Below the pieces are notes generated by a model. The model was not told the origin of the DNA. It was given only the letters and a program-made list of their open reading frames with translations, and searched no databases. A stretch of DNA of 64,000 nucleotides from positions 158,013 to 222,012 of the forward strand of contig NZ_KQ130456.1 in the NCBI RefSeq assembly GCF_001046635.1, given 5' to 3'. This DNA is from Novosphingobium barchaimii LL02. GTDB taxonomy: Bacteria; Pseudomonadota; Alphaproteobacteria; Sphingomonadales; Sphingomonadaceae. Made by a program: the position numbers and the translations under genes. Shown here piece after piece: positions 1-64,000 of this stretch. Position 1 is the first letter of the stretch. Each line of letters starts with the position of its first letter.

Positions 1-744
1 AGCTTCCCTGGCCTGGCCGAGCTGAACGCCTGGCTGGAAGAGCGATGCATCGCCCAATGGGGCGAGATCCAACATGGTGTCATGCCCGGCACCGTAGCCG
101 ATGCGCATGCTGAGGAAGCTTCCTGCCTGATGCCGCTGGGCAGGCCCTTCGATGGTTTTGTCGAGCAGACCAAGCGCGTGTCGCCAACCTGCCTCATCGC
201 CTTCGACCGCAACCGCTATTCCGTTCCGGCATCCTTCGCGAACCGGCCGGTCAGCCTCCGGGTCTATCCGGATCGCCTGGTCATTGCTGCCGAAGGCCAG
301 ATCGTGTGCGAACATGCCCGGCTCATCGACCGCTCCCATCACAAGCCGGGACGCACAATCTATGACTGGCGGCATTATCTGGCGGTGGTCCAACGCAAGC
401 CCGGCGCTTTGCGTAATGGTGCCCCCTTCCTCGAGATGCCCGAAGCCTTCCGGCAATTACAGGGCCATCTCCTTAAGCGCCCAGGTGGCGACAGGGAGAT
501 GGTCGAGATCCTGTCTCTCGTTCTGCATCACGACGAGCAGGCCGTCTTGCATGCAGTCGAGTTGGCTCTGGAAGCAGGCGTCGCCACCAAGACCCACGTT
601 CTCAACGTGCTGCATCGCCTTATTGACGGCAAGGCGCCGCCGGCAGCGCCGATTGATGCGCCTCAGGCCTTGCGCCTGACGCAGGAGCCCAGGGCCAATG
701 TCGATCGCTACGATACACTCAGGGAGATTCGCCATGCGTCATGA
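1..744 (+). CDS. istA: IS21-family transposase IstA, C-terminal part (5' truncated by window edge)
   Basis: The frame is open from the first base and ends at TGA 742-744, so only the last 247 residues are visible. IstA is the DDE-type transposase of IS21 elements and needs the IstB ATPase partner. The visible part is the C-terminal beta-barrel-like and basic region, including the segment [12 protein letters not shown] common in IS21 transposases; the catalytic core lies mostly outside the window. It overlaps istB by 11 nt, the usual translational coupling in this family. No frameshift is seen in the visible part, so the element may be intact. Confidence 0.88.
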
Positions 745-1513
745 CCCTGCCAGCGCCGCGGTCGTTGTCATGCTGCGCGGCCTCAAGATGTTTGGCATGG
801 CCCAGGCCGCCGGCGACCTGATCGAACAGGGCGCGCCGGCCTTCGACGCTTCCGTGCCAATGCTGTCGCAGCTGCTGAAGGCCGAGATGGCCGAGCGGGA
901 GGTCAGGTCCATATCTTATCAGATCAAGGCGGCCCGCTTCCCAGCTTACAAAGACCTGGCAGGCTACGACTTTGCCGCCAGCGAGATCAACGAGCCACTC
1001 GTGCGCCAACTCCACCAGGGCGACTTCATGGAAAACGCCGACAACGTCGTGTTGATTGGCGGACCCGGTACCGGCAAAAGCCATATCGCCACTGCCCTGG
1101 GCGTCCAGGCCGTCGAGCATCACCGCAAGAAGGTCCGCTTCTTCTCCACGGTCGATCTGGTCAACGCGCTTGAGCAGGAGAAGACGGCGAACCGTTCCGG
1201 CCAACTGGCCGAACGTTTGCTGCGTCTCGACCTCCTCATCCTCGATGAGCTGGGCTATCTGCCCTTCAGCCCATCAGGAGGGGCCATGCTCTTCCATCTA
1301 CTCAGCAAGCTGTACGAGCGCACCAGCGTCGTCATTACTACCAACCTGAGCTTCAGCGAATGGTCCGGCGTGTTCGGCGACGCCAAGATGACCACCGCGT
1401 TACTCGATCGCCTCACCCATCACTGCCACATCCTGGAAACCGGGAACGACAGCTTCCGCTTCCGCGCCAGCACCGCTGCGCCCAAGGCCAGAAAGGAGAA
1501 GCCAGCATCTTGA
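734..1513 (+). CDS. istB: IS21-family helper ATPase IstB
   Basis: This 259-residue AAA+ ATPase assists IstA in target selection and strand transfer. A Walker A motif (GGPGTGKS) lies near residue 110 and a Walker B ([11 protein letters not shown]) near residue 172, followed by the sensor segment [12 protein letters not shown] typical of IstB. The ATG at 734 sits inside the end of istA; a longer in-frame start at 698 would add 12 residues with no supporting ribosome site. Length and motifs match full-length IstB proteins, so it should be functional. Confidence 0.93.
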
Positions 1514-1602
1514 ACCTGCCCGTCAACGGCAGCACATAACTAATACCCACCCGGGTCAATTCTCGACGGTAATCCCGGGTCACATCTCAGTGGCAATCAA
1601 CA

Positions 1603-1786
1603 CCGTGAGCGTTGGTTTCTGAGCGGAGTCTATGCCACTCGCAATCGGCCGGTATCTGCAACGCTGGATGGTCAGGCGCGTGACTTTGTGCGGGAGAATG
1701 GGGTGCTGGATCACCGCCCTCGTTTCGACGGCAAACCTGAACTCCAGGCTCTGCGCCGATGGAGCCGTTCGGCGATTGACTGGTGA
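1603..1786 (+). pseudogene. 3' remnant of an unidentified gene cut by the IS21 element
   Basis: Directly after the IS end, one plus-strand frame stays open to TGA 1784-1786. It encodes about 60 protein-like residues, including RFDGKPELQALRRWSRSA near its C-terminus. It has no start codon of its own and abuts the element, which fits the 3' end of a gene disrupted by insertion. I do not recognise the family. Other frames here are open too, so strand assignment is uncertain. Confidence 0.35.
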
Positions 1787-1845
1787 GGCTGTAGTCGTTG
1801 CGGTCGGAGATGCGCGCCCAGGCAAGCACCTTCGACCGTAGGAGG

Positions 1846-2739
1846 TCAGGCTTCTGCCATTCCTGCGAAGCGCGTGGACTTTCCTGAAACGTGCGCCCCT
1901 TCGATTCTGGAGAGTAGATAAGCAATCTGCTCTTTTGAACCACCCCATACAGCGACCATGAGACCCAGCGGGAATCCCGCCCCCCTCTCGGCGTTATCGA
2001 ATTGCAGGCGTCCTGCCAGGAAAATCGTGTCGGCGACTCCATGCACAAAATTGCTGTAAGCGCGGATGTGCGTCCGTGCCGGACAGAGCAGCACGACCGT
2101 CTCGACTTCACCATTCAGCCAAGCCTGATGGCAGCGTTCAATCCAGGCCGCTGCCGCCGAGAACGGCGGGTTTACGTACGCCAGCCGTCCAGACCATCGC
2201 GTGCTTAAACCATTCTCTTCAATCATGATGTGGCGCTCAGCGACCACGTTAGAATTCGGATGGCTGCAGGGATCAATCGCGATGGCGCCGAATGAGTCCT
2301 CGATCAGCTTGAGAAAATGCCGAGGCGTAAACCGTTCATCACGGCTCCCTTCCGCCCATGCCGCGCGTTCAGGCTTTCGTCCCCGGGCAGTTGGCGCGAG
2401 TACTGACATTACAGCACCTAGACTGGCAACCGAACCGCCGCCCGCCTCCAATGCTCGGACAGTAGCTGCCGTCAAATTTGCGCGACGTGCGACCTCTGCT
2501 TGTGGCCACCGTCTTTTCTTGCGTGCCAGACGCAGGCGTTGCGCCAAACTCGATCCACGCGGAAGGCCAGCGATCCGGAAATCGAGTACCTTTGTTACAA
2601 GGTGGAAGGTCTCGATTGCCCCGCCCCCTTTCTCCAAAGTCCAGAGTGCACGGGCGGAAACCCCTGCCAGGGCTGAGGCCTGATGCTGGGAAAGACCGGC
2701 AGCCTTCCTGGCATCTCTTATCGCTTTGCCAATCTGCAT
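1846..2739 (-). CDS. Phage-type DNA N6-adenine methyltransferase fused to two XRE-type HTH domains
   Basis: The 297-residue protein has an XRE helix-turn-helix at about residues 12-40 (GLSQHQASALAGVSARALWTLEKG) and a second at about 77-105. A C-terminal domain follows that resembles the phage Dam family, with RDERFTPRHF near 133, DPCSHPNS near 156 and the catalytic NPPF at 190-193. It probably methylates adenine in a short target while binding DNA through the HTH domains. The start at 2739 is preferred because AGGA lies 7 nt upstream and because the HTH begins there; an in-frame ATG at 2856 would add 39 unlike residues. Phage Dam genes usually lack a tandem HTH module. Confidence 0.75.
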   Translation of the reverse strand: MQIGKAIRDARKAAGLSQHQASALAGVSARALWTLEKGGGAIETFHLVTKVLDFRIAGLPRGSSLAQRLRLARKKRRWPQAEVARRANLTAATVRALEAGGGSVASLGAVMSVLAPTARGRKPERAAWAEGSRDERFTPRHFLKLIEDSFGAIAIDPCSHPNSNVVAERHIMIEENGLSTRWSGRLAYVNPPFSAAAAWIERCHQAWLNGEVETVVLLCPARTHIRAYSNFVHGVADTIFLAGRLQFDNAERGAGFPLGLMVAVWGGSKEQIAYLLSRIEGAHVSGKSTRFAGMAEA

Positions 2740-2748
2740 CAAAATCCT

Positions 2749-2762
2749 GCGAAAATTTTCGC
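2749..2762. promoter_or_regulatory. Perfect 14-bp palindrome over the ribosome site of the HTH-methyltransferase gene
   Basis: GCGAAAATTTTCGC is a perfect dyad 10 bp upstream of the start codon at 2739, next to the AGGA ribosome site. XRE regulators often bind such dyads and repress themselves, so an autoregulatory operator is a reasonable inference; the binding itself is untested. Confidence 0.4.
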
Positions 2763-2882
2763 GCGTTCTTTGGCCATACGCCAGCGGAAAATCAAACTGG
2801 ACCGCGATGTTCGACCATAAACACGCATGTTGCGCTCTTCGACGGTCTTGGCTCACATCAACAGGCCACCTATGGATGCGGA

Positions 2883-2981
2883 ATGAATCCTGTTGAGATC
2901 GAAGAAGCGCTTTCTATTATCGGTCCTTTAGGCAGCAGCAATCGTAGGCGTTTTAGATCCGCTACAGTGCCTCGACTTTGA
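2883..2981 (+). pseudogene. Possible 5' stub of a DNA methyltransferase gene
   Basis: An ATG at 2883 opens a 32-codon frame starting MNPVEIEEALS. This is close to the conserved N-terminus of a family of large class I SAM-dependent DNA methyltransferases (MmeI-like or class IIL restriction enzymes). After about 16 residues it stops resembling anything and ends at 2981. I read it as a truncated stub left by a deletion. The match is short, so confidence is low. Confidence 0.25.
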
Positions 2982-3000
2982 ATTTTCGATTTTATGATAT

Positions 3001-3516
3001 TCAATTGCCTGACGATAGCCCCATCATCGACGCTTTATTTTCACAAATTTCGCCTGCACTGCTTCCTTGGGTCGTTGCGACGACTAATCCGATGCAGCTA
3101 TTCATAAATTTCCCGTATTCACTGTTATCATAGGCTTGCTTTTTTGCAGCGGCGTCACGCTCCATCTGAGCATTTCGCATTAATAGCTCTCTAGCTTTTT
3201 CTTCCCTACTTTCGTTCGTTTTGTAGGCGAGGATTGTGCTTGTGCCCATAATCGCGCTTGCGATAAAAATATATCGCGCCAGTTTTTTCTGATTTACCTG
3301 TGCGAAAATGTGATTTATGAAGCTATTACTAGAATAATAATCTTGTATGATTTTTGCTGCAGTCGTAAACCGAAAAACCACTGCTAAAAGAAATAAGAAA
3401 CCCGCCATCATTGCGCCGAATGTTAGCCCTAACATTTCGACCATAAATAATGATGTCACAGATACTGCTAAAAATGTGCCGAGACGAATTTTCGCTTTCG
3501 GTGAAAGTTCGATCAT
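3001..3516 (-). CDS. Orphan membrane protein, AT-rich, function unknown
   Basis: The 171-residue protein has two hydrophobic segments at about 13-50 and a third at about 82-98. A charged, probably helical region follows at 99-140 (EEKARELL, QMERDAAAKK), then a tail with two cysteines. The start at 3516 is supported by AGGGGG about 8 nt upstream. Base composition is visibly AT-rich, with many AAA, ATT and TTT codons, unlike the GC-rich flagellar genes, which points to recent acquisition. I recognise no family. Its neighbours are mobile or defence-type genes, so a phage or plasmid origin is likely. Confidence 0.6.
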   Translation of the reverse strand: MIELSPKAKIRLGTFLAVSVTSLFMVEMLGLTFGAMMAGFLFLLAVVFRFTTAAKIIQDYYSSNSFINHIFAQVNQKKLARYIFIASAIMGTSTILAYKTNESREEKARELLMRNAQMERDAAAKKQAYDNSEYGKFMNSCIGLVVATTQGSSAGEICENKASMMGLSSGN

Positions 3517-3971
3517 AAAAATTGCCCCCTTGTGATGAGGCGCATCGTCTAGGCCACTGATTAGACTGGGTAAAGATCATTTTGTCATGATCCAAAAGGC
3601 GTCATTTCTCTGCTGGGCGGACGCCATCTTTCCCTTTCTTCTCTTTCATCATGATCCGTCCTGGAAGTTCTTGCCAAGACAGTTGGGATGACGCGGATGC
3701 GATGTTCGTGATCATCTCCGCGCCCAATCCTGATGTGACCGCTGGACGATCTGGGTGAAGATGTTCCGCGCGTTCGAAGCCAAGGCTGCGCCTATGCCAT
3801 TACGTACAGTGAGCATTCCATAAACCCTGCTGCACCGTGCCTCTCGAAAGGTACGGAAAACGGCCATATCGATAAGCAGGAACCGGCCATTCCACAACCG
3901 GTTGGAATTGGAACGTCCTTGCCCCGACCGATGTCCGATGCGATCCCGCTGCGAGTACAAGGGGGTTAGCT
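3517..3971. other. Intergenic stretch without a convincing gene
   Basis: This 455-bp gap separates the divergent membrane-protein and HNH genes. A minus-strand frame at 3712-3960 is open for 82 codons but has no ribosome site, would need a TTG start, and resembles nothing I know. AT content is high near 3540-3660. No RNA gene or strong terminator was recognised. Confidence 0.5.
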
Positions 3972-4796
3972 ATGACGGACATGCTCGCGATCAAATGGGC
4001 TGATGCCGATCCTGCCGAAGGAACCACCGACCTGATCCCGCGCTATTGGTTCCGCCATGACGGCATCAGCGAGTTCCGCCAGCACATCGTCATCGGCAAA
4101 GACAGCGCATGGCAGGCGAAGGTCCGCTGTTCCATCACGGTGCAAGGCAACATCGTCGATATCGATTATGCCGGGGATCATGCGGACAGCAACATCGCTC
4201 ATGGCTTCATGGTGGGCTGCACGCGCCTGCGGTTCGCCGATGAGACAAGGCAGGGCATGCCTGCCGTCCTTTGGAAGTATCCCGACGACGTGGATTTCTC
4301 CGGTGAGTGGAAGTACGTGCCGAGAGATCACCGCACGTCTCCGGCCCAGGATACCGAACCGTTCGATCCTAAGGACAAGACGGACGCGCGGAAGAAAATC
4401 GAGCGCCTGGTCGCCGTCCGACAGGGCCAGTCCCGGTTCCGAGACGATCTGCTGCAAGCATACGGTGGCCGCTGCGCCATCACCGGCTGCACGATCGAGG
4501 AAATTCTCCAGGCCGCACATATAATGCCTGCCCGAGACGGCCAGACGAACCATGTGCAGAACGGCCTGCTGCTGCGCGCGGACATCCACACCCGGTTCGA
4601 CCTGGATATCCTTCGGATCGATGGCGACTACCGTATCTGGGTACCCGATGGCGTTCGAACGAACCTGGGCATACCTCATGAGATCACGAACCATCCGAAG
4701 CGTGAGGAAGATCGCCCAAGCCGGGAAGCACTGAACGAAAGGTGGGCTGACGCGGCCGCTCGATGCAAATCGCCAGAAACGATTGAAAGCCTCTGA
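3972..4796 (+). CDS. HNH endonuclease (HNH_2-type)
   Basis: The 274-residue protein ends in an HNH nuclease domain. The segment GRCAITGC (about 166-173) supplies the zinc-type cysteines, LQAAHIMP (about 181) the first histidine, and NGLLLRADIHTRFD (about 197-210) the Asn and second His. The N-terminal 120 residues are an unassigned probable recognition domain. This layout is typical of standalone HNH proteins in defence islands and prophages, which cut DNA in a metal-dependent way. AAGGGGG lies 7 nt before the ATG. It precedes a serine recombinase gene on the same strand by 40 nt, and the two may be co-inherited. Confidence 0.82.
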   Translation: MTDMLAIKWADADPAEGTTDLIPRYWFRHDGISEFRQHIVIGKDSAWQAKVRCSITVQGNIVDIDYAGDHADSNIAHGFMVGCTRLRFADETRQGMPAVLWKYPDDVDFSGEWKYVPRDHRTSPAQDTEPFDPKDKTDARKKIERLVAVRQGQSRFRDDLLQAYGGRCAITGCTIEEILQAAHIMPARDGQTNHVQNGLLLRADIHTRFDLDILRIDGDYRIWVPDGVRTNLGIPHEITNHPKREEDRPSREALNERWADAAARCKSPETIESL

Positions 4797-4800
4797 TTTA

Positions 4801-4837
4801 TTGCCAAAATCGATGTGTTCGGGATATAATCCCAGCA
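4801..4837 (+). promoter_or_regulatory. Sigma70-type promoter predicting a leaderless recombinase mRNA
   Basis: TTGCCA at 4801-4806 and TATAAT at 4825-4830 are separated by 18 bp. The expected transcription start, about 7 nt after the -10 box, is the A of the recombinase ATG at 4837. No Shine-Dalgarno sequence precedes that ATG, which agrees with leaderless translation. Confidence 0.55.
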
Positions 4838-5433
4838 TGAAGCGCGTTGCCATTTACACCAGGGTTTCGACCAACGATGGGAAGCAGACCACGGAGAACC
4901 AGCTTCGGGAACTCCACGCTGCCGCCGAGCGGATGGGCTGGGAAATCGTCGAGCACTTCACCGACGAAGGCATCAGCGGTGCACGCGGCCGAGACAAGCG
5001 CCCCGGCCTCGACGCGATGTTGAAGGCCATCACCCGGCGCGAGTTCGACATGGTGGCCGCATGGTCGGTCTGCCGTCTAGGGCGGTCTCTCCAGCACCTG
5101 ATCTCCATGCTGGGCGACATGAACGCGCGCGGCGTCGATCTCTATCTCCATGTGCAGGCCCTCGACACCAGCACCCCGTCTGGGCGCGCGATGTTCCAGA
5201 TGCTTGGCGTCTTCTCCGAGTTCGAAAGAGCCATGATCTCCGAACGCGTCCGCGCAGGCCTTGCCCGTTCGGACAAGAAGAGCGGTCGCCCCGCCCTCGA
5301 CCCCGACAAGGTCGAACGGATCAAGCGATCTCTCGGCCGGGGGGTTAGCATCAACGCGACCGCCAAGAAGCTGCGCGTCGGCATCGGAACCGTTCACCGG
5401 CTCAAGCAGCAGATGACCTCGCAAGCGGCCTGA
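4837..5433 (+). CDS. Serine recombinase (resolvase/invertase family)
   Basis: The 198-residue protein starts MKRVAIYTRVST, the conserved N-terminus with the catalytic Ser (residue 11 or so) and preceding Arg. It continues with GISGARGRDKRPGLDAML, the segment RLGRSLQHL, and FSEFERAMISERVRAGL, the long E-helix region of resolvases and invertases. A short C-terminal HTH (residues about 150-190) would bind the crossover site. It would cut and rejoin DNA through a phosphoserine intermediate. The start at 4837 is preferred over an in-frame ATG at 4783 because the latter adds unlike residues within the promoter. Size fits small resolvases, not large phage integrases. No crossover site was identified. 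Confidence 0.9.
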   Translation: MKRVAIYTRVSTNDGKQTTENQLRELHAAAERMGWEIVEHFTDEGISGARGRDKRPGLDAMLKAITRREFDMVAAWSVCRLGRSLQHLISMLGDMNARGVDLYLHVQALDTSTPSGRAMFQMLGVFSEFERAMISERVRAGLARSDKKSGRPALDPDKVERIKRSLGRGVSINATAKKLRVGIGTVHRLKQQMTSQAA

Positions 5434-5466
5434 CCTATATCGTCTTCGTCTATCCTGGAGACCGTC

Positions 5467-5736
5467 ATGGCCGACATCGATCCGCCCATCATCGAATCGC
5501 CGCTGTCGAAAACCGTCACCCGACACGCGATCACCGTGCAGGTCGCGATTTTTAAAATCGGCGGGGATGCAGGCTGGACGCTGGAGGTAGTCAACGCGGA
5601 GGGTACATCCACGGTCTGGGAAGAACCCTTCGATACCGACGCTGCGGCCTTCAAAGCGTTCCTCCGGGCGGTCGAGACCGAGGGCATGGAGACGTTCCTC
5701 GACGATGACACCTCTGGTTGGACCACGATCCACTAA
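5467..5736 (+). CDS. Hypothetical protein
   Basis: This 89-residue acidic protein is preceded by TGGAG about 7 nt before the ATG. It lies 33 nt after the recombinase gene on the same strand and may be co-transcribed with it. It shows alternating strand-like segments (ITVQVAIFKIG, WTLEVVNAEG) followed by an acidic helix (DTDAAAFKAFLRAVETEG). There is no signal peptide or membrane segment. I recognise no family. Its position suggests it travels with the recombinase. Confidence 0.6.
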   Translation: MADIDPPIIESPLSKTVTRHAITVQVAIFKIGGDAGWTLEVVNAEGTSTVWEEPFDTDAAAFKAFLRAVETEGMETFLDDDTSGWTTIH

Positions 5737-6449
5737 CGTTCATCTCGATCGCTCACCAGGCCGTCCTCCCCACGATACCGGTATCCTCGGCGCCAACGCG
5801 CCTGACATTGGAGAACGTCGTCATCAACACGCCTGCATCGCCCGAAACGGGCTCCCGCGAAGACACCCTCCACGATGACCAGGGCCGCCTCGCCATCATC
5901 ATCGATCACCTACGGGCTGCCCACCAGGCAGGGATGAGCCTCGACGAAATATCCAGCCACCTCGAGCCAGTCCTCGCTACCGCGCAGGCCAGGATATCGT
6001 CCGAGAATATGGCACTGGTGCCGTTCCCGCTATCGGTCCCGAACCCGGCTACAGAAGAAATTGCGCTGGATCAGCGCTGTAGCCCCGGCCCCGGTTCAGA
6101 GGTCTGGCAGTCTCCCGCTACCCGCTCCAACCGCTCAACGGCACTCGTCGAAAATGCCATCGATCAGGCCGGTCTGCCTCCTCGCGGGGCATCCAGAGAT
6201 TTTCCTTGTCACTTGAGTGACATGCGAATTCAGCCGGAGCGTTTTTCAACCCGGGCTGCTTTCTCCACATTAATCGATTTCGCAGTCGCTAACTGCGTTT
6301 TTGGCGATAGCGTCAGCGGTATTTTCCCGTGTGATCGCACCAGCCTTTTTGCTTTCGGCGTAATTCCCGATTACGTGACGTCCGATAGCGGCGCGCGCGG
6401 ATTGCTACCGGCGAGAGGGCGATGGCGGCCCAGCTGCGCTGCGCGCTGA
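5718..6449 (+). CDS. Hypothetical protein, uncertain start and doubtful 3' half
   Basis: The frame can begin at TTG 5718, overlapping the preceding gene by 19 nt, because a stop at 5706 prevents any earlier start. The first about 110 codons look coding (DDQGRLAIIIDHLRAAHQAG, then DEISSHLEP, a helical segment). The rest, from about 6050, has irregular composition and may be open by chance or be a fused remnant. No ribosome site is obvious. I recognise no domain. The last 200 bp also lie close to the flagellin terminator. Confidence 0.35.
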   Translation: MDHDPLTFISIAHQAVLPTIPVSSAPTRLTLENVVINTPASPETGSREDTLHDDQGRLAIIIDHLRAAHQAGMSLDEISSHLEPVLATAQARISSENMALVPFPLSVPNPATEEIALDQRCSPGPGSEVWQSPATRSNRSTALVENAIDQAGLPPRGASRDFPCHLSDMRIQPERFSTRAAFSTLIDFAVANCVFGDSVSGIFPCDRTSLFAFGVIPDYVTSDSGARGLLPARGRWRPSCAAR

Positions 6450-6463
6450 TCACCATAAAGAAA

Positions 6464-6490
6464 GGCCGGGACGAACAAGTCGTCCCGGCC
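6464..6490 (-). terminator. Rho-independent terminator of the flagellin gene
   Basis: GGCCGGGACGA (6464-6474) pairs perfectly with TCGTCCCGGCC (6480-6490) around a 5-nt loop. Read on the minus strand, the 11-bp stem is followed by TTTCTTTA. It lies 50 bp past the flagellin stop. A smaller hairpin, TTCCGG-CCGGAA, sits between them near 6505-6520. Confidence 0.85.
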
Positions 6491-6540
6491 CATCCGAAAT
6501 TCCCTTCCGGCAAGCCGGAAAGGCAAGTCGTTCGTTCCGC

Positions 6541-7422
6541 TTACTGGAAGAGCGACAGGAGCGTCTGCGGTGCCTGGTTGGCGATCGACAGGGCCTGCAC
6601 GCCCAGCTGCTGCTGGACCTGAAGGGCCTGAAGGCTCGCGGACTCCTTGGCGAGGTCTGCATCGACGAGGTTGCCGATGCCGCTCGTCACCACGTCAGTC
6701 AGGTTGCTGTTGAAGGCAAGCTGGCCCTCGATCTGGCGCGAACCCGCGCCCAGAACGCTGAGGCTACCCTTTACGTCGTTAAAGAACTTGTCGAGAACGA
6801 CGGTAAGGGCATCTGCTGCACCTGCCGCTACGACGGAATCCGTTCCGGCAAGGCTCGCGAAATCGTCAGTGGGCAGGGTTTCGAGCATGGTGCTGAAACC
6901 CTGATTGTTGATTTCGAGAACCGGCGCTTTTCCGGTGGTCTCGTCCGTCGCGATCGACTGCAATGCGGTGACTTTACCCGCAGTTGTGTCGGCCGCTCCG
7001 GCACCCTTCAGCAGATTGACGCCGTTGAAGTCCGAACCATCGATGACCGTGCTGATCTGCTTCTTCAAAGAAGCGAGATCTTTCGAGATCGCGGTGCGGC
7101 TTTCGACGTCGAGACCGGCGTCCGATGCTTCGAGAGTCTTCGACTTCATCTGGTTGAGGAGGTCAGAGATCTGTTCTGCGCCGGCGACGGCCACATCCGT
7201 GACGCTCTTGGCATTGTTGAGCGAGCTGGTGACAGCATTCAACTTGCCGAGGTCGCCGCGGAGCGTCTGGGCGACGGTGTACTTCGCCGAGTCGTCCTTC
7301 GTGGACGCCACGTTCAGACCCGTGGTGATACGGCTCTGGGTGGTTTCCATCGAACGGTTGGTGCTGTTCAGGCTCTGGAGAGCAGCCATGGCACCAGCAT
7401 TGGTGTTTACCGAAAACGCCAT
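6541..7422 (-). CDS. fliC: Flagellin
   Basis: This 293-residue filament subunit has the conserved flagellin N-terminus (VNTNAGAMAALQSLN, then SRITTGLNVASTKDD) and C-terminus (LQALQVQQQLGVQALSIANQ). The central part is short, so the surface D2/D3 domains are largely missing, as in many alphaproteobacterial flagellins. It is exported by the flagellar type III apparatus, with no cleaved signal. AAGGAA lies 8 nt before the ATG. It is monocistronic with its own terminator. About 90 nt of leader with two hairpins precedes it, the kind of target that FlbT and FlaF act on in Caulobacter; both genes are present in this window. Confidence 0.95.
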   Translation of the reverse strand: MAFSVNTNAGAMAALQSLNSTNRSMETTQSRITTGLNVASTKDDSAKYTVAQTLRGDLGKLNAVTSSLNNAKSVTDVAVAGAEQISDLLNQMKSKTLEASDAGLDVESRTAISKDLASLKKQISTVIDGSDFNGVNLLKGAGAADTTAGKVTALQSIATDETTGKAPVLEINNQGFSTMLETLPTDDFASLAGTDSVVAAGAADALTVVLDKFFNDVKGSLSVLGAGSRQIEGQLAFNSNLTDVVTSGIGNLVDADLAKESASLQALQVQQQLGVQALSIANQAPQTLLSLFQ

Positions 7423-7445
7423 TTCAAGTTTCCTTCTAGGTTACA

Positions 7446-7481
7446 GACCGATTCTGCGGTCCGGCGACAGAAACGCTGTCG
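7446..7481 (-). promoter_or_regulatory. Two hairpins in the flagellin 5' leader
   Basis: GACCG/CGGTC (7446-7450 with 7457-7461, 6-nt loop) and CGACAG/CTGTCG (7465-7470 with 7476-7481, 5-nt loop) lie side by side in the leader just upstream of the flagellin ribosome site. They could be the FlbT- or FlaF-responsive element controlling flagellin mRNA. This is an inference from the Caulobacter system. Confidence 0.45.
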
Positions 7482-7514
7482 TCCGTGCGGTCCCGAAAAA
7501 GACGGGTGCATGAT

Positions 7515-7524
7515 CATTCTAGGA
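7515..7524 (-). promoter_or_regulatory. Flagellar operon motif upstream of flagellin (TCCTAGAATG)
   Basis: On the minus strand this reads TCCTAGAATG, one base from the element TCCTATAATG found before other flagellar operons here. It lies 92 nt upstream of the flagellin ATG. It could be a -10 element or an activator site; no standard -35 precedes it. Confidence 0.55.
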
Positions 7525-7586
7525 GGAGTCTTGGCGCGGCGGTTTTATCCTTGAAAAATTAGCTTCGGGTGCGACACCGAAAGGAC

Positions 7587-8363
7587 TCAGAACGGGAACA
7601 GGGCGTCGTAGATCTGCTGGCCCCAGCGGGCTTGCTGGGCGTCCGTAAGCTGGCCGCGTCCGCCGTAGCTGATGCGCGCTTCGGCGATCTGGCTGTGGCG
7701 GATGGAGTTGTCGCGGGCGATGTCCTCGGGGCGGATCACGCCCGAGACGACCAGTTCGCGCAGCTCGAAGTTGACCCGCACTTCCTGCTTGCCGCGGATC
7801 GCCAGGTTCCCGTTGGGCAAGACGCCGGTGACGGTGGCGGCGACGGTCATGTTGATCTGTTCCGAACGCGAGGTGTTGCCCGCGCCCACTGCGCTCGATT
7901 TCGAATTGGTGCTGGCAAGATTGGCGGGATCTGGGTTGCCCGGCAGCACTTTGCTGATCTGGCTTTCCAGCCCGAGCAGCGCGGCGATACCGCTGCTTTC
8001 GCTACCGTTGCGGGTGCGGGTGGTGGTGTTGGCGACCTGCGCGTTGTCAGCGATGTTGATGCGGATCGTGACGATATCGCCCACCCGCGAGGCGCGCTGG
8101 TCGCGGAAGAAGGCGCCGCCGCCGGTACGGAATAGCGAGGCACCCCGCGCGGCCTCTTCCGCCTGCGGATCGCCGCCGTCGGCCGTGCGGCCCGCCACGG
8201 AATGGTTGCCGAGCGAGGGTTCGAGGCGCGGGGCGACAGGCTCGCCCGCCTCGGTCAGCTTCGGCGCCTTGCCCACGTTCTTGAGGCGGCCAACCGAGCC
8301 GCAGCCGGCCAGCAGCGAAGCCGATGCCAGAAGGCAGGTAAATCCGGCGAAACGGGACTTCAT
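7587..8363 (-). CDS. flgH: Flagellar L-ring lipoprotein FlgH
   Basis: FlgH forms the outer-membrane L-ring around the flagellar rod. The 258-residue protein starts with a lipoprotein signal ending in the lipobox LLAGC, then a linker. The conserved ring domain has ASLFRTGGGAFFRDQRASRVGD-type sequence near the middle and a strand-rich C-terminus ending WGQQIYDALFPF. The ATG at 8363 is chosen because GAGGA lies 10 nt upstream and the signal peptide begins there; an ATG three codons earlier is too close to that site. It is the last gene of the flgF-flgG-flgA-flgH set on this strand. Confidence 0.95.
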   Translation of the reverse strand: MKSRFAGFTCLLASASLLAGCGSVGRLKNVGKAPKLTEAGEPVAPRLEPSLGNHSVAGRTADGGDPQAEEAARGASLFRTGGGAFFRDQRASRVGDIVTIRINIADNAQVANTTTRTRNGSESSGIAALLGLESQISKVLPGNPDPANLASTNSKSSAVGAGNTSRSEQINMTVAATVTGVLPNGNLAIRGKQEVRVNFELRELVVSGVIRPEDIARDNSIRHSQIAEARISYGGRGQLTDAQQARWGQQIYDALFPF

Positions 8364-8376
8364 TGGCAGCATTTCC

Positions 8377-8811
8377 TCAGGGCGCCTGTACGCGCACTTC
8401 GCCGGCGGCCAGGGCGACCCCCTCCAGCGTGCGGTTCGTGGCAAGGCTCATCACGCGCACCAGGTCGCCCCGGCCAGCATCGCTCAGCGCGCGGCCGGGC
8501 GCAGTGATCCGCAGGCCGCCCGAAACGAGGGAGATCGTCACCGTCTCGCCCCGGCGCACGACCCGCGCGGAAGTGAGGTCGCTCGCCCTTACCGGCGCGC
8601 CCGCGTTCAGGCGGCGGGTGGTTTCCTGGCCTGCCGCCTCGGCCGGGCTGAGCGCATTGCGGGCAACGGCGGGCAGCACCCGCGCGGTTTCGAAATCGGC
8701 TTTCGCGAGGACTTCGCCCCGCTCTACCGCACGCGCCAGAACCGGCGCGAACTCGGTCCCGGGTGCGGGCGTCGTCGCGGCGGCGACGGCAAGGAGCAGG
8801 GCGGCAAGCAT
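8377..8811 (-). CDS. flgA: P-ring assembly chaperone FlgA (short form, SAF domain)
   Basis: FlgA is a periplasmic chaperone needed to build the FlgI P-ring. The 144-residue protein has a hydrophobic signal at residues 1-14. An SAF-type domain follows, with GEVLAKADFETARV and LNAGAPVRASDL as the two characteristic segments, then a C-terminal beta region (RRGETVTISLVSGGLRIT). Short FlgA proteins lacking the N-terminal domain are common in alphaproteobacteria. It starts 4 nt after the flgG stop and is followed by flgH, so it is in the middle of the operon. Confidence 0.9.
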   Translation of the reverse strand: MLAALLLAVAAATTPAPGTEFAPVLARAVERGEVLAKADFETARVLPAVARNALSPAEAAGQETTRRLNAGAPVRASDLTSARVVRRGETVTISLVSGGLRITAPGRALSDAGRGDLVRVMSLATNRTLEGVALAAGEVRVQAP

Positions 8812-8815
8812 TGCG

Positions 8816-9601
8816 TCAGACCGTCTGGGTCGAGGTCTGCAGCATCTCGTCTGCGGTCTTGAGGACGCGGCTGTTCATCTCATACGCGCGCTGGGCGGTG
8901 ATGAGCGAGGTGATTTCCGACACCGGGTTGACGTTGGAAGCCTCGATAAAGCCCTGGCTCAGGGTGCCGAATGCGGGCTGGCCGGGGGTGGAGACATTGG
9001 GCTGGCCCGAAGCGCCGCTTTCCAGGAACAGGTTGGAGCCGATGGCCTCAAGGCCCGCCTCGTTGATGAAGGTGGCGAGTTCGAGCTGGCCCACGGTCTG
9101 CATTTCGGCCTGGCCCGCCAGCTTCACCTGCACTTCGCCGGTCTTCGAAACGGTGACGCTGAGCGCGCCCTGCGGGATGGTGATGTCCGGCTGCACGCGG
9201 TAGCCGTCGGTGGTCACCAGTTCGCCCTGGTCGGAAAGCTGGAACGAGCCGGCGCGGGTATAGCCGATATCGCCCGAGGGGAGCGAAACCTGGAAGTAGC
9301 CGGGGCCGTCGATCGCCATGTCATAGGCATTGCCGGTGCTGGTCAGGGCCCCCTGTTCGGTGATGCGGTAGACGCCGCCGGTCTTCACGCCGGCGCCGAT
9401 CTGGATGCCGGTAGGCACTTTGGTCCCGTCCGGGCTGGTTGCCGCGCCGGGCCGCGAGACCTGTTGGTAGAGCAGGTCCTCGAACTCCGCACGCTGGCGC
9501 TTGAAGCCAGTGGTGTTCATGTTGGCGATGTTGTTCGAGATGACGTCGACGTTGGTCTGCTGGGCAAGCATCCCGGTCGAGGCGATGGAGAGCGAACGCA
9601 T
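8816..9601 (-). CDS. flgG: Flagellar distal rod protein FlgG
   Basis: FlgG polymerises as the distal rod. The 261-residue protein carries the rod/hook N-terminal motif (TNVDVISNNIANMNTTGFK), a central D1 region with AYDMAIDGPGYFQV and YTRAGSF, and the C-terminal motif around NPVSEITSLITAQRAYEMNS. Length is normal for FlgG. AAGGAGT lies 5 nt before the ATG. It follows flgF by 47 nt on the same strand and precedes flgA closely. Confidence 0.97.
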   Translation of the reverse strand: MRSLSIASTGMLAQQTNVDVISNNIANMNTTGFKRQRAEFEDLLYQQVSRPGAATSPDGTKVPTGIQIGAGVKTGGVYRITEQGALTSTGNAYDMAIDGPGYFQVSLPSGDIGYTRAGSFQLSDQGELVTTDGYRVQPDITIPQGALSVTVSKTGEVQVKLAGQAEMQTVGQLELATFINEAGLEAIGSNLFLESGASGQPNVSTPGQPAFGTLSQGFIEASNVNPVSEITSLITAQRAYEMNSRVLKTADEMLQTSTQTV

Positions 9602-9648
9602 GGGGGACTCCTTCGTAAGGTTGGGGTGCTAGGGTCAGTCCAGATGAA

Positions 9649-10392
9649 TCAGGTGAGCTTGCTGAGGCGGCCGATGGCATTGCGGCGCATGTCGGCAAGG
9701 TCGGATGAAAGGCGCTGGCTGGTCTGGTAAGAGCGCAGAATCTCGACCATGTGTGTGGTTTCCGAAATCGCCTCGACGTTGGAGCCTTCGACGCCCCCGC
9801 TGCGCAGCTTGGTCTGGGCGGCGGTCATCATCTGGCCGCCGCTGCCGGTCAGCACCCCGTCGCCGCGCGCCTCCAGCATGTTCTCGTCCGCGAAGCTGGT
9901 GACGGCAAGGCGGCCCACGGCTTCCTCGCCCGCCATGACCGAGCCGTCCGGCGCGATGGTCAGGCTGCCGACCTGGTCTGTGGGAACGTTGATCGGCCGT
10001 CCGTTCTCGTCGAGCAGTCGCTGCCCGCCCGAAGTCGCCAGTTCCCCGGTGTCGAGCACCTTGATGAAGCCGGCGCGAGTGTAAGCGGTGGAACCGTCGG
10101 GAAGCTGCACGTTGAGGTAGCCCGGCCCGTCGATCATCACGTCAAGCGCGTTGCCGGTAGCCTGGAAGGCGCCTTGCGAAACGTCGTGGACAGCGCCGTA
10201 GTCGAGCACGAACGAGGTCTTGCGCGCATCCTGGACGGGCGCGTCCTGTGTGTTCTCGACATATTCGTGGAACAGCGCCTGTTCGCGCTTGTACCCCGTG
10301 GTCGAGACGTTCGCCATGTTGTTCGCGGCCACGTCCAACTGGCGGCGCAAGGCCTGCTCGTGGCTCAGCAGAACGAAGGAGGAGACGTCCAT
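9649..10392 (-). CDS. flgF: Flagellar proximal rod protein FlgF
   Basis: FlgF is a proximal rod subunit. The 247-residue protein has the rod motif LDVAANNMANVSTTGYKRE near residue 18, LDVMIDGPGYLNV near 85 and a C-terminal helix (EAISETTHMVEILRSYQTSQ). The ATG at 10392 is chosen because the conserved N-terminus begins there and AAGG lies about 8 nt upstream; the frame is open much further only because it runs antisense through fliL. It is the first gene of the minus-strand operon facing the palindromic motif at 10456. Confidence 0.95.
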   Translation of the reverse strand: MDVSSFVLLSHEQALRRQLDVAANNMANVSTTGYKREQALFHEYVENTQDAPVQDARKTSFVLDYGAVHDVSQGAFQATGNALDVMIDGPGYLNVQLPDGSTAYTRAGFIKVLDTGELATSGGQRLLDENGRPINVPTDQVGSLTIAPDGSVMAGEEAVGRLAVTSFADENMLEARGDGVLTGSGGQMMTAAQTKLRSGGVEGSNVEAISETTHMVEILRSYQTSQRLSSDLADMRRNAIGRLSKLT

Positions 10393-10455
10393 GGCGGCAC
10401 CTTGACGAAAAAGTTCGGTATAACCCGCCGGGAAGGGGACCCGACCGGGAAACAA

Positions 10456-10469
10456 TCCTATATATAGGA
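10456..10469. promoter_or_regulatory. Palindromic flagellar motif between flgF and fliL
   Basis: TCCTATATATAGGA is a perfect 14-bp palindrome in the 138-bp divergent gap between flgF and fliL. It combines two inverted copies of the TCCTATA element seen before other flagellar operons and could serve both directions. Confidence 0.6.
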
Positions 10470-10530
10470 ATGAAATCGTGCGCGCGGATGTGCGGGCAAG
10501 ATTTAATGGCCGGGTGTCAGGGGTGATTAC

Positions 10531-11082
10531 GTGTCCAGCGAGGTGATCGACGTTGCGCCGGTCGAGGTGTCCGAAGGGACAGCAGACGGCGCGGCCGCAG
10601 CAGCGAAGAAGAAGCGTGGCCGTCTGATCGCGATTGCCGTCGTGGTGGTCGGGATGCTCGCCGGTGCGGGCGGCGTCTGGTGGTACATGCAGGGCAGCGC
10701 CGGGCATGCGAAGCCGGAGACGGAAGCAGAAGCACCGGCTGAAACTTCCGGGCACGGTGGCACGGCGGACGCGGACCCTTCGGCAGCCTATATCGAGGTT
10801 CCGCCGATGATGGTGAACCTGCGCGGGGGCGGCGCCCAGGCCAAGTTCATCAAGCTGCGCTTCATCATCGTCGCCGCCGATGGCAAGACCGACGCCGTCA
10901 AGGCGCGCCTGCCGGTGATTCTCGATGCGCTGCAGCCCTTCCTGCGTGAACTGCGCCCCGACGACCTCAACGGCGCAGCGGCGGTGTTCAGAATCAAGGA
11001 AGAGATGCTGCGCCGCTCCACTCAGGCGCTGGGCGCGGGCATGGTGCGCGACGTGCTGATCCAGGATCTGATCCAGCAATGA
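10531..11082 (+). CDS. fliL: Flagellar basal body protein FliL
   Basis: FliL is an inner-membrane, single-span protein that forms rings around stator units. The 183-residue protein has a basic stretch (KKKRGR) and a membrane helix at about 30-52, then a disordered linker. The periplasmic FliL domain follows (IEVPPMMVNLRG, FIKLRFIIVA, LPVILDALQPFLREL). It starts with GTG at 10531, supported by AGGGGTG upstream. Its stop overlaps the fliM start as ATGA, so it is translationally coupled to the switch gene. Confidence 0.94.
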   Translation: MSSEVIDVAPVEVSEGTADGAAAAAKKKRGRLIAIAVVVVGMLAGAGGVWWYMQGSAGHAKPETEAEAPAETSGHGGTADADPSAAYIEVPPMMVNLRGGGAQAKFIKLRFIIVAADGKTDAVKARLPVILDALQPFLRELRPDDLNGAAAVFRIKEEMLRRSTQALGAGMVRDVLIQDLIQQ

Positions 11083-12056
11083 CCGGCGAGCGCGACGATC
11101 CGGCTTCTTCCGCACCTCGCCCGGAAACCATCCGCCTTGCCGCGGTGGACGGCGACACCGTGCCCCGCCGGGGACTGAAGGCCGTGCTGGAATCCAATGT
11201 CATCAGCCACGAAAGGCTGCCGATGCTGGAAGTGGTGTGCGAGAGGATGGTGCGCAATTTCGCCACCTCTATGCGCAACCTCACCTCCGATGCCATCGAC
11301 GTGAACCTGGAGGCGATCACTTCGGTGCGCTTCGGCGATTTCATGGGCAACATGGCGCTGCCCTCGCTGTTCGGCGTGTTCCAGGTGAAACCCTGGGAAA
11401 GCTACGGCGTGGTCACCGTCGATGCCGGGTTGATCTATGCCATCGTCGATGCTTTGCTGGGCGGGCGCGGCGGCACCCGCACGCAGCCTGCCGAGGCGCG
11501 CAGCTTCACCACCATCGAGATGAGCCTGGTCAGCCGCGTGGTGCAGATGGCGCTCGACGACCTGGCTTCCGCCTTCGAAGAGATCGCCGCCGTCACGATG
11601 GGGCTCGAGCGCATGGAATCGAGCCCGCGCTTCGCCGCCATCGCCGAGCCGAGCAATGCCGCCGCCGTCGCCAGCTACAGCGTCAGCATGGAGGGCGGGG
11701 GCGGTGTGTTCTCGATCCTGCTACCCTATGCGACGATCGAGCCGGTTCGCGACAAGCTGCTCCAGCGCTTCATGGGCGAGAAGCTGGGCCGCGATCACAT
11801 CTGGTCGGCGCACATGGCAAGCGAGCTTTACAACACCGAGGTCACCGTCGACGTCGTGCTGGGCGAAAAAATGATGTCCCTGCGCGAAGTGCGCAGCCTT
11901 GTGGTGGGACAGACCATCGCCCTCAGCCATAGCCCGGAAGACGCGCTGCATGTTCACTGCGGCGGCGTGCCGCTGGGCCGCGCGCATATCGGCCAGCGTT
12001 CCAGCAACATCGCCATTCGCATGGCCACCGACATATCCAAGGGGTATCCGAAATGA
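11079..12056 (+). CDS. fliM: Flagellar motor switch protein FliM
   Basis: FliM is the middle part of the rotor C-ring, which binds CheY-P and sets rotation direction. The 325-residue protein has the middle CheC-like domain (LPMLEVVCERMVRNFATSMRN, then LPSLFGVFQVKPWESYGVV) and a C-terminal SpoA domain (VVLGEKMMSLREVRSLVVGQ, GVPLGRAHIG). The EIDALL-type N-terminal CheY-binding motif is not obvious; the first residues are acidic and may be divergent. ATGA overlaps link it to fliL upstream and to the DUF6468-like gene downstream. Confidence 0.95.
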   Translation: MTGERDDPASSAPRPETIRLAAVDGDTVPRRGLKAVLESNVISHERLPMLEVVCERMVRNFATSMRNLTSDAIDVNLEAITSVRFGDFMGNMALPSLFGVFQVKPWESYGVVTVDAGLIYAIVDALLGGRGGTRTQPAEARSFTTIEMSLVSRVVQMALDDLASAFEEIAAVTMGLERMESSPRFAAIAEPSNAAAVASYSVSMEGGGGVFSILLPYATIEPVRDKLLQRFMGEKLGRDHIWSAHMASELYNTEVTVDVVLGEKMMSLREVRSLVVGQTIALSHSPEDALHVHCGGVPLGRAHIGQRSSNIAIRMATDISKGYPK

Positions 12057-12565
12057 CCGCAGGACTGACTGCCGCCGCCGCGATCAACCTTGTCCTCGTG
12101 GCGGTGTGCCTGTGCGTGCTGGTGCAGAGCGTGCGCATGGACCGCCGCATCCGCACCTTGCGCGACAACAATCTGGGCGAAGCGGTATTCCGGCTGGACC
12201 GCGCAACCCAGCAGGCCCGGCTGGTGCTGGACGACCTGCGGTCCGTTCTCGCCAACGACGTTGCCGCGCGCGCGGAAGGCGCCGCTGCGGCCGAGGCTCT
12301 GCGTGAAGAACTGGCGATGATGGTCGATATCGGCAATTCGGTGGCTGAGAGGATATCGGACGCCGCCAGCGAGGCCCAGGCCGCAGAAGTGGCCGCAAGG
12401 TCGCGCAGCCCCCGGACCGCGCAGATCGAGGCTGCGGAAAGCCTTGCCGGGCAAGCCAGTCGGGCGAGCGCGGAAGCCCTGGCCTCCGCCCGGACCACGG
12501 AACTGAGCAGCAGGGTGTTCGACATCCTGTCCGCACACGTTCCGCGTGGCAGCGCCGTGGCATGA
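12053..12565 (+). CDS. DUF6468-like flagellar-cluster membrane protein
   Basis: The 170-residue protein has one N-terminal membrane helix (residues about 8-24), a conserved-looking segment MDRRIRTLRDNNLGEA, and then a long helical, probably coiled-coil part rich in Ala, Glu and Arg. This matches a family repeatedly found between fliM and the MotE-like gene in alphaproteobacterial flagellar clusters, which I recall as DUF6468. Its exact job is unknown. ATGA overlaps on both sides show coupling with fliM and the next gene. A motor accessory role is inferred from context only. Confidence 0.7.
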   Translation: MTAGLTAAAAINLVLVAVCLCVLVQSVRMDRRIRTLRDNNLGEAVFRLDRATQQARLVLDDLRSVLANDVAARAEGAAAAEALREELAMMVDIGNSVAERISDAASEAQAAEVAARSRSPRTAQIEAAESLAGQASRASAEALASARTTELSSRVFDILSAHVPRGSAVA

Positions 12566-13128
12566 TAGGCCTCAAGGCCCTGACCCGGCCGACGCGGCTG
12601 ATGCTGGGCGTCGCGGCGGTGGCAGCGGTCGCCAATGCGATCGCGCTGGCCGCCCCGCCGGAAATCGCCAGTGCCGCCGGACCGGAAACCAGCCGTCTGG
12701 GCGCTTCGCTGCAGGACGCAGCGGCCCAGCGGGATCGCACGGCGGCGGCGAACCGGCGCAAGCTGGAAATGCGTGAACAGGCCGTCCGCGCGGGAGAGGC
12801 GCGCCTTGCCGGGCAGGTGAAGCAGCAGCAGGCCGAAGCGGCCGCCAAGCCCGCCGGCGCGGATGCGGCCGGCGGAACCGGGGCGCCGTCGGTGCCCTAC
12901 GACAACCTTGCGCGAATATACCAGACGATGAAGCCGAACCGCGCCGGGCCGATCTTCGAAAAGCTCGACATCGAAGTGCAGAAGGAAGTGGCCACCCGCA
13001 TGCGTGAACGCGCCACCGCGCAAATCATGGCCAACATGTCACCGGCAGGCGCCGTGGAACTGTCGATGGCGCTTGCGGGCCGCAAGGTGATCAAGGCCGT
13101 CGGCGGCGCGAAGCAGGCGGCGAAGTAG
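12562..13128 (+). CDS. MotE-like flagellar chaperone
   Basis: This 188-residue exported or membrane-anchored protein has an N-terminal hydrophobic segment (about 14-30), a charged coiled coil (AAANRRKLEMREQAVRAGEA) and a Pro/Ala/Gly linker. It ends in a domain of MgtE-N type (ARIYQTMKPNRAGPIFEKLD, then MANMSPAGAVELSMAL). In rhizobia the equivalent MotE stabilises MotC in the periplasm; in other alphaproteobacteria such proteins sit next to fliM. It closes the fliL-fliM operon and converges on the gene at 13194. A specific partner is not identified here, and no motC was seen. Confidence 0.75.
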   Translation: MIGLKALTRPTRLMLGVAAVAAVANAIALAAPPEIASAAGPETSRLGASLQDAAAQRDRTAAANRRKLEMREQAVRAGEARLAGQVKQQQAEAAAKPAGADAAGGTGAPSVPYDNLARIYQTMKPNRAGPIFEKLDIEVQKEVATRMRERATAQIMANMSPAGAVELSMALAGRKVIKAVGGAKQAAK

Positions 13129-13193
13129 GGCCAAGGCAGGCCGCAGGGTTAGATACGATCCGGCCAATCACCCGCACCCACCGGGCCGCGCCC

Positions 13194-13619
13194 TCACGCC
13201 TCCGTCGCGGAAACCTTCACGATCAGAACCTTGTCCACCGTAGCGTCCACCCGCTTGACCGGCTGAGTGATCGTTGCGGCAAGGCGTTCCACGTCCACCG
13301 GGGCGAAGCGCGAGGCACGCAGGCGGGCGAACTCGATCGTTGCGGGTAGCGCGGCGGCGCGCAGTTCGGGGATGCGCTTGGTCAGGGCGGCGGCCTCCTC
13401 TTCGGACTTGGCCTGTACCGTGATGGTGACGTGCAGCACGCCGTCCACCCGACCACCGTCGACGATCGGCGCGTCGATCGATTGCATCGCAACGAAGCTG
13501 GCGTCGGCTGGAGGCACTTCGGCGGCCTTGCGCGGCTCGGTGTTGGCGCCATGAACCGGCACCGCCGCCGCCAGCAGCAGTACCGCGGCAGCACGGCGAT
13601 AGGGGACGCAAGAGGGCAT
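13194..13619 (-). CDS. Predicted periplasmic protein in flagellar locus, unknown function
   Basis: The 141-residue protein has a clear signal peptide (RRAAAVLLLAAAVPVHG). The mature part is made mainly of strands and short helices, including GVLHVTITVQAKSEEEAAAL. There are no cysteines in the mature domain and no motif I recognise. The start at 13619 is supported by GGAG about 8 nt upstream. It faces the small membrane gene at 13705 across a copy of the flagellar motif, suggesting flagellar co-regulation. A basal-body or periplasmic accessory role is possible, from context only. Confidence 0.7.
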   Translation of the reverse strand: MPSCVPYRRAAAVLLLAAAVPVHGANTEPRKAAEVPPADASFVAMQSIDAPIVDGGRVDGVLHVTITVQAKSEEEAAALTKRIPELRAAALPATIEFARLRASRFAPVDVERLAATITQPVKRVDATVDKVLIVKVSATEA

Positions 13620-13667
13620 CGAGGACTCCGCAGATAGGCTTCGCCTTGTCCGCAAGGCGTGCCGCCC

Positions 13668-13680
13668 TTCTATAATAGGA
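13668..13680. promoter_or_regulatory. Near-palindromic flagellar motif in divergent gap
   Basis: TTCTATAATAGGA on the plus strand reads TCCTATTATAGAA on the minus strand. It is placed between the divergent genes starting at 13619 and 13705 and matches the TCCTATAAT element in both directions with one mismatch. Confidence 0.5.
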
Positions 13681-13704
13681 TGAAACTTAAGGAATCGCGT
13701 ACCA

Positions 13705-13959
13705 ATGAGCAGCGATCGGCGTCCGGCGAAAGTGCGGGTCGTTAACTCCAGCGCCGTGCAGGCCGTACCCGCCCGCCGCCGCAGCGACATCGCGCAGGAC
13801 GACGGGGATCAGGCGACATCCGCCATAGCCGCCGCTCCGGCGCGCCAGGGGGGCAGCCCGCTGTGGGTCGTCGGCAGCGTGGTGCTGTTCCTTGCCGGCT
13901 GCGCCATCGGCGGCGCGCTGTTCGTGCTGTCAGGTTTCGCTGCGGGGGCGCAGCTGTGA
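13705..13959 (+). CDS. Small single-span membrane protein in flagellar locus
   Basis: This 84-residue protein has a basic, polar first half (residues 1-48, with RRPAKVRV and PARRRSD) and one membrane helix at about 53-77 rich in Gly and Ala. The stop overlaps the GTG start of the following TPR gene (GTGA), indicating coupled translation and probably a shared complex. It resembles no named flagellar component. It may anchor or localise the TPR protein. Confidence 0.65.
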   Translation: MSSDRRPAKVRVVNSSAVQAVPARRRSDIAQDDGDQATSAIAAAPARQGGSPLWVVGSVVLFLAGCAIGGALFVLSGFAAGAQL

Positions 13960-15731
13960 GCCGCGCGCGCCTGCTTGCCTGCGCCGCTCTGCTGCCTGGT
14001 GCGGTGATGCTGTCCGCGGTTACCGAACCAGCCCCGGAACCTGCCCCCAATTACGCCTCGCGCCTGCCCGGTTTCGCGGCCGAACTGGCCCAGCGTCCCG
14101 CGCTTGCCGGTCCTTCGGCATGGGCACCTATGGCTGAGGCGGAGGCGTGGAAGCGCCTCGCCGCCGCTCCCACGCCCCAGCGGCAGGGTGTGCGCTGGGA
14201 CTTTGCCCGCAGCCTGATCGCGGACGAGCGGGGGCCCGAGGCCCTCGGCGTGCTGGACGTGATGCGTCTGGACGACCCTGACCTGGGCATGGTCGATGCC
14301 TACCGCCTGGCGCGCGGAGCGGCCCTCACCCAGCTTGGCCGCGCCGAGGATGCGGTGACCGCGCTGGATATGCCGGGCCTTCGCGCCGATCCCGAAGCCT
14401 GCCTGTGGCGCCTGCGTGCACTGGCGCAGGCGGGGCTCGCCGAACAGGCGCTCCAGCAGCTTGCCTGCGCCGGGCCTGCGCTGGCCAAGCCGCGCGCCGC
14501 GCCCTTCGTCCTTGCCGCCGCACGCGCCGGGGTCGAAGGCGGCGCGCCCGACAAGGCGCTGCACTGGCTGTCCTGGCTGCCGGACCGCGATCCCGCCGCC
14601 AATCTCCTGCGCGCCCGGGCACAACTGGCGCTCGGCAAAGTCGACGATGCCCGCCTGCGCTTTGCCCGCGTCGCCCGTTCAGGCACGCCTGAGCAGCGCA
14701 TGGACGCACAGCTCAGCGAACTGGAAGGCGAAGTCGCCCGCAAGACCATCCGCCCCGAAGCGGCGCTCAAGAAACTCGACACAATCCGCTACACATGGCG
14801 CGGAGATGCAATCGAGGAGCGCGCACTGCGGCTCAGCTACAGCCTTGCCGATGCACGGGGCGATTTGCCCGCGGCGCTTTCCGCCGGTTCAGCGCTGATC
14901 CGTTATCATGATCCGTCCAAACAGGCGCCGGGCTTCCTTCCGTCCCTGCGAGCCAAGCTTTCCGACGCACTGGATCCTGCCCGCAAGCTCCCGCTGGACC
15001 GCGCGGCGGGCCTTTACTGGGACTACCGCGACCTGGCCCCCTCCGGCGCCGAGGGCGACCTCATGGCCAGCCGTCTCGCCGAACGCCTGCAGCAAGCAGG
15101 GCTGTTCGAACGGGCCGCGGACCTGCTCTCCTATCAGCTGACCGTGCGTGCAGGAGACCTTGCACGCGGGCCGCTCTCGGCGCGGGTGGCCAGCCTCTAC
15201 ATCCTCGCCGGCCGGCCGGAGCGTGCGCTCAAGGCCCTGCGTGATACGAACGATCCGAACCTGCCCGATACGATGCTGGCCGAACGCGCGAAAGTGGAAG
15301 CCGCCGCGCTCACCCAGGTCGGCCGCGTCGACGAAGCGCTCGCGGTATTGCAGGACTTGCCGAACGCCGGGGCGATGCAGGCCGAGATCCTGTGGCAACA
15401 GCGCAACTGGGCGCGCTACGCCGAAATGTCCGCCGGAGCGCTGCCGAATGGCCGCGGGCTCGATACGGTGGCGCAGGCGAAAGTGCTGCGCCACGCGATC
15501 TCGCTGGCGATGCTGGGCCGCGAGGATGCCCTTGCCGGGCTGCACAAACGCTACGGTGCGGTGTTCAAGGGGCTGCCCTCGGCGCCAGTTTTCGAGATGC
15601 TTACCGGGGCGCCGGGCGCGGCGGATCCCGGAAAGCTGGCGCAGGCGATGGCGGCGATCCCCTCGGCCAGTCCGGCGGGCGAATTCGCGGACTTGTTGGA
15701 GCAGGTGCCGGCCAAGGGGCCAAAGGGTTAA
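13956..15731 (+). CDS. TPR-repeat protein in flagellar locus, unknown function
   Basis: This 591-residue protein has a signal-like N-terminus (LLACAALLPGAVMLSAV) and is built almost wholly of helical hairpin repeats. TPR-like pairs recur about every 34-36 residues, e.g. RADPEACLWRLRALAQAG and ARVASLYILAGRPERALKAL. It is predicted to be periplasmic and a protein-protein scaffold. It starts at GTG 13956, overlapping the small membrane gene's stop. In Caulobacter-type clusters large uncharacterised proteins occupy similar places, but I cannot assign a family. Its end converges on flgL. Confidence 0.75.
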   Translation: MSRARLLACAALLPGAVMLSAVTEPAPEPAPNYASRLPGFAAELAQRPALAGPSAWAPMAEAEAWKRLAAAPTPQRQGVRWDFARSLIADERGPEALGVLDVMRLDDPDLGMVDAYRLARGAALTQLGRAEDAVTALDMPGLRADPEACLWRLRALAQAGLAEQALQQLACAGPALAKPRAAPFVLAAARAGVEGGAPDKALHWLSWLPDRDPAANLLRARAQLALGKVDDARLRFARVARSGTPEQRMDAQLSELEGEVARKTIRPEAALKKLDTIRYTWRGDAIEERALRLSYSLADARGDLPAALSAGSALIRYHDPSKQAPGFLPSLRAKLSDALDPARKLPLDRAAGLYWDYRDLAPSGAEGDLMASRLAERLQQAGLFERAADLLSYQLTVRAGDLARGPLSARVASLYILAGRPERALKALRDTNDPNLPDTMLAERAKVEAAALTQVGRVDEALAVLQDLPNAGAMQAEILWQQRNWARYAEMSAGALPNGRGLDTVAQAKVLRHAISLAMLGREDALAGLHKRYGAVFKGLPSAPVFEMLTGAPGAADPGKLAQAMAAIPSASPAGEFADLLEQVPAKGPKG

Positions 15732-15787
15732 GGGAAGATGGATTCGAACCCATGCCCCCTGCTCCTTATGCCTCAGCCCAACCCGGA

Positions 15788-16696
15788 TCAGTCCAGGAAG
15801 TTCACCAGCGACATCGAACTGAGCTGCGAAAAGACCGAGTAGCTCGCCTGAAGAATCGTCTGCCTCTGGGTGATGTCGATGGCGACTTGCCCCAGGTCGG
15901 CATCTTCGACCGAGCCGATCACGCTGGTCAGCAGGTCAACCCGGTCTTCCGCGCGGGTGGCAAGCGTTTCGACCTGCGCCTGCTTGCGGCCGTTCGAGGC
16001 ATTGACCGAGCGCACGCCGGTGATGCCGGTGTCCAGCAGGTCAAGCGCGGCAGTAATGGCTGCCTTCTGGTCGTCGGTCAGGGTTTCGCCGAAGGGGCCG
16101 GCTTCCGCCAAAGCGCGGAAAGCGGGGATGAGCTTTCCTGCCACGTCGCTGGCGCCGATGCCATATGCCACGTCCACGCCTTCGCCTGCCCGCGTCGACT
16201 GGCGCACGCCGTCGTTGCCGAATGCGTCCGCCGCGTCGAGCCCGACGGTGTCCTGGAGGGTCTGCGGGATGAACGGGGTGTCCGAGGTCTGCGAACCGGC
16301 AAACAGGGGCACGCCGCCCTCCTCGGCGTTGAGCGAGGCGCGCAGGCCTGAAAAGGCGTCTTCGATCATTTCCTGAAGGCCTGGGGAATTGCCCGTGCCC
16401 ACCGCGCTGAACAGTTCCTCGCGCAGGTCCGCCATCGAACCGTCGATCTGCTCGAGATTCGCCTGGTATAGCGAAAGCGTGGTCGAGACGCGGCTGATGT
16501 TGGTCTTGTAGGTTTCCTGGGTCGCCAGCATCGAGCGCGCGGAAAGCGTGCGCACGGCATCCAGGCCGAGACCGGCGTAGTCGTTCACCTTCTTCTCGGT
16601 CGCCAGTTGCAACTGGCTGGTGGCGAGGCTCTGCTGTGAACGCTGGATCGCGCTGGAAAGCGTCTGTTGCAGCGGAACGGTGGCTACGCGGGTCAT
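15788..16696 (-). CDS. flgL: Hook-filament junction protein FlgL (HAP3)
   Basis: FlgL joins the hook-associated FlgK ring to the flagellin filament. The 302-residue protein has the flagellin-like N-terminal helix (LQQTLSSAIQRSQQSLATSQ, then ATEKKVNDYAG) and the C-terminal coiled coil ending FSQLSSMSLVNFLD. GAGGACAC precedes the ATG at 16696. It follows flgK by 10 nt on the same strand, so flgE-flgK-flgL form one operon reading leftwards. Confidence 0.94.
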   Translation of the reverse strand: MTRVATVPLQQTLSSAIQRSQQSLATSQLQLATEKKVNDYAGLGLDAVRTLSARSMLATQETYKTNISRVSTTLSLYQANLEQIDGSMADLREELFSAVGTGNSPGLQEMIEDAFSGLRASLNAEEGGVPLFAGSQTSDTPFIPQTLQDTVGLDAADAFGNDGVRQSTRAGEGVDVAYGIGASDVAGKLIPAFRALAEAGPFGETLTDDQKAAITAALDLLDTGITGVRSVNASNGRKQAQVETLATRAEDRVDLLTSVIGSVEDADLGQVAIDITQRQTILQASYSVFSQLSSMSLVNFLD

Positions 16697-16706
16697 CGTC
16701 GTGTCC

Positions 16707-18800
16707 TCAGAGCATGTTCAGCAGGGTGTCGTACATCTGCGAGGCGGTGGTCATCACCCGCGCCGCGGCGGAATAGCTGTTTTGCAGCACCACCATTTGC
16801 GCAAGCTCCTCGTCGATATTGACGCCGGAGTAGGAATCGCGCCGGTTCACCGTATCGCTCAGGCGGGCCGAGGCATCGTCCGCGGCGGTCTTCGCCAGCG
16901 AGGCGGCAGAGCCTGCGCTGCCCAGCAGGCGGCTGGCGAAGCTGGAGATCGTGGAGCTGCCGTCCTTGCCGAAATCGGCGGTGGCGGCGAGCGCGTCGAC
17001 GAAGGCGTTGGCGCCCCGGATATCGCCCGCGCCGATCGCTTTCGTGCCGATCGCCGCGTCCAGCTGCAGCCGGGCCAGCGGCAGGCGCGTGGTATCGTTC
17101 AGGATCGCGGCGGGGACTTCGGCGGTACGCAGCCCGCTTGCCGCGCCGGTGAGGCCCGAGAGCGCGGAGAACGACAGGCCGGTGCCATTGCGATCCGTCG
17201 AATCCGAGGGGATCGATATCGTCGCCCCGGCGCTGGAGGACTTGGGTGTAAAGGCGACGCGGCCCCGCTCGTCGAGCGCGAAGCTGCCAAAGGCGCCCAG
17301 CGCGCCGGAATTCAGCGCGCCGACAAGTTCGCCCCAGGTCGAGCCGGTGTCCCCGCTCAGCGTCTGGGTGGCGAGCACTTTGCCGGCGGCGTCGCGCAGC
17401 ACGATCTGCGCGGTTTCGCCTGCGCCGAAGCCGTGGGGATCTTCGGCGGTGAAGCCGGAAGGGCCCAGCGCACTGTCGCCTGAACGGACAAGGTTGTTGA
17501 GGCCGAAGAACTGCGAAAATCCCACCCCGGCGCGGTCGCTCGGGGCATCGGCATCCTGCGCAACGGCGACGCCGTAAGCGCTCGACGTGGCGGCGATGGA
17601 CAGAACGCCGTCCTCGATGCTGGCGCTCGCCATGGGCGAGAGGCCGGCGTTGATCGCGGCCACCGCGTCATCCACCGTGGCGCCTGAACCCAGCTCGCCG
17701 AAATCGACGGTGGTTCTGGCCACCAGCGTGCCGTCCTTCGCCAGCACCGCGAACGTCGCCTTGCCGGTGAAGCCGAGCCGGTCGCTGCCGACCAACCCGT
17801 TGGCCTGCCCGGTCAGGGTCTGCGGCGGGGGCAGCGTGGTGCCCTCGTTGGAGACCTTGTTGAGTGTTTCAGCAAGGCCGCTGAACAACTGGCCCAGCTG
17901 CTCGGAGAAATTCGGCAGCGCGCGGTCGCGCATGTCGAGCAGGCCGCCCAGCTTGCCGCCGACGGCCGTGGAATCGATCTTCTCGCCGGTGGAAGCGCCC
18001 ATCGAACCATCGGCATTCGTGAAGCGGATGTCGATCGGGGCATAGCTCGCCTGGGAAACGGCGACCCCCGAGGCATAGTTCAACTGACGCAGGCGCTTGT
18101 CGAGCAGTACCTGGCCCGAGGCGGTGTCGATGGTGACGCGCCCGTCCGGCTGCTCGCGCACACTGACGTCGACCAGGCCGCTCAGTTCCTCCAGCGCCGA
18201 CATGCGCGAATCCGCCGGGCCGGACGTGGTGAGGCCGAGGCCCTGCAGGCGCGAGACTTCGTTGTTGAGATCGTGGATCTTGCTCAGCAGCACGTTGACC
18301 CGGCCGACCGTGTCCGAAACCTCGCTCTCGACATCCGCCTGCAGGTTGGCCACGTCGCCCTGCAATCCGCTCAGCGTATCGATCGTATCGGAAACGGTAC
18401 CCGTGAACTGGGCGATCGCCTCGGGCGAGCCTTGCAAGCCGGCGATCGCGGAAACCGAGCTGGAGATCGCCGTCAGCCGAGCCGCCAGTCCCGAATCACT
18501 GCTGGGCGAGCCAAGCAGCGACTGCAGGCGGTCGAGATAGTTGGACACCGCGTCCGTTCGCCCGGCCGTTCCCGCGCGCTGGTACACCGAGTTCTCGAGA
18601 AACTTGTCCGCCACACGCGCCGGTTCGCCGACGACCACGCCATTGACGTTGCCGCCCGCGACCGATGCGCTCTGCGCCAGCTTCTGCCGCGCATAGCCGG
18701 GGGTGTTGACGTTCGCGATGTTGGTCGAGACCGTCTGCATCCCGGCCTGCGAGGCCGAGAGCCCCGAAATGGCGGAACTGAGGATCGAGTTGATGGACAC
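16707..18800 (-). CDS. flgK: Hook-filament junction protein FlgK (HAP1)
   Basis: FlgK is the first junction protein on the hook tip. The N-terminus has the rod/hook motif (AGMQTVSTNIANVNTPGYARQ), and the C-terminus the matching helix (VNIDEELAQMVVLQNSYSAA). At 697 residues it is longer than the roughly 550 of enteric FlgK. The extra length is in the central surface region, which includes flagellin-type IN-motif segments (FAVLAKDGTLVARTTVDFGE). The start codon is GTG 18800 and the ribosome site is weak, so coupling to flgE 30 nt upstream is likely. Confidence 0.95.
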   Translation of the reverse strand: MSINSILSSAISGLSASQAGMQTVSTNIANVNTPGYARQKLAQSASVAGGNVNGVVVGEPARVADKFLENSVYQRAGTAGRTDAVSNYLDRLQSLLGSPSSDSGLAARLTAISSSVSAIAGLQGSPEAIAQFTGTVSDTIDTLSGLQGDVANLQADVESEVSDTVGRVNVLLSKIHDLNNEVSRLQGLGLTTSGPADSRMSALEELSGLVDVSVREQPDGRVTIDTASGQVLLDKRLRQLNYASGVAVSQASYAPIDIRFTNADGSMGASTGEKIDSTAVGGKLGGLLDMRDRALPNFSEQLGQLFSGLAETLNKVSNEGTTLPPPQTLTGQANGLVGSDRLGFTGKATFAVLAKDGTLVARTTVDFGELGSGATVDDAVAAINAGLSPMASASIEDGVLSIAATSSAYGVAVAQDADAPSDRAGVGFSQFFGLNNLVRSGDSALGPSGFTAEDPHGFGAGETAQIVLRDAAGKVLATQTLSGDTGSTWGELVGALNSGALGAFGSFALDERGRVAFTPKSSSAGATISIPSDSTDRNGTGLSFSALSGLTGAASGLRTAEVPAAILNDTTRLPLARLQLDAAIGTKAIGAGDIRGANAFVDALAATADFGKDGSSTISSFASRLLGSAGSAASLAKTAADDASARLSDTVNRRDSYSGVNIDEELAQMVVLQNSYSAAARVMTTASQMYDTLLNML

Positions 18801-18829
18801 GGGTCAGGCCGCCTTGATCGCCGCCGGGC

Positions 18830-20146
18830 TCAGCGCTTCAGGTTGCTCACTTCCTGGAGCATGTCGTCGACCGTGGTGATGATCTTGGACGAGGCCGAGT
18901 AGGCGCGCTGGAACAGGATCATGTTCGAGAACTCCGCCGCCAGATCGACGTTCGAGGCTTCGAGCATGCTGGCCGAAAGCGTGCCGCCGCCGACCGTGCC
19001 CGGCTCGTTGATGGCCACGTTGCCCGACTGTTCGGAAACGAGATAGGCATTGCCGCTGATGCGCGTCAGCCCGTCCGGGTTCTGGAAGGTTGCCAGCGGA
19101 AGCTGGTAGATCGGACGCGAGGTGCCATCGTCGAACACGGCGCTGACCACGCCCTTGTCGGAGATCTTCACCGAGGCAACCGTGCCCAGCATGCCGCCGT
19201 CGACGGTCGAGGACAGCAGCGCCGAAGTGCTGCCGAACTGGGTCAGCCCGTCGAGCCCGGCATTGCTGCCCATGTCGAGACTGATCGGGGTGGAGCCGGC
19301 GCCGTTGGACCAGGTGATGTCGAGATCGCCCAGCAGCGACTGCGCGGTACCCAGGTTGAGGCTGCCATCGGCATTGAAGCTGATCGTGCCGCTGGCAAGC
19401 AGGCCGGAAGCGGGGACGGCATTGCCGCCGCCGATGGTGGCGATCTCGGCCGGGTCGCCCGTCACTTCGGTGGCCCAGGTGTTCGCGCCGGTCTTGGCGA
19501 AGTTGAACGTCAGCGAGTGCGAGGTGCCCTGCGCGTCATAGACCACCACCGAGCGCGAGAACTGCGGGGAGAGAGTACCGTCGCTCATATCGCCTGCGGT
19601 GTAGCCGGTTACCGGCTCCGCAGTGGAATCGAGGTTCGCGCGCAGCTGGATAGCGGTGGTCGGGGTTGCCGCGCCGGTCAGCGCGTTGGGGCGGATCGGC
19701 TGCAACGATGCCTCGCTACCGTTGTTGACGTAGGAGCCCGTCGCATCGAGCGGCCAGCCCATCAGGTAATACCCGGCGGTGTTGCGCAGATAGCCCGAGG
19801 AATCCGTGGTGAACGATCCGGCGCGCGTGTAAGCGGTGGTGCCGCCCGCATCCGGGCTGGAGCGTACGACAAAGAAGCCCGAGCCGTCGATGCCGATATC
19901 GGTCAGGCTGCTCGATGCTTGGAGCAGGCCCTGCTTGGAAATCAGCGCCTTGGGCGTCGCGGTGACGCCGCCGGCGGAATAGCTGCTGCTCAGGCTGCCG
20001 CCCGTGACCAGCGTCTCGAACTGCGCGGAGACGCCCTTGTAGCCGATCGTGTTCACGTTGGTGATATTGTCCGCAACCGTTGCCATGGCGCTCGACTGCG
20101 CGCTGAGACCGGAAACGCCGGCGTAAAGAGCGGAATAGAGGCTCAT
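18830..20146 (-). CDS. flgE: Flagellar hook protein FlgE
   Basis: FlgE polymerises into the flexible hook. The 438-residue protein starts with YSALYAGVSGLSAQSSAMAT and the motif ADNITNVNTIGYKGV, contains the FlgE-type GSGFFVV and YTRAGSFTTDSSGYL segments, and ends with the C-terminal helix AAEFSNMILFQRAYSASSK. AGGAG lies 7 nt before the ATG at 20146; the frame continues upstream without a better start. It heads the flgE-flgK-flgL operon and is divergent from flbT, with separate motif copies facing each gene. Confidence 0.96.
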   Translation of the reverse strand: MSLYSALYAGVSGLSAQSSAMATVADNITNVNTIGYKGVSAQFETLVTGGSLSSSYSAGGVTATPKALISKQGLLQASSSLTDIGIDGSGFFVVRSSPDAGGTTAYTRAGSFTTDSSGYLRNTAGYYLMGWPLDATGSYVNNGSEASLQPIRPNALTGAATPTTAIQLRANLDSTAEPVTGYTAGDMSDGTLSPQFSRSVVVYDAQGTSHSLTFNFAKTGANTWATEVTGDPAEIATIGGGNAVPASGLLASGTISFNADGSLNLGTAQSLLGDLDITWSNGAGSTPISLDMGSNAGLDGLTQFGSTSALLSSTVDGGMLGTVASVKISDKGVVSAVFDDGTSRPIYQLPLATFQNPDGLTRISGNAYLVSEQSGNVAINEPGTVGGGTLSASMLEASNVDLAAEFSNMILFQRAYSASSKIITTVDDMLQEVSNLKR

Positions 20147-20200
20147 CTGTATTCTCCTGTGCGTGCGGACGGGCAGCAGCCTCGCGGGACCGGACACAGG

Positions 20201-20210
20201 CATTGTAGGA
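20201..20210 (-). promoter_or_regulatory. Flagellar operon motif upstream of flgE (TCCTACAATG)
   Basis: Read on the minus strand it is TCCTACAATG, a one-base variant of the element before flbT, 55 nt upstream of the flgE start. Confidence 0.55.
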
Positions 20211-20297
20211 AGAAATCTCATCCGCCGGTCCCTGCCCGCAGGAAAATGAAGGAGGCGGCAAAATTTGCCCACCTGCCGCGCGCGGACGCGTTTTTCA

Positions 20298-20307
20298 TCC
20301 TATAATG
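20298..20307 (+). promoter_or_regulatory. Flagellar operon motif upstream of flbT (TCCTATAATG)
   Basis: TCCTATAATG lies 30 nt before the flbT start. It is identical to the copies before flgI (33489) and fliF (45598). Confidence 0.6.
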
Positions 20308-20336
20308 CACGGGTCTAAAATAGGGCTGGGCTGGAC

Positions 20337-20765
20337 ATGACGCTTCGCATTTCGCTTCGCAACGGAGAGCCGGTGATCGTTAACGGCGCGGTCCTGCGCG
20401 CGGTCGGCCGCACCGATCTCGTCCTCGAAAACGAGGCGACGATCCTGCGCGGGCGCGAGGTGATGAAGCCGCAGGACGCCGATACTCCGGCTAAGCAGCT
20501 CTATTTCGCCTGCATGATGGCCTATATCGACCCGGCCGACATCGCCCGCCACCAGCAGACCCTGCTCCAACGCCTCGAAGCGCTGATGACGGCGCTGGAA
20601 TCGCCGGAAGCGAAGGGGGTATGCGTTCACTTCGCGCAGAAGGTCGCGACCGGCCAGTTCTATCAGGCACTGGCGGAATGCCGTTGGCTGATAGCCTATG
20701 AGGCCGATGCTCTGGCCCGCCTCCCCGCCGCGCAGCCCCCCGAAGCAACCACCCCCGCCGCCTGA
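20337..20765 (+). CDS. flbT: Flagellin synthesis repressor FlbT
   Basis: In Caulobacter, FlbT binds the 5' leader of flagellin mRNA and promotes its decay until the hook is complete. The 142-residue protein matches the family in length and in features such as LRISLRNGEPVIVNGAVLR, a strand-rich start, LYFACMMAYID in the middle, and a C-terminal helical region with FYQALAECRWLIAYE. It heads the flbT-fliI-fliJ-transglycosylase operon. The likely target is the two-hairpin leader of the flagellin gene at 7423-7510. Confidence 0.9.
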   Translation: MTLRISLRNGEPVIVNGAVLRAVGRTDLVLENEATILRGREVMKPQDADTPAKQLYFACMMAYIDPADIARHQQTLLQRLEALMTALESPEAKGVCVHFAQKVATGQFYQALAECRWLIAYEADALARLPAAQPPEATTPAA

Positions 20766-20823
20766 CGGGAGGGCGCGCGGGAATGATCCCCTTTTCGCCA
20801 CTGCAAACGGCTACGCAGGCGCG

Positions 20824-22164
20824 ATGAGCAGCCTTGCCTCCGCCGCCGAAGGCCTGCGCATGCAGACACCCGACCAGCGCTACGGCCGGGTCGTCGCGGT
20901 GCGCGGCGCGTTGATCGAGGTGGACGGCCTTGCCGGCGCCGCCCGCATCGGCTCCCGCGTGACGCTGCGTTCGCAAGCTGGCAACGTCGAGGCCGAGGTG
21001 ATCGGGCTGGACCACGGTATCGCCCACTGCATGCCCTTCAACGAACCGGAGGGCATCGCCTCCGGCTCTCGCGCCGATCTTTCCGCCGGACAGGCGGGCC
21101 TGCGCCCCTCGGCCGGATGGCTGGGCCGGGTTGTGGACGGGCTGGGCCGGCCGGTCGACGGCAAGGGGCCATTGCCGCAAGGCCCGGTACAGCGCCGCAT
21201 CAAGGCCGCACCGCCGCCCGCGTCCTCGCGCGCACGAGTAGGGTCGCGCATCGAAACCGGGGTACGCGCGCTCGACCTGTTCGCACCGCTGTGCCGGGGC
21301 CAGCGCCTGGGCCTGTTCGCGGGATCGGGCGTGGGCAAGTCAACCCTGCTGTCGATGCTGGCGCGCTGGACCGAATGCGACGTCGCGGTGATCGGCCTGA
21401 TCGGCGAACGCGGCCGCGAAGTGCAGGAATTCATTCAGGACGACCTTGGCGAGGAGGGCCTTGCTCGCAGCGTCGTCGTCGTCGCCACCTCGGACGAGCC
21501 GGCCCTGCTGCGCCGCCAGGCCGCATGGACGACGCTCGCGGTGGCTGAGCATTTCCGTGACGAAGGCTGCGAAGTGCTGTGCCTGATGGATTCGGTCACT
21601 CGCTTTGCCATGGCCCAGCGCGAGATCGGCCTGGCCGGGGGCGAGCCGCCCGCGACCAAGGGCTATACCCCCACCGTCTTCGCCGAACTGCCGCGCCTTC
21701 TGGAGCGGGCCGGGCCGGGCGCCGCTGTGCAAGGATCGGCGCCGCAAGGCACGATCACGGGGCTGTTCACGGTGCTGGTGGACGGCGACGACCACAACGA
21801 GCCGGTCGCCGATGCGGTGCGCGGCATCCTCGATGGCCATGTCGTCATCACCCGCCAGATCGCCGAGCGTGGGCGCTATCCCGCGATCGACGTGCTGCGC
21901 TCGGTCTCGCGCACGCTGCCCCATTGCCTGAGCGCGGAGGACAACGCCCTGCGCCTGGCCGCCCGGCGCGAACTGTCGACGTGGAAGGACATGGAGGAGA
22001 TGGTGCGCCTCGGCGCGTACCGTGCGGGCTCCAGCGCCGAAGTAGACCGCGCCGTCGCCATCGCCCCGCGTATCGAAGGCCTGCTCCAGCAGGACCGCCT
22101 GGCACGCAGTTTCGCCGCGCAGGACTTTGCAGCGCTGGCCGCCATTCTGGAAGGTTCGCCATGA
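20824..22164 (+). CDS. fliI: Flagellar export ATPase FliI
   Basis: FliI is the ATPase of the flagellar type III export apparatus. The 446-residue protein has Walker A (GLFAGSGVGKSTLL) near residue 165, the DxVTRFAMAQREIGLA region near 258, GYTPTVFAELPRLLERAG near 280 and PAIDVLRSVSR further on, all characteristic of F1-beta-like export ATPases. The ATG at 20824 fits the usual start; an upstream ATG near 20785 is out of frame. It overlaps fliJ by 4 nt. In this locus fliH, its regulator, is located elsewhere (43371). Confidence 0.96.
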   Translation: MSSLASAAEGLRMQTPDQRYGRVVAVRGALIEVDGLAGAARIGSRVTLRSQAGNVEAEVIGLDHGIAHCMPFNEPEGIASGSRADLSAGQAGLRPSAGWLGRVVDGLGRPVDGKGPLPQGPVQRRIKAAPPPASSRARVGSRIETGVRALDLFAPLCRGQRLGLFAGSGVGKSTLLSMLARWTECDVAVIGLIGERGREVQEFIQDDLGEEGLARSVVVVATSDEPALLRRQAAWTTLAVAEHFRDEGCEVLCLMDSVTRFAMAQREIGLAGGEPPATKGYTPTVFAELPRLLERAGPGAAVQGSAPQGTITGLFTVLVDGDDHNEPVADAVRGILDGHVVITRQIAERGRYPAIDVLRSVSRTLPHCLSAEDNALRLAARRELSTWKDMEEMVRLGAYRAGSSAEVDRAVAIAPRIEGLLQQDRLARSFAAQDFAALAAILEGSP

Positions 22165-22595
22165 AGACGCCTTACGACGCCGCGATGCGCGTGCGCCAAC
22201 GCGAACTCGACGAAGTCAGCACCGCAATCCGCACTGAAACCGGCACACTGAGCGTGCTGGAACATGAGCGCGAAAGGCTGCGCGCCGCGCTGCGCAGCGA
22301 GGCACAGGTCGCGGCGGAACTCACGCTGTGTTCGCTGGCATGGCAGGGCCGGATGCGCGGGCAAGGACGCGAACTTGGCGTCCTTCAGGCTCAGGTGCAG
22401 GAAAGGATCGAGCAACTTCGCGAAGTGGCCATCGATGCTTACGGCACGTTGCGCAGCATCGAAACGGCGGCGGAAGACTACCGCCGCGACGCCGCCCGGC
22501 TCGAGGCCAGCGCAGAACAGTCCGCGAGCGACGATCTGGGCGCAGTGGCGTTTATCAAGGCGCGCCGGTCGATCAGGCGCGAGAACCCGCGATGA
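22161..22595 (+). CDS. fliJ: Flagellar export chaperone FliJ
   Basis: FliJ is the coiled-coil stalk-like subunit that couples the FliI hexamer to FlhA. The 144-residue protein is almost wholly helical and charged (RVRQRELDEVSTAIRTE, EHERERLRAALRSEAQVA, LQAQVQERIEQLREVAID). It starts 4 nt before the end of fliI and its stop overlaps the next start (ATGATCGA), showing coupled translation. FliJ proteins diverge strongly, so the call rests on position, size and coiled-coil character. Confidence 0.85.
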   Translation: MKTPYDAAMRVRQRELDEVSTAIRTETGTLSVLEHERERLRAALRSEAQVAAELTLCSLAWQGRMRGQGRELGVLQAQVQERIEQLREVAIDAYGTLRSIETAAEDYRRDAARLEASAEQSASDDLGAVAFIKARRSIRRENPR

Positions 22596-23557
22596 TCGAC
22601 GGGCCGCAGTCCCCCGGCGTCGGCGCGGCCAACCTGACGGCAGCGCAAAAGGCTAACCTCATCTACAATGAGGCGCGAGGCCAGCTTTCGGGCCGGCTCT
22701 GGCGCGCTGCCCTCGGTTCGGCCGAGGACGATAGCCGTGCGCAGTCGGTGGCCGGGCAGGTGGCGGTGGGACCGGCCGGCGAAACAATCGGGCTGGACCG
22801 GCTTCTGGCAATGCTCGATCCCGCGGCGCATACCGTGTCAGCCGCTTCGACGCCCGTTGCGAGCGAGGCTGCGGACAATCCCTCTGCCCTTTCCGTCGGA
22901 GACGAGGCCGTGACCGCTATGCAGGACGGCCCGAATGCGCGCTATGCCGGGATGCTGGACACCGCCGCCGCGCGCAGTGGAATCCCGGCTTCCGCGCTCG
23001 CCGCGATTGTCGACGCCGAGGCGGCCAAGGGCGCCGGGGGCACCTGGCAACCCTATTCACGCAACCCCCGATCGAGCGCGGCAGGACTTGGCCAATTCCT
23101 GAGCAAGAGCTGGGAGGGCGAGGCCGAACGCGCCGGCACCTGGCTCAACACTACGGCGCAGGCCAACGGGTGGCTTAATACGAAAGGGCAGGTAAAGTCC
23201 GAAAACCGCTCGGCCCTGCTGGCGCTGCGGTACGATCCGCGCGCCTCGATCGAGGCCGTGGCCGATTATGCCAGCGCCAATGTCGAAGCACTGCGCGGAT
23301 CGGGCCTGCGGATCGGCGGCGAGGTTTCGGAAGTAGCGCGGGCCGCCTATCTTGGTCATCACCTGGGCCTCGGCGATGCGCGGCGCTTCCTTGCGGGCGG
23401 GCTTGAGCCTGAGCGCGCGCGCCGGCTGCTCAATGCGCAAGTCGGCGGGGCGGATGCCGAACGCCGCATTGCCAAGGCGGGCAGCGCGGTCACAGCGCAC
23501 CGCACATGGCTGCTCGATTACGTGGGCCGCCATGTGCGCCCTGAAAAATTTGGCTGA
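22592..23557 (+). CDS. Lytic transglycosylase-like protein of the flagellar locus
   Basis: The 321-residue protein has an unstructured first third and then an SLT/lysozyme-like domain. Visible features are IPASALAAIVDAEAAKG with a candidate catalytic Glu, SRNPRSSAAGLGQFLSKSWE (the substrate-site Gly-Leu-Gly-Gln-Phe), and a C-terminal helical part. It would open peptidoglycan for the rod. No signal peptide is seen, so it may be exported by the flagellar apparatus. In enteric bacteria this activity is the C-terminal half of FlgJ; here the rod-binding half is a separate gene at 34619. Confidence 0.78.
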   Translation: MIDGPQSPGVGAANLTAAQKANLIYNEARGQLSGRLWRAALGSAEDDSRAQSVAGQVAVGPAGETIGLDRLLAMLDPAAHTVSAASTPVASEAADNPSALSVGDEAVTAMQDGPNARYAGMLDTAAARSGIPASALAAIVDAEAAKGAGGTWQPYSRNPRSSAAGLGQFLSKSWEGEAERAGTWLNTTAQANGWLNTKGQVKSENRSALLALRYDPRASIEAVADYASANVEALRGSGLRIGGEVSEVARAAYLGHHLGLGDARRFLAGGLEPERARRLLNAQVGGADAERRIAKAGSAVTAHRTWLLDYVGRHVRPEKFG

Positions 23558-23817
23558 CGGGTGAGGCCCTACTTTTTTCGCGGGCCGGACCGGAACGCGA
23601 AATCCGCCTTGGCGATGAGCAAAAAAGCCTTTGATTGAAGGCAAACCGGGCCAACGCCCGGGCAAAATCCGACGCCCGCGACCGCACTGGCGCATCAGCA
23701 CGTCATCGCACGCTAGTGGATAACTCCGATATAGGATTGTTGGTTCCCAAATTATAGGAATAGATTCTCGTTTAGTGGACGTGGTGCAAGGGGCCCCGCG
23801 CGCCGCAGGGGTTCGTC
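23558..23817. promoter_or_regulatory. Intergenic region with two flagellar motif copies before the sigma factor gene
   Basis: The 260-bp gap holds ATATAGGA (23729-23736) and ATTATAGGA (23751-23759). These are inverted copies (TCCTATAT and TCCTATAAT on the minus strand) lying 82 and 59 nt upstream of the sigma factor start. They point the opposite way to the gene, unlike the copies before fliF and flbT. No tRNA or other RNA gene was recognised. Confidence 0.5.
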
Positions 23818-24708
23818 ATGTCTAAGATCACTGCCGCCCTCGAGGCATCAGTCGCGACGGTCAGGGACAACACGCCGCCGGAAGGCACTGCACAGACCCG
23901 CCGCCAGCGCGCCTGTGTCGATCATGCCTTTGCCCGGATTCTCAAGCTGATCGCGCCGCGTATCCGCCATTTCATCCGCCAGTACGGCCTTGCCGGGCAC
24001 TGGGACGATGCGGAGCAATGCTGCGCCATCGCCGTCCATCGCGCGATCCAAAGCTACGAGCCTGAAAAGGCCCAGTTCACGACCTTCGTGAACTGGCAAA
24101 TCCGCGGCGAACTGCAGAGCCTGCGCTTCCGCGTCATGACCGACCAGCGCCCGTCGGCCCGCAAGGTCGAGGCAACCACCGTCTCGCTCGACGCGATCAC
24201 CGGCGGCGAGGACGGCGAGGGCCTCTCGATCCTTTCCGCCATCGCCGACGAAGACGCGCTGGGTCGCACGGAGGCCGGGGCGTCCGACTACCTTGCCAAG
24301 GCGGCGATGAATGCGCTGACCGAAAGCTACGTCGAACATCTGCGCAATTCCGGCCTCGAACGCATTCGCCGCCGTGCCCACAACTCTCAGCCCAAACCGC
24401 TGAAGGTAAAGCGCCCCGACAACGCCTCCGCAGCGCCGCCAGTGCGTCGTCCGGGCCGCGCGCCCCTCGATCCGGCGGAATTGACGGAGTTGGAGCAGCG
24501 CCTCGAACACAACCGGCAGGTCGTCGAAGGCCGCCTTTTCGAAACCGCTCCGCCGCTCGATCTGGGCGAGGACGAAACCGGGCTGGCCCGCGAACGCGTG
24601 CGTCAGGTGGCCAAACGAGCAGCCAAGACCATGAGCGACCTTGCCGTGATGGACCCGCGCTTTTCGCTCATGGCCGAATACCGGCAGGCGATGCTCGCCG
24701 CGCACTGA
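23818..24708 (+). CDS. Atypical sigma70-family RNA polymerase sigma factor
   Basis: The 296-residue protein has a region-2-like part at about 30-110, with DHAFARILKLIAPRIRHFIR and HRAIQSYEPEKAQFTTFVNW then QIRGELQSLRFRVM. A variable middle contains a Pro/Arg linker. It ends in a region-4.2-like helix-turn-helix (DLGEDETGLARERVRQVAKRA, about 248-268). It lacks region 1.1. The sequence is not a typical FliA; region 4 is closer to the RpoH style. AGGGG precedes the ATG. Its position inside the flagellar block and the repeated motif around it make it the candidate for reading the flagellar promoters, though this is inferred. Confidence 0.78.
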   Translation: MSKITAALEASVATVRDNTPPEGTAQTRRQRACVDHAFARILKLIAPRIRHFIRQYGLAGHWDDAEQCCAIAVHRAIQSYEPEKAQFTTFVNWQIRGELQSLRFRVMTDQRPSARKVEATTVSLDAITGGEDGEGLSILSAIADEDALGRTEAGASDYLAKAAMNALTESYVEHLRNSGLERIRRRAHNSQPKPLKVKRPDNASAAPPVRRPGRAPLDPAELTELEQRLEHNRQVVEGRLFETAPPLDLGEDETGLARERVRQVAKRAAKTMSDLAVMDPRFSLMAEYRQAMLAAH

Positions 24709-24739
24709 CTTTCCGCGGGTGCCGGTATCAGGCCAGATC

Positions 24740-25105
24740 TCAGGCCGGTGTACCGCCGTTTTCGTTTGAAAGACCGCTGATAACGGCGCGGTTGACGGAG
24801 ATCAGTTCGTCGATCGCCTCGCGCCCGGTAATCACCAGCGAAGTGTACTTGTCCACCCACAGGCCCAGCGAGATGATCCCGGCCCGCAGCTCGTCTGGCA
24901 AACCGTTTTCGGGGGACTGGCACAAGTTTCGAAAGATTGTCCATGCCTGCCGGTTGCGGTGAAGCGCGGGGGCCAGCTTCACGCCGGAAAGCCCGGCATC
25001 GCGCGCGGCGATCATCTCGCCGGTGATCTCGCTCATCAGCCGGTATTCCGTGCTGCGCGGCGTGGCGGCGACTTTCTGGGCGCGGACATAGGCATTGACG
25101 GACAT
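24740..25105 (-). CDS. flaF: Flagellin synthesis activator FlaF
   Basis: FlaF is a small cytoplasmic regulator needed for flagellin translation and secretion in Caulobacter and rhizobia, opposing FlbT. The 121-residue protein begins SVNAYVRAQKVAATPRSTEYRL and carries the conserved LHRNRQAWTIFRNLC and LPDELRAGIISLGLWVDKYT segments of the family. The start at 25105 matches the usual FlaF N-terminus; the frame extends upstream but that part is unlike FlaF. It is divergent from motA, with a motif copy facing each. Confidence 0.92.
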   Translation of the reverse strand: MSVNAYVRAQKVAATPRSTEYRLMSEITGEMIAARDAGLSGVKLAPALHRNRQAWTIFRNLCQSPENGLPDELRAGIISLGLWVDKYTSLVITGREAIDELISVNRAVISGLSNENGGTPA

Positions 25106-25167
25106 CGCGGGCAGGCTCCGGCTTCGATGCACCATGGCCGAGAGGGGCACTCGGCCGGGCGCCTTTC

Positions 25168-25177
25168 TCATATAGGA
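25168..25177 (-). promoter_or_regulatory. Flagellar operon motif upstream of flaF
   Basis: Minus-strand TCCTATATGA, 63 nt before the flaF start, in the divergent flaF-motA gap. Confidence 0.45.
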
Positions 25178-25254
25178 CGATCGAAGGCGAACCGGTCGCG
25201 TCTCAAACACCGGCGGCGGAAAATGCGCCCATCGCACCGCATCCCGGCGCAGCG

Positions 25255-25264
25255 TCCTATAACT
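25255..25264 (+). promoter_or_regulatory. Flagellar operon motif upstream of motA
   Basis: Plus-strand TCCTATAACT, 48 nt before the motA start, second copy in the same divergent gap. Confidence 0.5.
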
Positions 25265-25311
25265 AAGCCATAGACCGCGCGCGCGGTCCCCAATTTGCGG
25301 ACTTCCTTTTC

Positions 25312-26196
25312 ATGCTGAACATCGTCGGCCTTGTCGTCATCCTGCTGTGCGTCTTCGGCAGCTTCCTGATGTCGGGCGGCAGCATGACGGTCATCTTCCA
25401 TGCGCTTCCGCATGAGATGATGGCGATCGCCGGCGCCGCGCTGGGCGCCTTCGTCCTCGGCAATTCGATGACGACGCTGAAGAAGAGCTGGGCCGGCGTG
25501 GTGCGCGTGTTCAAGGGCAACCGCTGGAAGGAGGCCGACTTTCGCGACCTTCTGGCCCTGCTCTACACGCTGCTGGCGACGTTCCGCAAAGGCGGCGCCA
25601 ATGCCATCGAACCGCATCTGGACGCGCCTGCCGAAAGCCCGATCTTCTCGCGCTATCCCAGCCTGCTGAAGGACCATGAGCTGATTGAGTTCATCTGCGA
25701 CTACCTGCGCATGATGACCGTCAACTTCGAGGACCCGCACCAGCTGGCCGAGGCCATGGAAGGCGACATGGAGCGCCATCACCACGAGGAAATGGCCCCC
25801 CAGCACGCGATCCAGATGATGGCCGACGGCCTGCCCGCCATCGGCATCGTCGCCGCCGTTCTGGGCGTCATCAAGACCATGAGTTCGATCGACCAGCCCA
25901 CCGAAGTGCTGGGCGCGATGATCGGCGGCGCGCTGGTCGGCACGTTCCTGGGCGTGCTGCTGGCCTACTGCCTGGTCGGCCCGATCGCGCAGAAGCTGCA
26001 GCAGATCATCGACGCCGACTTCAAGCCCTTCCTTATCGTCAAGACCGCGATCATCGGCCATGCGCAGGAGCAGCCCACCGAAGTGGCCATCGAACTGGCC
26101 CGCCGCATGACGCCGTCGACTTACGCGCCCAGCTTCCAGCAGATGGAAGCGGCGCTGGAGGCGGTGAAGGAACAGCTCAATGCCGCTCCGGCCTGA
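25312..26196 (+). CDS. motA: Flagellar stator protein MotA
   Basis: MotA and MotB form the proton-driven stator. The 294-residue MotA begins with a membrane helix (IVGLVVILLCVFGSFLMSGG), has a second near 35-50, the large cytoplasmic loop, and the two C-terminal helices (ADGLPAIGIVAAVLGVIKTM and GGALVGTFLGVLLAYCLVGP) with the conserved proline. Length and layout are standard. It heads a motA-motB-fliL-like operon. Confidence 0.96.
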   Translation: MLNIVGLVVILLCVFGSFLMSGGSMTVIFHALPHEMMAIAGAALGAFVLGNSMTTLKKSWAGVVRVFKGNRWKEADFRDLLALLYTLLATFRKGGANAIEPHLDAPAESPIFSRYPSLLKDHELIEFICDYLRMMTVNFEDPHQLAEAMEGDMERHHHEEMAPQHAIQMMADGLPAIGIVAAVLGVIKTMSSIDQPTEVLGAMIGGALVGTFLGVLLAYCLVGPIAQKLQQIIDADFKPFLIVKTAIIGHAQEQPTEVAIELARRMTPSTYAPSFQQMEAALEAVKEQLNAAPA

Positions 26197-26212
26197 CCCG
26201 GCGCGCTAGGCC

Positions 26213-27079
26213 ATGGCTGGAAAAGACCCCAACAAACGCCCGATCGTAATCCGCAAGGTGAAGAAGGTGGTCGGCGGCGGCCATCACGGCGGTGCGTGGA
26301 AGGTCGCCTATGCGGACTTCGTGACCGCGATGATGGCCTTCTTCATGCTGCTGTGGCTGCTGGCCAACCCCGACGAAGTCCAGCTCAAGGGGCTGGCCGA
26401 ATATTTCACGCCCGAGACCCAGAAGAACAGCCTTTCGACCACGCTGAGCGACCGCCCCGGTGCGCAGCCGGGCGCGGGGGGCCATGGCCGCAACGACCAG
26501 TCCTCCGACAGCGAGGCACGCGGGCAGCCTGCCGCAGAAGCGGGCGCCGAAGGCGTATCGCGCGGGGGCACGGCCGACGTGCCCGAAGCGGCGCTGCGCG
26601 TCATGGCGGAAGAGATGCGGGTGGAACTGGAACCCCCGCTCGATTCCGATCAGGGCAAGCAAAACATCGACGTGCGGCCCAGCCGCGAAGGCATGCGCAT
26701 CCACCTGATCGACAGCCCGCAGCGCTCGATGTTCAAGGGCAGCACCGCGCAGCTCAACGATTTCGCCAAGGCCATGCTGGCCCGTGCGGCTCGCAAGCTG
26801 GCGGGCATCGACGCCCGCATCGCCATCGAAGGCCACACCGATGGCAGCGGCGGCGACAGCGAGGCCAACTGGAACCTTTCGGCCCAGCGCGCCCTTGCCG
26901 CGCGGTCGGCGATGGTGGCGGCCGGACTGCCGGCGGACCACTTCTCCGAAGTCGTCGCCAAGGCGGGCACCGAGCCAGTCTATCCCGAGGCGCCCGACCG
27001 CCCGGAAAATCGCCGCATCACCATCGTCGTCATGGCGCAGGCGGGCGCTTTGCCCCGCGACGCCAGTTTCAAGTTCTGA
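26213..27079 (+). CDS. motB: Flagellar stator protein MotB
   Basis: MotB anchors the stator to peptidoglycan and carries the proton-binding Asp. The 288-residue protein has AWKVAYADFVTAMMAFFMLL with the essential Asp at residue 35, then the plug and linker. The C-terminal OmpA-like domain shows AIEGHTDGSGGDSEANWNLS and GTEPVYPEAPDRPENRRITI. It lies 16 nt downstream of motA. Only one stator pair is visible in this window. Confidence 0.96.
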   Translation: MAGKDPNKRPIVIRKVKKVVGGGHHGGAWKVAYADFVTAMMAFFMLLWLLANPDEVQLKGLAEYFTPETQKNSLSTTLSDRPGAQPGAGGHGRNDQSSDSEARGQPAAEAGAEGVSRGGTADVPEAALRVMAEEMRVELEPPLDSDQGKQNIDVRPSREGMRIHLIDSPQRSMFKGSTAQLNDFAKAMLARAARKLAGIDARIAIEGHTDGSGGDSEANWNLSAQRALAARSAMVAAGLPADHFSEVVAKAGTEPVYPEAPDRPENRRITIVVMAQAGALPRDASFKF

Positions 27080-27083
27080 GGCC

Positions 27084-27533
27084 ATGATAAAACGCATAGG
27101 TATCGGCGTCGTTGCGGTGATCGCGGGGCTTGGCGTCGGCGGGGCCGGGGCATGGGGCGTCTCGCATTATCTACCGCAGTTTGCGGGCGGCGCCGCGCAT
27201 GGCAAGGCCGATACGAAAGTCGAGACTGCGTTCGTGCCGGCTGGCGAGATCCTGGCCCCGCTCGTCTTCGCGGACGGGCGCCTGTCGGGCTACGTCACCT
27301 TCGAATGCCAGCTGGAAGTGCCCAAGGACGCGAGTGACGAGGTCGGCGCGAAACTGCCCCTGCTGCTCAACGCGATCAATTTGCGCACTTACCGCAGCCC
27401 GCTCGCCAGCGGGCCGGACGGGCTGGTCCCCGGGCTTGCCGCGTTTCGCAAGGTGGTGATGGACGCAGCGCTCGAAGTATACGGCAAGGATGTGGTGCGT
27501 TCGGTGGCGGTGACGCGGGCTTCTCCGGCGTAA
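27084..27533 (+). CDS. Second FliL-like protein, linked to motA-motB
   Basis: This 149-residue protein has an N-terminal membrane helix (residues about 4-22) and a periplasmic domain. Its order of segments parallels FliL: FADGRLSGYVTFECQLEV, then KLPLLLNAINLRTY, then GKDVVRSVAVT near the C-terminus. It starts 4 nt after the motB stop. FliL forms rings around the stator, so a FliL-like partner in the stator operon makes functional sense. Sequence identity to the FliL at 10531 is low by eye, so the assignment is by fold and context. Confidence 0.6.
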   Translation: MIKRIGIGVVAVIAGLGVGGAGAWGVSHYLPQFAGGAAHGKADTKVETAFVPAGEILAPLVFADGRLSGYVTFECQLEVPKDASDEVGAKLPLLLNAINLRTYRSPLASGPDGLVPGLAAFRKVVMDAALEVYGKDVVRSVAVTRASPA

Positions 27534-27560
27534 GCGCCAGCGGCTATTTCGCGGCGCGGA

Positions 27561-28091
27561 TCACCCGCGCGCGATCACGGCAGCCGAAGCCAGCAAGGCA
27601 AGGACGCTGGGGTAGAAAGTAAGCGCAAACCCAAAGGCCCGGCCCTTGGCGCCATGCCTGTAGCCCAGCCAGAACAGAAGCCTCCCAACGGCGAAAAGAC
27701 CAGCCAGCGCCGCGATCAGCGCGTTGGAGCGATCGAAACTTGCCGCGACGATCAGGTGGGCGGCGACGGCAAGGCTGGCCTGCTCGAACGTGTTCTGCAG
27801 TATCGCTCCGGCGACCCGAACCTTGTCCGACCCCGGTCCACCGCCGCTGCCGGCAATGTCGCTTTCGGAAAAGAAGCGCAGACGGGCAACATTCGCGACC
27901 CCCGCCGCCAGCCAGGCGACCACCAGCAGATCGGCACGGATGGCGAACTGCAAACGGGAAACGAACGGCACTGCCGCGCCATGATCCATCATCAGGGCAA
28001 CGCCCATTATGCCGATCGTCAGGACGAGCGCGCTGGCCATCGCCCATGCAACACCGCGCTGCTCCTGCCTGAAGTCATGCATCGCCGTCAT
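27561..28091 (-). CDS. MAPEG-family membrane protein
   Basis: The 176-residue protein has four hydrophobic segments and the MAPEG signature region ILQNTFEQASLAVAAHL, followed by RLLFWLGYRHGAKGRAFGFA. The family contains glutathione-dependent membrane enzymes and bacterial homologues of unknown substrate. The start at 28091 (MTAMHD) is chosen for the GGAATGGCGG just upstream; 28082 is an alternative. It is on the opposite strand to motA-motB and upstream of fliP's end. It is probably unrelated to motility and merely lodged in the cluster. Confidence 0.75.
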   Translation of the reverse strand: MTAMHDFRQEQRGVAWAMASALVLTIGIMGVALMMDHGAAVPFVSRLQFAIRADLLVVAWLAAGVANVARLRFFSESDIAGSGGGPGSDKVRVAGAILQNTFEQASLAVAAHLIVAASFDRSNALIAALAGLFAVGRLLFWLGYRHGAKGRAFGFALTFYPSVLALLASAAVIARG

Positions 28092-28185
28092 CCGCCATTC
28101 CCTCATGGTGGGGCCATACAGAATGGACGAAACAGGGCCTTTTGACTACCGCGATGCGAGGACTTCCGAACTGCCCTTCCCCGGC

Positions 28186-28971
28186 TTAGCCCGGTCCGCC
28201 GAAACTCTTCACCAGTGATCCGGCGACCAGCGCCCACCCGTCCACCAGCACGAAAAAGATGATCTTCATCGGCAGCGATATCGTGGCGGGCGGCAGCATC
28301 ATCATGCCCATCGCCATCAGCACGGCGGCCACGGCAAGGTCGATCACCAGGAACGGTAGCAGCAGCAGGAAGCCGATCTCGAAGGCGCGGCGCAGTTCCG
28401 AGATCATGAAGGCCGGCATCAGCGTCGTCATCGGCAGTTCGGCGCGAGTGCGCGGCGTCTTGCCGGACAGGCGCACGAACAGCTTCACGTCGTCCTCGCG
28501 CACCTGCTTGAGCATGAAGGAGTGGAACGGCCTGCTTGCCCGTTCCAGCGCCTGCGTCTCGTTGATGGTACCCGCGTTGTAGGGCTCCATGCCCTGTTTC
28601 CAGGCAGCATCGAAGGTCGGCGCCATGACAAAGAAGCTCAGGAACAGCGCCAGGCTGATCACGATCGGGTTCGGCGGCACGCCCTGCACGCCCAGCCCCG
28701 AACGCAGCAGCGACAGCGCGACGACGATGCGCGTGAACGACGTGATCGTCATCAGGATGCCCGGCGCGAGGCTAAGCACCGTCATGATCATGACGAGCTG
28801 GAGTACGCGGCTCGTCATGCCGCCGCCGCCCGCTCCGCCGCCTGTAAGCGCCGCCGCAGCCTGTGCCAAAGCGGCTTCCGGCAGGGCGAGGAGCAGCGCC
28901 GCCCCGGCAAGCGCGGCGCAGCGCTTCACACTCCGGACCGAGCGGAATGGGCGAGCAAAGGCTTCAGACAT
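28186..28971 (-). CDS. fliP: Flagellar export gate protein FliP
   Basis: FliP forms the core of the export gate with FliQ and FliR. The 261-residue protein has an N-terminal signal (LAGAALLLALPEAALAQ) and the strongly conserved core with MTVLSLAPGILMTITSFTR, LRSGLGVQGVPPNPI and LMPAFMISELRRAFEIGFL. The membrane helices match the family. The start at 28971 overlaps fliO's end by 8 nt. Here fliP is on the minus strand with fliO and a short fliN, away from fliQ-fliR (30710-31757). Confidence 0.96.
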   Translation of the reverse strand: MSEAFARPFRSVRSVKRCAALAGAALLLALPEAALAQAAAALTGGGAGGGGMTSRVLQLVMIMTVLSLAPGILMTITSFTRIVVALSLLRSGLGVQGVPPNPIVISLALFLSFFVMAPTFDAAWKQGMEPYNAGTINETQALERASRPFHSFMLKQVREDDVKLFVRLSGKTPRTRAELPMTTLMPAFMISELRRAFEIGFLLLLPFLVIDLAVAAVLMAMGMMMLPPATISLPMKIIFFVLVDGWALVAGSLVKSFGGPG

Positions 28972-29440
28972 CGGGGGTAATCTCGGTCGTGCGCGCGAAG
29001 CGATGCAGGGCGGCGGCGGCCTTCAGGCCGAACCTGGACGGCGCGGGATCGGGGATGTCGCCTTGTGCGAACCCGACCTCGGGCAGAGCGGGAACCCGCG
29101 AAGCGAAAGTCGCCTCTTCTTGTTTCGGCGCCGCAAGGGCGGGCGCCGCCGGGGCGCGGGCGGTGTCCAGCACCACCACGCCTTCCGGGCCGATCATCAG
29201 GCTGAACTCGGTATCGTCGCGGCGCAGCAGGACGACCGAGCGGCGTTGGTCTATCGACAGCCTTTCGACCACCTTGAGACGACGCTCAGGTCCAGCATTA
29301 CCAAACTTTTCCAGCCACTTGCCAAGACCCTTGCCATCCACCGTCAGGTCGAAACGGCGCACCGCCCACAGCGCGCCCCAAAGCGCGCCGAGAACGACGC
29401 TGAGTGCGCCCAGCGTGCGCAAAAGCTGCCATGCATCCAC
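28964..29440 (-). CDS. fliO: Flagellar export assembly protein FliO
   Basis: FliO is a small bitopic membrane protein that assists FliP ring assembly. The 158-residue protein has a membrane helix at about 7-27 and then the conserved-looking cytoplasmic SH3-like segment LKVVERLSIDQRRSVVLLRR. A disordered Ala/Pro tail follows. It sits between fliN-type and fliP genes with 3-nt and overlapping junctions, which supports the call. FliO is poorly conserved, so the evidence is mainly layout. Confidence 0.85.
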   Translation of the reverse strand: MDAWQLLRTLGALSVVLGALWGALWAVRRFDLTVDGKGLGKWLEKFGNAGPERRLKVVERLSIDQRRSVVLLRRDDTEFSLMIGPEGVVVLDTARAPAAPALAAPKQEEATFASRVPALPEVGFAQGDIPDPAPSRFGLKAAAALHRFARTTEITPDV

Positions 29441-29443
29441 GCC

Positions 29444-29677
29444 TCAGCGTTCCCGCTCGACGACATGGGTGATCTCCAGCGACATCGCCTCGCCGTTGAC
29501 GAGGATACGGCCCTCGGCGACGAGGCGGTCGTTGACGTAGACGCGCGTGGGATCGTCCTGCCCGCAGTCGAGCGGGATCATCGCACCGCGGCTCATCTTG
29601 AGCACCTGGCGGATCGGAATGCTCGTCGATCCGAGCACGATCTGCAGGTCGATGGGAATGCCTTCGAGGACGGACAC
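29444..29677 (-). CDS. Short second FliN-type switch protein (single SpoA domain)
   Basis: The 77-residue protein is almost exactly one SpoA domain: LQIVLGSTSIPIRQVLKMSR, DDPTRVYVNDRLVAEGRILV and SLEITHVV. The start is GTG 29677, with AGGAG 7 nt upstream; the open frame upstream runs through the divergent flgC region and is not coding. A longer FliN is encoded at 47253 next to fliF. Two FliN-type proteins could form mixed C-rings, or one could act in export through FliH. Confidence 0.85.
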   Translation of the reverse strand: MSVLEGIPIDLQIVLGSTSIPIRQVLKMSRGAMIPLDCGQDDPTRVYVNDRLVAEGRILVNGEAMSLEITHVVERER

Positions 29678-29699
29678 AGCGCGTCTCCTTTCATGGCGG

Positions 29700-29756
29700 A
29701 TTATAGGAAATAATTTATAGGAGCGATCCGCCACTAGGAAAAAATTGCCTATAAGG
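29700..29756. promoter_or_regulatory. Cluster of three flagellar motif copies between the fliN-type gene and flgC
   Basis: Minus-strand TCCTATAAT (complement of 29700-29708) and TCCTATAAA (complement of 29714-29722) face the fliN-fliO-fliP operon. Plus-strand GCCTATAAGG (29747-29756) faces flgC. It is the densest occurrence of the element in the window. Confidence 0.55.
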
Positions 29757-29809
29757 ATGAGAGGGGTCCCGCCAAGGGTAGGCGGGCATTTGCGGGCAGG
29801 AGCGCGTTC

Positions 29810-30220
29810 GTGGCGGAACTGGGCAATTCGATCGACGTCTCGGCATCGGGGCTGCGGGCGCAGGCGCTGCGCATGCGCGTGATCGCCGAGAACCTCGCCA
29901 ACTCGGATTCCGTTGCTAAGACGCCGGAAGGCGATCCCTATCGGCGCCGCGTTGCCACGTTCGCTGCCGAAGTCGACCGCGCCAGCGGCGCCACGCAAGT
30001 CTCAGTCAAGTCGATCGAGGCGGACAAGAGTGCCTTCGGACGCATCTACCAGCCCGGCAATCCGGCGGCGGACGGGCAAGGCTATGTCGAGCAGCCCAAC
30101 GTCAACCCGTTGATCGAGGCGGCCGACATGAAGGCCGCCCAGCGCTCCTACGAAGCCAACCTCAACGCCATCGAATCCGCGCGCGGCATGACCATGCGCA
30201 CCATCGACCTGCTGAAGTAA
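29810..30220 (+). CDS. flgC: Flagellar proximal rod protein FlgC
   Basis: FlgC is a proximal rod subunit. The 136-residue protein begins with IDVSASGLRAQALRMRVIAE and the motif ENLANSDS (rod/hook family) and ends with the matching C-terminal helix AAQRSYEANLNAIESARGM. The start is GTG 29810, with AGGAG 8 nt upstream. It heads flgC-fliE-fliQ-fliR-flhB, a basal-body and export-gate operon. Its usual partner flgB is at 39069. Confidence 0.94.
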   Translation: MAELGNSIDVSASGLRAQALRMRVIAENLANSDSVAKTPEGDPYRRRVATFAAEVDRASGATQVSVKSIEADKSAFGRIYQPGNPAADGQGYVEQPNVNPLIEAADMKAAQRSYEANLNAIESARGMTMRTIDLLK

Positions 30221-30232
30221 GGATAACCGGCG

Positions 30233-30667
30233 ATGTCGATCGGAGCACTTGACGCAGCATCGGCTTATGGCCGGGCCATGCGCGCCGCCTCGCCGCTTTC
30301 GGGCGGCACGCAGGGGGCCGCAGGATTGGGCGCAGCCAGCCTTGGCGCCGGTTCAGCTACCGGCGGAAGCGCGGGCCTTACCAGCATCGGGCCGGGCCTT
30401 GCGCCCGGGATCGGCGGCCTTGGCGGAACGCTGGGCGCCCAGACCGGCGGCAGCAGCTTTGGCGGCATGATCGAATCCATGGTCTCCGAAACGGCAGGCT
30501 CCCTTCGCAACGCCGAGACCCAGAGCGTGAAGCAGATCGGCGGCAAGGGCGACCTGATCGACGTCGTCACCGCCATCGGCGCGGCGGAAACGGCGCTTGA
30601 TACCGTGGTGGCCGTGCGCGACCGGGTCGTCTCGGCCTATTCCGACATCATGCGGATGCAGATCTAG
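30233..30667 (+). CDS. fliE: Hook-basal body protein FliE
   Basis: FliE links the MS-ring to the rod. The C-terminal part of this 144-residue protein matches the family (SFGGMIESMVSETAGSLRNA, IGAAETALDTVVAVRDRVVS, AYSDIMRMQI). The N-terminal 65 residues are a glycine/alanine-rich extension (GGTQGAAGLGAASLGAGS), longer than usual in FliE. AAGGA lies 8 nt before the ATG. Its place between flgC and fliQ is conserved. Confidence 0.92.
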   Translation: MSIGALDAASAYGRAMRAASPLSGGTQGAAGLGAASLGAGSATGGSAGLTSIGPGLAPGIGGLGGTLGAQTGGSSFGGMIESMVSETAGSLRNAETQSVKQIGGKGDLIDVVTAIGAAETALDTVVAVRDRVVSAYSDIMRMQI

Positions 30668-30685
30668 GGCGATGCTCTCGTCCCG

Positions 30686-30703
30686 CGTCATTGCGAGCGC
30701 AGC
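30686..30703 (+). repeat. Fragment of a sphingomonad-type REP element
   Basis: CGTCATTGCGAGCGCAGC lies in the 42-nt gap between fliE and fliQ. It matches the core of short interspersed repeats that are abundant in sphingomonad and erythrobacter intergenic DNA (recalled, not searched). Only one arm is present, so it is likely a decayed copy. Confidence 0.4.
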
Positions 30704-30709
30704 CAAGCC

Positions 30710-30973
30710 ATGAATCCCGAACAGGCCATCGAACTGGCGCGCGCGGCGCTGATGCTGATGCTGACCATCGCCGGTCCCATGCTGATCGCGGCACTGATCG
30801 TCGGCGTTGTGATCGGTCTGCTTCAGGCGTTGACCCAGGTACAGGAAATGACACTGACCTTCGTGCCCAAGCTGCTGGTGCTGGGCGTGGTCATGCTGAT
30901 CAGCCTGCCGATGATCGGCCATGCGCTGGGCGCCTTCATGGACCGCATCGCCGACGTCATCGTCTCGGGCTGA
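30710..30973 (+). CDS. fliQ: Flagellar export gate protein FliQ
   Basis: FliQ packs around FliP/FliR in the export gate. The 87-residue protein has two membrane helices: LARAALMLMLTIAGPMLIAA with VVIGLLQALTQVQEMTLTFV, then VLGVVMLISLPMIGHALG. The TQVQEMTLTF connecting segment is diagnostic. The next gene, fliR, begins 4 nt after its stop. Length is as expected for the family. Confidence 0.95.
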   Translation: MNPEQAIELARAALMLMLTIAGPMLIAALIVGVVIGLLQALTQVQEMTLTFVPKLLVLGVVMLISLPMIGHALGAFMDRIADVIVSG

Positions 30974-30977
30974 GACC

Positions 30978-31757
30978 GTGGACGCGCTTGATCTGGCCAC
31001 GCTGCTGCGGCTGCCGATCGATACGGCGACCTTCCTGATCCTGTTCTGCCGGGTCGGCGCGGTGCTCATGCTGCTGCCTGCCTTTTCCGAGGAATCGGTG
31101 CCGCCGCAGATCCGGCTGGTGATGGCGCTGGCCTTCACCTTCGGGATGTACGGCATGCTGGAGGGCCGCGTGGCTCCGGCGGTGAAGTCCGACATCTCGC
31201 TGCCGCTGCTGGTGATGGGCGAGGTCATGGTGGGCCTTGCCATCGGCATGGTGGTGCGCATCATGTTCAGCGCCGCCGCCATCGCCGGCGCCATCGCCGC
31301 GCAGCAGGTCGGACTGTCCTCGGCACTGGTCAACGATCCGGCGATGGGCGGCCAGGCCCCTCTGCTCTCCCGCCTGATCGGGCTGGCCGCCGTGGTGGTG
31401 TGCATGGGCACCGGTGTCCATCACCTGTGGATTTCCGCGATCTTCGGCTCCTACGCGACGTTTCCGGTGGGCGGCATGCCCCCGGCGGCGGACTTCGCGC
31501 ACCTCGCCGTCTCGGTGATGGGACAGGCGCTGGCGCTGGGTCTAAGCCTTTGCGCGCCGCTGATCCTCTACGGGATGCTGTTCAACCTTGGGCTGGGGCT
31601 GGCGGCGCGAGTGGCGCCTTCGATCCAGGTGTTCTTCATCTCCCAGCCGCTCAACCTGCTCTTGGGCCTATCGGTGCTGGCGATGTCGATCGGGGCGATG
31701 CTGACCGCCTTTGCCGCCGCGATGGCGACGTTCATGCAGGACGGGTGGAAGCTGTAG
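30978..31757 (+). CDS. fliR: Flagellar export gate protein FliR
   Basis: FliR completes the FliP-FliQ-FliR gate. The 259-residue protein has six hydrophobic segments, the conserved region RVGAVLMLLPAFSEESVPPQ near the N-terminus, GLAIGMVVRIMFSAAAIAGA in the middle and QPLNLLLGLSVLAMSIGAM near the end. The start is GTG 30978, 4 nt after the fliQ stop; an upstream in-frame ATG would lie inside fliQ. It is followed by flhB with a 1-nt gap. Confidence 0.95.
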   Translation: MDALDLATLLRLPIDTATFLILFCRVGAVLMLLPAFSEESVPPQIRLVMALAFTFGMYGMLEGRVAPAVKSDISLPLLVMGEVMVGLAIGMVVRIMFSAAAIAGAIAAQQVGLSSALVNDPAMGGQAPLLSRLIGLAAVVVCMGTGVHHLWISAIFGSYATFPVGGMPPAADFAHLAVSVMGQALALGLSLCAPLILYGMLFNLGLGLAARVAPSIQVFFISQPLNLLLGLSVLAMSIGAMLTAFAAAMATFMQDGWKL

Positions 31758-31758
31758 G

Positions 31759-32832
31759 ATGGCCGACGAAGCCGACAAGGACCAGCGCACGCACGAACCT
31801 ACGGCCAAGAAGCTGGAGGATGCGCGCAAACGCGGCGAAACCGCGATGGCGCCGGAGATGCGCCACGCAACGATGATGGCGGGCGCGCTGGCGGTTACCG
31901 GCTGGCTGGGCCTTTCGGCAATGCAGCGGCTGGGCACCATGCTCAAGCGCCTCTGGGGCAATGCCGATGACTATCCGCTCGACGCGGATGGCGCCCAGAA
32001 CCTTGCCACCGGAGTGGTGTGGCACGCGGCCTTGTCGCTGCTTCCGATCTTCGCGGTATTGCTGGCCACGGCGCTCGCCACCGTGTTCCTGCAGGGCCGC
32101 GCCACCCTGAGCTGGTCGCGGGTGACCCCCAAGTGGTCCAAGCTTTCTCCCGCCAGCGGAGCCCAGCGCCTGTTTGGCACCCGCGCGCTGGTGGAATTCG
32201 CCAAGACCCTGGCCAAGATCAGCGCCATCGGCCTGGTCGTGTGGATGGTGCTGGCGCCGCGTCTCGAAGGCGTGGACGGGCTTGTCGGCCGCGCGCCCGG
32301 CGCGATCGGCGCGGCGGCGGCGGGGCTGGCGTTCGAGGCGCTGCGCGCGGTCGTGCTGCTGGTGGCGGCACTGGCACTGTTCGACTTCATCTACCAGCGC
32401 CGCGCCTTTCTGAAGCGGATGCGCATGACGCTGCAGGAAGTGAAGGACGAGCACAAGCAGGCCGACGGTGATCCCAAGATCAAGGCCAAGATCCGCCAGA
32501 TCCAGATGCAGCGCGCCAGCAGGCGGATGATGTCGGCCGTGCCCGGCGCCAGCGTGATCGTCACCAACCCCACGCACTACGCCGTAGCGCTGAAGTACGA
32601 GCACGGCGTCACCGCCGCGCCTACCGTGGTGGCCAAGGGCGTCGACGCGGTTGCGCTGCGCATCCGCGAAGTAGGCGGCGAGGCGAACGTGCCCATCTTC
32701 GAAAGCCCTCCCCTCGCCCGCGCGCTGTTCGCGGCGGTGGAGATCGACCACCCCATTCCCATCGAACACTACGCCGCCGTGGCCGAGATCATCGGCTATG
32801 TGATGCGTATCGCCCGCGAAAAGGGGCAGTAA
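31759..32832 (+). CDS. flhB: Flagellar export switch protein FlhB
   Basis: FlhB switches export from hook to filament substrates through autocleavage. The 357-residue protein starts with DQRTHEPTAKKLEDARKRGE, has four membrane helices, and a cytoplasmic domain with the self-cleaving NPTH motif (VTNPTHYAVALKYE, about residue 271). The start at 31759 overlaps nothing and follows the fliR stop by one base. It ends the flgC-fliE-fliQ-fliR-flhB operon. Confidence 0.97.
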   Translation: MADEADKDQRTHEPTAKKLEDARKRGETAMAPEMRHATMMAGALAVTGWLGLSAMQRLGTMLKRLWGNADDYPLDADGAQNLATGVVWHAALSLLPIFAVLLATALATVFLQGRATLSWSRVTPKWSKLSPASGAQRLFGTRALVEFAKTLAKISAIGLVVWMVLAPRLEGVDGLVGRAPGAIGAAAAGLAFEALRAVVLLVAALALFDFIYQRRAFLKRMRMTLQEVKDEHKQADGDPKIKAKIRQIQMQRASRRMMSAVPGASVIVTNPTHYAVALKYEHGVTAAPTVVAKGVDAVALRIREVGGEANVPIFESPPLARALFAAVEIDHPIPIEHYAAVAEIIGYVMRIAREKGQ

Positions 32833-32833
32833 C

Positions 32834-32864
32834 AGCGCGGGCGTGCTCCCCAGCCGCCCGCGCT
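32834..32864. terminator. Hairpin between convergent flhB and lipoprotein genes
   Basis: AGCGCGGGCG (32834-32843) and CGCCCGCGCT (32855-32864) form a perfect 10-bp stem with an 11-nt loop, starting right at the flhB stop and reaching the end of the opposing gene. No T-tract follows, so it may slow polymerase or protect ends rather than be a classic terminator. Confidence 0.5.
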
Positions 32865-33249
32865 ACTGGTGGATAGCCTTGTGCTGCAAGGATGCGGCGA
32901 CGGCTTCCACTGGTGCGACTTGGCCCTGGTCCTGGCTTTCGTCCGCAGCCAGGTCTCCGGTGCCGTAACACCATTTCATCAGGCGGGTGAAGGATGGGCT
33001 GCCGGCAAAGGCCACCTCGCCGCCGCCGTAGAAGAAGGTTTCGGTGCCGGTGAACGGCCCCCGCTCGTTCACCGCCTTCACCCGTCCGTGATAGATCTTC
33101 CTGTCGCCGGAGCACTGTTCGACGGATTCGAATTCCGCCGAAGCGCCTGCGACGAGGTTCCTTTTCACGGCCTCCTCGACCTCGTTCTTGCACCCGCTCA
33201 AGGCGGTAGCCGCTCCCAGCAGCAGTGCTCCAATATGCACGGATTTCAT
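32863..33249 (-). CDS. Small predicted lipoprotein, unknown function
   Basis: This 128-residue protein has a lipoprotein signal (HIGALLLGAATALSGC). The mature part includes two strand-like halves (AEFESVEQCSGDRKIYHGRV, GTETFFYGGGEVAFAG) and further cysteines that could pair (SVEQCSG and MKWCYG). The start at 33249 follows GGGGGT; the longer open frame upstream is antisense to the flgI promoter region. It lies between flhB and flgI and faces flhB. A motility link is possible but unsupported. I recognise no family. Confidence 0.65.
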   Translation of the reverse strand: MKSVHIGALLLGAATALSGCKNEVEEAVKRNLVAGASAEFESVEQCSGDRKIYHGRVKAVNERGPFTGTETFFYGGGEVAFAGSPSFTRLMKWCYGTGDLAADESQDQGQVAPVEAVAASLQHKAIHQ

Positions 33250-33488
33250 GCTATACCCCCAAGGCTGGCCCGCCGCTGCCCCGCCCCGGATAGTGTGTTT
33301 AACTATTTGAGGTTCGGCAATAATCAGGATCAACGTCCGAAAGCAGGGAGGTGGAATTGCCCCACTTGCGCGCCCGGTATTTGGCACCATGCTACCGCAC
33401 CAAAACCTGCCGGGCGGGGCCCCGCCGCCCCTAAAGTTCTGCACGGCGAGAAAACCGCATGACGCGCGCCCGGTCTGCGCCCGGTTCG

Positions 33489-33498
33489 TCCTATAATG
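33489..33498 (+). promoter_or_regulatory. Flagellar operon motif overlapping the flgI start (TCCTATAATG)
   Basis: TCCTATAATG is the full consensus form of the motif. Its last three bases are the first possible ATG of flgI at 33496. If the motif is a -10 element, transcription would start near 33503-33505, at or just before the second in-frame ATG (33505). Confidence 0.6.
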
Positions 33499-34617
33499 AC
33501 CACGATGCCCAGGCTTACGCTCTCGATGCTTCTGGCCGCCCTCGCGGCATGGCTGCTCACGCCTGCGAGCGCGCTCGCCGGGCCGCAGCCGCGCATCAAG
33601 GACATCGTCGACGTCGAAAACGTGCGGACCAACCAGTTGGTCGGCTACGGCCTAGTGGTGGGCCTGCAAGGCACCGGCGACCGTATCCGCAACGTCCCCT
33701 TCACCGAGGAGACGCTGCAGGCCATGCTGGAGCGCATGGGCGTGAACATTCGCGGCACCCAGATGCTTACCCAAAACGTCGCGGCGGTGACGGTGACGGC
33801 GACCATGCCGCCCTTCGCGCGCTCCGGCTCGACCGTGGACGTACAGGTTTCCGCATTGGGCGATGCCACCAGCCTTCAGGGCGGCATCCTGCTCGTTTCC
33901 TCGCTGCGCGCGCTCGACGGTGAAATCTACGCCGTGGCGCAGGGCCCCGTCGCCGTCTCGGGCTTCAAGGCGCAGGGCGCGGCGGCCAAGCTGAGCCGCG
34001 GCGTGATGACCACCGCGCGCATCGCCGGCGGCGCCATCATCGAGCGCGAGGTCGCCTATGACCTGCGCAGTGCCCACTCGCTCAAGCTGGCACTCAAGAA
34101 CCCCGATTTCACCACCGCGCGCCAGATCGCCGCCACCATCAACCGCGAGGCGCCCGGCTCTGCCGAAGTGCTGGACCCGGGCACGGTGGAGCTGCGCCCC
34201 TATGGCAGCGCCTCGATCATCGACCTCATCACGCGGATAGAGAACCTGCCGGTGCAGGTCGACCAGCCAGCACGGATCGTCATCAACGAGGCGGCGGGCA
34301 CCGTGGTCATGGGCGCGGACGTGCGGGTCAGCCCGGTCGCCATCGCGCAGGGCGGACTGACGATCAGCGTCACCGAAACACCGATGGTCTCGCAGCCCGG
34401 ACCGCTTTCGGGCGGGCAGACCGCCATTGTCCCGCGCACCACCATTCAGGCCGACGACGGCAGCGGCGCCTCGCTGGCGGTGCTCAATAGCGGCACCTCG
34501 CTGCAGACGCTGGTCGCCGGGCTCAATTCGCTGGGCGTCAGCCCGCGCGATCTCATCACAATCCTGCAGGCCCTGCGTACAGCCGGCGCGCTACAGGCCG
34601 AAATAGCGGTGCAGTGA
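33496..34617 (+). CDS. flgI: Flagellar P-ring protein FlgI
   Basis: FlgI forms the periplasmic P-ring, assembled with FlgA. It has a Sec signal (LSMLLAALAAWLLTPASALA), then the conserved mature start RIKDIVDVENVRTNQLVGYG and LVVGLQGTGDRIRN. Later come TQNVAAVTVTATMPPFAR, QVDQPARIVINEAAGTVVMG and the C-terminal LQTLVAGLNSLGVSPRDLIT. Full length is 373 residues from 33496; starting at the ATG at 33505 gives 370. It heads flgI-flgJ-flgN. Confidence 0.95.
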   Translation: MTTMPRLTLSMLLAALAAWLLTPASALAGPQPRIKDIVDVENVRTNQLVGYGLVVGLQGTGDRIRNVPFTEETLQAMLERMGVNIRGTQMLTQNVAAVTVTATMPPFARSGSTVDVQVSALGDATSLQGGILLVSSLRALDGEIYAVAQGPVAVSGFKAQGAAAKLSRGVMTTARIAGGAIIEREVAYDLRSAHSLKLALKNPDFTTARQIAATINREAPGSAEVLDPGTVELRPYGSASIIDLITRIENLPVQVDQPARIVINEAAGTVVMGADVRVSPVAIAQGGLTISVTETPMVSQPGPLSGGQTAIVPRTTIQADDGSGASLAVLNSGTSLQTLVAGLNSLGVSPRDLITILQALRTAGALQAEIAVQ

Positions 34618-34618
34618 C

Positions 34619-34942
34619 ATGACCGACCCCGTCGTTTCCCCAACTGCCGCTCCGGTCAGGCCGAAGCCTCAGGTCGTCACCCCGGACCGCAGCCCGGCAG
34701 GCGTCGCGCGCCAGTTCGAGGGCGTGTTCGCCGGGCAGATCACCAAGATCATGATGGAAACGGTGGACCAGGGCGATGAATTCTCCGGCGGTCACGGCGA
34801 GGAGATGTTTCGCGGCATCTTGGCCGAACAGATCGGCAACCAGATCGCACAAGGCAAAGGCCTGGGCATAGCCTCAGCCGTGGAGGCGCAGATCATCCGC
34901 CTGCAAGGAGGCCACAATGCCGGAGCAGCCGATGGCAAGTGA
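34619..34942 (+). CDS. flgJ: Rod-binding protein FlgJ, N-terminal domain only
   Basis: The 107-residue protein corresponds to the rod-capping domain of enteric FlgJ: AGVARQFEGVFAGQITKIMM, DEFSGGHGEEMFRGILAEQI and IASAVEAQIIRLQGG. It has no muramidase domain. In alphaproteobacteria the lytic part is often a different protein, and such a gene is present at 22592. It starts 1 nt after the flgI stop and overlaps flgN by 26 nt. Confidence 0.9.
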   Translation: MTDPVVSPTAAPVRPKPQVVTPDRSPAGVARQFEGVFAGQITKIMMETVDQGDEFSGGHGEEMFRGILAEQIGNQIAQGKGLGIASAVEAQIIRLQGGHNAGAADGK

Positions 34943-35354
34943 CGTGATCGAGATCATGACCTCGCTCTCAGCGGTCATGCGTGAGGAAACCGCGCGGCTG
35001 AACGCGCACGAGCGGGCGCTGGACCTTGCCGAACTGGCAAACGCCAAGGCCCGGCTTGTCGGTGCGCTGGAGGAGCGGCTGGCCCGCCTTGGCCGGCAGG
35101 AGCCGAGCTGGTCAGCCCAGATGGACGATGCACTGCGTGAACGGTTCGCCGATGCGCTGGGCGAACTGCGCGCCGCCTCCCTGGTCAACGCCGCACTGCT
35201 GGAACGCCAGATCGAACTGTCCGCCGACATGATGTCCGCCATCTCCGCCGAGGCGAAGCGGCTCACCGGCAACCGCACATATGCCTACGGCGCCAGCGGC
35301 AACCTTGCCCGCACCGACCTGACGACGCCGATCTCGCTCAACGGCGAATTCTAA
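34917..35354 (+). CDS. FlgN-like flagellar export chaperone
   Basis: This 145-residue, mostly helical protein has heptad-rich segments (ALEERLARLGRQEPSWSAQM, ELRAASLVNAALLERQIELS). Its place downstream of flgJ is typical of FlgN, the chaperone for FlgK and FlgL. AAGGAGG lies 5 nt before the ATG at 34917, which fixes the start despite overlapping flgJ. FlgN is weakly conserved; the call rests on context and coiled-coil character. Confidence 0.7.
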   Translation: MPEQPMASDVIEIMTSLSAVMREETARLNAHERALDLAELANAKARLVGALEERLARLGRQEPSWSAQMDDALRERFADALGELRAASLVNAALLERQIELSADMMSAISAEAKRLTGNRTYAYGASGNLARTDLTTPISLNGEF

Positions 35355-35361
35355 GGCGCAG

Positions 35362-35384
35362 CCCCCATCGCCGCGCGATGGGGG
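35362..35384. repeat. GC-rich hairpin between convergent flgN and MarR-type genes
   Basis: CCCCCATCGC (35362-35371) and GCGATGGGGG (35375-35384) form a 10-bp stem with a 3-nt loop, 8 nt after the flgN stop. No U-tract follows in either direction. Confidence 0.5.
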
Positions 35385-35397
35385 AGAAAAAGCACCC

Positions 35398-35859
35398 TCA
35401 GGACGGAGTATGGCGGGGCAGCGTGCGGAGTGCTGAAACGATCGAACCTGCCGTGACCTCAACCTGCCTGCGCGCTTCCAGGTGCATCAGCGCCAGCCAT
35501 TCGCTGATGACGTTGATGCCCTGCTGCGTCAGCACCAGATAGACCCGGCGTTGATCCGCGCTGTCCTTCACATAGGCGACCAGCCCTTTTCTGGAGAGCT
35601 TGGAAACGTGGTCGATCGCGGTCGTCGTCGGATATGTAGAGGCCGCGCAGGCACGCGAAACGGTGATGCTGCCGCGCCCGTGGTTCCGATAGAGATCCAG
35701 CAGCATCAGCCAGCCGCATTCCTCTACTTCCGGCGCGACCCGGCGCCTGACGGCAATAGCATCCAGATAGACCTGGACGTTGTCGATCTCGCATTCGATC
35801 CGGGCATGGTCGCCCAGAGCCGTATGCAGTTCATCCCTCAATTCTTCGATTTTCAGCAC
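35398..35859 (-). CDS. MarR-type winged-helix regulator
   Basis: This 153-residue protein has the MarR pattern: a dimer helix, then a winged helix with LLDLYRNHGRGSITVSRACA, a recognition-helix region with STYPTTTAIDHVSKLSRKGL, and a wing at DSADQRRVYLVLTQQG. The start is GTG 35859, with AGGAG 7 nt upstream. It overlaps the end of the upstream membrane protein gene by 29 nt. Its target is unknown, possibly that pair itself. Confidence 0.78.
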   Translation of the reverse strand: MLKIEELRDELHTALGDHARIECEIDNVQVYLDAIAVRRRVAPEVEECGWLMLLDLYRNHGRGSITVSRACAASTYPTTTAIDHVSKLSRKGLVAYVKDSADQRRVYLVLTQQGINVISEWLALMHLEARRQVEVTAGSIVSALRTLPRHTPS

Positions 35860-36277
35860 TGCGCAGCTCCTGCGAAGAGGACTGCCGCAGGTCCAGGATC
35901 GGACCCACGCACAGCACGATAAGTTCCGGTATGCTCCAGATGCCCGATATCGCCTTGAACAGCAGCGGCGAGTTCGGCGCGAACTGCCAGGCCAGGAACG
36001 ACAGGACACTGAGCATGTGGAAGGCGCAGATCCACAGCGGCCAGTACCGGTCCGTCCGGGCCGCCACATGCGCGAGCCCGCCGAGCAGGATAAGGTCGAC
36101 GATGATCGTCGCGGCCGGCAACGTCACCAGTTCCTTCAGCGTGGTGGCGCCGAAGAATGTCGACAGCGCCGCGACAAGAAACATCAGGCATATCTTGCGT
36201 CCTTCCAGCCCGCCCCAGACGAGCGCGGGCACGCAAGCGGCGATCATCAGAAGCGAAAAGGCGAGGTTGAGAAGCAT
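35831..36277 (-). CDS. Hypothetical inner-membrane protein paired with a MarR regulator
   Basis: The 148-residue protein is mostly hydrophobic, with about four to five membrane helices (LLNLAFSLLMIAACVPALVW, IVDLILLGGLAHVAA, LWICAFHMLSVLSFLAWQF). The tail is charged. It resembles small hypothetical membrane proteins in sphingomonads, but I cannot name a family. It overlaps the MarR-type gene, suggesting one operon. Confidence 0.65.
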   Translation of the reverse strand: MLLNLAFSLLMIAACVPALVWGGLEGRKICLMFLVAALSTFFGATTLKELVTLPAATIIVDLILLGGLAHVAARTDRYWPLWICAFHMLSVLSFLAWQFAPNSPLLFKAISGIWSIPELIVLCVGPILDLRQSSSQELRSAENRRIEG

Positions 36278-36336
36278 GACCTTGCGTTTAACCTTTGAGG
36301 GCCTGCGTCAAGGTCACCTTCTTCAACCGGATCGGA

Positions 36337-36675
36337 TCAGGCGCGTGCGATCTCTACTGTTTTCAGTACGCCGCTGGGCTTATCGTCGCCCAGACAACCC
36401 CAGTCCGTCTCGCGCTGCTGCGACTCGCCCTTGATGACGGCAAGCTTGCGGTGCATCTGCACCATGTCCTTGCGGCTTTCGACGAGCTTGGAAAAGCTCG
36501 CGGCAGTAGAATCCAGCGCGCCCTGAAGGCGGGCAGGCAGGACCGACGAGGCGGCGTTGGCTTCCATGATCGTCGCCGCAAGGCGGGCCACGTCGAACAG
36601 TGCGGTGTCTACGCTCTTAAACATGCACGAAATATCTGCGGCGACGGCACGGCCGCCAGCATCCGAAAGGCGCAT
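36337..36675 (-). CDS. Hypothetical helical protein
   Basis: This 112-residue protein has no signal or membrane segment. It has helix-forming segments (VARLAATIMEANAASSVLPA, KLVESRKDMVQMHRKLAVIK), with a C-terminal Trp-containing tail. It lies between the membrane protein and the LuxR-type gene on the same strand, with gaps of about 50-60 nt. No family was recognised. Confidence 0.5.
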   Translation of the reverse strand: MRLSDAGGRAVAADISCMFKSVDTALFDVARLAATIMEANAASSVLPARLQGALDSTAASFSKLVESRKDMVQMHRKLAVIKGESQQRETDWGCLGDDKPSGVLKTVEIARA

Positions 36676-36724
36676 AATACTTCTCCGTTGCGTGAGGCAC
36701 GCTGAGGTTGCTCTGTGATGGAGT

Positions 36725-37234
36725 TCACCTGCCCAGCAGGTTGAGAATGCCGATCATGATCGTGACGATGGCTGCGAGCACCGCAATGGAGACAAGTCCG
36801 ATCTGACCCATCGCCGTTATGCGTTGCACCAGCGTCAGATCATGACGTGGCCCCCCGACCGGAGGAAGCCTCAACAGCGAGGAGAGCGCTGTCCGCGATA
36901 CGGACGATTGCGCCTGAGCCTCGCCGAATGTTGGGATTTGCTCCGGCTGACCTGCTTGTGCACCGGGATGAGCGGCAAGGTCGAGGCCTTGCGAGGTACT
37001 AGGTAGTCGCTCCCTAGGCTTTGAAATGTCCAGGAAAATACGAGCCGCGTCGGCGCGGCTGGAAACGCCGAGCTTGATCAGGAGGTCTGCGACATGATTG
37101 TCGATCGTTTTATACGAAAGCCCCAGGTGCGCACCGATCTCCTTGGACGACAGATGCCGCGCCACGAGTGACAAAACCTCATACTGTCTAGCCGAGAGCT
37201 TCTGCCGAAGCTCGGCCTCACTCCATTCCTGCAT
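36725..37234 (-). CDS. LuxR-type HTH regulator with C-terminal membrane helix
   Basis: The 169-residue protein has a LuxR/GerE helix-turn-helix at about 10-65 (LSARQYEVLSLVARHLSSKE, IGAHLGLSYKTIDNHVADLL). A polar linker follows, and one membrane helix near the C-terminus (IGLVSIAVLAAIVTIMIGIL). So the DNA-binding domain is N-terminal and cytoplasmic, tethered to the membrane. The start at 37234 fits the domain start. It is preceded by an inverted repeat at 37300-37322. Confidence 0.75.
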   Translation of the reverse strand: MQEWSEAELRQKLSARQYEVLSLVARHLSSKEIGAHLGLSYKTIDNHVADLLIKLGVSSRADAARIFLDISKPRERLPSTSQGLDLAAHPGAQAGQPEQIPTFGEAQAQSSVSRTALSSLLRLPPVGGPRHDLTLVQRITAMGQIGLVSIAVLAAIVTIMIGILNLLGR

Positions 37235-37299
37235 CGTGCGACCCTTGCGCCCTGCCAAAGGACAGTATTTCGCATCCGAACCTCGGCTGAATATCAAAA

Positions 37300-37322
37300 G
37301 TTAACGATTTGCAATGATTAAC
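37300..37322. promoter_or_regulatory. Dyad upstream of the LuxR-type gene
   Basis: The 23-bp sequence from GTTAAC to ATTAAC has 16 of 23 positions symmetric, with arms GTTAA...TTAAC and inner ATT...AAT. It lies 66 nt before the start at 37234. A candidate operator, possibly for autoregulation. Confidence 0.35.
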
Positions 37323-37469
37323 ATTGTTCAACCATAGATATAGTTCGCGGCTCGCAAAGCGCGCACAGTCAAAGAGCCGGATATCGGCTTTGATGATCAT
37401 CGGAAATGGGATGCGCAAGCCCCGTTTAGGAACGTCTTCCGATTCCGGCCGGAGCCGGCGACCGACCTG

Positions 37470-38627
37470 CTACTCGAACACGGCGGAGAGCACGGCGGCC
37501 ACGCAGGCGAGGTCCAGTGCGTCGATCGCAACTTCGAGGTCCGGGCTTTCGCTATAGCCCAGCATCCTGCCATGGCGGTCGGCGGCTACCGAGAGCACCC
37601 GCAGGCCGCCCTCCTCGCGGACGACGGCCAGGCCCCCGGTTGCGGGATAACGGTCGGGGTCGACGACCAGCGTTGCGCGCCCGGGCAGGCCGGCGCCCAG
37701 CGTGGGGCGGCCAAGGCGCAGGCCGTAAGCGCGCGGGCCAGCGCCGCGCGGGGCCTCGACTACGGCGCCGGTAGGCGTCTGGGCGATCAGGCCCTCAGGC
37801 AGCGGGGTGCCGAAAACGGGCAGCAGGCGGATTCGCGCGGTTCCCGCTTCGCTCTTAGCAGGTTGCTCAGCGGCCGTTTCGGCCAACGGTACGGGCTTTT
37901 CCGGGACCGGTGCCGCTTTGGCAGGCACGGCCAGTTCCTCATGCAGGGCGGCAATGCGGGTACGCGACTTGGCAAGGCGGATTTCGGGGTTGGCGACCAG
38001 CGGCAGCACCGAGGCAAGGTCGCCTCGCGCGTGCATCGCTTCAACCTGGGCCGCCAGCGCCGCGTCGTCGGCCGCGCCGAACAGACGGCGCAGGGCGGCG
38101 CGCACATCCTCGTTCCAGCGACCTAGCGGCTTCAGGGCGTTCTCGATGCGCGACAGCACGACCGGGGCGATACCGTAGTCCTGTTCCAGCACAGCGATCG
38201 TCAGTGCCGGATCACCGCCGCGGCGCGCGCGCAGGGCGGCAGCCAGCAGGACCGCGCCAAGTTCTTCTTCTGCATCGGCAGGAGCGGCGCCGTGAAGCGG
38301 TTCGGCCCATGCGCCAATATCGAAGGCGGGGTCATCCACATCGACCAGCAGGTCGTCCGGCTCGACGCCCAGCGCCTTGCCCAGCGCGCGCAGTTCGTCG
38401 GCACGGGCGAAGATCTCTCCCCGCTCGATCTTGGAGAGGCGGATATAAGTGATCGTCGGGAGCCGCTCCGACAGTTCGAGCAGCGAGCCGATATTGAGTT
38501 GCTTACGGAACTTGCGAATACGGTTCGGGAAGACCAGAGCGCGATGGCAATCGATCTCAGTCAAGGCAGTGCCCGTTACTTGTTCCTGCGCGGGTTGCAG
38601 CCGTAACTTTGGCGATTTCTCGCTCAT
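37470..38627 (-). CDS. Double-HTH XRE-family regulator in flagellar locus
   Basis: The 385-residue protein has an XRE-type HTH at about 30-90 (RIRKFRKQLNIGSLLELSER, TYIRLSKIERGEIFA). A second XRE-like segment follows near 143-185 (LTIAVLEQDYGIAPVVLSRI), then a charged linker. The C-terminal strand-rich domain (ATLVVDPDRYPATGGLAVVR to GRMLGYSE) resembles a LexA/S24-type fold without an obvious catalytic pair. It is a candidate regulator of this locus. Confidence 0.72.
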   Translation of the reverse strand: MSEKSPKLRLQPAQEQVTGTALTEIDCHRALVFPNRIRKFRKQLNIGSLLELSERLPTITYIRLSKIERGEIFARADELRALGKALGVEPDDLLVDVDDPAFDIGAWAEPLHGAAPADAEEELGAVLLAAALRARRGGDPALTIAVLEQDYGIAPVVLSRIENALKPLGRWNEDVRAALRRLFGAADDAALAAQVEAMHARGDLASVLPLVANPEIRLAKSRTRIAALHEELAVPAKAAPVPEKPVPLAETAAEQPAKSEAGTARIRLLPVFGTPLPEGLIAQTPTGAVVEAPRGAGPRAYGLRLGRPTLGAGLPGRATLVVDPDRYPATGGLAVVREEGGLRVLSVAADRHGRMLGYSESPDLEVAIDALDLACVAAVLSAVFE

Positions 38628-39068
38628 CGTGTTTCAAGTCCATTCATGGGGTGGGCAGGCTTTTTCATGCCTGTCCCGGGCGGTCAATGCGTCCAATCGG
38701 GGCTGTTCCGAATCGGGTCTTTTTCACTGCCCCAGGCCGCGATCCTGGTGACTTGGCAACGTGGCCGCTATCCTGCTTCGATCTCCTTAAAATTACGGAT
38801 ATGTTACGCAAAAGCCGGCCGTTAATCCGCAAAGAGGGGTCTGAGCCACGCAAAAGTAAGGAAAACGGCAGTTTCTAAGACCGCCGCCGATAAGTCGACT
38901 GGCCCGTTTGCGGTGCCGAAATGGATGCAAATTTGTGGATCACTGGTCTGCCCTGATGCGCGCCCCCGCATTTTTCGAGGATCAATCCTTTAAACTCGCG
39001 CGCACGATCACGGTTCCCGCAGATGCCTTTGCGGGGGGCGACTCGATGTAGGGGGAGAAGCTCTCGCC
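38628..39068. other. Intergenic region between the XRE gene and flgB end
   Basis: This 441-bp stretch holds no convincing gene. A weak stem, CCCGCA (39016-39021) with TGCGGG (39030-39035), lies 34 nt past the flgB stop and might end its transcript, though no T-run follows. The part near 38780-38880 is relatively AT-rich and probably carries the XRE gene promoter. Confidence 0.4.
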
Positions 39069-39497
39069 TCAGCCCTTGCCGATGGCCGTCTTCATCAGAC
39101 CGATCTGCTTGCGGTAGAGGTTGGTCATCGCCGCATAGTCGGACTGCACCTGTCCGAGCGACAGGAGCTGGTCTTCCAGCGTCACGTTGTTGCCGTCGGG
39201 CTTGGTTTCGCTGGTCTCACTATCGAGGATGACCCGCCCGCCGGCCTGAGGCGGCCTGGCGCCAAGGGCAGCCATCCCGCCCGACAGTTCGACACGCGGC
39301 CGCGCGACCCGGGGCGCGCCGCCCACACCGGCCTGGCTTTCGACCAACGCGGAGAAGTCCGGCGCCTCGACCGTGCGGGCTTTATATCCGGCGGTCTCGC
39401 TGTTCGCGATGTTCTCCGAGATCACGCGCTGGTGCTCGGCCATGGCTTTCATCGCGCGGCCCATGCCGTCGAAGATGGGGGGTAGGGAGGAGGACAT
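39069..39497 (-). CDS. flgB: Flagellar proximal rod protein FlgB
   Basis: FlgB is the most proximal rod subunit. The 142-residue protein has the family start with AMKAMAEHQRVISENIANSE and TAGYKARTVEAPDF, and the C-terminal helix QVQSDYAAMTNLYRKQIGLM. Length is standard. It follows the 901-residue gene by 23 nt on the same strand, an unusual pairing since flgB normally precedes flgC; here flgC is 9 kb away. Confidence 0.93.
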   Translation of the reverse strand: MSSSLPPIFDGMGRAMKAMAEHQRVISENIANSETAGYKARTVEAPDFSALVESQAGVGGAPRVARPRVELSGGMAALGARPPQAGGRVILDSETSETKPDGNNVTLEDQLLSLGQVQSDYAAMTNLYRKQIGLMKTAIGKG

Positions 39498-39520
39498 GGC
39501 GTTCCTTTACGAGCCGGCCG

Positions 39521-42226
39521 TCACGAGCCGGTCAACCGCGAAAGCGCGGCCTGGTAATTGGCGAGTTGGGCCTTCTGATAGGCCGAGCCGCCGCCGGTGG
39601 GCTGCACCCCGTCCACCAGCGAGGCCTTGGTGGTATCCCAGTAAAGCGAGCGGTAGGCCGACTGCGTCATCGAGACGGCCGACTTTATCTTCGCCAGCGC
39701 CGTTGCCGCCGTTTTGGCATCGAGCAGGGTCAGGTCGCTGCCGAGACCCAGATTGTAGCGCCCGCCCGGCGTGACTTTCGCGGCGTTCTTCGCGGTGACC
39801 TTGGGCGGCACCAGACGCACCGGGTCGAGGCCCAGCTTGCCCAGCGCATCGCGCCCGTCCGCTCCGGCGACGAGTTCCAGCGTGTGGCCGGACATAACCT
39901 CGATCTTCAGGCTGGAGCGGCCATCGGCGAACGGCGTGGTGATCTTGGCGTCGGCGCCGGTAATGCTGCGAATCTTCTGCGCCAGGCTCACCATGGTCTC
40001 CCCCTCCTCGATGGTGACGGAGCGGGCGTTCTCGCCATCGACGCTGATCTTGAAGCTGTCGCCGACTCGCAGGGCGGTTTCGTCCACGAGGTCGCCGGTG
40101 GTCTGCTGGTTGAGCAGACCGCGGTGAAGCCCCAGCGCGCCCAGCGCGGTTGCCCCGCCGGCCACGGCGGTCAGGCGCACCGGCTCGACCGAGGAGGTCA
40201 GGCGGCCCCACTGCGAGACGGTCTGCACCGTTCCGTCGGCCGCATCGATCCGCGCGACGAAGCCGTCGACCTTGCCCACCTTGTCGCCGCTGAGCGTTCC
40301 CGCCGTGCGCCCGCCCACGTAGAGCGCGCCATTGAGGAAGGCGACGCTGTCCGCCTGATCGCTGGCGGCCGTGCCGATATAGCTGGTGCCAGCCATGGCC
40401 AGGTCGGCGCCGATCAGAGTGACGAAGGCGTCCTGCCCTCCGCTGGGGGCATTGATCTGCGGCCCGTTCAGCATGGCGCCGGTCGCACCGACGACCGCGA
40501 TCTGGCCGTTTTCCGAAACCGCGATGGCCCGCGCCGACGCGTTGCCCAAGACGGCGGAGCCCAGGTCCTGCGTCAGCGAACCCGCAGCGATCCTGCGCAG
40601 GGTGGCCACGCCGCTTTCGTTGGTGAGGGCCAGCAGGTTGCCGTCGTTGTCGATGGCCAGCGCAGAGATCGAATCCGATCCCCCGGTGTCGATCGTGCGC
40701 CGCTCGGCCAGCTTGCCGCTGGCATCCAGCCTGACGATCACCGCATCGCCGCCCCCGCTGGAGGCACGCCCGGCGACGTAGATCGAACCGTCGTTACCCA
40801 CCGTCAGCGCCGAGGCGGTTTCGTTACCAACTTGCCGGATCGCCGTGCTGGAAAGTTCCTCGCCCTTGGCGTTGAAGCGGGTGACGACGAGGTCGGTCTG
40901 GGTGTCGTCGCTGCCACCAAAGGCGCCGTTGACGGTGCCGGCCACGACGATCTCGCCATTGGGCGCGATGCCCACCGCCGCGCCCTTCGCGCTGCCCGCC
41001 GCGCCAAGGCCGCGCTGCCAGACAACATTGCCTTCGCTGTCGACCTTGCTGAGGAACAGGTCGTCCTTGCCATCGGTGATCTGCGAACCAAGATCGCCGT
41101 CGGTGGTGCCGACGATGTAGCTGTAGCCCTGCGCATCGGTGACGATGCCGTTCGCGGCGGTGTCGGCGAGGACGGTGTAATCCTTGCCCTCGGCGTCGTC
41201 CTTGCTCGCCGCAGCCTTGGCGCGGGCAGTGGCAGCGGTGTCCACCGCGTTGATCTTGTTCAGCCGCTCCCAGGTGAGCGACCCTTCGAGGTCCTCTATA
41301 CGGTAGATGTCGGCGCCTGTGGGGGAGGATGGCCCGGTCACCCCGCTGGCCACCATCAGCGCGTCGCCGGCATCGACCTGGTCGATCGACACCTGCTCGA
41401 TCCCGGCGGGATTGAACACGAGGCCCCATTTGCCATCGGTCTTCTCGACCGTGAAATTCGATTTCCAGTGGCTGGTCGCGTTGCCATCGGCATCAAGCAC
41501 GGGATTGCCCTGCGCGTCGAGCGCGGGCCGAGCGCCGATCGCGGCATTGATCGCAGCGGCGACCGAATCGAGCGTCGGCGGCTGGCTGGTTTGCCCCAGA
41601 TCGACCTGGACGACCTCGCTGGCACCGCCTTTCGAGAGGGTGACCTGAAGAATTTCGCTCCCGGAAAGTCCCTCGATCGCCGCCGCGCGGGTCTTGGAAA
41701 CGCCGGTCCCGACCGTCGCGCTGGTGGAGTAACGCGCCTCGACGCCAAGCGTGCGGGTGCTGCTCGTAGTGTTGCCAAAGGCCAGCGTCAGCAGGTCCGT
41801 ATCGGCCGATCCGAGGTAGGATTGCAGGTCCGCCATGCCCTTGGCGAAGGTCTTCTGAAGGGCCGCGCGCTCGGTATCGGAGATCGTTCTCGAGGTTGCT
41901 GCGTCTGCCAGAATACGAAGTTTTTCCAATGCCTTGTATGCGGTAAAGGCAGTCTGCACATCGGGCAGGTCCTCCAGCGCGCTGTCGCCTTTGGCATCGA
42001 TGATAGTCGACAGGCGCTTGATCGCGGCGATCTGCGCCGCAGTGCTGCCGGTGGGTTCCGTCAAGCCTTGCCACGGGGGTGTGGTGGCAGGTGTGGTGAA
42101 AGCCTTCTTGGCCGCGATCACCGCCGGGCTGTCGGTCGCGGAGGCATTGCTGAGGTAGGAGGAATAGGCCGTGCTTCCGCCCAGGACAGATAATCCTATC
42201 AACCCGTTATTCAGACTTATCGTCAA
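39521..42226 (-). CDS. Large filament-type/beta-propeller protein, FlaEY-like (tentative)
   Basis: This 901-residue protein starts at TTG 42226, with a near-perfect AGGAGG 5 nt upstream; no ATG is available. Residues about 160-310 and 750-830 contain flagellin IN-type segments (SFKISVDGENARSVTIEEGE, ILQVTLSKGGASEVVQVDLG). The middle (about 350-700) has repeated blades such as GIVTDAQGYSYIVGTTDGDL and IAPNGEIVVAGTVNGAFGG, like SBBP beta-propellers. The layout recalls Caulobacter FlaEY, a regulator of filament synthesis, which is a low-confidence comparison. No signal peptide is seen, so it may be exported by the flagellar apparatus. Confidence 0.7.
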   Translation of the reverse strand: MTISLNNGLIGLSVLGGSTAYSSYLSNASATDSPAVIAAKKAFTTPATTPPWQGLTEPTGSTAAQIAAIKRLSTIIDAKGDSALEDLPDVQTAFTAYKALEKLRILADAATSRTISDTERAALQKTFAKGMADLQSYLGSADTDLLTLAFGNTTSSTRTLGVEARYSTSATVGTGVSKTRAAAIEGLSGSEILQVTLSKGGASEVVQVDLGQTSQPPTLDSVAAAINAAIGARPALDAQGNPVLDADGNATSHWKSNFTVEKTDGKWGLVFNPAGIEQVSIDQVDAGDALMVASGVTGPSSPTGADIYRIEDLEGSLTWERLNKINAVDTAATARAKAAASKDDAEGKDYTVLADTAANGIVTDAQGYSYIVGTTDGDLGSQITDGKDDLFLSKVDSEGNVVWQRGLGAAGSAKGAAVGIAPNGEIVVAGTVNGAFGGSDDTQTDLVVTRFNAKGEELSSTAIRQVGNETASALTVGNDGSIYVAGRASSGGGDAVIVRLDASGKLAERRTIDTGGSDSISALAIDNDGNLLALTNESGVATLRRIAAGSLTQDLGSAVLGNASARAIAVSENGQIAVVGATGAMLNGPQINAPSGGQDAFVTLIGADLAMAGTSYIGTAASDQADSVAFLNGALYVGGRTAGTLSGDKVGKVDGFVARIDAADGTVQTVSQWGRLTSSVEPVRLTAVAGGATALGALGLHRGLLNQQTTGDLVDETALRVGDSFKISVDGENARSVTIEEGETMVSLAQKIRSITGADAKITTPFADGRSSLKIEVMSGHTLELVAGADGRDALGKLGLDPVRLVPPKVTAKNAAKVTPGGRYNLGLGSDLTLLDAKTAATALAKIKSAVSMTQSAYRSLYWDTTKASLVDGVQPTGGGSAYQKAQLANYQAALSRLTGS

Positions 42227-42259
42227 TTGTGCCTCCTGGGCCGGTTGCGCGGGTGTTCC

Positions 42260-42276
42260 TCCTATAAATAGAAGGA
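42260..42276. promoter_or_regulatory. Flagellar motif between the 901-aa gene and fliG
   Basis: TCCTATAAATAGAAGGA contains the element on the plus strand (toward fliG) and an imperfect inverted copy on the minus strand (TCCTTCTATTTATAGGA). It is 49 nt from fliG's first start and 34 nt from the opposing start. Another partial copy, TCCTATC, is inside the start of the 901-aa gene (about 42194). Confidence 0.5.
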
Positions 42277-42324
42277 ACTCTCCGGGATCGGATTGAATCG
42301 GACAATTTTCGAAGGGTCTCGCAG

Positions 42325-43359
42325 GTGAACATGATGACCGCGGTGGGCGAACCACCGGAGCTCAAGAAGTACTCGGGCCTCCAGCGCGCGGCCGCGCTGC
42401 TGCTGGCGCTGGGTCAGGAGCACGGCATCCCGATCTGGCAGCAACTGAGCGACGAGGAGATCAAGGAGCTTTCGGGCAGCATCTCCCAGCTCGGCCGCGT
42501 GCCTGCCGTCGTCGTGGAATATCTGCTGGCCCAGTTCTCGGGCGAGGTGTCCAGCATCACCACGCTGCACGGCTCCTACGAGACGACCGAGCGCCTGCTT
42601 GAAGGCGTGCTTGCGCCCGATAAGGTCAAGGACATCATGGAGGACATCCGCGGTCCTTCGGGCCGCACGATGTGGGACAAGCTCTCCAATGTCAGCGAGG
42701 GCGTGCTGGCCGGCTATCTCAAGAGCGAGCACCCGCAGACCGTGGCGGTGATCCTGCAGAAGCTGAAGCCCGACCATGCCGCGCGCGTGCTGGCATCGCT
42801 GCCGCGCGACTTCGGCACTGAAGTGGTGATGCGGATGCTCAAGACGGAGACGGTGCAGAAGGACGTCATCGTCCAGGTCGAGCAAACGCTCAAGACCGAG
42901 TTCATGACCAACCTCTCGCGCTCGCAGCGCCGCGATCCGCACGAGAGTATGGCCGAATTGTTCAACGCGCTCGACCGGTCGACCGAGGAAGACATGCTTG
43001 GCGCGCTGGACGAACGCGCGCCCGAAGCGGCGGAGCGTATTCGCGGCCTCATGTTCACCTTCGAGGATCTGGGCAACCTGCTGCCCTCCGCGATCCAGGT
43101 GATCGTGCGCAACTGCAACAAGCGCGAACTGGCGCTGGCGCTCAAGGGATCGCCGGAGGAAATGAAGAAGCTGTTCTTCGGCGCCATGACCGAACGCGCG
43201 GCCAAGCTGATGCGCGACGACATGCAGGCGATGGGTCCGGTGCGCGCACGCGAATGCGAAGCGGCTCAGGGCAACCTGGTGCGCCTCGCCAAGGAACTGG
43301 GCGAACGCGGCGAGATCATGCTGGCGGACCCCAAGAGCGACGATGCGATGATCTACTGA
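42325..43359 (+). CDS. fliG: Flagellar motor switch protein FliG
   Basis: FliG links the C-ring to the MS-ring and stators. The 344-residue protein has the N-terminal part with LQRAAALLLALGQEHGIPIW, the middle domain (EHPQTVAVILQKLKPDHAAR, LPRDFGTEVVMRMLKTETVQ) and the C-terminal torque domain with MFTFEDLGNLLPSAIQVIVR. GAAGGG lies 8 nt before GTG 42325; ATG at 42331 or 42334 are alternatives. It heads fliG-fliH. Confidence 0.96.
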   Translation: MNMMTAVGEPPELKKYSGLQRAAALLLALGQEHGIPIWQQLSDEEIKELSGSISQLGRVPAVVVEYLLAQFSGEVSSITTLHGSYETTERLLEGVLAPDKVKDIMEDIRGPSGRTMWDKLSNVSEGVLAGYLKSEHPQTVAVILQKLKPDHAARVLASLPRDFGTEVVMRMLKTETVQKDVIVQVEQTLKTEFMTNLSRSQRRDPHESMAELFNALDRSTEEDMLGALDERAPEAAERIRGLMFTFEDLGNLLPSAIQVIVRNCNKRELALALKGSPEEMKKLFFGAMTERAAKLMRDDMQAMGPVRARECEAAQGNLVRLAKELGERGEIMLADPKSDDAMIY

Positions 43360-43370
43360 TGGGGTCTTGA

Positions 43371-44072
43371 GTGAAGGCAGCAATGGACGGCTTTGCGACG
43401 ATACAGCCATTCGGCTTCGACCGGGTGTTCCAGCTTGTGGACACCCATGCGCCGGAACCGCAGGCGGCCGGGGAAGCCGGGCTTGTCCTGCCGCCTGAGG
43501 ATCTTCACGAAAAGGTGGCTGAACTGGAAGCGCGGATCGAGCGCCTTCACGCAGACCACTGCGCCGAACTGACCCGCGCCCGCGCCGATGGTTTCGAGGC
43601 GGGGGCCACACAGGCCCGCTCCGAACGAGCCGAGGCGCTGCTTTCGGCCACCGACGCGCTCCATGCGGGGCTGGGCGACATTGATGCCCGTTTCGACGCG
43701 GCTGCGCGCGCCATGCTGGCAGAAGCCGGCGCCGTCGTCCTGCACGCCGCGCAGCTACTCGCTGGCCACGCTATCGACGCGGCGCCCGCGCGCGCCGTGG
43801 ATGAAGCGCTGGGCCGCGCGCTTGAACAGGTGGCACAGGGAACCGCGATGGTGGTGCGCGCCAACCCCGCGATGCGCGCTGAGATCGAGGCGCTGGTCGC
43901 CGAACGCAGAGCCCGGGCAGGACGCAATCTGGCGGTTACTGTGGTGGATGACGCAGGGGTGCCGGAAGGCGACGCGCGGATCGAATGGAGCGCGGGCGGC
44001 CTCAACGTCGATGCCGAGGCGCGGCGGGCAGCGGTGATGGCGGAACTGGACGGTACGCTGGGCGCCGCATAG
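43371..44072 (+). CDS. fliH: Flagellar export regulator FliH
   Basis: FliH binds FliI and links it to the C-ring via FliN. The 233-residue protein has a helical, charged N-terminus (LHEKVAELEARIERLHADHC) and repeated Ala/Glu-rich helices. The C-terminal domain has the family-like VRANPAMRAEIEALVAERRA and GDARIEWSAGGLNVD. The GTG at 43371 is the first possible start; ATG 43383 is an alternative. It directly follows fliG, as in other flagellar clusters, though fliI is at 20824. Confidence 0.9.
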   Translation: MKAAMDGFATIQPFGFDRVFQLVDTHAPEPQAAGEAGLVLPPEDLHEKVAELEARIERLHADHCAELTRARADGFEAGATQARSERAEALLSATDALHAGLGDIDARFDAAARAMLAEAGAVVLHAAQLLAGHAIDAAPARAVDEALGRALEQVAQGTAMVVRANPAMRAEIEALVAERRARAGRNLAVTVVDDAGVPEGDARIEWSAGGLNVDAEARRAAVMAELDGTLGAA

Positions 44073-44612
44073 ACGCCTGATGTGGGCGCTCTGATCCGCA
44101 ATTGCAGGGTATTGATACGCAAAGGGCCTTCTTTGCGGATAATCCCGGTAATTCAATGCATATCTGAGAATCACCACAAGCAGCGCTAAAGACGCTATCG
44201 GACAAATTCTTCAAATTATTTGAAAATCTGATGCAGGTTCTTTCTCAACACACACCCCTTGCGCCTTTCGGAACAACTGGCTGCCAATTGAGGTAGCGTC
44301 AGCAAATTTCACCTGATAATTCTACCCAGGCATCAGCGTCGGTGTGGGGCGGCCTGCATCGGTTCACCGCACGATCCACTCGAATTAGCCTGACAGCCAC
44401 CTGTGTTACGGGGGGTGTTCATGTATCCGCAAGGTTGGGGTGAACACGCAGGACGTCCATGATGTTCAGGTTCAGGTGCAGCTCCATGCCGCACTTCTCA
44501 TGAAGCCAGATGGAGGGGTTCCGACAGCCCGATACGCCCTCCCGGCGGCGGCAGTTGGACGACAAGCTGCGATCTCGCAGGCCCGACAGGTCGAGTTTGA
44601 AGGAGTAGCCCA
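44073..44612. other. Long intergenic region before the OmpA-like gene
   Basis: This 540-bp region is AT-richer in its first 200 bp and probably carries the OmpA-like gene promoter, though no clear -10/-35 pair was fixed. A possible short frame, 44500-44616 (38 codons), ends inside the OmpA-like ATG (ATGAG) but has no obvious ribosome site. No copy of the flagellar motif was found. Confidence 0.35.
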
Positions 44613-45494
44613 ATGAGTGTCATTTCCCAGAGCCCCCGCGTTCTTTTGATGGTAGCCTTGCTTGCCGGCACGGCGGCGGGCACCGTGTCCGCGCAGACGC
44701 AGGATTCGTCCGATAGCGGCCTCGCGGTCACCGTTTCCGACACCAGCCCCACCGACCGGTCCGCGATGACCGAAGGCCCCGAAGTGAAGGGCATCATTTC
44801 CGCACGCAGCGGCGCCAAGGTGCAAGTCACTTCCGACGACGGCAACCGCACCGTCGTCACCGTCGACGATGCCACCAAGATCACCGCCAGCAAGGGCCTG
44901 TTCGGCATGGGCAGCAACAAGCTGGCGGCAACCTCGTTGCTCAACGGCCTGCCGGTGACCATCAAGACGCTGCAAGGCGGCGGCACCCTGCTGGCGAGCG
45001 AGATCAAGCTGCAGAACAAGGATCTCAAGACCGCCACCATGATCCGCAACGGCACCGACCAGGGCTTTGCCGAACAGACGGCGGCCACCGAAGCGCTGCG
45101 CGGCCGAATGGGCGATATCGGCAAGTACAATATCAAGGGCACGACCAACGTGAACTTCGATACCGGCAAATATGCCCTGTCCCCAGAGGCTAAGCAGAGC
45201 CTTTGCGCGGCTGCTTCGAGCGCCGAGGGCATGGACAACGCCCTGCTGCTCGTCGTGGGTTACACCGATTCCACCGGCAACCCGGAATTCAACCAGGTGC
45301 TCAGCGAAAAGCGGGCCGGCGGCGTCGTCAACTTCCTCCAGCAGGCCTGCCACTGGAAGCCCTACCGGATGCTGACCCCCACCGGTATGTCCGAAGCTGA
45401 CCCGCTGGCGGACAACACCACCGAAGAAGGCAAGGCACAGAACCGCCGCGTCGCGGTCAACATTCTGGTCAGCAAGGGCCTCGACGGGCTGTAA
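44613..45494 (+). CDS. OmpA-family exported protein
   Basis: The 293-residue protein has a signal peptide (VLLMVALLAGTAAGTVSAQ). A strand-rich N-terminal part contains RSGAKVQVTSDDGNRTVVTV. The C-terminal OmpA-like peptidoglycan-binding domain shows INFDTGKY-type TNVNFDTGKYALS near 165, LLLVVGYTDSTGNPEFNQVL and NRRVAVNILV. AAGGAG precedes the ATG. It lies between fliH and fliF but has its own hairpin terminator. Its role is probably envelope anchoring; no link to motility is proven. Confidence 0.85.
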   Translation: MSVISQSPRVLLMVALLAGTAAGTVSAQTQDSSDSGLAVTVSDTSPTDRSAMTEGPEVKGIISARSGAKVQVTSDDGNRTVVTVDDATKITASKGLFGMGSNKLAATSLLNGLPVTIKTLQGGGTLLASEIKLQNKDLKTATMIRNGTDQGFAEQTAATEALRGRMGDIGKYNIKGTTNVNFDTGKYALSPEAKQSLCAAASSAEGMDNALLLVVGYTDSTGNPEFNQVLSEKRAGGVVNFLQQACHWKPYRMLTPTGMSEADPLADNTTEEGKAQNRRVAVNILVSKGLDGL

Positions 45495-45504
45495 GGCGTC
45501 TGGG

Positions 45505-45537
45505 GGCGGGTTCAACCCGCCCTCACCTTCCGTTTTT
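45505..45537 (+). terminator. Terminator of the OmpA-like gene
   Basis: GGCGGG (45505-45510) and CCCGCC (45516-45521) form a 6-bp stem with a 5-nt loop just after the stop at 45494. A T-run (45533-45537) follows about 12 nt later, which is more distant than usual. Confidence 0.5.
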
Positions 45538-45539
45538 CC

Positions 45540-45587
45540 GCAAGACTTGCCGGGCGACAGATTTTTCCATCGCCCGGCAAGTCTTGC
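45540..45587. repeat. Perfect 18-bp inverted repeat upstream of fliF
   Basis: GCAAGACTTGCCGGGCGA (45540-45557) and its exact complement TCGCCCGGCAAGTCTTGC (45570-45587) flank a 12-nt loop. The right arm ends 10 nt before the fliF motif at 45598. It may terminate the upstream gene, act as an operator for fliF, or do both. Confidence 0.85.
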
Positions 45588-45597
45588 CTAGTTCTTA

Positions 45598-45607
45598 TCC
45601 TATAATG
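45598..45607 (+). promoter_or_regulatory. Flagellar operon motif upstream of fliF (TCCTATAATG)
   Basis: Full consensus copy, 49 nt before the fliF TTG start and 10 nt after the 18-bp inverted repeat. Confidence 0.6.
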
Positions 45608-45655
45608 CCCGGGGGCGACGCAGGGGCGCGGCGCCATTGACCTTAGAGGCCGGGC

Positions 45656-47242
45656 TTGAACGCGCTACGCAACTTCATCGGGCAGATCGGGATGCGCCGG
45701 GCGCTGGCGATGGGTGGTGTCGCACTGGCACTGCTGCTGGGGCTGGGCTGGATGGCCACGCGCACGCCGCAAAGTGCGATGGGCTATCTCTATACTGACC
45801 TTGACCCCGCCGCAGCCGCCACGATCACCGAAAAGCTCAAGGCGCAGGGCGTCCCGTTCCAGCTTTCCGCGGACGGATCGGCCATCATGGCCCCGGTCGA
45901 CAAACTGCCCGAACTGCGCATGTCGATGGCGTCCGAACAACTCGGCGGCAAGATCGGTTATGAAGTGCTCGACAGCGAGGAGCCCTTCGGCATTTCCTCC
46001 TCGCGCGCACGATTGAACGAGACACGCGCGGTCGAGGGCGAACTGGTTCGCTCGATCGAGAGCCTGGACCGGGTGGCCCGCGCCCGCGTCCACGTCGTCA
46101 TGCCCGAGCGTGCGATGTTCGAGACAGAAGCGCGCAAGGCCACCGCCTCCGTCACCGTGAAGACCAATGGCCGCCTGCCCGCGGAAGCAGTGCAGGCGAT
46201 CCGCTATCTTGTCGCCTCGGCCGTGCCGGACCTGTCGCCCGAAGCGGTTTCGGTGGTCGACCAGACCGGCGCGCTCCTGGCCCGCGCTGGCGAGGGCGAA
46301 GGCGCAGCAAGCGACCTGGAAGACCGCCAGAAGGCCGTCGAGGCCCGTCTGCGGGATCAGATCGAGACGATGGTGGAGCCGATCGTCGGCCGGGGCAAGG
46401 TCCGCGCTGAAGTGGCCGCCCTGCTCGAACGCGATCAGGTGCGCGAGGAATCCGAAACCTTCGATCCCGATGCCCAGGTCATCCAGCATCAGGTCACCGT
46501 CGAATCGGGCAGCCAGAGCAACGAGAACGACCCCGGCGCGCAAGGCGCCAGCGTGGCCGCGCAGCTCCCCGACAATCAGGCCGCGCCTGCCGGTACACCC
46601 GGTGACAACCGCCGCTCCGCCCAGAACGAGACGTCCGAGGACGTCACTTACCAGAACAGCCGCACCCAGAAGGTCGCGGTGCGCAACCCCGGCCAGATCA
46701 AGCGCCTGACCGTGGCGGTAATGGTCGACGGCGGCGAGAAGGGCCTGCCTGCGCCACAGATCGAGAGGCTCCAGCGCCTGGTAGAGAACGCGGTCGGCTA
46801 CGACGGCCAGCGCGGCGACAGCGTGGTGGTGGAGAACATGCCCTTCGCCGCGCCCGGCGACCTTGACGGGATCGACGGCGGCCTGCCCTTTGGCCTGACC
46901 GTGGACCGCATCCTCGACGTGCTGAAAATCCTGCTGGTGGGCGGCATCGTGCTGTTCGCCATCCGCATGCTGCGCCGTCCCAATGCCCCGGCATTGCTGC
47001 CGCCCCCCGGCGAGCGGCTGGACGACGACGATCGCCGCGAACCGGGCAGCGGGCTGACGTATGCGCAGCTCGAACCCGGCGAGGACGGCGCGCTCGAAGC
47101 TGGCGGGCTGCTCGATCAGGAAGTGGCGCTCGCCCATGTCGACGGGCGGATAAAACTCTCCGCGCTGCGGCGCATCGGCGACACGATCTCGGCCAACCCG
47201 GCCGAATCCGCCTCCGTAATCCGCCAGTGGATGAACACGTGA
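45656..47242 (+). CDS. fliF: Flagellar MS-ring protein FliF
   Basis: FliF forms the MS-ring, the base of the rotor. The 528-residue protein has a membrane helix near residues 16-32. The ring-building motifs include YLYTDLDPAAAATITEKLKA and SSSRARLNETRAVEGELVRS, then VHVVMPERAMFETEARKATA. A C-terminal helix near 423-438 and a short tail ending in SVIRQWMNT (FliG-binding) follow. The start is TTG 45656, with GAGG about 6 nt upstream. It heads fliF-fliN and a truncated FlbD-like gene. Confidence 0.96.
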   Translation: MNALRNFIGQIGMRRALAMGGVALALLLGLGWMATRTPQSAMGYLYTDLDPAAAATITEKLKAQGVPFQLSADGSAIMAPVDKLPELRMSMASEQLGGKIGYEVLDSEEPFGISSSRARLNETRAVEGELVRSIESLDRVARARVHVVMPERAMFETEARKATASVTVKTNGRLPAEAVQAIRYLVASAVPDLSPEAVSVVDQTGALLARAGEGEGAASDLEDRQKAVEARLRDQIETMVEPIVGRGKVRAEVAALLERDQVREESETFDPDAQVIQHQVTVESGSQSNENDPGAQGASVAAQLPDNQAAPAGTPGDNRRSAQNETSEDVTYQNSRTQKVAVRNPGQIKRLTVAVMVDGGEKGLPAPQIERLQRLVENAVGYDGQRGDSVVVENMPFAAPGDLDGIDGGLPFGLTVDRILDVLKILLVGGIVLFAIRMLRRPNAPALLPPPGERLDDDDRREPGSGLTYAQLEPGEDGALEAGGLLDQEVALAHVDGRIKLSALRRIGDTISANPAESASVIRQWMNT

Positions 47243-47252
47243 AAGGTATCCG

Positions 47253-47621
47253 ATGAGCGACGAGCCAGAGACCCGGCAGCTCGCCCCTGTGCACTTGCCC
47301 GAAGACGCCGCCGCCAGCGATGCGGCGGTAGGCCTTGGTGCGACCTCGCTGCCGCCGCGCCCTTCGGCGCCGCCCTCACCCGACGATCTCCAGGCCGTGT
47401 TCGACGTGCCGGTGAAAGTACAGGCGGTACTGGGCCGCTCGCGCATGGATATCGGCGACCTGCTGCGGCTCAAGCCCGGCATGGTGGTGGAACTGGATCG
47501 CCGCGTGGGCGAGCCGGTCGACATCTTCGTCAACAACCGCCTGATCGCGCGCGGCGAGGTGGTGCTGATCGACAGCACGCTGGGGATCACGCTCACCGAA
47601 ATCATCCGCAAGGAAGGATGA
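47253..47621 (+). CDS. fliN: Flagellar motor switch protein FliN
   Basis: The 122-residue FliN has a disordered Pro-rich N-terminus followed by a SpoA domain (VFDVPVKVQAVLGRSRMDIG, LLRLKPGMVVELDRRVGEPV, VNNRLIARGEVVLIDSTLGI). FliN builds the lower C-ring and docks FliH. It lies 10 nt after fliF and overlaps the next gene at its stop. A shorter FliN-type protein is present at 29444. Confidence 0.94.
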   Translation: MSDEPETRQLAPVHLPEDAAASDAAVGLGATSLPPRPSAPPSPDDLQAVFDVPVKVQAVLGRSRMDIGDLLRLKPGMVVELDRRVGEPVDIFVNNRLIARGEVVLIDSTLGITLTEIIRKEG

Positions 47622-48088
47622 TGGCCACCCGTCTCATGCTTGTAGGCGAACTGGGCGACGCGGTGGGGCTGGCGACCGAGATGGTCCGCGGGTCCGCCGC
47701 CCGTATCGGTGTGGAGACGGCAGGCCCCGCAGCCCTCGAAGCATGGGCCGAGCCGGGCGAGCAGCCGGACGGCGATGTCGTGGTGGTGGACCTTGCGGTG
47801 AACCTCAAGGACGTGCTGGCCCGGCTGCGCGGCGACCGGCGCGATCTGCAATCGGTGCCCGCCTCTGTATCCGGGCTGGTTGGGCAGAACATTGCCGATG
47901 TCGAGCGTGAACTGATCCTGCAGACCCTGCGCCACTGCGGCGGCAACCGCAGCGCGGCGGCGGTGATGCTGGGCATTTCGGTACGGACCATGCGCAACAA
48001 GCTGCGCAGCTTCCTGGCGGACGGGATGGCGGTGACGCCCTCGCTGGCAGGCGGCGCGGTGCGCCACGAAATCGCAGCCGGGGCGTGA
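47618..48088 (+). CDS. Truncated FlbD/NtrC-like regulator: Fis HTH without AAA+ domain
   Basis: This 156-residue protein has a degenerate receiver-like N-terminus (residues about 5-75, with VVVVDLAVN in the place of the phospho-acceptor strand). The C-terminal Fis-type HTH has VERELILQTLRHCGGNRSAA and AVMLGISVRTMRNKLRSFL (about 95-135), typical of FlbD and NtrC proteins. There is no sigma54-interacting AAA+ module, so it cannot activate sigma54 itself. Its ATG overlaps the fliN stop. It may repress, or work with other factors in this locus. Confidence 0.75.
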   Translation: MMATRLMLVGELGDAVGLATEMVRGSAARIGVETAGPAALEAWAEPGEQPDGDVVVVDLAVNLKDVLARLRGDRRDLQSVPASVSGLVGQNIADVERELILQTLRHCGGNRSAAAVMLGISVRTMRNKLRSFLADGMAVTPSLAGGAVRHEIAAGA

Positions 48089-48108
48089 TGCGCTTCGTGC
48101 CACGCGCA

Positions 48109-48216
48109 GGGGGCTTCGACAGGCTCAGCTTGAGCGGCATGGAGGGGTTACCTCGCTTCCAAAAAAGCGAAAAGTTACCTCTCGTCCCGCTCAGGCTTAG
48201 CCTGTCGAAGCCCCCC
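48109..48216. repeat. REP-like inverted repeat between the FlbD-like gene and flhA
   Basis: A 29-base left arm (48109-48137) beginning GGGGGCTTCGACAGGCT pairs with a right arm (48187-48216) with two mismatches, around a 49-base loop containing a small CGCTT/AAGCG hairpin. The arms look like the GGCTTCGACAGGCTCAGC family of intergenic repeats common in sphingomonads (recalled, not searched). It could fold in transcripts. Confidence 0.7.
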
Positions 48217-48240
48217 GCCCACATAGCCGCGCCCTAACCC

Positions 48241-50352
48241 ATGGCCTCCACTCCGAACACACCGCTTTCCGGCAGGATCGCTCCGATCCTCGCCCGGCTG
48301 GGTCCGGGGCGCGATCTGGCGCTGGCGCTGGGCGTCGGCGCGATCATCGCGATGCTTATCCTGCCGATGCCGGGCTGGCTGCTCGACATGGGGCTGGCGC
48401 TGTCGATCACCGCCTCGGTGCTGATCCTGATGACGGCGCTGTTCATCGAAAAGCCGCTCCAGCTATCCAGCTTCCCGACGATCCTGCTGATCGTGACGAT
48501 GCTGCGCCTTGGCCTGAACCTCGCCTCCACCCGCCTGATCCTGGGCCATGGGCACGAGGGGCATCAAGCGGCGGGCGGCGTCATCGCGGCCTTCGGCGAA
48601 TTCCTGATGGGCGGCGAGACGGTCATTGGCCTGACTATCTTCGCGATCCTGATCGTCATCAACTTCGTGGTCATCACCAAGGGCGCAGGCCGCATCGCCG
48701 AAGTGGCGGCGCGTTTCAGCCTCGATGCCATGCCGGGCAAGCAGATGGCGATCGACGCCGACCTCAACGCCGGCACCATCACCGAAGTGCAGGCCCGCGA
48801 ACGCCGAGCCGAGATCGAGGCCGAAAGCGGCTTCTACGGCGCGATGGACGGCGCATCCAAGTTCGTGAAGGGCGATGCCGTGGCGGCGCTGCTCATTACC
48901 GCGATCAACATCGTGGTCGGCCTGATCGTGGGCGTGGCGATCCACGGCGTACCGTTCGGAGAAGCCTTCCACACATATACCCTGCTCACCGTGGGCGACG
49001 GGCTGGTCAGCCAGATCCCGGCGCTGATCGTCTCGACGGCGGCGGGCCTGCTGGTGTCCAAGGGCGGCGTCGTCGGCAAGACCGGCGCGGCGCTGGGCGA
49101 TCAGCTGGGCCGCTATCCCAAGGCGTTCGGCATTGCGGGCGCGCTGATGGGCGCGCTGGCGCTGGTGCCGGGCCTGCCGTTCCTGCCCTTCGCGGTGTTC
49201 GGCGGCCTGTGCGGATGGCTTGCCTGGACGATGACCAAACGCGCCGAAGGCGAAGCCGCCGCCGCGCGGGTGGAACATGCGGCCGAACAGGCCCGCCAGT
49301 CCGCCGCGCAGGCAGAGGAGCCGATCTCGCGCACGCTGGCGATCGACGCCCTGCGCATCGAGCTGGGCTACGGCCTGCTCCCCCTCATCAACGACGCAGT
49401 GGCCGAGCCGCGCCTCGACGATCAGGTGCGCGCGCTGCGCCGCCAGATGGCGATCGACTACGGCTTCGTCCTGCCTTCGGTGCGCATCCTCGACAACATG
49501 GCGCTGCAGGCCAACGAATACGTGGTCTACGTCAAGGAAACCGAGATCGCGCGGGGCGAGCTGCGCATCGGCAAGCTGCTGGTCATCAATGCCGGCGGCG
49601 GCGACACCGGCCTGCGCGGCGAGGCCACCAAGGAGCCGGTGTTCCAGCTGCCCGCCCTGTGGATCGAACGCGAGATGCGGCAGGAGGCGGGTTTCCGGGG
49701 CCTTACCGTGGTCGATTGCGGCACCGTGGTGACCACCCACCTGACCGAAATCGTCAAGGACAACATCGCCGACCTGCTCTCCTACACAGAGACGCAGAAG
49801 CTGCTGGACGAGGTCCACAAGGAATCCGCCAAGCTGATCGCCGAGCTGGTCCCCTCGCGCATCTCGATTTCCGGCGTTCAGCGGGTCCTGCAGAATTTGC
49901 TCGGCGAGGGCATCTCGATCCGCGACCTGCCCACCATCCTTGAAGGCATCGCCGAGGCCTGCGCGGTGACCTCCAACCTCACCCAGGTGAGCGAGCATGT
50001 CCGCGCGCGCCTTGCCCGGCAGATTTCGGCGCAGCACACACTGGACGGGACCATCCCGATCGTTTCGCTGGGCGCGGTGTGGGACGAGGCTTTCGGCGAG
50101 GCGATCATCGGCCAGGGTGATGATCGGCATCTGGCAATGGCTCCCTCGCAGCTTCAGGCCTTCATCGCCGCCGTGCGCGAGACTTACGACCGCCTCGCCG
50201 GGCAGGGCGAGATTCCGTGCCTCCTGACCAGCCCGGGCCTGCGTCCCTTCGTGCGCTCGATCATCGAGCGGGTGCGGCCGGCCACGGTCGTCCTCTCGCA
50301 GAACGAGATTCACCCGCGCGCGCGACTGCGCAGCCTTGGTGCCATCAACTGA
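48241..50352 (+). CDS. flhA: Flagellar export gate protein FlhA
   Basis: FlhA is the largest export gate subunit, coupling ion flow to export and docking chaperone-substrate complexes. The 703-residue protein has about eight membrane helices in its N-terminal half, with the family's KGAGRIAEVAARFSLDAMPG, KQMAIDADLNAGTITEVQA and FVKGDAVAALLITAIN. The cytoplasmic half shows IDYGFVLPSVRILDNMALQ and LLGEGISIRDLPTILEGIAE. No SD sequence is evident before the ATG. flhF and flhG, often downstream, are absent. Confidence 0.97.
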   Translation: MASTPNTPLSGRIAPILARLGPGRDLALALGVGAIIAMLILPMPGWLLDMGLALSITASVLILMTALFIEKPLQLSSFPTILLIVTMLRLGLNLASTRLILGHGHEGHQAAGGVIAAFGEFLMGGETVIGLTIFAILIVINFVVITKGAGRIAEVAARFSLDAMPGKQMAIDADLNAGTITEVQARERRAEIEAESGFYGAMDGASKFVKGDAVAALLITAINIVVGLIVGVAIHGVPFGEAFHTYTLLTVGDGLVSQIPALIVSTAAGLLVSKGGVVGKTGAALGDQLGRYPKAFGIAGALMGALALVPGLPFLPFAVFGGLCGWLAWTMTKRAEGEAAAARVEHAAEQARQSAAQAEEPISRTLAIDALRIELGYGLLPLINDAVAEPRLDDQVRALRRQMAIDYGFVLPSVRILDNMALQANEYVVYVKETEIARGELRIGKLLVINAGGGDTGLRGEATKEPVFQLPALWIEREMRQEAGFRGLTVVDCGTVVTTHLTEIVKDNIADLLSYTETQKLLDEVHKESAKLIAELVPSRISISGVQRVLQNLLGEGISIRDLPTILEGIAEACAVTSNLTQVSEHVRARLARQISAQHTLDGTIPIVSLGAVWDEAFGEAIIGQGDDRHLAMAPSQLQAFIAAVRETYDRLAGQGEIPCLLTSPGLRPFVRSIIERVRPATVVLSQNEIHPRARLRSLGAIN

Positions 50353-50449
50353 CCGGGCCCCCGAGCCCCGCTGACGAGGACCGAGGCAGAATGCCGGATT
50401 CTCGACCGGCAAGGTTGGCCCGCGCGACCGCATCAAGCCCGATCGCTCT

Positions 50450-51748
50450 ATGATAGACTTGATGGCTGTTCCCGCGATGCCCCTTTCCCCGATCAAGACG
50501 CCCAAGGTAGCCGAGGCGGTGCCCCCCCGCGCGGCAACTGGCGGTGAAGGGTCAGCGCAGGGCTCTTTCGGCGCCGCGCTGGAAAATGCCGACAAGGCCG
50601 CCATGCAGACGGCTGCCCTTGGCCAAGCCCCCGCGGCCACGCCTGCACTAAAGCCGGCGCCCGCAAAAGATGCTGCACTTCCCATACCGGCTGAAGACGT
50701 GGCTATGCCCGGCAACCCCGCGCCTGCGCTGCCTGAGCCCAAGCCCGAGGCGACGACAAACACCGATCCGGCCGCTTTGGTGCCGGCTCCACCCACCCCC
50801 GCCGACGGTGCAGAGGTGGAGGCGGCGGCAAAGCCGCAACCTCAGCTTCAGCTCCCACAAGCTGCGGCAGAGATTGCTGTTACCGCGCCGAAAGCTCCCG
50901 TAGCCGCCCCCCCCGAGGCCACGGCCGACGGCAAGACGCAGGAGCCCCGCCGCACGAAGCATGAGGATGGCCACATCCTCCCGTCGGTGCCGACAGGGCT
51001 TCAGGACATGGCGCAGCCGGTGATCACAGCGGCAGTTCCGCCGCAGCCGGTAGTTACTCCGGCTTTGATGCCGGTCGCAGCTGAAGTCGTTTCGTTCGTC
51101 GCCGCCGCACCGCATGAAACTGCGTCCAAGCCGGTCGACCATACGGGACCGGATCAAGTTGCGCGGCCCAATGGCGAGGCTCCTGCCCCCGAGACGCGCG
51201 TCTCCGCCCCACTTTTTTCCCAGACGCTGGAAACCGCGAACGCCCGCCCTGCCGCGCTGCCTTACGCGCCGGCGCAGGCCGAGACGAGCAGCACTACCGT
51301 GGCCCTGCGCGAAGGGCGCTTCGGCGCGGACGTGGGGGTCAGCATCGCCCGGGCTCTCGGCGGCGGGCAGAATGGCGAAGGCCGCGACCTGCTGATCCGC
51401 ATCGACCCGCGACACATGGGCCGCATCGACGTGCGGATGTCGTTCGACCACGACGGCGTCTTGCGGGCGGTGGTCTCGGCCGACAGTCCCGCAGCGCTCG
51501 ATATGCTACGCCGCGAAAGTGCCGACCTTAGCCGCGCGCTGACCGATGCCGGGGTGCGGTCGGACCCGCAATCGCTGCGCTTCGACAGCAGCGCGGGCGG
51601 CAGTGCAGGCGGCCAGTCCCGGCAGGGCCAGCGCACGCAGGCGCAGGGACCAGATTATCGCGGCGGCTTCGATTTGGCCGGTAGCGGCGACGATATTCCC
51701 ATCCACAGGTCGCTGCGGGGCAGCGGCCATGTCGATCTCATGGCATAA
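50450..51748 (+). CDS. fliK: Flagellar hook-length control protein FliK
   Basis: FliK measures hook length and triggers the FlhB switch. The 432-residue protein is Pro/Ala/Glu-rich and low in order through about residue 270. Then comes the conserved C-terminal domain, with GEGRDLLIRIDPRHMGRIDV, DGVLRAVVSADSPAALDMLR and RESADLSRALTDAGVR. The conserved core is RIDPRHMGRIDV. It is followed by flgD after 12 nt, a normal arrangement. Confidence 0.93.
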   Translation: MIDLMAVPAMPLSPIKTPKVAEAVPPRAATGGEGSAQGSFGAALENADKAAMQTAALGQAPAATPALKPAPAKDAALPIPAEDVAMPGNPAPALPEPKPEATTNTDPAALVPAPPTPADGAEVEAAAKPQPQLQLPQAAAEIAVTAPKAPVAAPPEATADGKTQEPRRTKHEDGHILPSVPTGLQDMAQPVITAAVPPQPVVTPALMPVAAEVVSFVAAAPHETASKPVDHTGPDQVARPNGEAPAPETRVSAPLFSQTLETANARPAALPYAPAQAETSSTTVALREGRFGADVGVSIARALGGGQNGEGRDLLIRIDPRHMGRIDVRMSFDHDGVLRAVVSADSPAALDMLRRESADLSRALTDAGVRSDPQSLRFDSSAGGSAGGQSRQGQRTQAQGPDYRGGFDLAGSGDDIPIHRSLRGSGHVDLMA

Positions 51749-51760
51749 GGCAGCGCGAAC

Positions 51761-52435
51761 ATGACGACGGTTACCGACACCGCCTCGACCAAAAGCACGA
51801 CGAGCGCCACCACTGCCGCGTCGACGTCGGGCCTGCTGACGGACTACAACCTGTTCCTCAAGCTGCTGACCACGCAGATGACGAACCAGGACCCGCTCGA
51901 TCCGATGGACACCTCGGAATATACCGCGCAGCTGGTGCAGTATTCGCAGGTGGAACAGTCGATCCAGCAGACCGGCGCGCTCGGAAATATCCTCAGCCAG
52001 CTGCTCTCGCAGCAGATGGCGCAGGCATCGAGCTACATCGGCCGCGAGGCACGCTTCGATTCGCCCGTGGCAGGTCTGGATACCAATAGCCCGGCCCGCT
52101 GGACCTATTACGTCGATGGCACGCCCGGCACGATCACCGCGACCATCAAGGATTCGCTGGGCGCCACCGTGGCCACGGTCAACCTCGATCCTGAAGCTCA
52201 GGGCTCCTACGAATGGGATGGCACCAAGACGGATGGCAGCAAGGCAGCGGCGGGCGCCTATACCCTGTCGGTCGACGCGAAGGATGCGAGCGGGTCGAGC
52301 CTGGGCACAACCATCAATTCGATCGGTGTGGTGAACGACGTGGTGACAGATGGCACCGACATCATGCTGGGTGTGAACGGCATCCGTCTGTCCGCTGCCG
52401 GGCTTGTCGCGCTGGCCGCCCCTACGGCGGACTGA
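51761..52435 (+). CDS. flgD: Hook cap protein FlgD
   Basis: FlgD is the cap scaffold for hook assembly. The 224-residue protein has the family's N-terminal block FLKLLTTQMTNQDPLDPMDT then SEYTAQLVQYSQVEQ. A C-terminal FLG domain follows, with GSYEWDGTKTDGSKAAAGAY and the last strand region GVNGIRLSAAGL. It lies downstream of fliK in the same operon and is the last flagellar gene on this side. Confidence 0.95.
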   Translation: MTTVTDTASTKSTTSATTAASTSGLLTDYNLFLKLLTTQMTNQDPLDPMDTSEYTAQLVQYSQVEQSIQQTGALGNILSQLLSQQMAQASSYIGREARFDSPVAGLDTNSPARWTYYVDGTPGTITATIKDSLGATVATVNLDPEAQGSYEWDGTKTDGSKAAAGAYTLSVDAKDASGSSLGTTINSIGVVNDVVTDGTDIMLGVNGIRLSAAGLVALAAPTAD

Positions 52436-52465
52436 CCGGAGCGAGCCGGGGCCAGTCCAGGCGGG

Positions 52466-52557
52466 CTATCCCTGGCCAAGCGCTTCGCAAGCTTCGCTGC
52501 TATCCCCGGCCAAGCGCTTCGCAAGCTTCGCTGCTATCCCCGGCCAAGCGCGTCGCT
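52466..52557 (+). repeat. 34-bp tandem repeat after flgD
   Basis: CTATCC..GGCCAAGCGCTTCGC units recur at 52466-52499, 52500-52533 and, partially, 52534-52557 with one or two differences. The core contains AAGCGCTT. The array ends within the 3' end of the next, opposite-strand gene, whose last codons it forms. It is too short, and its arms too uniform, for a CRISPR. Confidence 0.7.
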
Positions 52558-52878
52558 GGCTTCGCGATCGGCCTGTGCGCCGTCCTGCGCCGACCGGACC
52601 GGCTGCAGCGCGGTATCCAGCCTGGTGCAACCGGGCAGGCGCTCAGGCAGGGCCAGGACCATCAGGCAGTCAGCAATGGAAGGGTCGCCGGCCGGGCCGA
52701 TCAGGTCCTCGACCTCGTCCTGGCTCAGGTCCGACTGGCTAAGGCAGCGCAAAGCAGCCGCCTGCCAGAGCTGGGCCGCAGAATCGACCCGCAGCCTGAG
52801 TGAAAACCAGTATTCCTGTTGCGCCCCGGAGGCTTGGACATTCCCGCTGTCCAGGCCCCAATATGATTTTTCCGCCAT
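52534..52878 (-). CDS. Hypothetical protein
   Basis: This 114-residue acidic protein begins MAEKSYWGLDSGNVQASGAQ and has helical, Asp/Glu/Gln-rich segments (LSQSDLSQDEVEDLIGPAGD). A cysteine-containing LPERLPGCTRLD part follows. There is no signal or membrane segment. Its C-terminal codons run into the 34-bp repeat. GAGAG precedes the ATG at 52878 closely. No family was recognised. It converges on flgD. Confidence 0.55.
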   Translation of the reverse strand: MAEKSYWGLDSGNVQASGAQQEYWFSLRLRVDSAAQLWQAAALRCLSQSDLSQDEVEDLIGPAGDPSIADCLMVLALPERLPGCTRLDTALQPVRSAQDGAQADREASDALGRG

Positions 52879-53077
52879 CGCGCTCTCAAAGTACTTCAGA
52901 CCGAATCGCTACAGTCCGTGCCCCCGGACCCGAGAGGTGAAATCGCCCCCGCATCGCCAGACGATGAACCCCAAATTCATCAGTCACGCGACCGTTTCTC
53001 TCTATACGAGCCCCGCGCATAAAAAAGCACGCCCGTGAAACTATGCGTTGATAACAGAAACGTCCGTCGCAGGACCT

Positions 53078-54562
53078 CTACTCCGCCGCTGCCAGCCTGC
53101 GTGCCACCAGCACCATCGCCCAGGTATCGCGCATGCAGTAGGCTTTCAGTGCTTCTTCCAGTGCCCAGCGGCGTTCAGGCGTGGTTGCGGGGTCGATGGC
53201 CTCCAGGAAACTGTCCTGCGCCATGCCGCCGTCCTTCACCTCCAGGCTGGCGTAATCGAGGTCGGCAATCGTCGGCAGCAACGCCTTGATCGACCACGAA
53301 CCGCGCTGGTCGCGGTGATACCAGTGCTTGCGGGCGACCGGCAGCAGATCGACGGTACGCTCGGCCATGGCCAGCAGTTCGGCGCCGTGTACCGGCGCCT
53401 GCCCGGCCAGGGCGCGCAGCACCCCTCGCTCGAACCCGGCATTATAGGCGATCACCGTGGCCCCTGCCGGGATCGCCTGGACCAGCGCCTGCGCACAGGG
53501 CCCGCGCGGATCGGACCCGTCGCATTGCAGGAATTCGTGATGGGTGATGGTGCCGTCACTCTGTTCAAGATGCAGTGAGAACTGGAAGGGGATCTGCTGA
53601 TACGGCCGCACCCCCAGCCAGCGGGGCACGGCGGCCGAGATCGTCTCGAAATCGAGCCAGGCTCGGGGGTATGACCATTCGGCCATGGCCGCGCGCGCGC
53701 CATCGCCGTCGTGGAACGGGATGCCGGTGCGGGTCGCGGCGACGATCATCGCCTCACGCGGCTTGGTCATCGCTGTCTCGTCGAGGTCTAGAAGGTCGGT
53801 CACGCCCTGCCGAGCCCATTTCTTCCAGGCACCGTTTGGAAGCACCGTCACCGGCCACTCCGGCCCCTGCGGCAGGCCGCGCGTACAGTAGGCGGTGAAC
53901 TCGCAGGCGAACGGGTCGGCGCAGTGCGGACCCGGTTCGCGCGCCGGCTCCTCACCAGCGAGCACCGCACGCGCCTGCGCGGCCAGAGCCGGGCGCGCCG
54001 CCGCGATCTTGCGCGCGGGGCCAAGCAGTTCGTCGTCGGCGAACAGGCCCGCATAGTCGCCTTCCCGCTCTAGCACGAAGCCTGTGTCGATGTGCCGCAC
54101 CGCCGCACCGTCGATACGTAGCCCGGCGCCTTCCATGACCCATAGCTGCGTTGCGACATCGCCGAGATGATAATCCTTGGCGCGCGCAGAACTCTTCACT
54201 TCGGCCAGCGTCCAGCCGCAGCCCTCTGCCGTGCGTTCGAGGATGTCGGCGCGGATCAACACACCGCCGTGCTGGAACGTCGCCTCGAACAGCGGGCCGG
54301 GATGCCCTTCCCCGATCAGCCGCGCGGTTTCAGCGAGGGCGGCGGACAAATCAGGCTCTGCCTCGATCATCACGCCGTCGGGATGAAGCGAACAGGCCAC
54401 CTCCCCGACGAAATGTCCGGCATCGAAACGAGCCTTGGCGCCATCGTCGTATTCGGCGACTTCAGGCCGGTGAACGCCCAGCCACAGGCGCTTGGGGCAT
54501 TGTTCGAAGGCGGTGATGCGGGACTTGGAGAGGCCGTGGGAACGGACGGTAGCGCTTGTCAT
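53078..54562 (-). CDS. DUF2779-type protein: Cas4-like nuclease region plus DEDD exonuclease-type domain
   Basis: The 494-residue protein starts with LSKSRITAFEQCPKRLWLGV, a Cas4/PD-(D/E)XK-type N-terminus with a cysteine. It has WTLAEVKSS (E-x-K-like) near residue 115, and three further cysteines near 205-217 (CADPFACEFTAYC) that could hold an iron-sulfur cluster. The C-terminal half contains AWLDFETISAAVPRW, with the DxE of a DEDD/RNase H-like exonuclease, and VIAYNAGFERGVLRALA. This fits DUF2779 proteins. The substrate is unknown. It is divergent from a LysR gene. Confidence 0.78.
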   Translation of the reverse strand: MTSATVRSHGLSKSRITAFEQCPKRLWLGVHRPEVAEYDDGAKARFDAGHFVGEVACSLHPDGVMIEAEPDLSAALAETARLIGEGHPGPLFEATFQHGGVLIRADILERTAEGCGWTLAEVKSSARAKDYHLGDVATQLWVMEGAGLRIDGAAVRHIDTGFVLEREGDYAGLFADDELLGPARKIAAARPALAAQARAVLAGEEPAREPGPHCADPFACEFTAYCTRGLPQGPEWPVTVLPNGAWKKWARQGVTDLLDLDETAMTKPREAMIVAATRTGIPFHDGDGARAAMAEWSYPRAWLDFETISAAVPRWLGVRPYQQIPFQFSLHLEQSDGTITHHEFLQCDGSDPRGPCAQALVQAIPAGATVIAYNAGFERGVLRALAGQAPVHGAELLAMAERTVDLLPVARKHWYHRDQRGSWSIKALLPTIADLDYASLEVKDGGMAQDSFLEAIDPATTPERRWALEEALKAYCMRDTWAMVLVARRLAAAE

Positions 54563-54782
54563 GGTACTTGCCTGAATTGGCGGCGCGTCAATTTCGGTCG
54601 CCCGTGCTTGTGGTCGGCATATCGGCCCAACCCGGTATGGTGCGCAAGCCAAAACCCTCGACGTCTGCTCCGCTGCGAAGCTCTCCGGGGCGATCGTTGC
54701 AAATTGTTGCGCAGACCCGCAGCAGTGGCGGCTTCAGGGATTGATTGCTAATGCGATTTCTTTGCAACAAATCGCTTTGACC

Positions 54783-55694
54783 ATGATCCCCTCGCTCTCC
54801 CCGAACCTGCTGCTGGTGCTTGCCATGCTGCTCAAGACCAGGAGCGTCAGCGGCACGGCAGTGATGCTTGGCCTTAGCCAGCCCAGCATCAGCCGTTCGT
54901 TGGCCCGCCTGCGCGAGGCGCTGGGCGATCCCTTGCTGGTGCGGTCCGGCGCCGGCATGATCCGCACGCACCGCGGCGACGAGCTGGTCGGCAAGCTGGC
55001 GGACTGGGTGGCCGCTACATCCTCGCTGCTGACCGAGCGGACATTCGACCCCGCCGGGGTGGAGCGCCGATTTCGCATCGCCTCGACCGATTTCGGCGTC
55101 ATGTCCGTCCTCCTGCCAGCTCTGCCCACGCTGCGCGAGGCGGCGCCGGGGATCGCCATCGACATCCTGCCGCTCAACCACGCGACCCACCGTTCGCTGG
55201 CAGAGGGCGATATAGACTTCGCCGTCTCGGGCCTGGAACACGATCCCTCGCAGCTTCACCGTCTGCATCTGTTCAGCGATCGTTTCGTGTGCGTGACCGC
55301 GTCCGGCCACCCGCTGGCCAGCACGAGCGAGGAGCCGCTGCCGGTCGTCGAATTTCTTGCCCATCCCCACCTCGGCCTCACCGTCAGCGATGCCGAACTG
55401 GACCGCGTCGCGACTTCGCTGGGGGCAGAAGCGGGCAGCCGGCGGGTCGCAGCCAGCGTGCCTTACTTCACCCTCGCGCCGGACCTGCTGCTTGCGGGCG
55501 ATCTGTTGATGGTGGTCCCCTCGCGTGCGATGCCCCGGTCCGCGCGCATGGGCGAGCTGGCAACCCGGCCAGCGCCCGAGGCACTGGGCGAACTCGACTA
55601 CTGGCTGCTCTGGCACGAGCGCAGCCACCGCGACGCGGCCAGCGCCTGGCTTCGCGACCGTCTGCAACAAGCCTGCCGGGTTCCCGGCGAATAG
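54783..55694 (+). CDS. LysR-type transcriptional regulator
   Basis: The 303-residue protein has the LysR N-terminal HTH (LLLVLAMLLKTRSVSGTAVM, GLSQPSISRSLARLREALGD) and a substrate-binding domain (VERRFRIASTDFGVMSVLLP, GDIDFAVSGLEHDPSQLHRL). The ATG at 54783 (MIPSLSPN) is chosen as the usual start just before the HTH. It is upstream of the TonB-dependent receptor on the same strand, with a 101-nt gap, and may regulate it or itself. Effector unknown. Confidence 0.9.
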   Translation: MIPSLSPNLLLVLAMLLKTRSVSGTAVMLGLSQPSISRSLARLREALGDPLLVRSGAGMIRTHRGDELVGKLADWVAATSSLLTERTFDPAGVERRFRIASTDFGVMSVLLPALPTLREAAPGIAIDILPLNHATHRSLAEGDIDFAVSGLEHDPSQLHRLHLFSDRFVCVTASGHPLASTSEEPLPVVEFLAHPHLGLTVSDAELDRVATSLGAEAGSRRVAASVPYFTLAPDLLLAGDLLMVVPSRAMPRSARMGELATRPAPEALGELDYWLLWHERSHRDAASAWLRDRLQQACRVPGE

Positions 55695-55749
55695 TCGTTA
55701 TCCGATATTGACTGTTGGCCTGCACGGCGCGCGCGGCAAAGGACCTTCT

Positions 55750-55764
55750 TGCAATCCATTTGCA
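55750..55764 (+). promoter_or_regulatory. Fur/Mur-like dyad upstream of the TonB-dependent receptor
   Basis: TGCAATCCATTTGCA has TGCAA and TTGCA arms separated by five bases, the pattern seen in alphaproteobacterial Fur/Mur boxes. It lies 32 nt before the GTG start of the receptor. Iron or manganese control is inferred. Confidence 0.4.
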
Positions 55765-55795
55765 TTAGCATCTCGGAAGATTTCAAGGGGGTATC

Positions 55796-57775
55796 GTGTC
55801 CAACAAGAACAGCCTGCGTACGGGCGCGGGAGCGCTGGCTTTCGCTATAGCCATGCATCAGGCGCCGGCCATCGCTGACGAAGCGGCGGAAGCGACCGAC
55901 CGCTCCACCATCGTCGTCACCGCTACCAGCCGCGAGCAGGAAGTGAAGGATGCACCTGCCTCGATCAGCGTCATCACGCGCGAGGACCTGGAGCGCCTGC
56001 CCTATCGCGAAGTCACCGACGCGCTGATGGAAATCCCCGGCGTCACCGTCACTCCGGGCGAGGGCAACAGCCGCGACATCTCGATCCGCGGGATGTCGCC
56101 CCAGTACACCCTGATCCTTGTCGACGGTAAGCGCCTGAGCAGCCGCGAGACGCGCACCAACGGCGGAAACACGTCCGAAGGCGGCCTGCTGCCCCCGCTC
56201 GAATCGATCGAGCGCATCGAAGTTGTGCGCGGCCCGATGTCTTCGCTCTACGGGTCGGACGCGATGGGCGGCGTCGTCAATGTCATCACCCGGCGCATCG
56301 CCCCCACCTGGCGCGGCAGCGTGCGCATGAACGGCACGATGCAGCTGGGCGACGACTACGGCAATTTCTACGACGGCAACTTCTATCTGTCCGGCCCGAT
56401 CACCAAGGGCATCGGCCTGCAGGTCCAGGGCTCGCTCAACCGCCGTACCGAAGACCAAGTCGTCGGCGGCACGCCCGAGCGCAAGGACGAGAGCCTGGCG
56501 GGCAAAATCGGCTTTTCCGCCGGACCCGATCACGATTTCCTCATCGAAGGCGGGTTCTACAGCCAGAAAGTGACCTCCACCGCTGGCAAGACCGTGGAAG
56601 TGACCGCGACCGTGCCAGACGGCACGCTCAATGTGCAGACGCAGGAGCGGTATGTCGCCGCGCTCAGCCATCAAGGCCGCTGGGGCTTCGCCAATTCCGA
56701 CAGCTACGTGCAGTACGAGGACGCGAAGAACCTTGAGACCACCAAGCGGATCAAGAACACCGTCGCCCAGTCGATCTGGTCGGTGGCGCTGCCTTCCAAC
56801 ATGTTGAGCCTGGGCGGCTTCTTCCGCAACGAGGACCTGATCGACACGACCGGCAACCTGCTGGCCGGCTCGACCCGCGCCGGGGCCAGCCGCACCAACT
56901 GGGCGCTGTTCGCGGAGAACGAACTGTCGATCGTCGACAACCTTCGCCTCACCGGCGGCATCCGCCTGGACAACGACGAACAATACGGGAAACACTGGAC
57001 GCCGCGCGTCTACCTCGTCTGGAACGCGTTGGAGAGCCTGACCTTCAAGGGCGGTTATTCGAAGGGCTTTCGCGCACCGAACCTGCGTCAGACCCTTCCC
57101 GATTGGGGCCAGTCCAGCCGGGGCGGCACAATCTACGGCAACCCGGATCTCGAAGCGGAAACCTCCCGCACGATCGAGGCGGTGGCCATGTACGAAGGCG
57201 ATGGCTTCCAGACCAGCCTGACCGTCTACGACACCCGCTTCAACGACAAGATCACCCGGGTCACCTGCCTGGTGGCTGCCGCGTGGTGCATCGACGAGCC
57301 GCTCAGCTCGATCGGCCGTCCGCCGACGACCTATGTCAACGTCGACAAGGCCAAGGTGCGCGGCATAGAAGCGACCATCGACGTCAAGCTGACGCAGGCC
57401 CTGCGCTTCAATGCCACCGGCACCCTCACCGATTCCAAGCAGCTTACCGGCGCCAATGCCGGACAGGCTCTGAACGATACCCCAAAGCAGCAGGCCAGCG
57501 CTTCGCTGAACTGGCGTCCGGACGATCGCCTGTCCACCTACGTGCGCGCTGTCTATCGCGGTGAGGAAGCGGTTACCGAGGCACAGATAAGCGGCAACAA
57601 CATCGTTGCCTCGTCCTATACCACGGTCGATCTGGGCGGATCGTACAAGGTCTCACCGGGCTTCACCTTCCATGCCGGCATCCAGAACCTGCTGGATAAG
57701 CGGCTGAGCTATGACGATTATGGTTACGTCATCGACCCTGCGCGCGTGTGGATGGGCGTCACCGCGCGGTTCTGA
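55796..57775 (+). CDS. TonB-dependent outer-membrane receptor (siderophore-type)
   Basis: The 659-residue protein has a signal peptide (about residues 1-27), then an acidic start with STIVVTATSREQEVKDAPAS (TonB box-like). The plug domain has YREVTDALMEIPGVTVTPGE and ISIRGMSPQYTLILVDGKR, then RIEVVRGPMSSLYGSDAMGG. A beta-barrel follows, ending in the typical terminal Phe (VWMGVTARF). It imports metal-chelate or similar ligands using TonB energy. The start is GTG 55796. It sits upstream of the MHS transporter. Confidence 0.93.
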   Translation: MSNKNSLRTGAGALAFAIAMHQAPAIADEAAEATDRSTIVVTATSREQEVKDAPASISVITREDLERLPYREVTDALMEIPGVTVTPGEGNSRDISIRGMSPQYTLILVDGKRLSSRETRTNGGNTSEGGLLPPLESIERIEVVRGPMSSLYGSDAMGGVVNVITRRIAPTWRGSVRMNGTMQLGDDYGNFYDGNFYLSGPITKGIGLQVQGSLNRRTEDQVVGGTPERKDESLAGKIGFSAGPDHDFLIEGGFYSQKVTSTAGKTVEVTATVPDGTLNVQTQERYVAALSHQGRWGFANSDSYVQYEDAKNLETTKRIKNTVAQSIWSVALPSNMLSLGGFFRNEDLIDTTGNLLAGSTRAGASRTNWALFAENELSIVDNLRLTGGIRLDNDEQYGKHWTPRVYLVWNALESLTFKGGYSKGFRAPNLRQTLPDWGQSSRGGTIYGNPDLEAETSRTIEAVAMYEGDGFQTSLTVYDTRFNDKITRVTCLVAAAWCIDEPLSSIGRPPTTYVNVDKAKVRGIEATIDVKLTQALRFNATGTLTDSKQLTGANAGQALNDTPKQQASASLNWRPDDRLSTYVRAVYRGEEAVTEAQISGNNIVASSYTTVDLGGSYKVSPGFTFHAGIQNLLDKRLSYDDYGYVIDPARVWMGVTARF

Positions 57776-57784
57776 TCCCTTTCG

Positions 57785-57875
57785 CGCGCGGGGACCGACC
57801 CCTCATTTCGTGTCCCCGCGCGATCCTTCGGTCGCCCCGGCCTTGCCTGCCCCCCGCTGGCAGGGCCGGGGCGAC
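57785..57875. terminator. Two GC-rich hairpins after the TonB-dependent receptor
   Basis: CGCGCGGGGAC (57785-57795) pairs with GTCCCCGCGCG (57812-57822), and GTCGCCCCGGCC (57831-57842) with GGCCGGGGCGAC (57864-57875). They lie 9-100 nt past the receptor stop, and no T-run follows either. Probably terminator-like, or a REP-type repeat. Confidence 0.6.
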
Positions 57876-57955
57876 AATCAAGACCCTCTCGCCAATGTCG
57901 CCGCGCCTCGTTAGGGGAGTGCCCGGAATCGATACTGCAACGAGGGGCCTGAGCC

Positions 57956-59212
57956 GTGAACGTCTACCGCCAGAACGCGCGTGTGCTCACCGCCAGCCTC
58001 GTGGGCACGGCGGTCGAGTTCTACGACTTTTACATTTACGCCACCGCTGCGGCGCTGGTTTTCGGGCCGCTGTTCTTCCCGGCGGATTCCGCGACCGTCC
58101 AGCATCTGGCCGCTTATGCCAGCTTCGCCATCGCCTTCATCGCCCGTCCCGTGGGCGCGGCCCTGTTCGGCCACTTCGGCGACCGGGTGGGCCGCAAGTC
58201 CACGCTGGTCGCCTCGCTGCTGCTGATGGGCGGAGCAACTGTGCTGATCGGGTTTTTGCCGACCTACCAGCAGGTGGGCTGGCTGGCTCCGTTGCTGCTG
58301 TGCACGATGCGTTTTGCGCAAGGGCTGGGTCTTGGCGGCGAATGGGGCGGCGCGGCGCTGCTGGCGGTCGAGAACGCACCGCCGGGCTATGCCGCGCGCT
58401 TCGGCATGTTCCCGCAGCTGGGCGCCCCGGTCGGCTTCCTGGCCGCCAACGGGTTGTTCCTCGTCATCAGCGCCACCCTCAGCGACGAGGATTTCGCAAG
58501 CTGGGGCTGGCGCATTCCCTTCCTGCTAAGTTCGATGCTGGTGGGCCTGGGGCTATGGATCCGCTTCCGCCTGGGCGAGACTGCAACCTTCGTCGCGGCC
58601 GTGGAGGAGGACCGCCACCGCTCCATCCCGGTGGTGGAGCTGTTCCGCACGCACCTGCGCGAAACCGTGGCCGGCACTTTCGCGGTCATCGCCTGCTTCG
58701 CTATCTACTACCTCGCGACCACGTTCGCGCTGGGTTACGGCACCGGCACCCTGGGCTATGACCGGCAGACGTTCCTGGGCGTCCAGCTTTTCGCCATCCT
58801 GTTCATGGCGCTGGGCATCCTGATCTCGGGCTATGCCGCGGATCGCCGCAGTTCGCGCAGCGTGCTCATCTTCGGGTGTTTCTGTGCGATCGTCGTCGGC
58901 GTGATCATGGGACTGATGTTCGCGGCCGGATCGCTGTGGATGATCGGGGCGTTCCTGTGCCTTGCGCTGTTCACGATGGGGCTGGTCTACGGTCCGCTCG
59001 CCGAACTGCTGCCTCGCCTGTTCGAACCGCGCGTGCGCTATACCGGCGCCTCGATTGCCTTCAATGTAGGCGGCATCTTCGGAGGCGGCTTCGCGCCCGT
59101 CATCGCGCAGGGGCTGGCCGACAACGGCGGCGTGCTGTTCGTGGGGCTATATATCTCGGGCGCGGCGCTGCTCAGCCTTTTCGGCCTGCTCTCGCTCAGT
59201 GCGAAACGCTGA
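57956..59212 (+). CDS. MHS-family (MFS) metabolite:proton symporter
   Basis: The 418-residue protein has 12 hydrophobic segments and the family's N-terminal VGTAVEFYDFYIYATAAALV, the loop GHFGDRVGRKSTLVASLLLM, QGLGLGGEWGGAALLAVENA and the RIPFLLSSMLVGLG region. MHS members carry carboxylates, betaine, or shikimate-type solutes. The start is GTG 57956, with GGGGC upstream. The substrate is not predictable. It follows the TonB receptor by 180 nt. Confidence 0.92.
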   Translation: MNVYRQNARVLTASLVGTAVEFYDFYIYATAAALVFGPLFFPADSATVQHLAAYASFAIAFIARPVGAALFGHFGDRVGRKSTLVASLLLMGGATVLIGFLPTYQQVGWLAPLLLCTMRFAQGLGLGGEWGGAALLAVENAPPGYAARFGMFPQLGAPVGFLAANGLFLVISATLSDEDFASWGWRIPFLLSSMLVGLGLWIRFRLGETATFVAAVEEDRHRSIPVVELFRTHLRETVAGTFAVIACFAIYYLATTFALGYGTGTLGYDRQTFLGVQLFAILFMALGILISGYAADRRSSRSVLIFGCFCAIVVGVIMGLMFAAGSLWMIGAFLCLALFTMGLVYGPLAELLPRLFEPRVRYTGASIAFNVGGIFGGGFAPVIAQGLADNGGVLFVGLYISGAALLSLFGLLSLSAKR

Positions 59213-59254
59213 CCAAAATCGCTCCCCGAGACCGCCCCGGGCAGAAATCCCTTT

Positions 59255-60301
59255 CTACAGCCGCGCCAGCATTTGCAACGATGCGGAGAAGTAATCCGTA
59301 TCCAGCGCGGCTGGCGCCGGTGTAGCGATAATGCGCCCGGCGATGGCCGCGCCGCCGGTCGACAGCGGATAGTTCGCTTCTTCGCCCGTCACCACGTCGA
59401 TCCACGCAGGGATCGGGCGGTGCTGCGAAAGGCATGAACGCCACCACTCGGCAACGGGCTGGACAAGGTCCGGCCGCCCCCCGAGCACTGCATAGAGCGG
59501 CACGCGGATCGCATCGTATCCAAAGCGCGGCGGCTTGCCGGGTGCGGGCGCGACGTCGTTCTTGCCAGTGATCGAAACCCAGTCGCAGGGCAGGTGGTGC
59601 GGTCCGAACCGCGCCAGCCGGGTGATCACCTCGGCGTCGCGGATGACCGGGCCCCAGGTGGAGTCGCCGTCCATCTGCACGAAATGATCGAGCGCGGGCC
59701 ACACGAAATAGGAAGGGTTCACCAGCACCTGCGCCGGTTCGGCAAAGCCGACTACGCCAGGCAGCAGCAGGCTGCGGCCATAGCGCTGCTCGACGCAGTG
59801 CGTGTGGATCGCCTCGCGCACTTCCTGCGCGCGCTTTGTCCAGTCTGAACGCTGCCAGCGCTCCCCGGCCTGCCCCAGCGCCCAGGCAATGACGAGATCG
59901 CCGTCGGTGGCGTTGTTCGGATCGGAGACGCGGATCGCTTCGCGCGGGTCGTAGCGCCAGGAATGGAGCGCCATGTCCTGACGGCCCAGGGTGTCCTGCG
60001 TCCACTTCGCGATACGCTCGAACGCGTCACGGTCACCGGCGCGCAGGGCCAGGATCATGCCGTAGCTCTGGCCTTCGGAATGGCTGATGCCGCCGTTGCC
60101 GGTGTCCACCACCCGTCCTTCGGGCGCCACGAAACGGTCGCGCCACGCGGTCCAGAAACCGTCGGTCACGGCCTGCGCGCGGCCTTGGCTGGCGCCGGTG
60201 TTGCACGCTGCGGTCAAGGCCATGAGCATTCCCAGCGAGAAAGTACGGCGGTCGACGGGCAAGGATACCCTGGGCACATGCATTTTGTTTTCAGCGACCA
60301 T
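59255..60301 (-). CDS. bcsZ: GH8 endoglucanase BcsZ, cellulose synthesis-associated
   Basis: This 348-residue endo-1,4-beta-glucanase trims nascent cellulose. The GH8 domain has TGNGGISHSEGQSYGMILAL with the catalytic Glu, and NNATDGDLVIAWALGQAGER with the catalytic Asp. The N-terminus (DRRTFSLGMLMALTAAC) carries a twin-arginine motif, a hydrophobic stretch and a lipobox-like Cys, which suggests a Tat-exported lipoprotein. Starts at 60301 and 60283 are possible; 60301 overlaps bcsD by 11 nt. Confidence 0.92.
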   Translation of the reverse strand: MVAENKMHVPRVSLPVDRRTFSLGMLMALTAACNTGASQGRAQAVTDGFWTAWRDRFVAPEGRVVDTGNGGISHSEGQSYGMILALRAGDRDAFERIAKWTQDTLGRQDMALHSWRYDPREAIRVSDPNNATDGDLVIAWALGQAGERWQRSDWTKRAQEVREAIHTHCVEQRYGRSLLLPGVVGFAEPAQVLVNPSYFVWPALDHFVQMDGDSTWGPVIRDAEVITRLARFGPHHLPCDWVSITGKNDVAPAPGKPPRFGYDAIRVPLYAVLGGRPDLVQPVAEWWRSCLSQHRPIPAWIDVVTGEEANYPLSTGGAAIAGRIIATPAPAALDTDYFSASLQMLARL

Positions 60302-60752
60302 GGCGAAGCTCGAGCGTGTCCCCTTGCCACTCGGCGACGGTGCGCAGCGCCGGGCCGCTGCCCAGCACCCGGAACCAGTTGTCATAGGCGCCTTCCAGCA
60401 CGCCGAGCAGCATCGTCGCCCAGTGTCCCTGCGGGTCCGGCGCGATCTTATTGGGCAAGTCGCGGTGGCGCACGACGATCGCATCCTTGCCGACCGCCAG
60501 TTCGATCTCACCCCAGTCGAGCGCCTGCCAGAACGTATTGATCCGCGCGCACAGGACCGAGGCGTCGTTGACGCCTTCCAGCGGCTCCAGGTCGGCCATG
60601 CGCCGGCCGATCGCCAGGAAGAAGCCGCGCGCCTGCGCTTCGGGCACGCCCTCGCAAATTTCGGACGCCATCGACATGGCCATCAGCGCAAGACCGCCTA
60701 ACCCAGTTTCGCCGGCATCCTGTCGCGATTGAGGAAAAGCGTTCATCTTCAT
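60291..60752 (-). CDS. bcsD: Cellulose synthase operon subunit BcsD
   Basis: BcsD is a periplasmic/cytoplasmic octamer that organises cellulose fibrils in Komagataeibacter-type operons. The 153-residue protein matches the family in length, with ASEICEGVPEAQARGFFLAI, LCARINTFWQALDWGEIELA and HWATMLLGVLEGAYDNWFRV. It follows bcsC with no gap (its ATG is directly before the bcsC stop position) and overlaps bcsZ. It indicates a bcs type I-like operon. Confidence 0.88.
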   Translation of the reverse strand: MKMNAFPQSRQDAGETGLGGLALMAMSMASEICEGVPEAQARGFFLAIGRRMADLEPLEGVNDASVLCARINTFWQALDWGEIELAVGKDAIVVRHRDLPNKIAPDPQGHWATMLLGVLEGAYDNWFRVLGSGPALRTVAEWQGDTLELRHGR

Positions 60753-63700
60753 TTACTTGTTGCTCCCGAAGCTCTGCCGCACGCCGAGCATGCTGCGGAA
60801 TTCATCGTAACTGCCGAAGGTGTTGTAGCTCATGTCGCCGCCGATGCGCGTGCCGGGCGTGATCTTGTAATAGAGCGAGCCCTGCGCCGAGAGCGCGAAG
60901 CCGGTCTTGCTCAGGCTGTCGTAGTTCGAACGCACGTCGTCGTTGAGCGCCTTGAGGTTGTCCAGTTCGGCTTGGGCGATGAGGTCCGTCGGATAAAGCG
61001 GGCTCTCGTTTTCCTTGTAGCTCTGGAAGCCCGGCGTGAACGAGGCGGATGCATCCCAGCGCTCGTCCTGCATCGTGTAGTTCACCGGGAAGCCCACCGA
61101 GATGAAGCTCTTGGGGCTGAAGTAGCCGCCATTGCCGAAGGTGAAATAGTTCTGGCTCTTGTCATAGCCCTGGTAGTTCACGTTCAGGCCCACGGTCACC
61201 GCCGAGCGCTGCCCCTTGTAGGCCCTCAGGTAGCCGCCGACGTTGGCCTCGAAGCCGTCGTTCTTCGCTACGTTGGTGCCGCGGAAACGGTAATAGCGGC
61301 CTTCCCCGTACACGCCGCTGCCGTTTTCGTCATAGGACATGCCCGCGCCTGCACCATCGCGCATGACCTGGCCCCAACGCTCGCCGGTGACGGGATCGCG
61401 GGTGCCGGCATAGGAGACGACCGAATCGGTGACCGGCTTGCGTTCCGCGAAGGCTGTCGCACGCAGGCCGGGGCTGAGTTCGGGCGAGACGGCGAGGCGC
61501 CCTGCGAACTTGGTCTTGCCCATGCCGACCGGCGTGGTCCCGGCCTCAAGCTGGACGGAATCGCTCTCGTAGCCTGCCGAGAAGGCAACGCCCGAGGCCT
61601 GCTGGCTGTCTGCATTGACCAGCGTCGAGGGTTCCTCCGCAACGATGCCCTGTGCTTCGGGCGTGCCGTTGCGGCCGAAGCGGGCGAGGCCTGAGCCGCT
61701 GGGCTTGCCGGCGTCGACCACCGTGGCTTCCGCCTTGACGAAAACGCGGCCGCGCAGGGCCCCGGTCGAAACTTTGGCCGAGCCCTTGATCTCGTCGAGT
61801 TGCGACAGGCCGGTCTCGCCCGAGCGGGCGCGGTAGGCGGTCTGCACGTCTACGCGCGGGCCGCTGTCCTGCGCCAGTTCGTCGATCTGGGACTGGATCT
61901 GGGTCATCACCGGGTCCCCGGCATACGCGACGGGAACCTGCGGACCACCGAAACCGGCGGAGCCGCCAGGCATCGGTGATGCCGATGCGCCCCATTCCTG
62001 AGCAGGCGCGGTGGCGGTCGTCGGGGAAGAATACCGGTCCGGTGCGGCGAAGGAAGTCTGCTGGCCGGCATAGCCGCCAAAACCGCTCTGGGGCGCAGGC
62101 GCGGCGGCGGCGAAGCTGCCCTGCCCACCGGCAAAGCTACCCTGAGGCGCGGCGTAGCCGTAGCCGGAAGGCGCCGCAGAAGCCTGCGGATAGGCGGCCG
62201 GCAGGCGAGTTCCGCCGCTCAGGGCGAAGGGATTGACCTGCGGCGCGGCGGCCTGCGCCTGGCCTCGGAACGGGTTGGCGCTGCCCGCGCCGGCCACGCT
62301 GGCGTTGGCGAAGGGATTACCGCCCATCGCCGTTCCCGCGCCGCCCTGACGAGCATAAAGTTCTCGCGCTTCCTTGAGGAAGCTTACCGCAGCACGCTCG
62401 TTTCCGCGCGCGCGCTCCACATCGGCAAGTCCCATGCGCACGCGGTAATCCTGACCGTAGGACTGCAGGACCTGCCGCTGCGCCTGCTTGGACAGATCGC
62501 TGTCGCCAGCCGCCTGCGCAGTGGCGGCAAGGCCCAGCAGCGCGTCCTTGTCCCCCGGCTTGCGGGCAAGGACGAGCTGATAGCTCTGCGCTGCCTTCGC
62601 GGGCATCCCGCCGGTCTGGTAAAGACGGGCAAGGCCGGAGAGGATCTCGGTATTGTCCGGCGCGGCCGAATAGGCTTGCTGGAGGATGTCAAAGCTCTCA
62701 GCGTAGCGGCCGCCGGCGCGGGCGGCATCGGCCTGGCTGACCATCAACCCGGCGCTGATGCGGGCATAAGCGCGCTGGCCATCGGCCGAAGTGCCCGCCA
62801 ACTGCCCGGCGCGCTGGAGCGCGAGCTGGGCAAGGTCGTCGCGGCCCGTGCGCGCCAGCACACCGATCAGGCCTTCGTAGTCGGCGATATTGTCGATCCG
62901 GCCGTTCATCGCCGTTTCCGCCACCTGCGCGGCGCCCTGAGTATCGCCAAGGTCGAACAGGGCGTTGGCGACGGACGCCTGCTTGCCGGCCGGTACCGAG
63001 GCCATCGCGCCCAATTGGCGCAACGCGGAAACCGCCTGCCCCTGCTGGCCGGTGGCGGCCATGGAGCGGGCACGGGCGATCGCCGAATCGGTCTTCACGC
63101 TGATCGCCAGGCTGCGCATCGGCGCGGTGCGCTGGGCCTCCGGGATCATCGAGATCAGGCGGTCGGCATCGGCGGCGCGGCCCATGTCGTTGCTCAGCAG
63201 GGCGGCGGCATAAAGCGAATCCGGCTGTCCGTTCGCGGCAAGCGAGCGGAGCAGCGATTCCGCTTCCGGTACGCGACCACGCCTGATCTGGAATTCCGCG
63301 AATTCGTAGCGAATCCACGGGTCAGTCGGGTCGAGCACGAGGCCGTTCTGGAACTCCCGCGTGGCGCCCAGATCGTCGCCGCTTTCGGCGGCGGCCAGTG
63401 CCCGGCCGCGCGCGGCGCGCAGTTGCAGGCGCTTGTCGTCTGCCGCGCTGCCGCCATTGCTGGCCTGACGGTAGAGGTCGGCCGCGTCGGCATAGCGGCC
63501 CTGCTTTTCATAAACGTCGGCCAGGATTTCCAGCGCGGGGCCGGGCTCCTTGTAGCCTGAGCGCACAAGGCCCTCGGCTTTCGCCTGGGCGTCGGCGAGA
63601 CGGTTCTGGCTGACCAGTGTCCGGGTTTCCTCAACCCCGGCAAAGAAGCGCGCCGAGGCAAGTCCTTCGGCCCACTGGCTGGCTTTGCCAGCCTGCGATG

Positions 63701-64000
63701 CCTGCTGGAGCAGGCTGGTAGCTTCGGCAAAACTGCCTTCACGCAGCCGCACGAGGCCAAGACCGCCCAGCGCATCGGGATCGCGGCGATTAACGCCAAG
63801 CGCGCGCTGGAACTGCGAGGCGGCCGAAGCCAGATTGCCATCGTCCAGCGCATCGAAGCCAGACATGCGGGCACGGCCGGCGCGGTCCGCAGCGGAAACG
63901 GGAGCAGACGCCGCAGCGGCCGGTCTGGGCGATGCCGGGCGCGGCGCAGGGGCCGCTACTTTCGCCGGAGCGGGGGCGGGCGCGGGCCGGGGCTTTGCCG
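60753..64000 (-). CDS. bcsC: Cellulose synthase outer-membrane subunit BcsC (5' end beyond window)
   Basis: The visible 1080 or so residues cover a Pro/Ala-rich N-terminal linker, a long TPR region (ALGVNRRDPDALGGLGLVRL, YTRAGEL-like repeats through about 62340), and a low-complexity segment with NPFAN, NPFRG and NPFAL. The BcsC C-terminal outer-membrane domain follows (GNGGYFSPKSFISVGFPVNY, YDEFRSMLGVRQSFG). It exports the cellulose chain. The frame stays open to the last base, so the true start lies outside the window; the ATG at 63866 is probably internal. It precedes bcsD and bcsZ in the operon. Confidence 0.9.
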   Translation of the reverse strand, partial: AKPRPAPAPAPAKVAAPAPRPASPRPAAAASAPVSAADRAGRARMSGFDALDDGNLASAASQFQRALGVNRRDPDALGGLGLVRLREGSFAEATSLLQQASQAGKASQWAEGLASARFFAGVEETRTLVSQNRLADAQAKAEGLVRSGYKEPGPALEILADVYEKQGRYADAADLYRQASNGGSAADDKRLQLRAARGRALAAAESGDDLGATREFQNGLVLDPTDPWIRYEFAEFQIRRGRVPEAESLLRSLAANGQPDSLYAAALLSNDMGRAADADRLISMIPEAQRTAPMRSLAISVKTDSAIARARSMAATGQQGQAVSALRQLGAMASVPAGKQASVANALFDLGDTQGAAQVAETAMNGRIDNIADYEGLIGVLARTGRDDLAQLALQRAGQLAGTSADGQRAYARISAGLMVSQADAARAGGRYAESFDILQQAYSAAPDNTEILSGLARLYQTGGMPAKAAQSYQLVLARKPGDKDALLGLAATAQAAGDSDLSKQAQRQVLQSYGQDYRVRMGLADVERARGNERAAVSFLKEARELYARQGGAGTAMGGNPFANASVAGAGSANPFRGQAQAAAPQVNPFALSGGTRLPAAYPQASAAPSGYGYAAPQGSFAGGQGSFAAAAPAPQSGFGGYAGQQTSFAAPDRYSSPTTATAPAQEWGASASPMPGGSAGFGGPQVPVAYAGDPVMTQIQSQIDELAQDSGPRVDVQTAYRARSGETGLSQLDEIKGSAKVSTGALRGRVFVKAEATVVDAGKPSGSGLARFGRNGTPEAQGIVAEEPSTLVNADSQQASGVAFSAGYESDSVQLEAGTTPVGMGKTKFAGRLAVSPELSPGLRATAFAERKPVTDSVVSYAGTRDPVTGERWGQVMRDGAGAGMSYDENGSGVYGEGRYYRFRGTNVAKNDGFEANVGGYLRAYKGQRSAVTVGLNVNYQGYDKSQNYFTFGNGGYFSPKSFISVGFPVNYTMQDERWDASASFTPGFQSYKENESPLYPTDLIAQAELDNLKALNDDVRSNYDSLSKTGFALSAQGSLYYKITPGTRIGGDMSYNTFGSYDEFRSMLGVRQSFGSNK

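Follow-up and report, generated by a model that had tools for sequence, protein, structure and literature searches.

The window, the whole stretch of 64,000 nucleotides that was analysed, contains a 45.9-kb cluster of flagellar genes in which one short element recurs; flagellar units bearing it are denoted by the shorthand TCCTATAA. The copies are these.

7515 to 7524, minus strand: TCCTAGAATG, upstream of the flagellin gene fliC (ATG 7422); weak and conserved only in part
10456 to 10469, no strand: palindrome TCCTATATATAGGA, between flgF (ATG 10392, minus) and a FliL-like gene (10531, plus)
13668 to 13681, no strand: near-palindrome TTCTATAATAGGAT; the plus copy faces orf13956 and the minus copy, TCCTATTATA, faces the gene at 13194-13619 (weak FliL similarity)
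20201 to 20210, minus strand: TCCTACAATG, flgE copy (start taken as ATG 20146)
20298 to 20307, plus strand: TCCTATAATG, flbT copy (ATG 20337)
23730 to 23736, minus strand: inverted copy upstream of the sigma gene, TATAGGA on the plus strand
23751 to 23759, minus strand: second inverted copy upstream of the sigma gene, TCCTATAAT on the minus strand
25168 to 25177, minus strand: TCCTATATGA, flaF copy (start taken as ATG 25105); weak score
25255 to 25264, plus strand: TCCTATAACT, motA copy (ATG 25312)
29700 to 29708, minus strand: TCCTATAAT, copy of the fliN-fliO-fliP unit (FliN-like gene, GTG 29677)
29714 to 29722, minus strand: TCCTATAAA, second, tandem copy of the same unit
29747 to 29756, plus strand: GCCTATAAGG, flgC-fliE copy
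33489 to 33498, plus strand: TCCTATAATG, flgI copy, with ATG 33505 exactly 7 nt past the hexamer
42260 to 42273, no strand: near-palindrome TCCTATAAATAGAA, between fliG (plus, 42325) and orf39521 (minus)
45598 to 45607, plus strand: TCCTATAATG, fliF-fliN-flbD copy

A re-scan of the sequence located every copy listed in the initial annotation, including the decamer described as identical before flbT, flgI and fliF, which is exact TCCTATAATG on the plus strand at 20298, 33489 and 45598 respectively. With at most one mismatch allowed there are 8 matches in the window, against 0.43 expected from 100 shuffles. At flgI a second ATG, at 33496, falls within the motif. Among 7-mers in the intergenic DNA of the cluster, the family of TCCTATAAT, with the core CCTATAA, is the most strongly over-represented, and its top 7-mer, TCCTATA, is seen 12 times where 0.25 are expected.

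We built a weight matrix from 193 upstream regions at 48 loci of other genomes, excluding the window and loci L007 and L008. It was seeded with TTCCTATAATG, and the best match of every region was used. At 12 bits or more the matrix finds 13 sites in the 45.9-kb cluster, while 60 dinucleotide shuffles average 0.83 and never exceed 3. All 13 strong sites are intergenic once gene starts are shifted to conserved N-termini, on a map whose starts were set by eye with the motif already known; with the longest ORFs as the gene model, 4 of the 13 lie inside ORF starts. The matrix has an almost invariant CC ahead of the hexamer (82% and 99%), and the base at -7 varies (T 38%, G 38%). At flgC and fliN the hexamer takes the -10-like forms TACAAT, TATTAT, TATGAT and TAGAAT.

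The element had been described as preceding nearly every flagellar operon. Copies of at least 8 bits occupy 10 of the 20 gaps of at least 60 bp, the palindrome at 10456 and the copy at 25168 scoring weakly (8-10.5 bits); the other 10, among them fliE-fliR, flbD-flhA and the gaps upstream of the OmpA-domain gene and of the XRE gene, have no copy at that threshold. The absence of copies outside the flagellar genes stands with one exception, GCCTATAATG at 53440 (minus), which lies within a DUF2779 gene.

Conservation, orientation and spacing

The flgI copy is kept in 49 of 50 sphingomonad loci, and none of 30 other alphaproteobacteria has the element at flgI. The element is conserved at orthologous operons of sphingomonads, although a recount across relatives found the fliC and flaF copies conserved only in part. 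We examined specificity in a relative, G001 (locus L008, Sphingomonas sp. IC081), where matches of at least 12 bits number 16 in the 60-kb flagellar cluster and 10 across 400 kb of background sampled at even spacing, and those of at least 16 bits number 8 and 0. Neither outcome that the initial annotation had named as fatal to its proposal, equal frequency in non-flagellar DNA or a lack of conservation at orthologous operons, was observed in the relatives. A second, different flagellar locus of G001 has no match in the surrounding 20 kb. Exact TCCTATAAG occurs at least once in 112 of 149 genomes, and its per-genome counts do not separate the genomes that carry the cluster, so that location and not count is informative.

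The copies face their gene, and the opposite strand of the same flgI regions gives a match in 1 of 50. Among 51 flgI promoters, 20 have their ATG exactly 7 nt past the hexamer, which predicts a leaderless mRNA. Judged by its bases, its orientation and its spacing from the ATG, the element has what is expected of a -10: a T1 A2 ... A5 hexamer that faces the gene from close by at constant spacing. A -35 as required by housekeeping sigma70 is missing, as had been noted from the sequence; TTG at 15-19 bp occurs at only 2 of 159 sites, where sites with identical last 35 upstream bases are counted once. None of the 159 has CTTG at the spacing typical of RpoH promoters (N15-16; 21-22 nt ahead of the CC).

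The element had also been held to be unlike sigma54 and CtrA sites, and this is borne out. A sigma54 promoter was rejected: at 11 of 13 positions or better, the -24/-12 pattern (GG-N10-GC) has 8 matches in the window, of which the 2 in the cluster are both intragenic, with none in promoter gaps. The CtrA site TTAA-N7-TTAA was likewise rejected: even when one mismatch is tolerated, the window contains none. RpoN itself was found in each of the 30 genomes searched.

We take the element, from its sequence, to be a putative promoter element of -10 type that is immediately preceded by a fixed CC and lacks a regular -35. Of the two roles originally offered, a -10 is preferred to an activator site because of the gene-facing orientation, the constant 7-nt distance to the ATG, the -10-like variants, the conservation confined to sphingomonads and the lack of a regular -35, sigma54 or CtrA site. 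The palindrome at 10456 to 10469 is read as overlapping -10s serving both directions. Only the inverted copies upstream of the sigma gene, correctly reported and conserved, are at odds with a plain -10 role.

Candidate regulators within the cluster

Three genes and a second element bear on how the promoters might be read.

23818-24708, plus strand: divergent sigma70-family protein, the best candidate reader of the element
37470-38627, minus strand: XRE-type (HTH_3) regulator; genomes that have it tend to have the inverted copies upstream of the sigma gene
47618 to 48088, plus strand: FlbD-like protein of 156 aa, with the FlbD DNA-binding C-terminus
20255 to 20271, no strand: second element, palindrome GCGGCAAAATTTGCCCA, within the flgE/flbT gap
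29735 to 29751, no strand: second element TAGGAAAAAATTGCCTA, overlapping the flgC copy
45574 to 45590, no strand: second element CCGGCAAGTCTTGCCTA, upstream of the fliF copy

Sequence profiles and the predicted fold of domain 2 identify the protein at 23818-24708 as a sigma factor. It contains the sigma70 region 2 domain, and among the structural matches listed all 50 are sigma factors or RNA polymerase complexes. Pfam detects region 4 in 14 of 25 members of the family, the window protein not being among them, and the family profile matches RpoS region 4 (1.3e-5). Against the FliA/WhiG profile it scores 18.5 bits (27.9 for the L110 protein), below the cut-off of 189.6, and against RpoH 16.9 bits, where the cut-off is 323.1; it can be aligned with RpoH across regions 2.3-2.4 and 4.2. 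The gene tracks the presence of this cluster type across genomes, and genome G011 keeps the element and lacks the sigma. An order-wide sample, with the sigma in 9 of 147 genomes and some FlgI in 111 of 147, was too broad, and a family-wide sample was therefore used for co-occurrence.

The second element has the palindromic consensus GGCAA-N3-TTGCC. The strict pattern is little enriched overall (10.0 against 8.0 per 100 kb); a refined 17-bp matrix, started from 16 boxes chosen by eye, does show enrichment, with 6 sites of at least 13 bits in 60 kb compared with 5 in 400 kb. The FlbD-like protein is its likely reader. An AAA+ domain was not found in this protein, which matches only positions 388-448 of the 454 in the FlbD profile and in Pfam only HTH_8. 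The palindrome and an FlbD without AAA+ domain together suggest FlbD input at some promoters.

Reading of the element

On balance we think it probable that a flagellar regulon of sphingomonads has TCCTATAAT/G as its core promoter of -10 type, with the sigma factor at 23818-24708 as the most likely reader. This core promoter would consist of the hexamer TATAAT/G immediately preceded by the nearly fixed CC, and would lack a regular -35. CC-TATAA would be the target of region 2 of the sigma, and upstream activators would stand in for weak region 4 contacts; at some promoters the activator would probably be the DNA-binding protein FlbD, bound to GGCAA-N3-TTGCC palindromes. The palindromic copies of divergent gaps would be overlapping -10s for both directions, and transcription would start about 7 nt downstream of the hexamer.

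The same TATAAT hexamer could instead be a -10 for the housekeeping sigma RpoD, at -35-less flagellar promoters that need an activator such as FlbD. Genome G011, with the element and no cluster sigma, would fit this, as would the variable -7 base, since published descriptions of alphaproteobacterial housekeeping -10s have no fixed base there (PMC8407463, PMC7566282). However, the CC is nearly fixed, the 400-kb background has no match of 16 bits or higher, TTG is rare at -35 and the sigma gene tracks the cluster; we consider the RpoD reading unlikely. A heat-shock promoter element read by RpoH is very improbable. RpoH1 and RpoH2 promoters, CTTGAA-N15-16-CCTATAT and CTTGCC-N15-16-CCTATCT as quoted from Barnett 2012 (PMC4843759), share the -10 core CCTATA with the element, the last base mostly differing, and regions 2 and 4 of the cluster sigma can be aligned with those of RpoH. 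Yet the CTTG -35 is absent at all 159 sites, on which ground an RpoH promoter was rejected; moreover, the element lies in a flagellar cluster and the sigma scores far below the RpoH cut-off.

Some copies are palindromic, as would suit an operator that overlaps the promoters or lies close to them; its regulator would most plausibly be the XRE-type protein at 37470-38627. Of 18 genomes with this regulator, 16 have an inverted TCCTATA within 150 nt upstream of the sigma gene, and none of 6 genomes without it does (Fisher 2e-4); G248, outside that count, has both, and the XRE gene lies within about 2.4 kb after the sigma gene in 9 of 27 sigma loci, whose flanks are short. On the tree, where the regulator changes five times, regulator and inverted copy changed together in 2-3 of 4 independent pairs and never oppositely, with a median p of 0.25, and G023, one of the six without the regulator, has a looser inverted TCCTATTAGG. 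The flgI copy nevertheless persists in all six, so the XRE protein was set aside as the main reader, and orientation and ATG spacing are fixed. An operator is accordingly a decidedly improbable reading of the element as a whole.

Returning to the promoter reading, a fuller scheme is possible but doubtful. In it, -35-less CC-TATAA promoters and a dedicated RpoH-like cluster sigma would run the sphingomonad flagellar regulon, FlbD of Novosphingobium and Sphingobium would have lost its sigma54-activating AAA+ domain to become a plain DNA-binding co-regulator, and the XRE-type protein would control the sigma gene via the inverted copies. We lowered our confidence in this combination slightly because the recount left the late gene fliC poorly covered.

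Sigma28/FliA flagellar promoters have the form TAAA...GCCGATAA. They resemble the present case in a flagellum-linked sigma and in a CC just upstream of an ATAA-like core; in contrast, the element has no -35 and is best at basal-body genes and weak at fliC, and the cluster sigma falls under the FliA/WhiG cut-off. An exception among alphaproteobacteria is FliA of Rhodobacter sphaeroides.

The account of the Sphingomonas sp. WG transcriptome, in its passage on flagellar clusters, gives no fliA there and assumes a Caulobacter-like CtrA-FlbD hierarchy (PMC8921679). As in the CtrA - sigma54/FlbD hierarchy outlined for Caulobacter, with its ftr sites (PMC3930126), an FlbD gene lies between fliN and flhA and some promoters have a palindromic box. 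Unlike it, the window has no CtrA match, its -24/-12-like matches in the cluster are intragenic only, and an AAA+ domain was not found in its FlbD. Neither the element nor the cluster sigma is reported among the matches listed in full-text searches of the open-licence literature. A conserved promoter element with a linked uncharacterised sigma offers a different and directly testable answer for many environmental bacteria, possibly a sigma regulon without a -35 element.

An alternative sigma among the flagellar genes of an alphaproteobacterium also occurs in Azospirillum, where RpoE6 is described as an ECF sigma for a minor flagellin (PMC12826043); it differs in its ECF type and in its targets, the minor flagellin and metabolic genes and not basal-body operons. 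RpoE10 has been named for the lateral flagella of Azospirillum.

Copies of the element in the flagellar cluster

Gene names in the window come from NCBIfam and Pfam, and gene starts were re-placed by eye because several listed ORFs (flgF, flgE, flaF, a weak FliL-like gene and orf39521) begin ahead of the conserved N-terminus. Every copy of the element (core CCTATAA, with the hexamer TATAAT/G after CC) listed in the initial annotation is present, and the exact decamer does precede flbT (20298), flgI (33489) and fliF (45598). The element lies upstream of fliC, flgF, the FliL-like gene (itself before fliM), orf13956, the gene at 13194-13619, flgE, flbT, flaF, motA, the FliN-like gene with fliO-fliP, flgC, flgI, fliG, orf39521 and fliF. 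The statement that it precedes nearly every flagellar operon stands for half of the 20 gaps of at least 60 bp, 10 having a copy of at least 8 bits in the weight matrix of the element; the other 10, among them the fliE-fliR and flbD-flhA gaps and those before the OmpA-domain and XRE genes, have none.

TCCTATA is the most enriched 7-mer in the 4.7 kb of intergenic DNA of the cluster (12 occurrences vs 0.25 expected). In the cluster 13 of 13 strong matrix matches (12 bits or more) are intergenic on the by-eye gene map, and four of these fall inside ORF starts if the longest ORFs are used instead. Two copies are weak, with only 8-10.5 bits: the palindrome at 10456 and the one at 25168. Outside the cluster, where no copy had been noticed, there is a sole strong one, GCCTATAATG at 53440-53449 inside a DUF2779 gene; it is of the GCCTATAA type, which occurs in background too, and looks like a chance hit.

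A flagellar promoter class of sphingomonads

A FlgI scan yielded 80 loci, of which 50 have sphingomonad titles. At flgI, 49 of these 50 (window not counted) score at least 12 bits and the remaining locus 11.6, while in other alphaproteobacteria 0 of 30 flgI loci do so, the top score being 6.8.

Loci with the element, window included (strict pattern; matrix at least 11 bits)
flgI: 51/51; 51/51
fliF: 31/33; 31/33
fliG: 38/39; 39/39
flgC: 16/41; 38/41
upstream of fliO: 24/38; 37/38
motA: 5/6; 6/6

Hexamer variants at flgC and fliN in many genomes (TACAAT, TATTAT, TATGAT, TAGAAT, TATAAC) keep T1, A2 and A5 and are altered in the middle or at the end. Conservation at orthologous operons is weaker at flgE (4/5 loci), flaF (6/16, some loci being duplicates), flgF (1/5, the others scoring 9.4-10.5) and fliC. 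For fliC, two of the four loci of the window's cluster type, the window itself and L245, score 11 bits or more; L022 and L246 have TTCCCATGATG in the same position, scoring 6.3. A Sphingobium sp. V4 plasmid record outside the matrix set has copies before flaF, motA, fliN, flgC and flgI.

The element is not equally frequent elsewhere, as tested in the relative Sphingomonas sp. IC081: its 60 kb flagellar cluster has 16 matches of at least 12 bits vs 10 in 400 kb of evenly spaced background, and at 16 bits or more 8 vs 0. No match of at least 8 bits occurs in the 20 kb around a second flagellar locus of that genome, one with a FlgI of 43% identity. Six genomes, together about 29 Mb, contain 20 exact copies of TCCTATAAG, 11 of them in flagellar loci. 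There is a sphingomonad-specific flagellar promoter class. We place it as a probable alternative-sigma regulon, a kind already known, of which it is a new form; it is of solid interest because it is testable at once.

Some of this flagellar cluster, promoter elements included, lies on the V4 plasmid (unnamed1, 1.25 Mb, typed conjugative). In a partial cluster at L014 (17075-20676), fliF and the end of fliK are joined within one frame, and a ParB-like gene (named by eye) comes next; that genome lacks the sigma and matching FlhA and keeps the elements.

Promoter or operator

The initial annotation had left open a −10 or an activator site. The −10 is favoured over an operator because copies point to the gene (1 of 50 on the opposite strand of the same flgI regions), because of the spacing to the flgI ATG, and because the variable hexamer positions are those of a −10. 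In 20 of 51 loci the flgI ATG lies exactly 7 nt past the hexamer (13 scored as 7, and 7 scored as 4 because of a GTG, TTG or ATG three bases earlier); it is at 34-39 nt in 25 and elsewhere in 6. A discriminator is commonly 6 bp in excerpts of PMC7566282 and PMC8407463; with this, the 7-nt spacing predicts a leaderless flgI mRNA at those loci. The absence of a consensus −35 is borne out: TTG at spacers of 15-19 occurs in 2 of 159 distinct sites, against about 21 at control offsets, a number inflated by the TTGCC palindrome, and about 8 predicted from composition alone. The RpoH −10 quoted in an excerpt of PMC4843759 equals the core CCTATA, but the CTTG −35 is missing here (0/159 at RpoH spacing). 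Matches resembling −24/−12 in the window's cluster are within genes only. On this sequence evidence the element very probably acts as a −10.

The inverted copies before the sigma gene, confirmed in the window, do not fit a plain −10 role. They lie about 60-130 nt before that gene in 16 of 24 genomes, although the neighbouring upstream gene, where matched, reads in the same direction. They accompany an XRE-type regulator (window 37470-38627, no NCBIfam match), occurring in 16 of 18 genomes with it vs 0 of 6 without (p = 2e-4), a link that on a tree comprises only about five independent changes, the pair test being not significant. Of 26 sphingomonad genomes searched, 18 have the regulator, and at 9 of 27 sigma loci it comes soon after the sigma gene. 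As a lead, the inverted copies may be its operator, or may serve feedback by the sigma itself.

FlbD and the cluster sigma

Of 264 distinct element sites, 104 have a 17-bp palindrome, TAGGCAA-N3-TTGCCTA, no more than about 110 nt upstream; its centre is mostly about 7, 18-25 or 36-40 nt before the hexamer. The conserved copies beside the element in the window are:
20255-20271, palindrome
29735-29751, palindrome
45574-45590, palindrome

It is probably an FlbD (ftr-like) box. The gene after fliN (47618-48088) is an FlbD orthologue cut down to its DNA-binding end, in which no AAA+ domain, the part required for activating sigma54, was found. In seven related Novosphingobium/Sphingobium-type genomes, and also in G020 and G024, the alignment of the short FlbD begins almost at its first residue. 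In 15 other genomes only the C-terminus aligns; open frames of at least 390 codons in 13 of these are consistent with a full-length FlbD there.

We favour, with some reserve, the divergent sigma70-family protein of the cluster (23818-24708) as the probable reader of the element. In Alteriqipengyuania abyssalis (L118) the first 93 codons of its gene are followed by an in-frame TAG. Weaker relatives from genomes of the same family, outside flagellar clusters (L190, L191, L192, L194 and L195), are a paralogous sigma family, several adjoining large genes that by eye are efflux-pump-like or electron-transfer-like.
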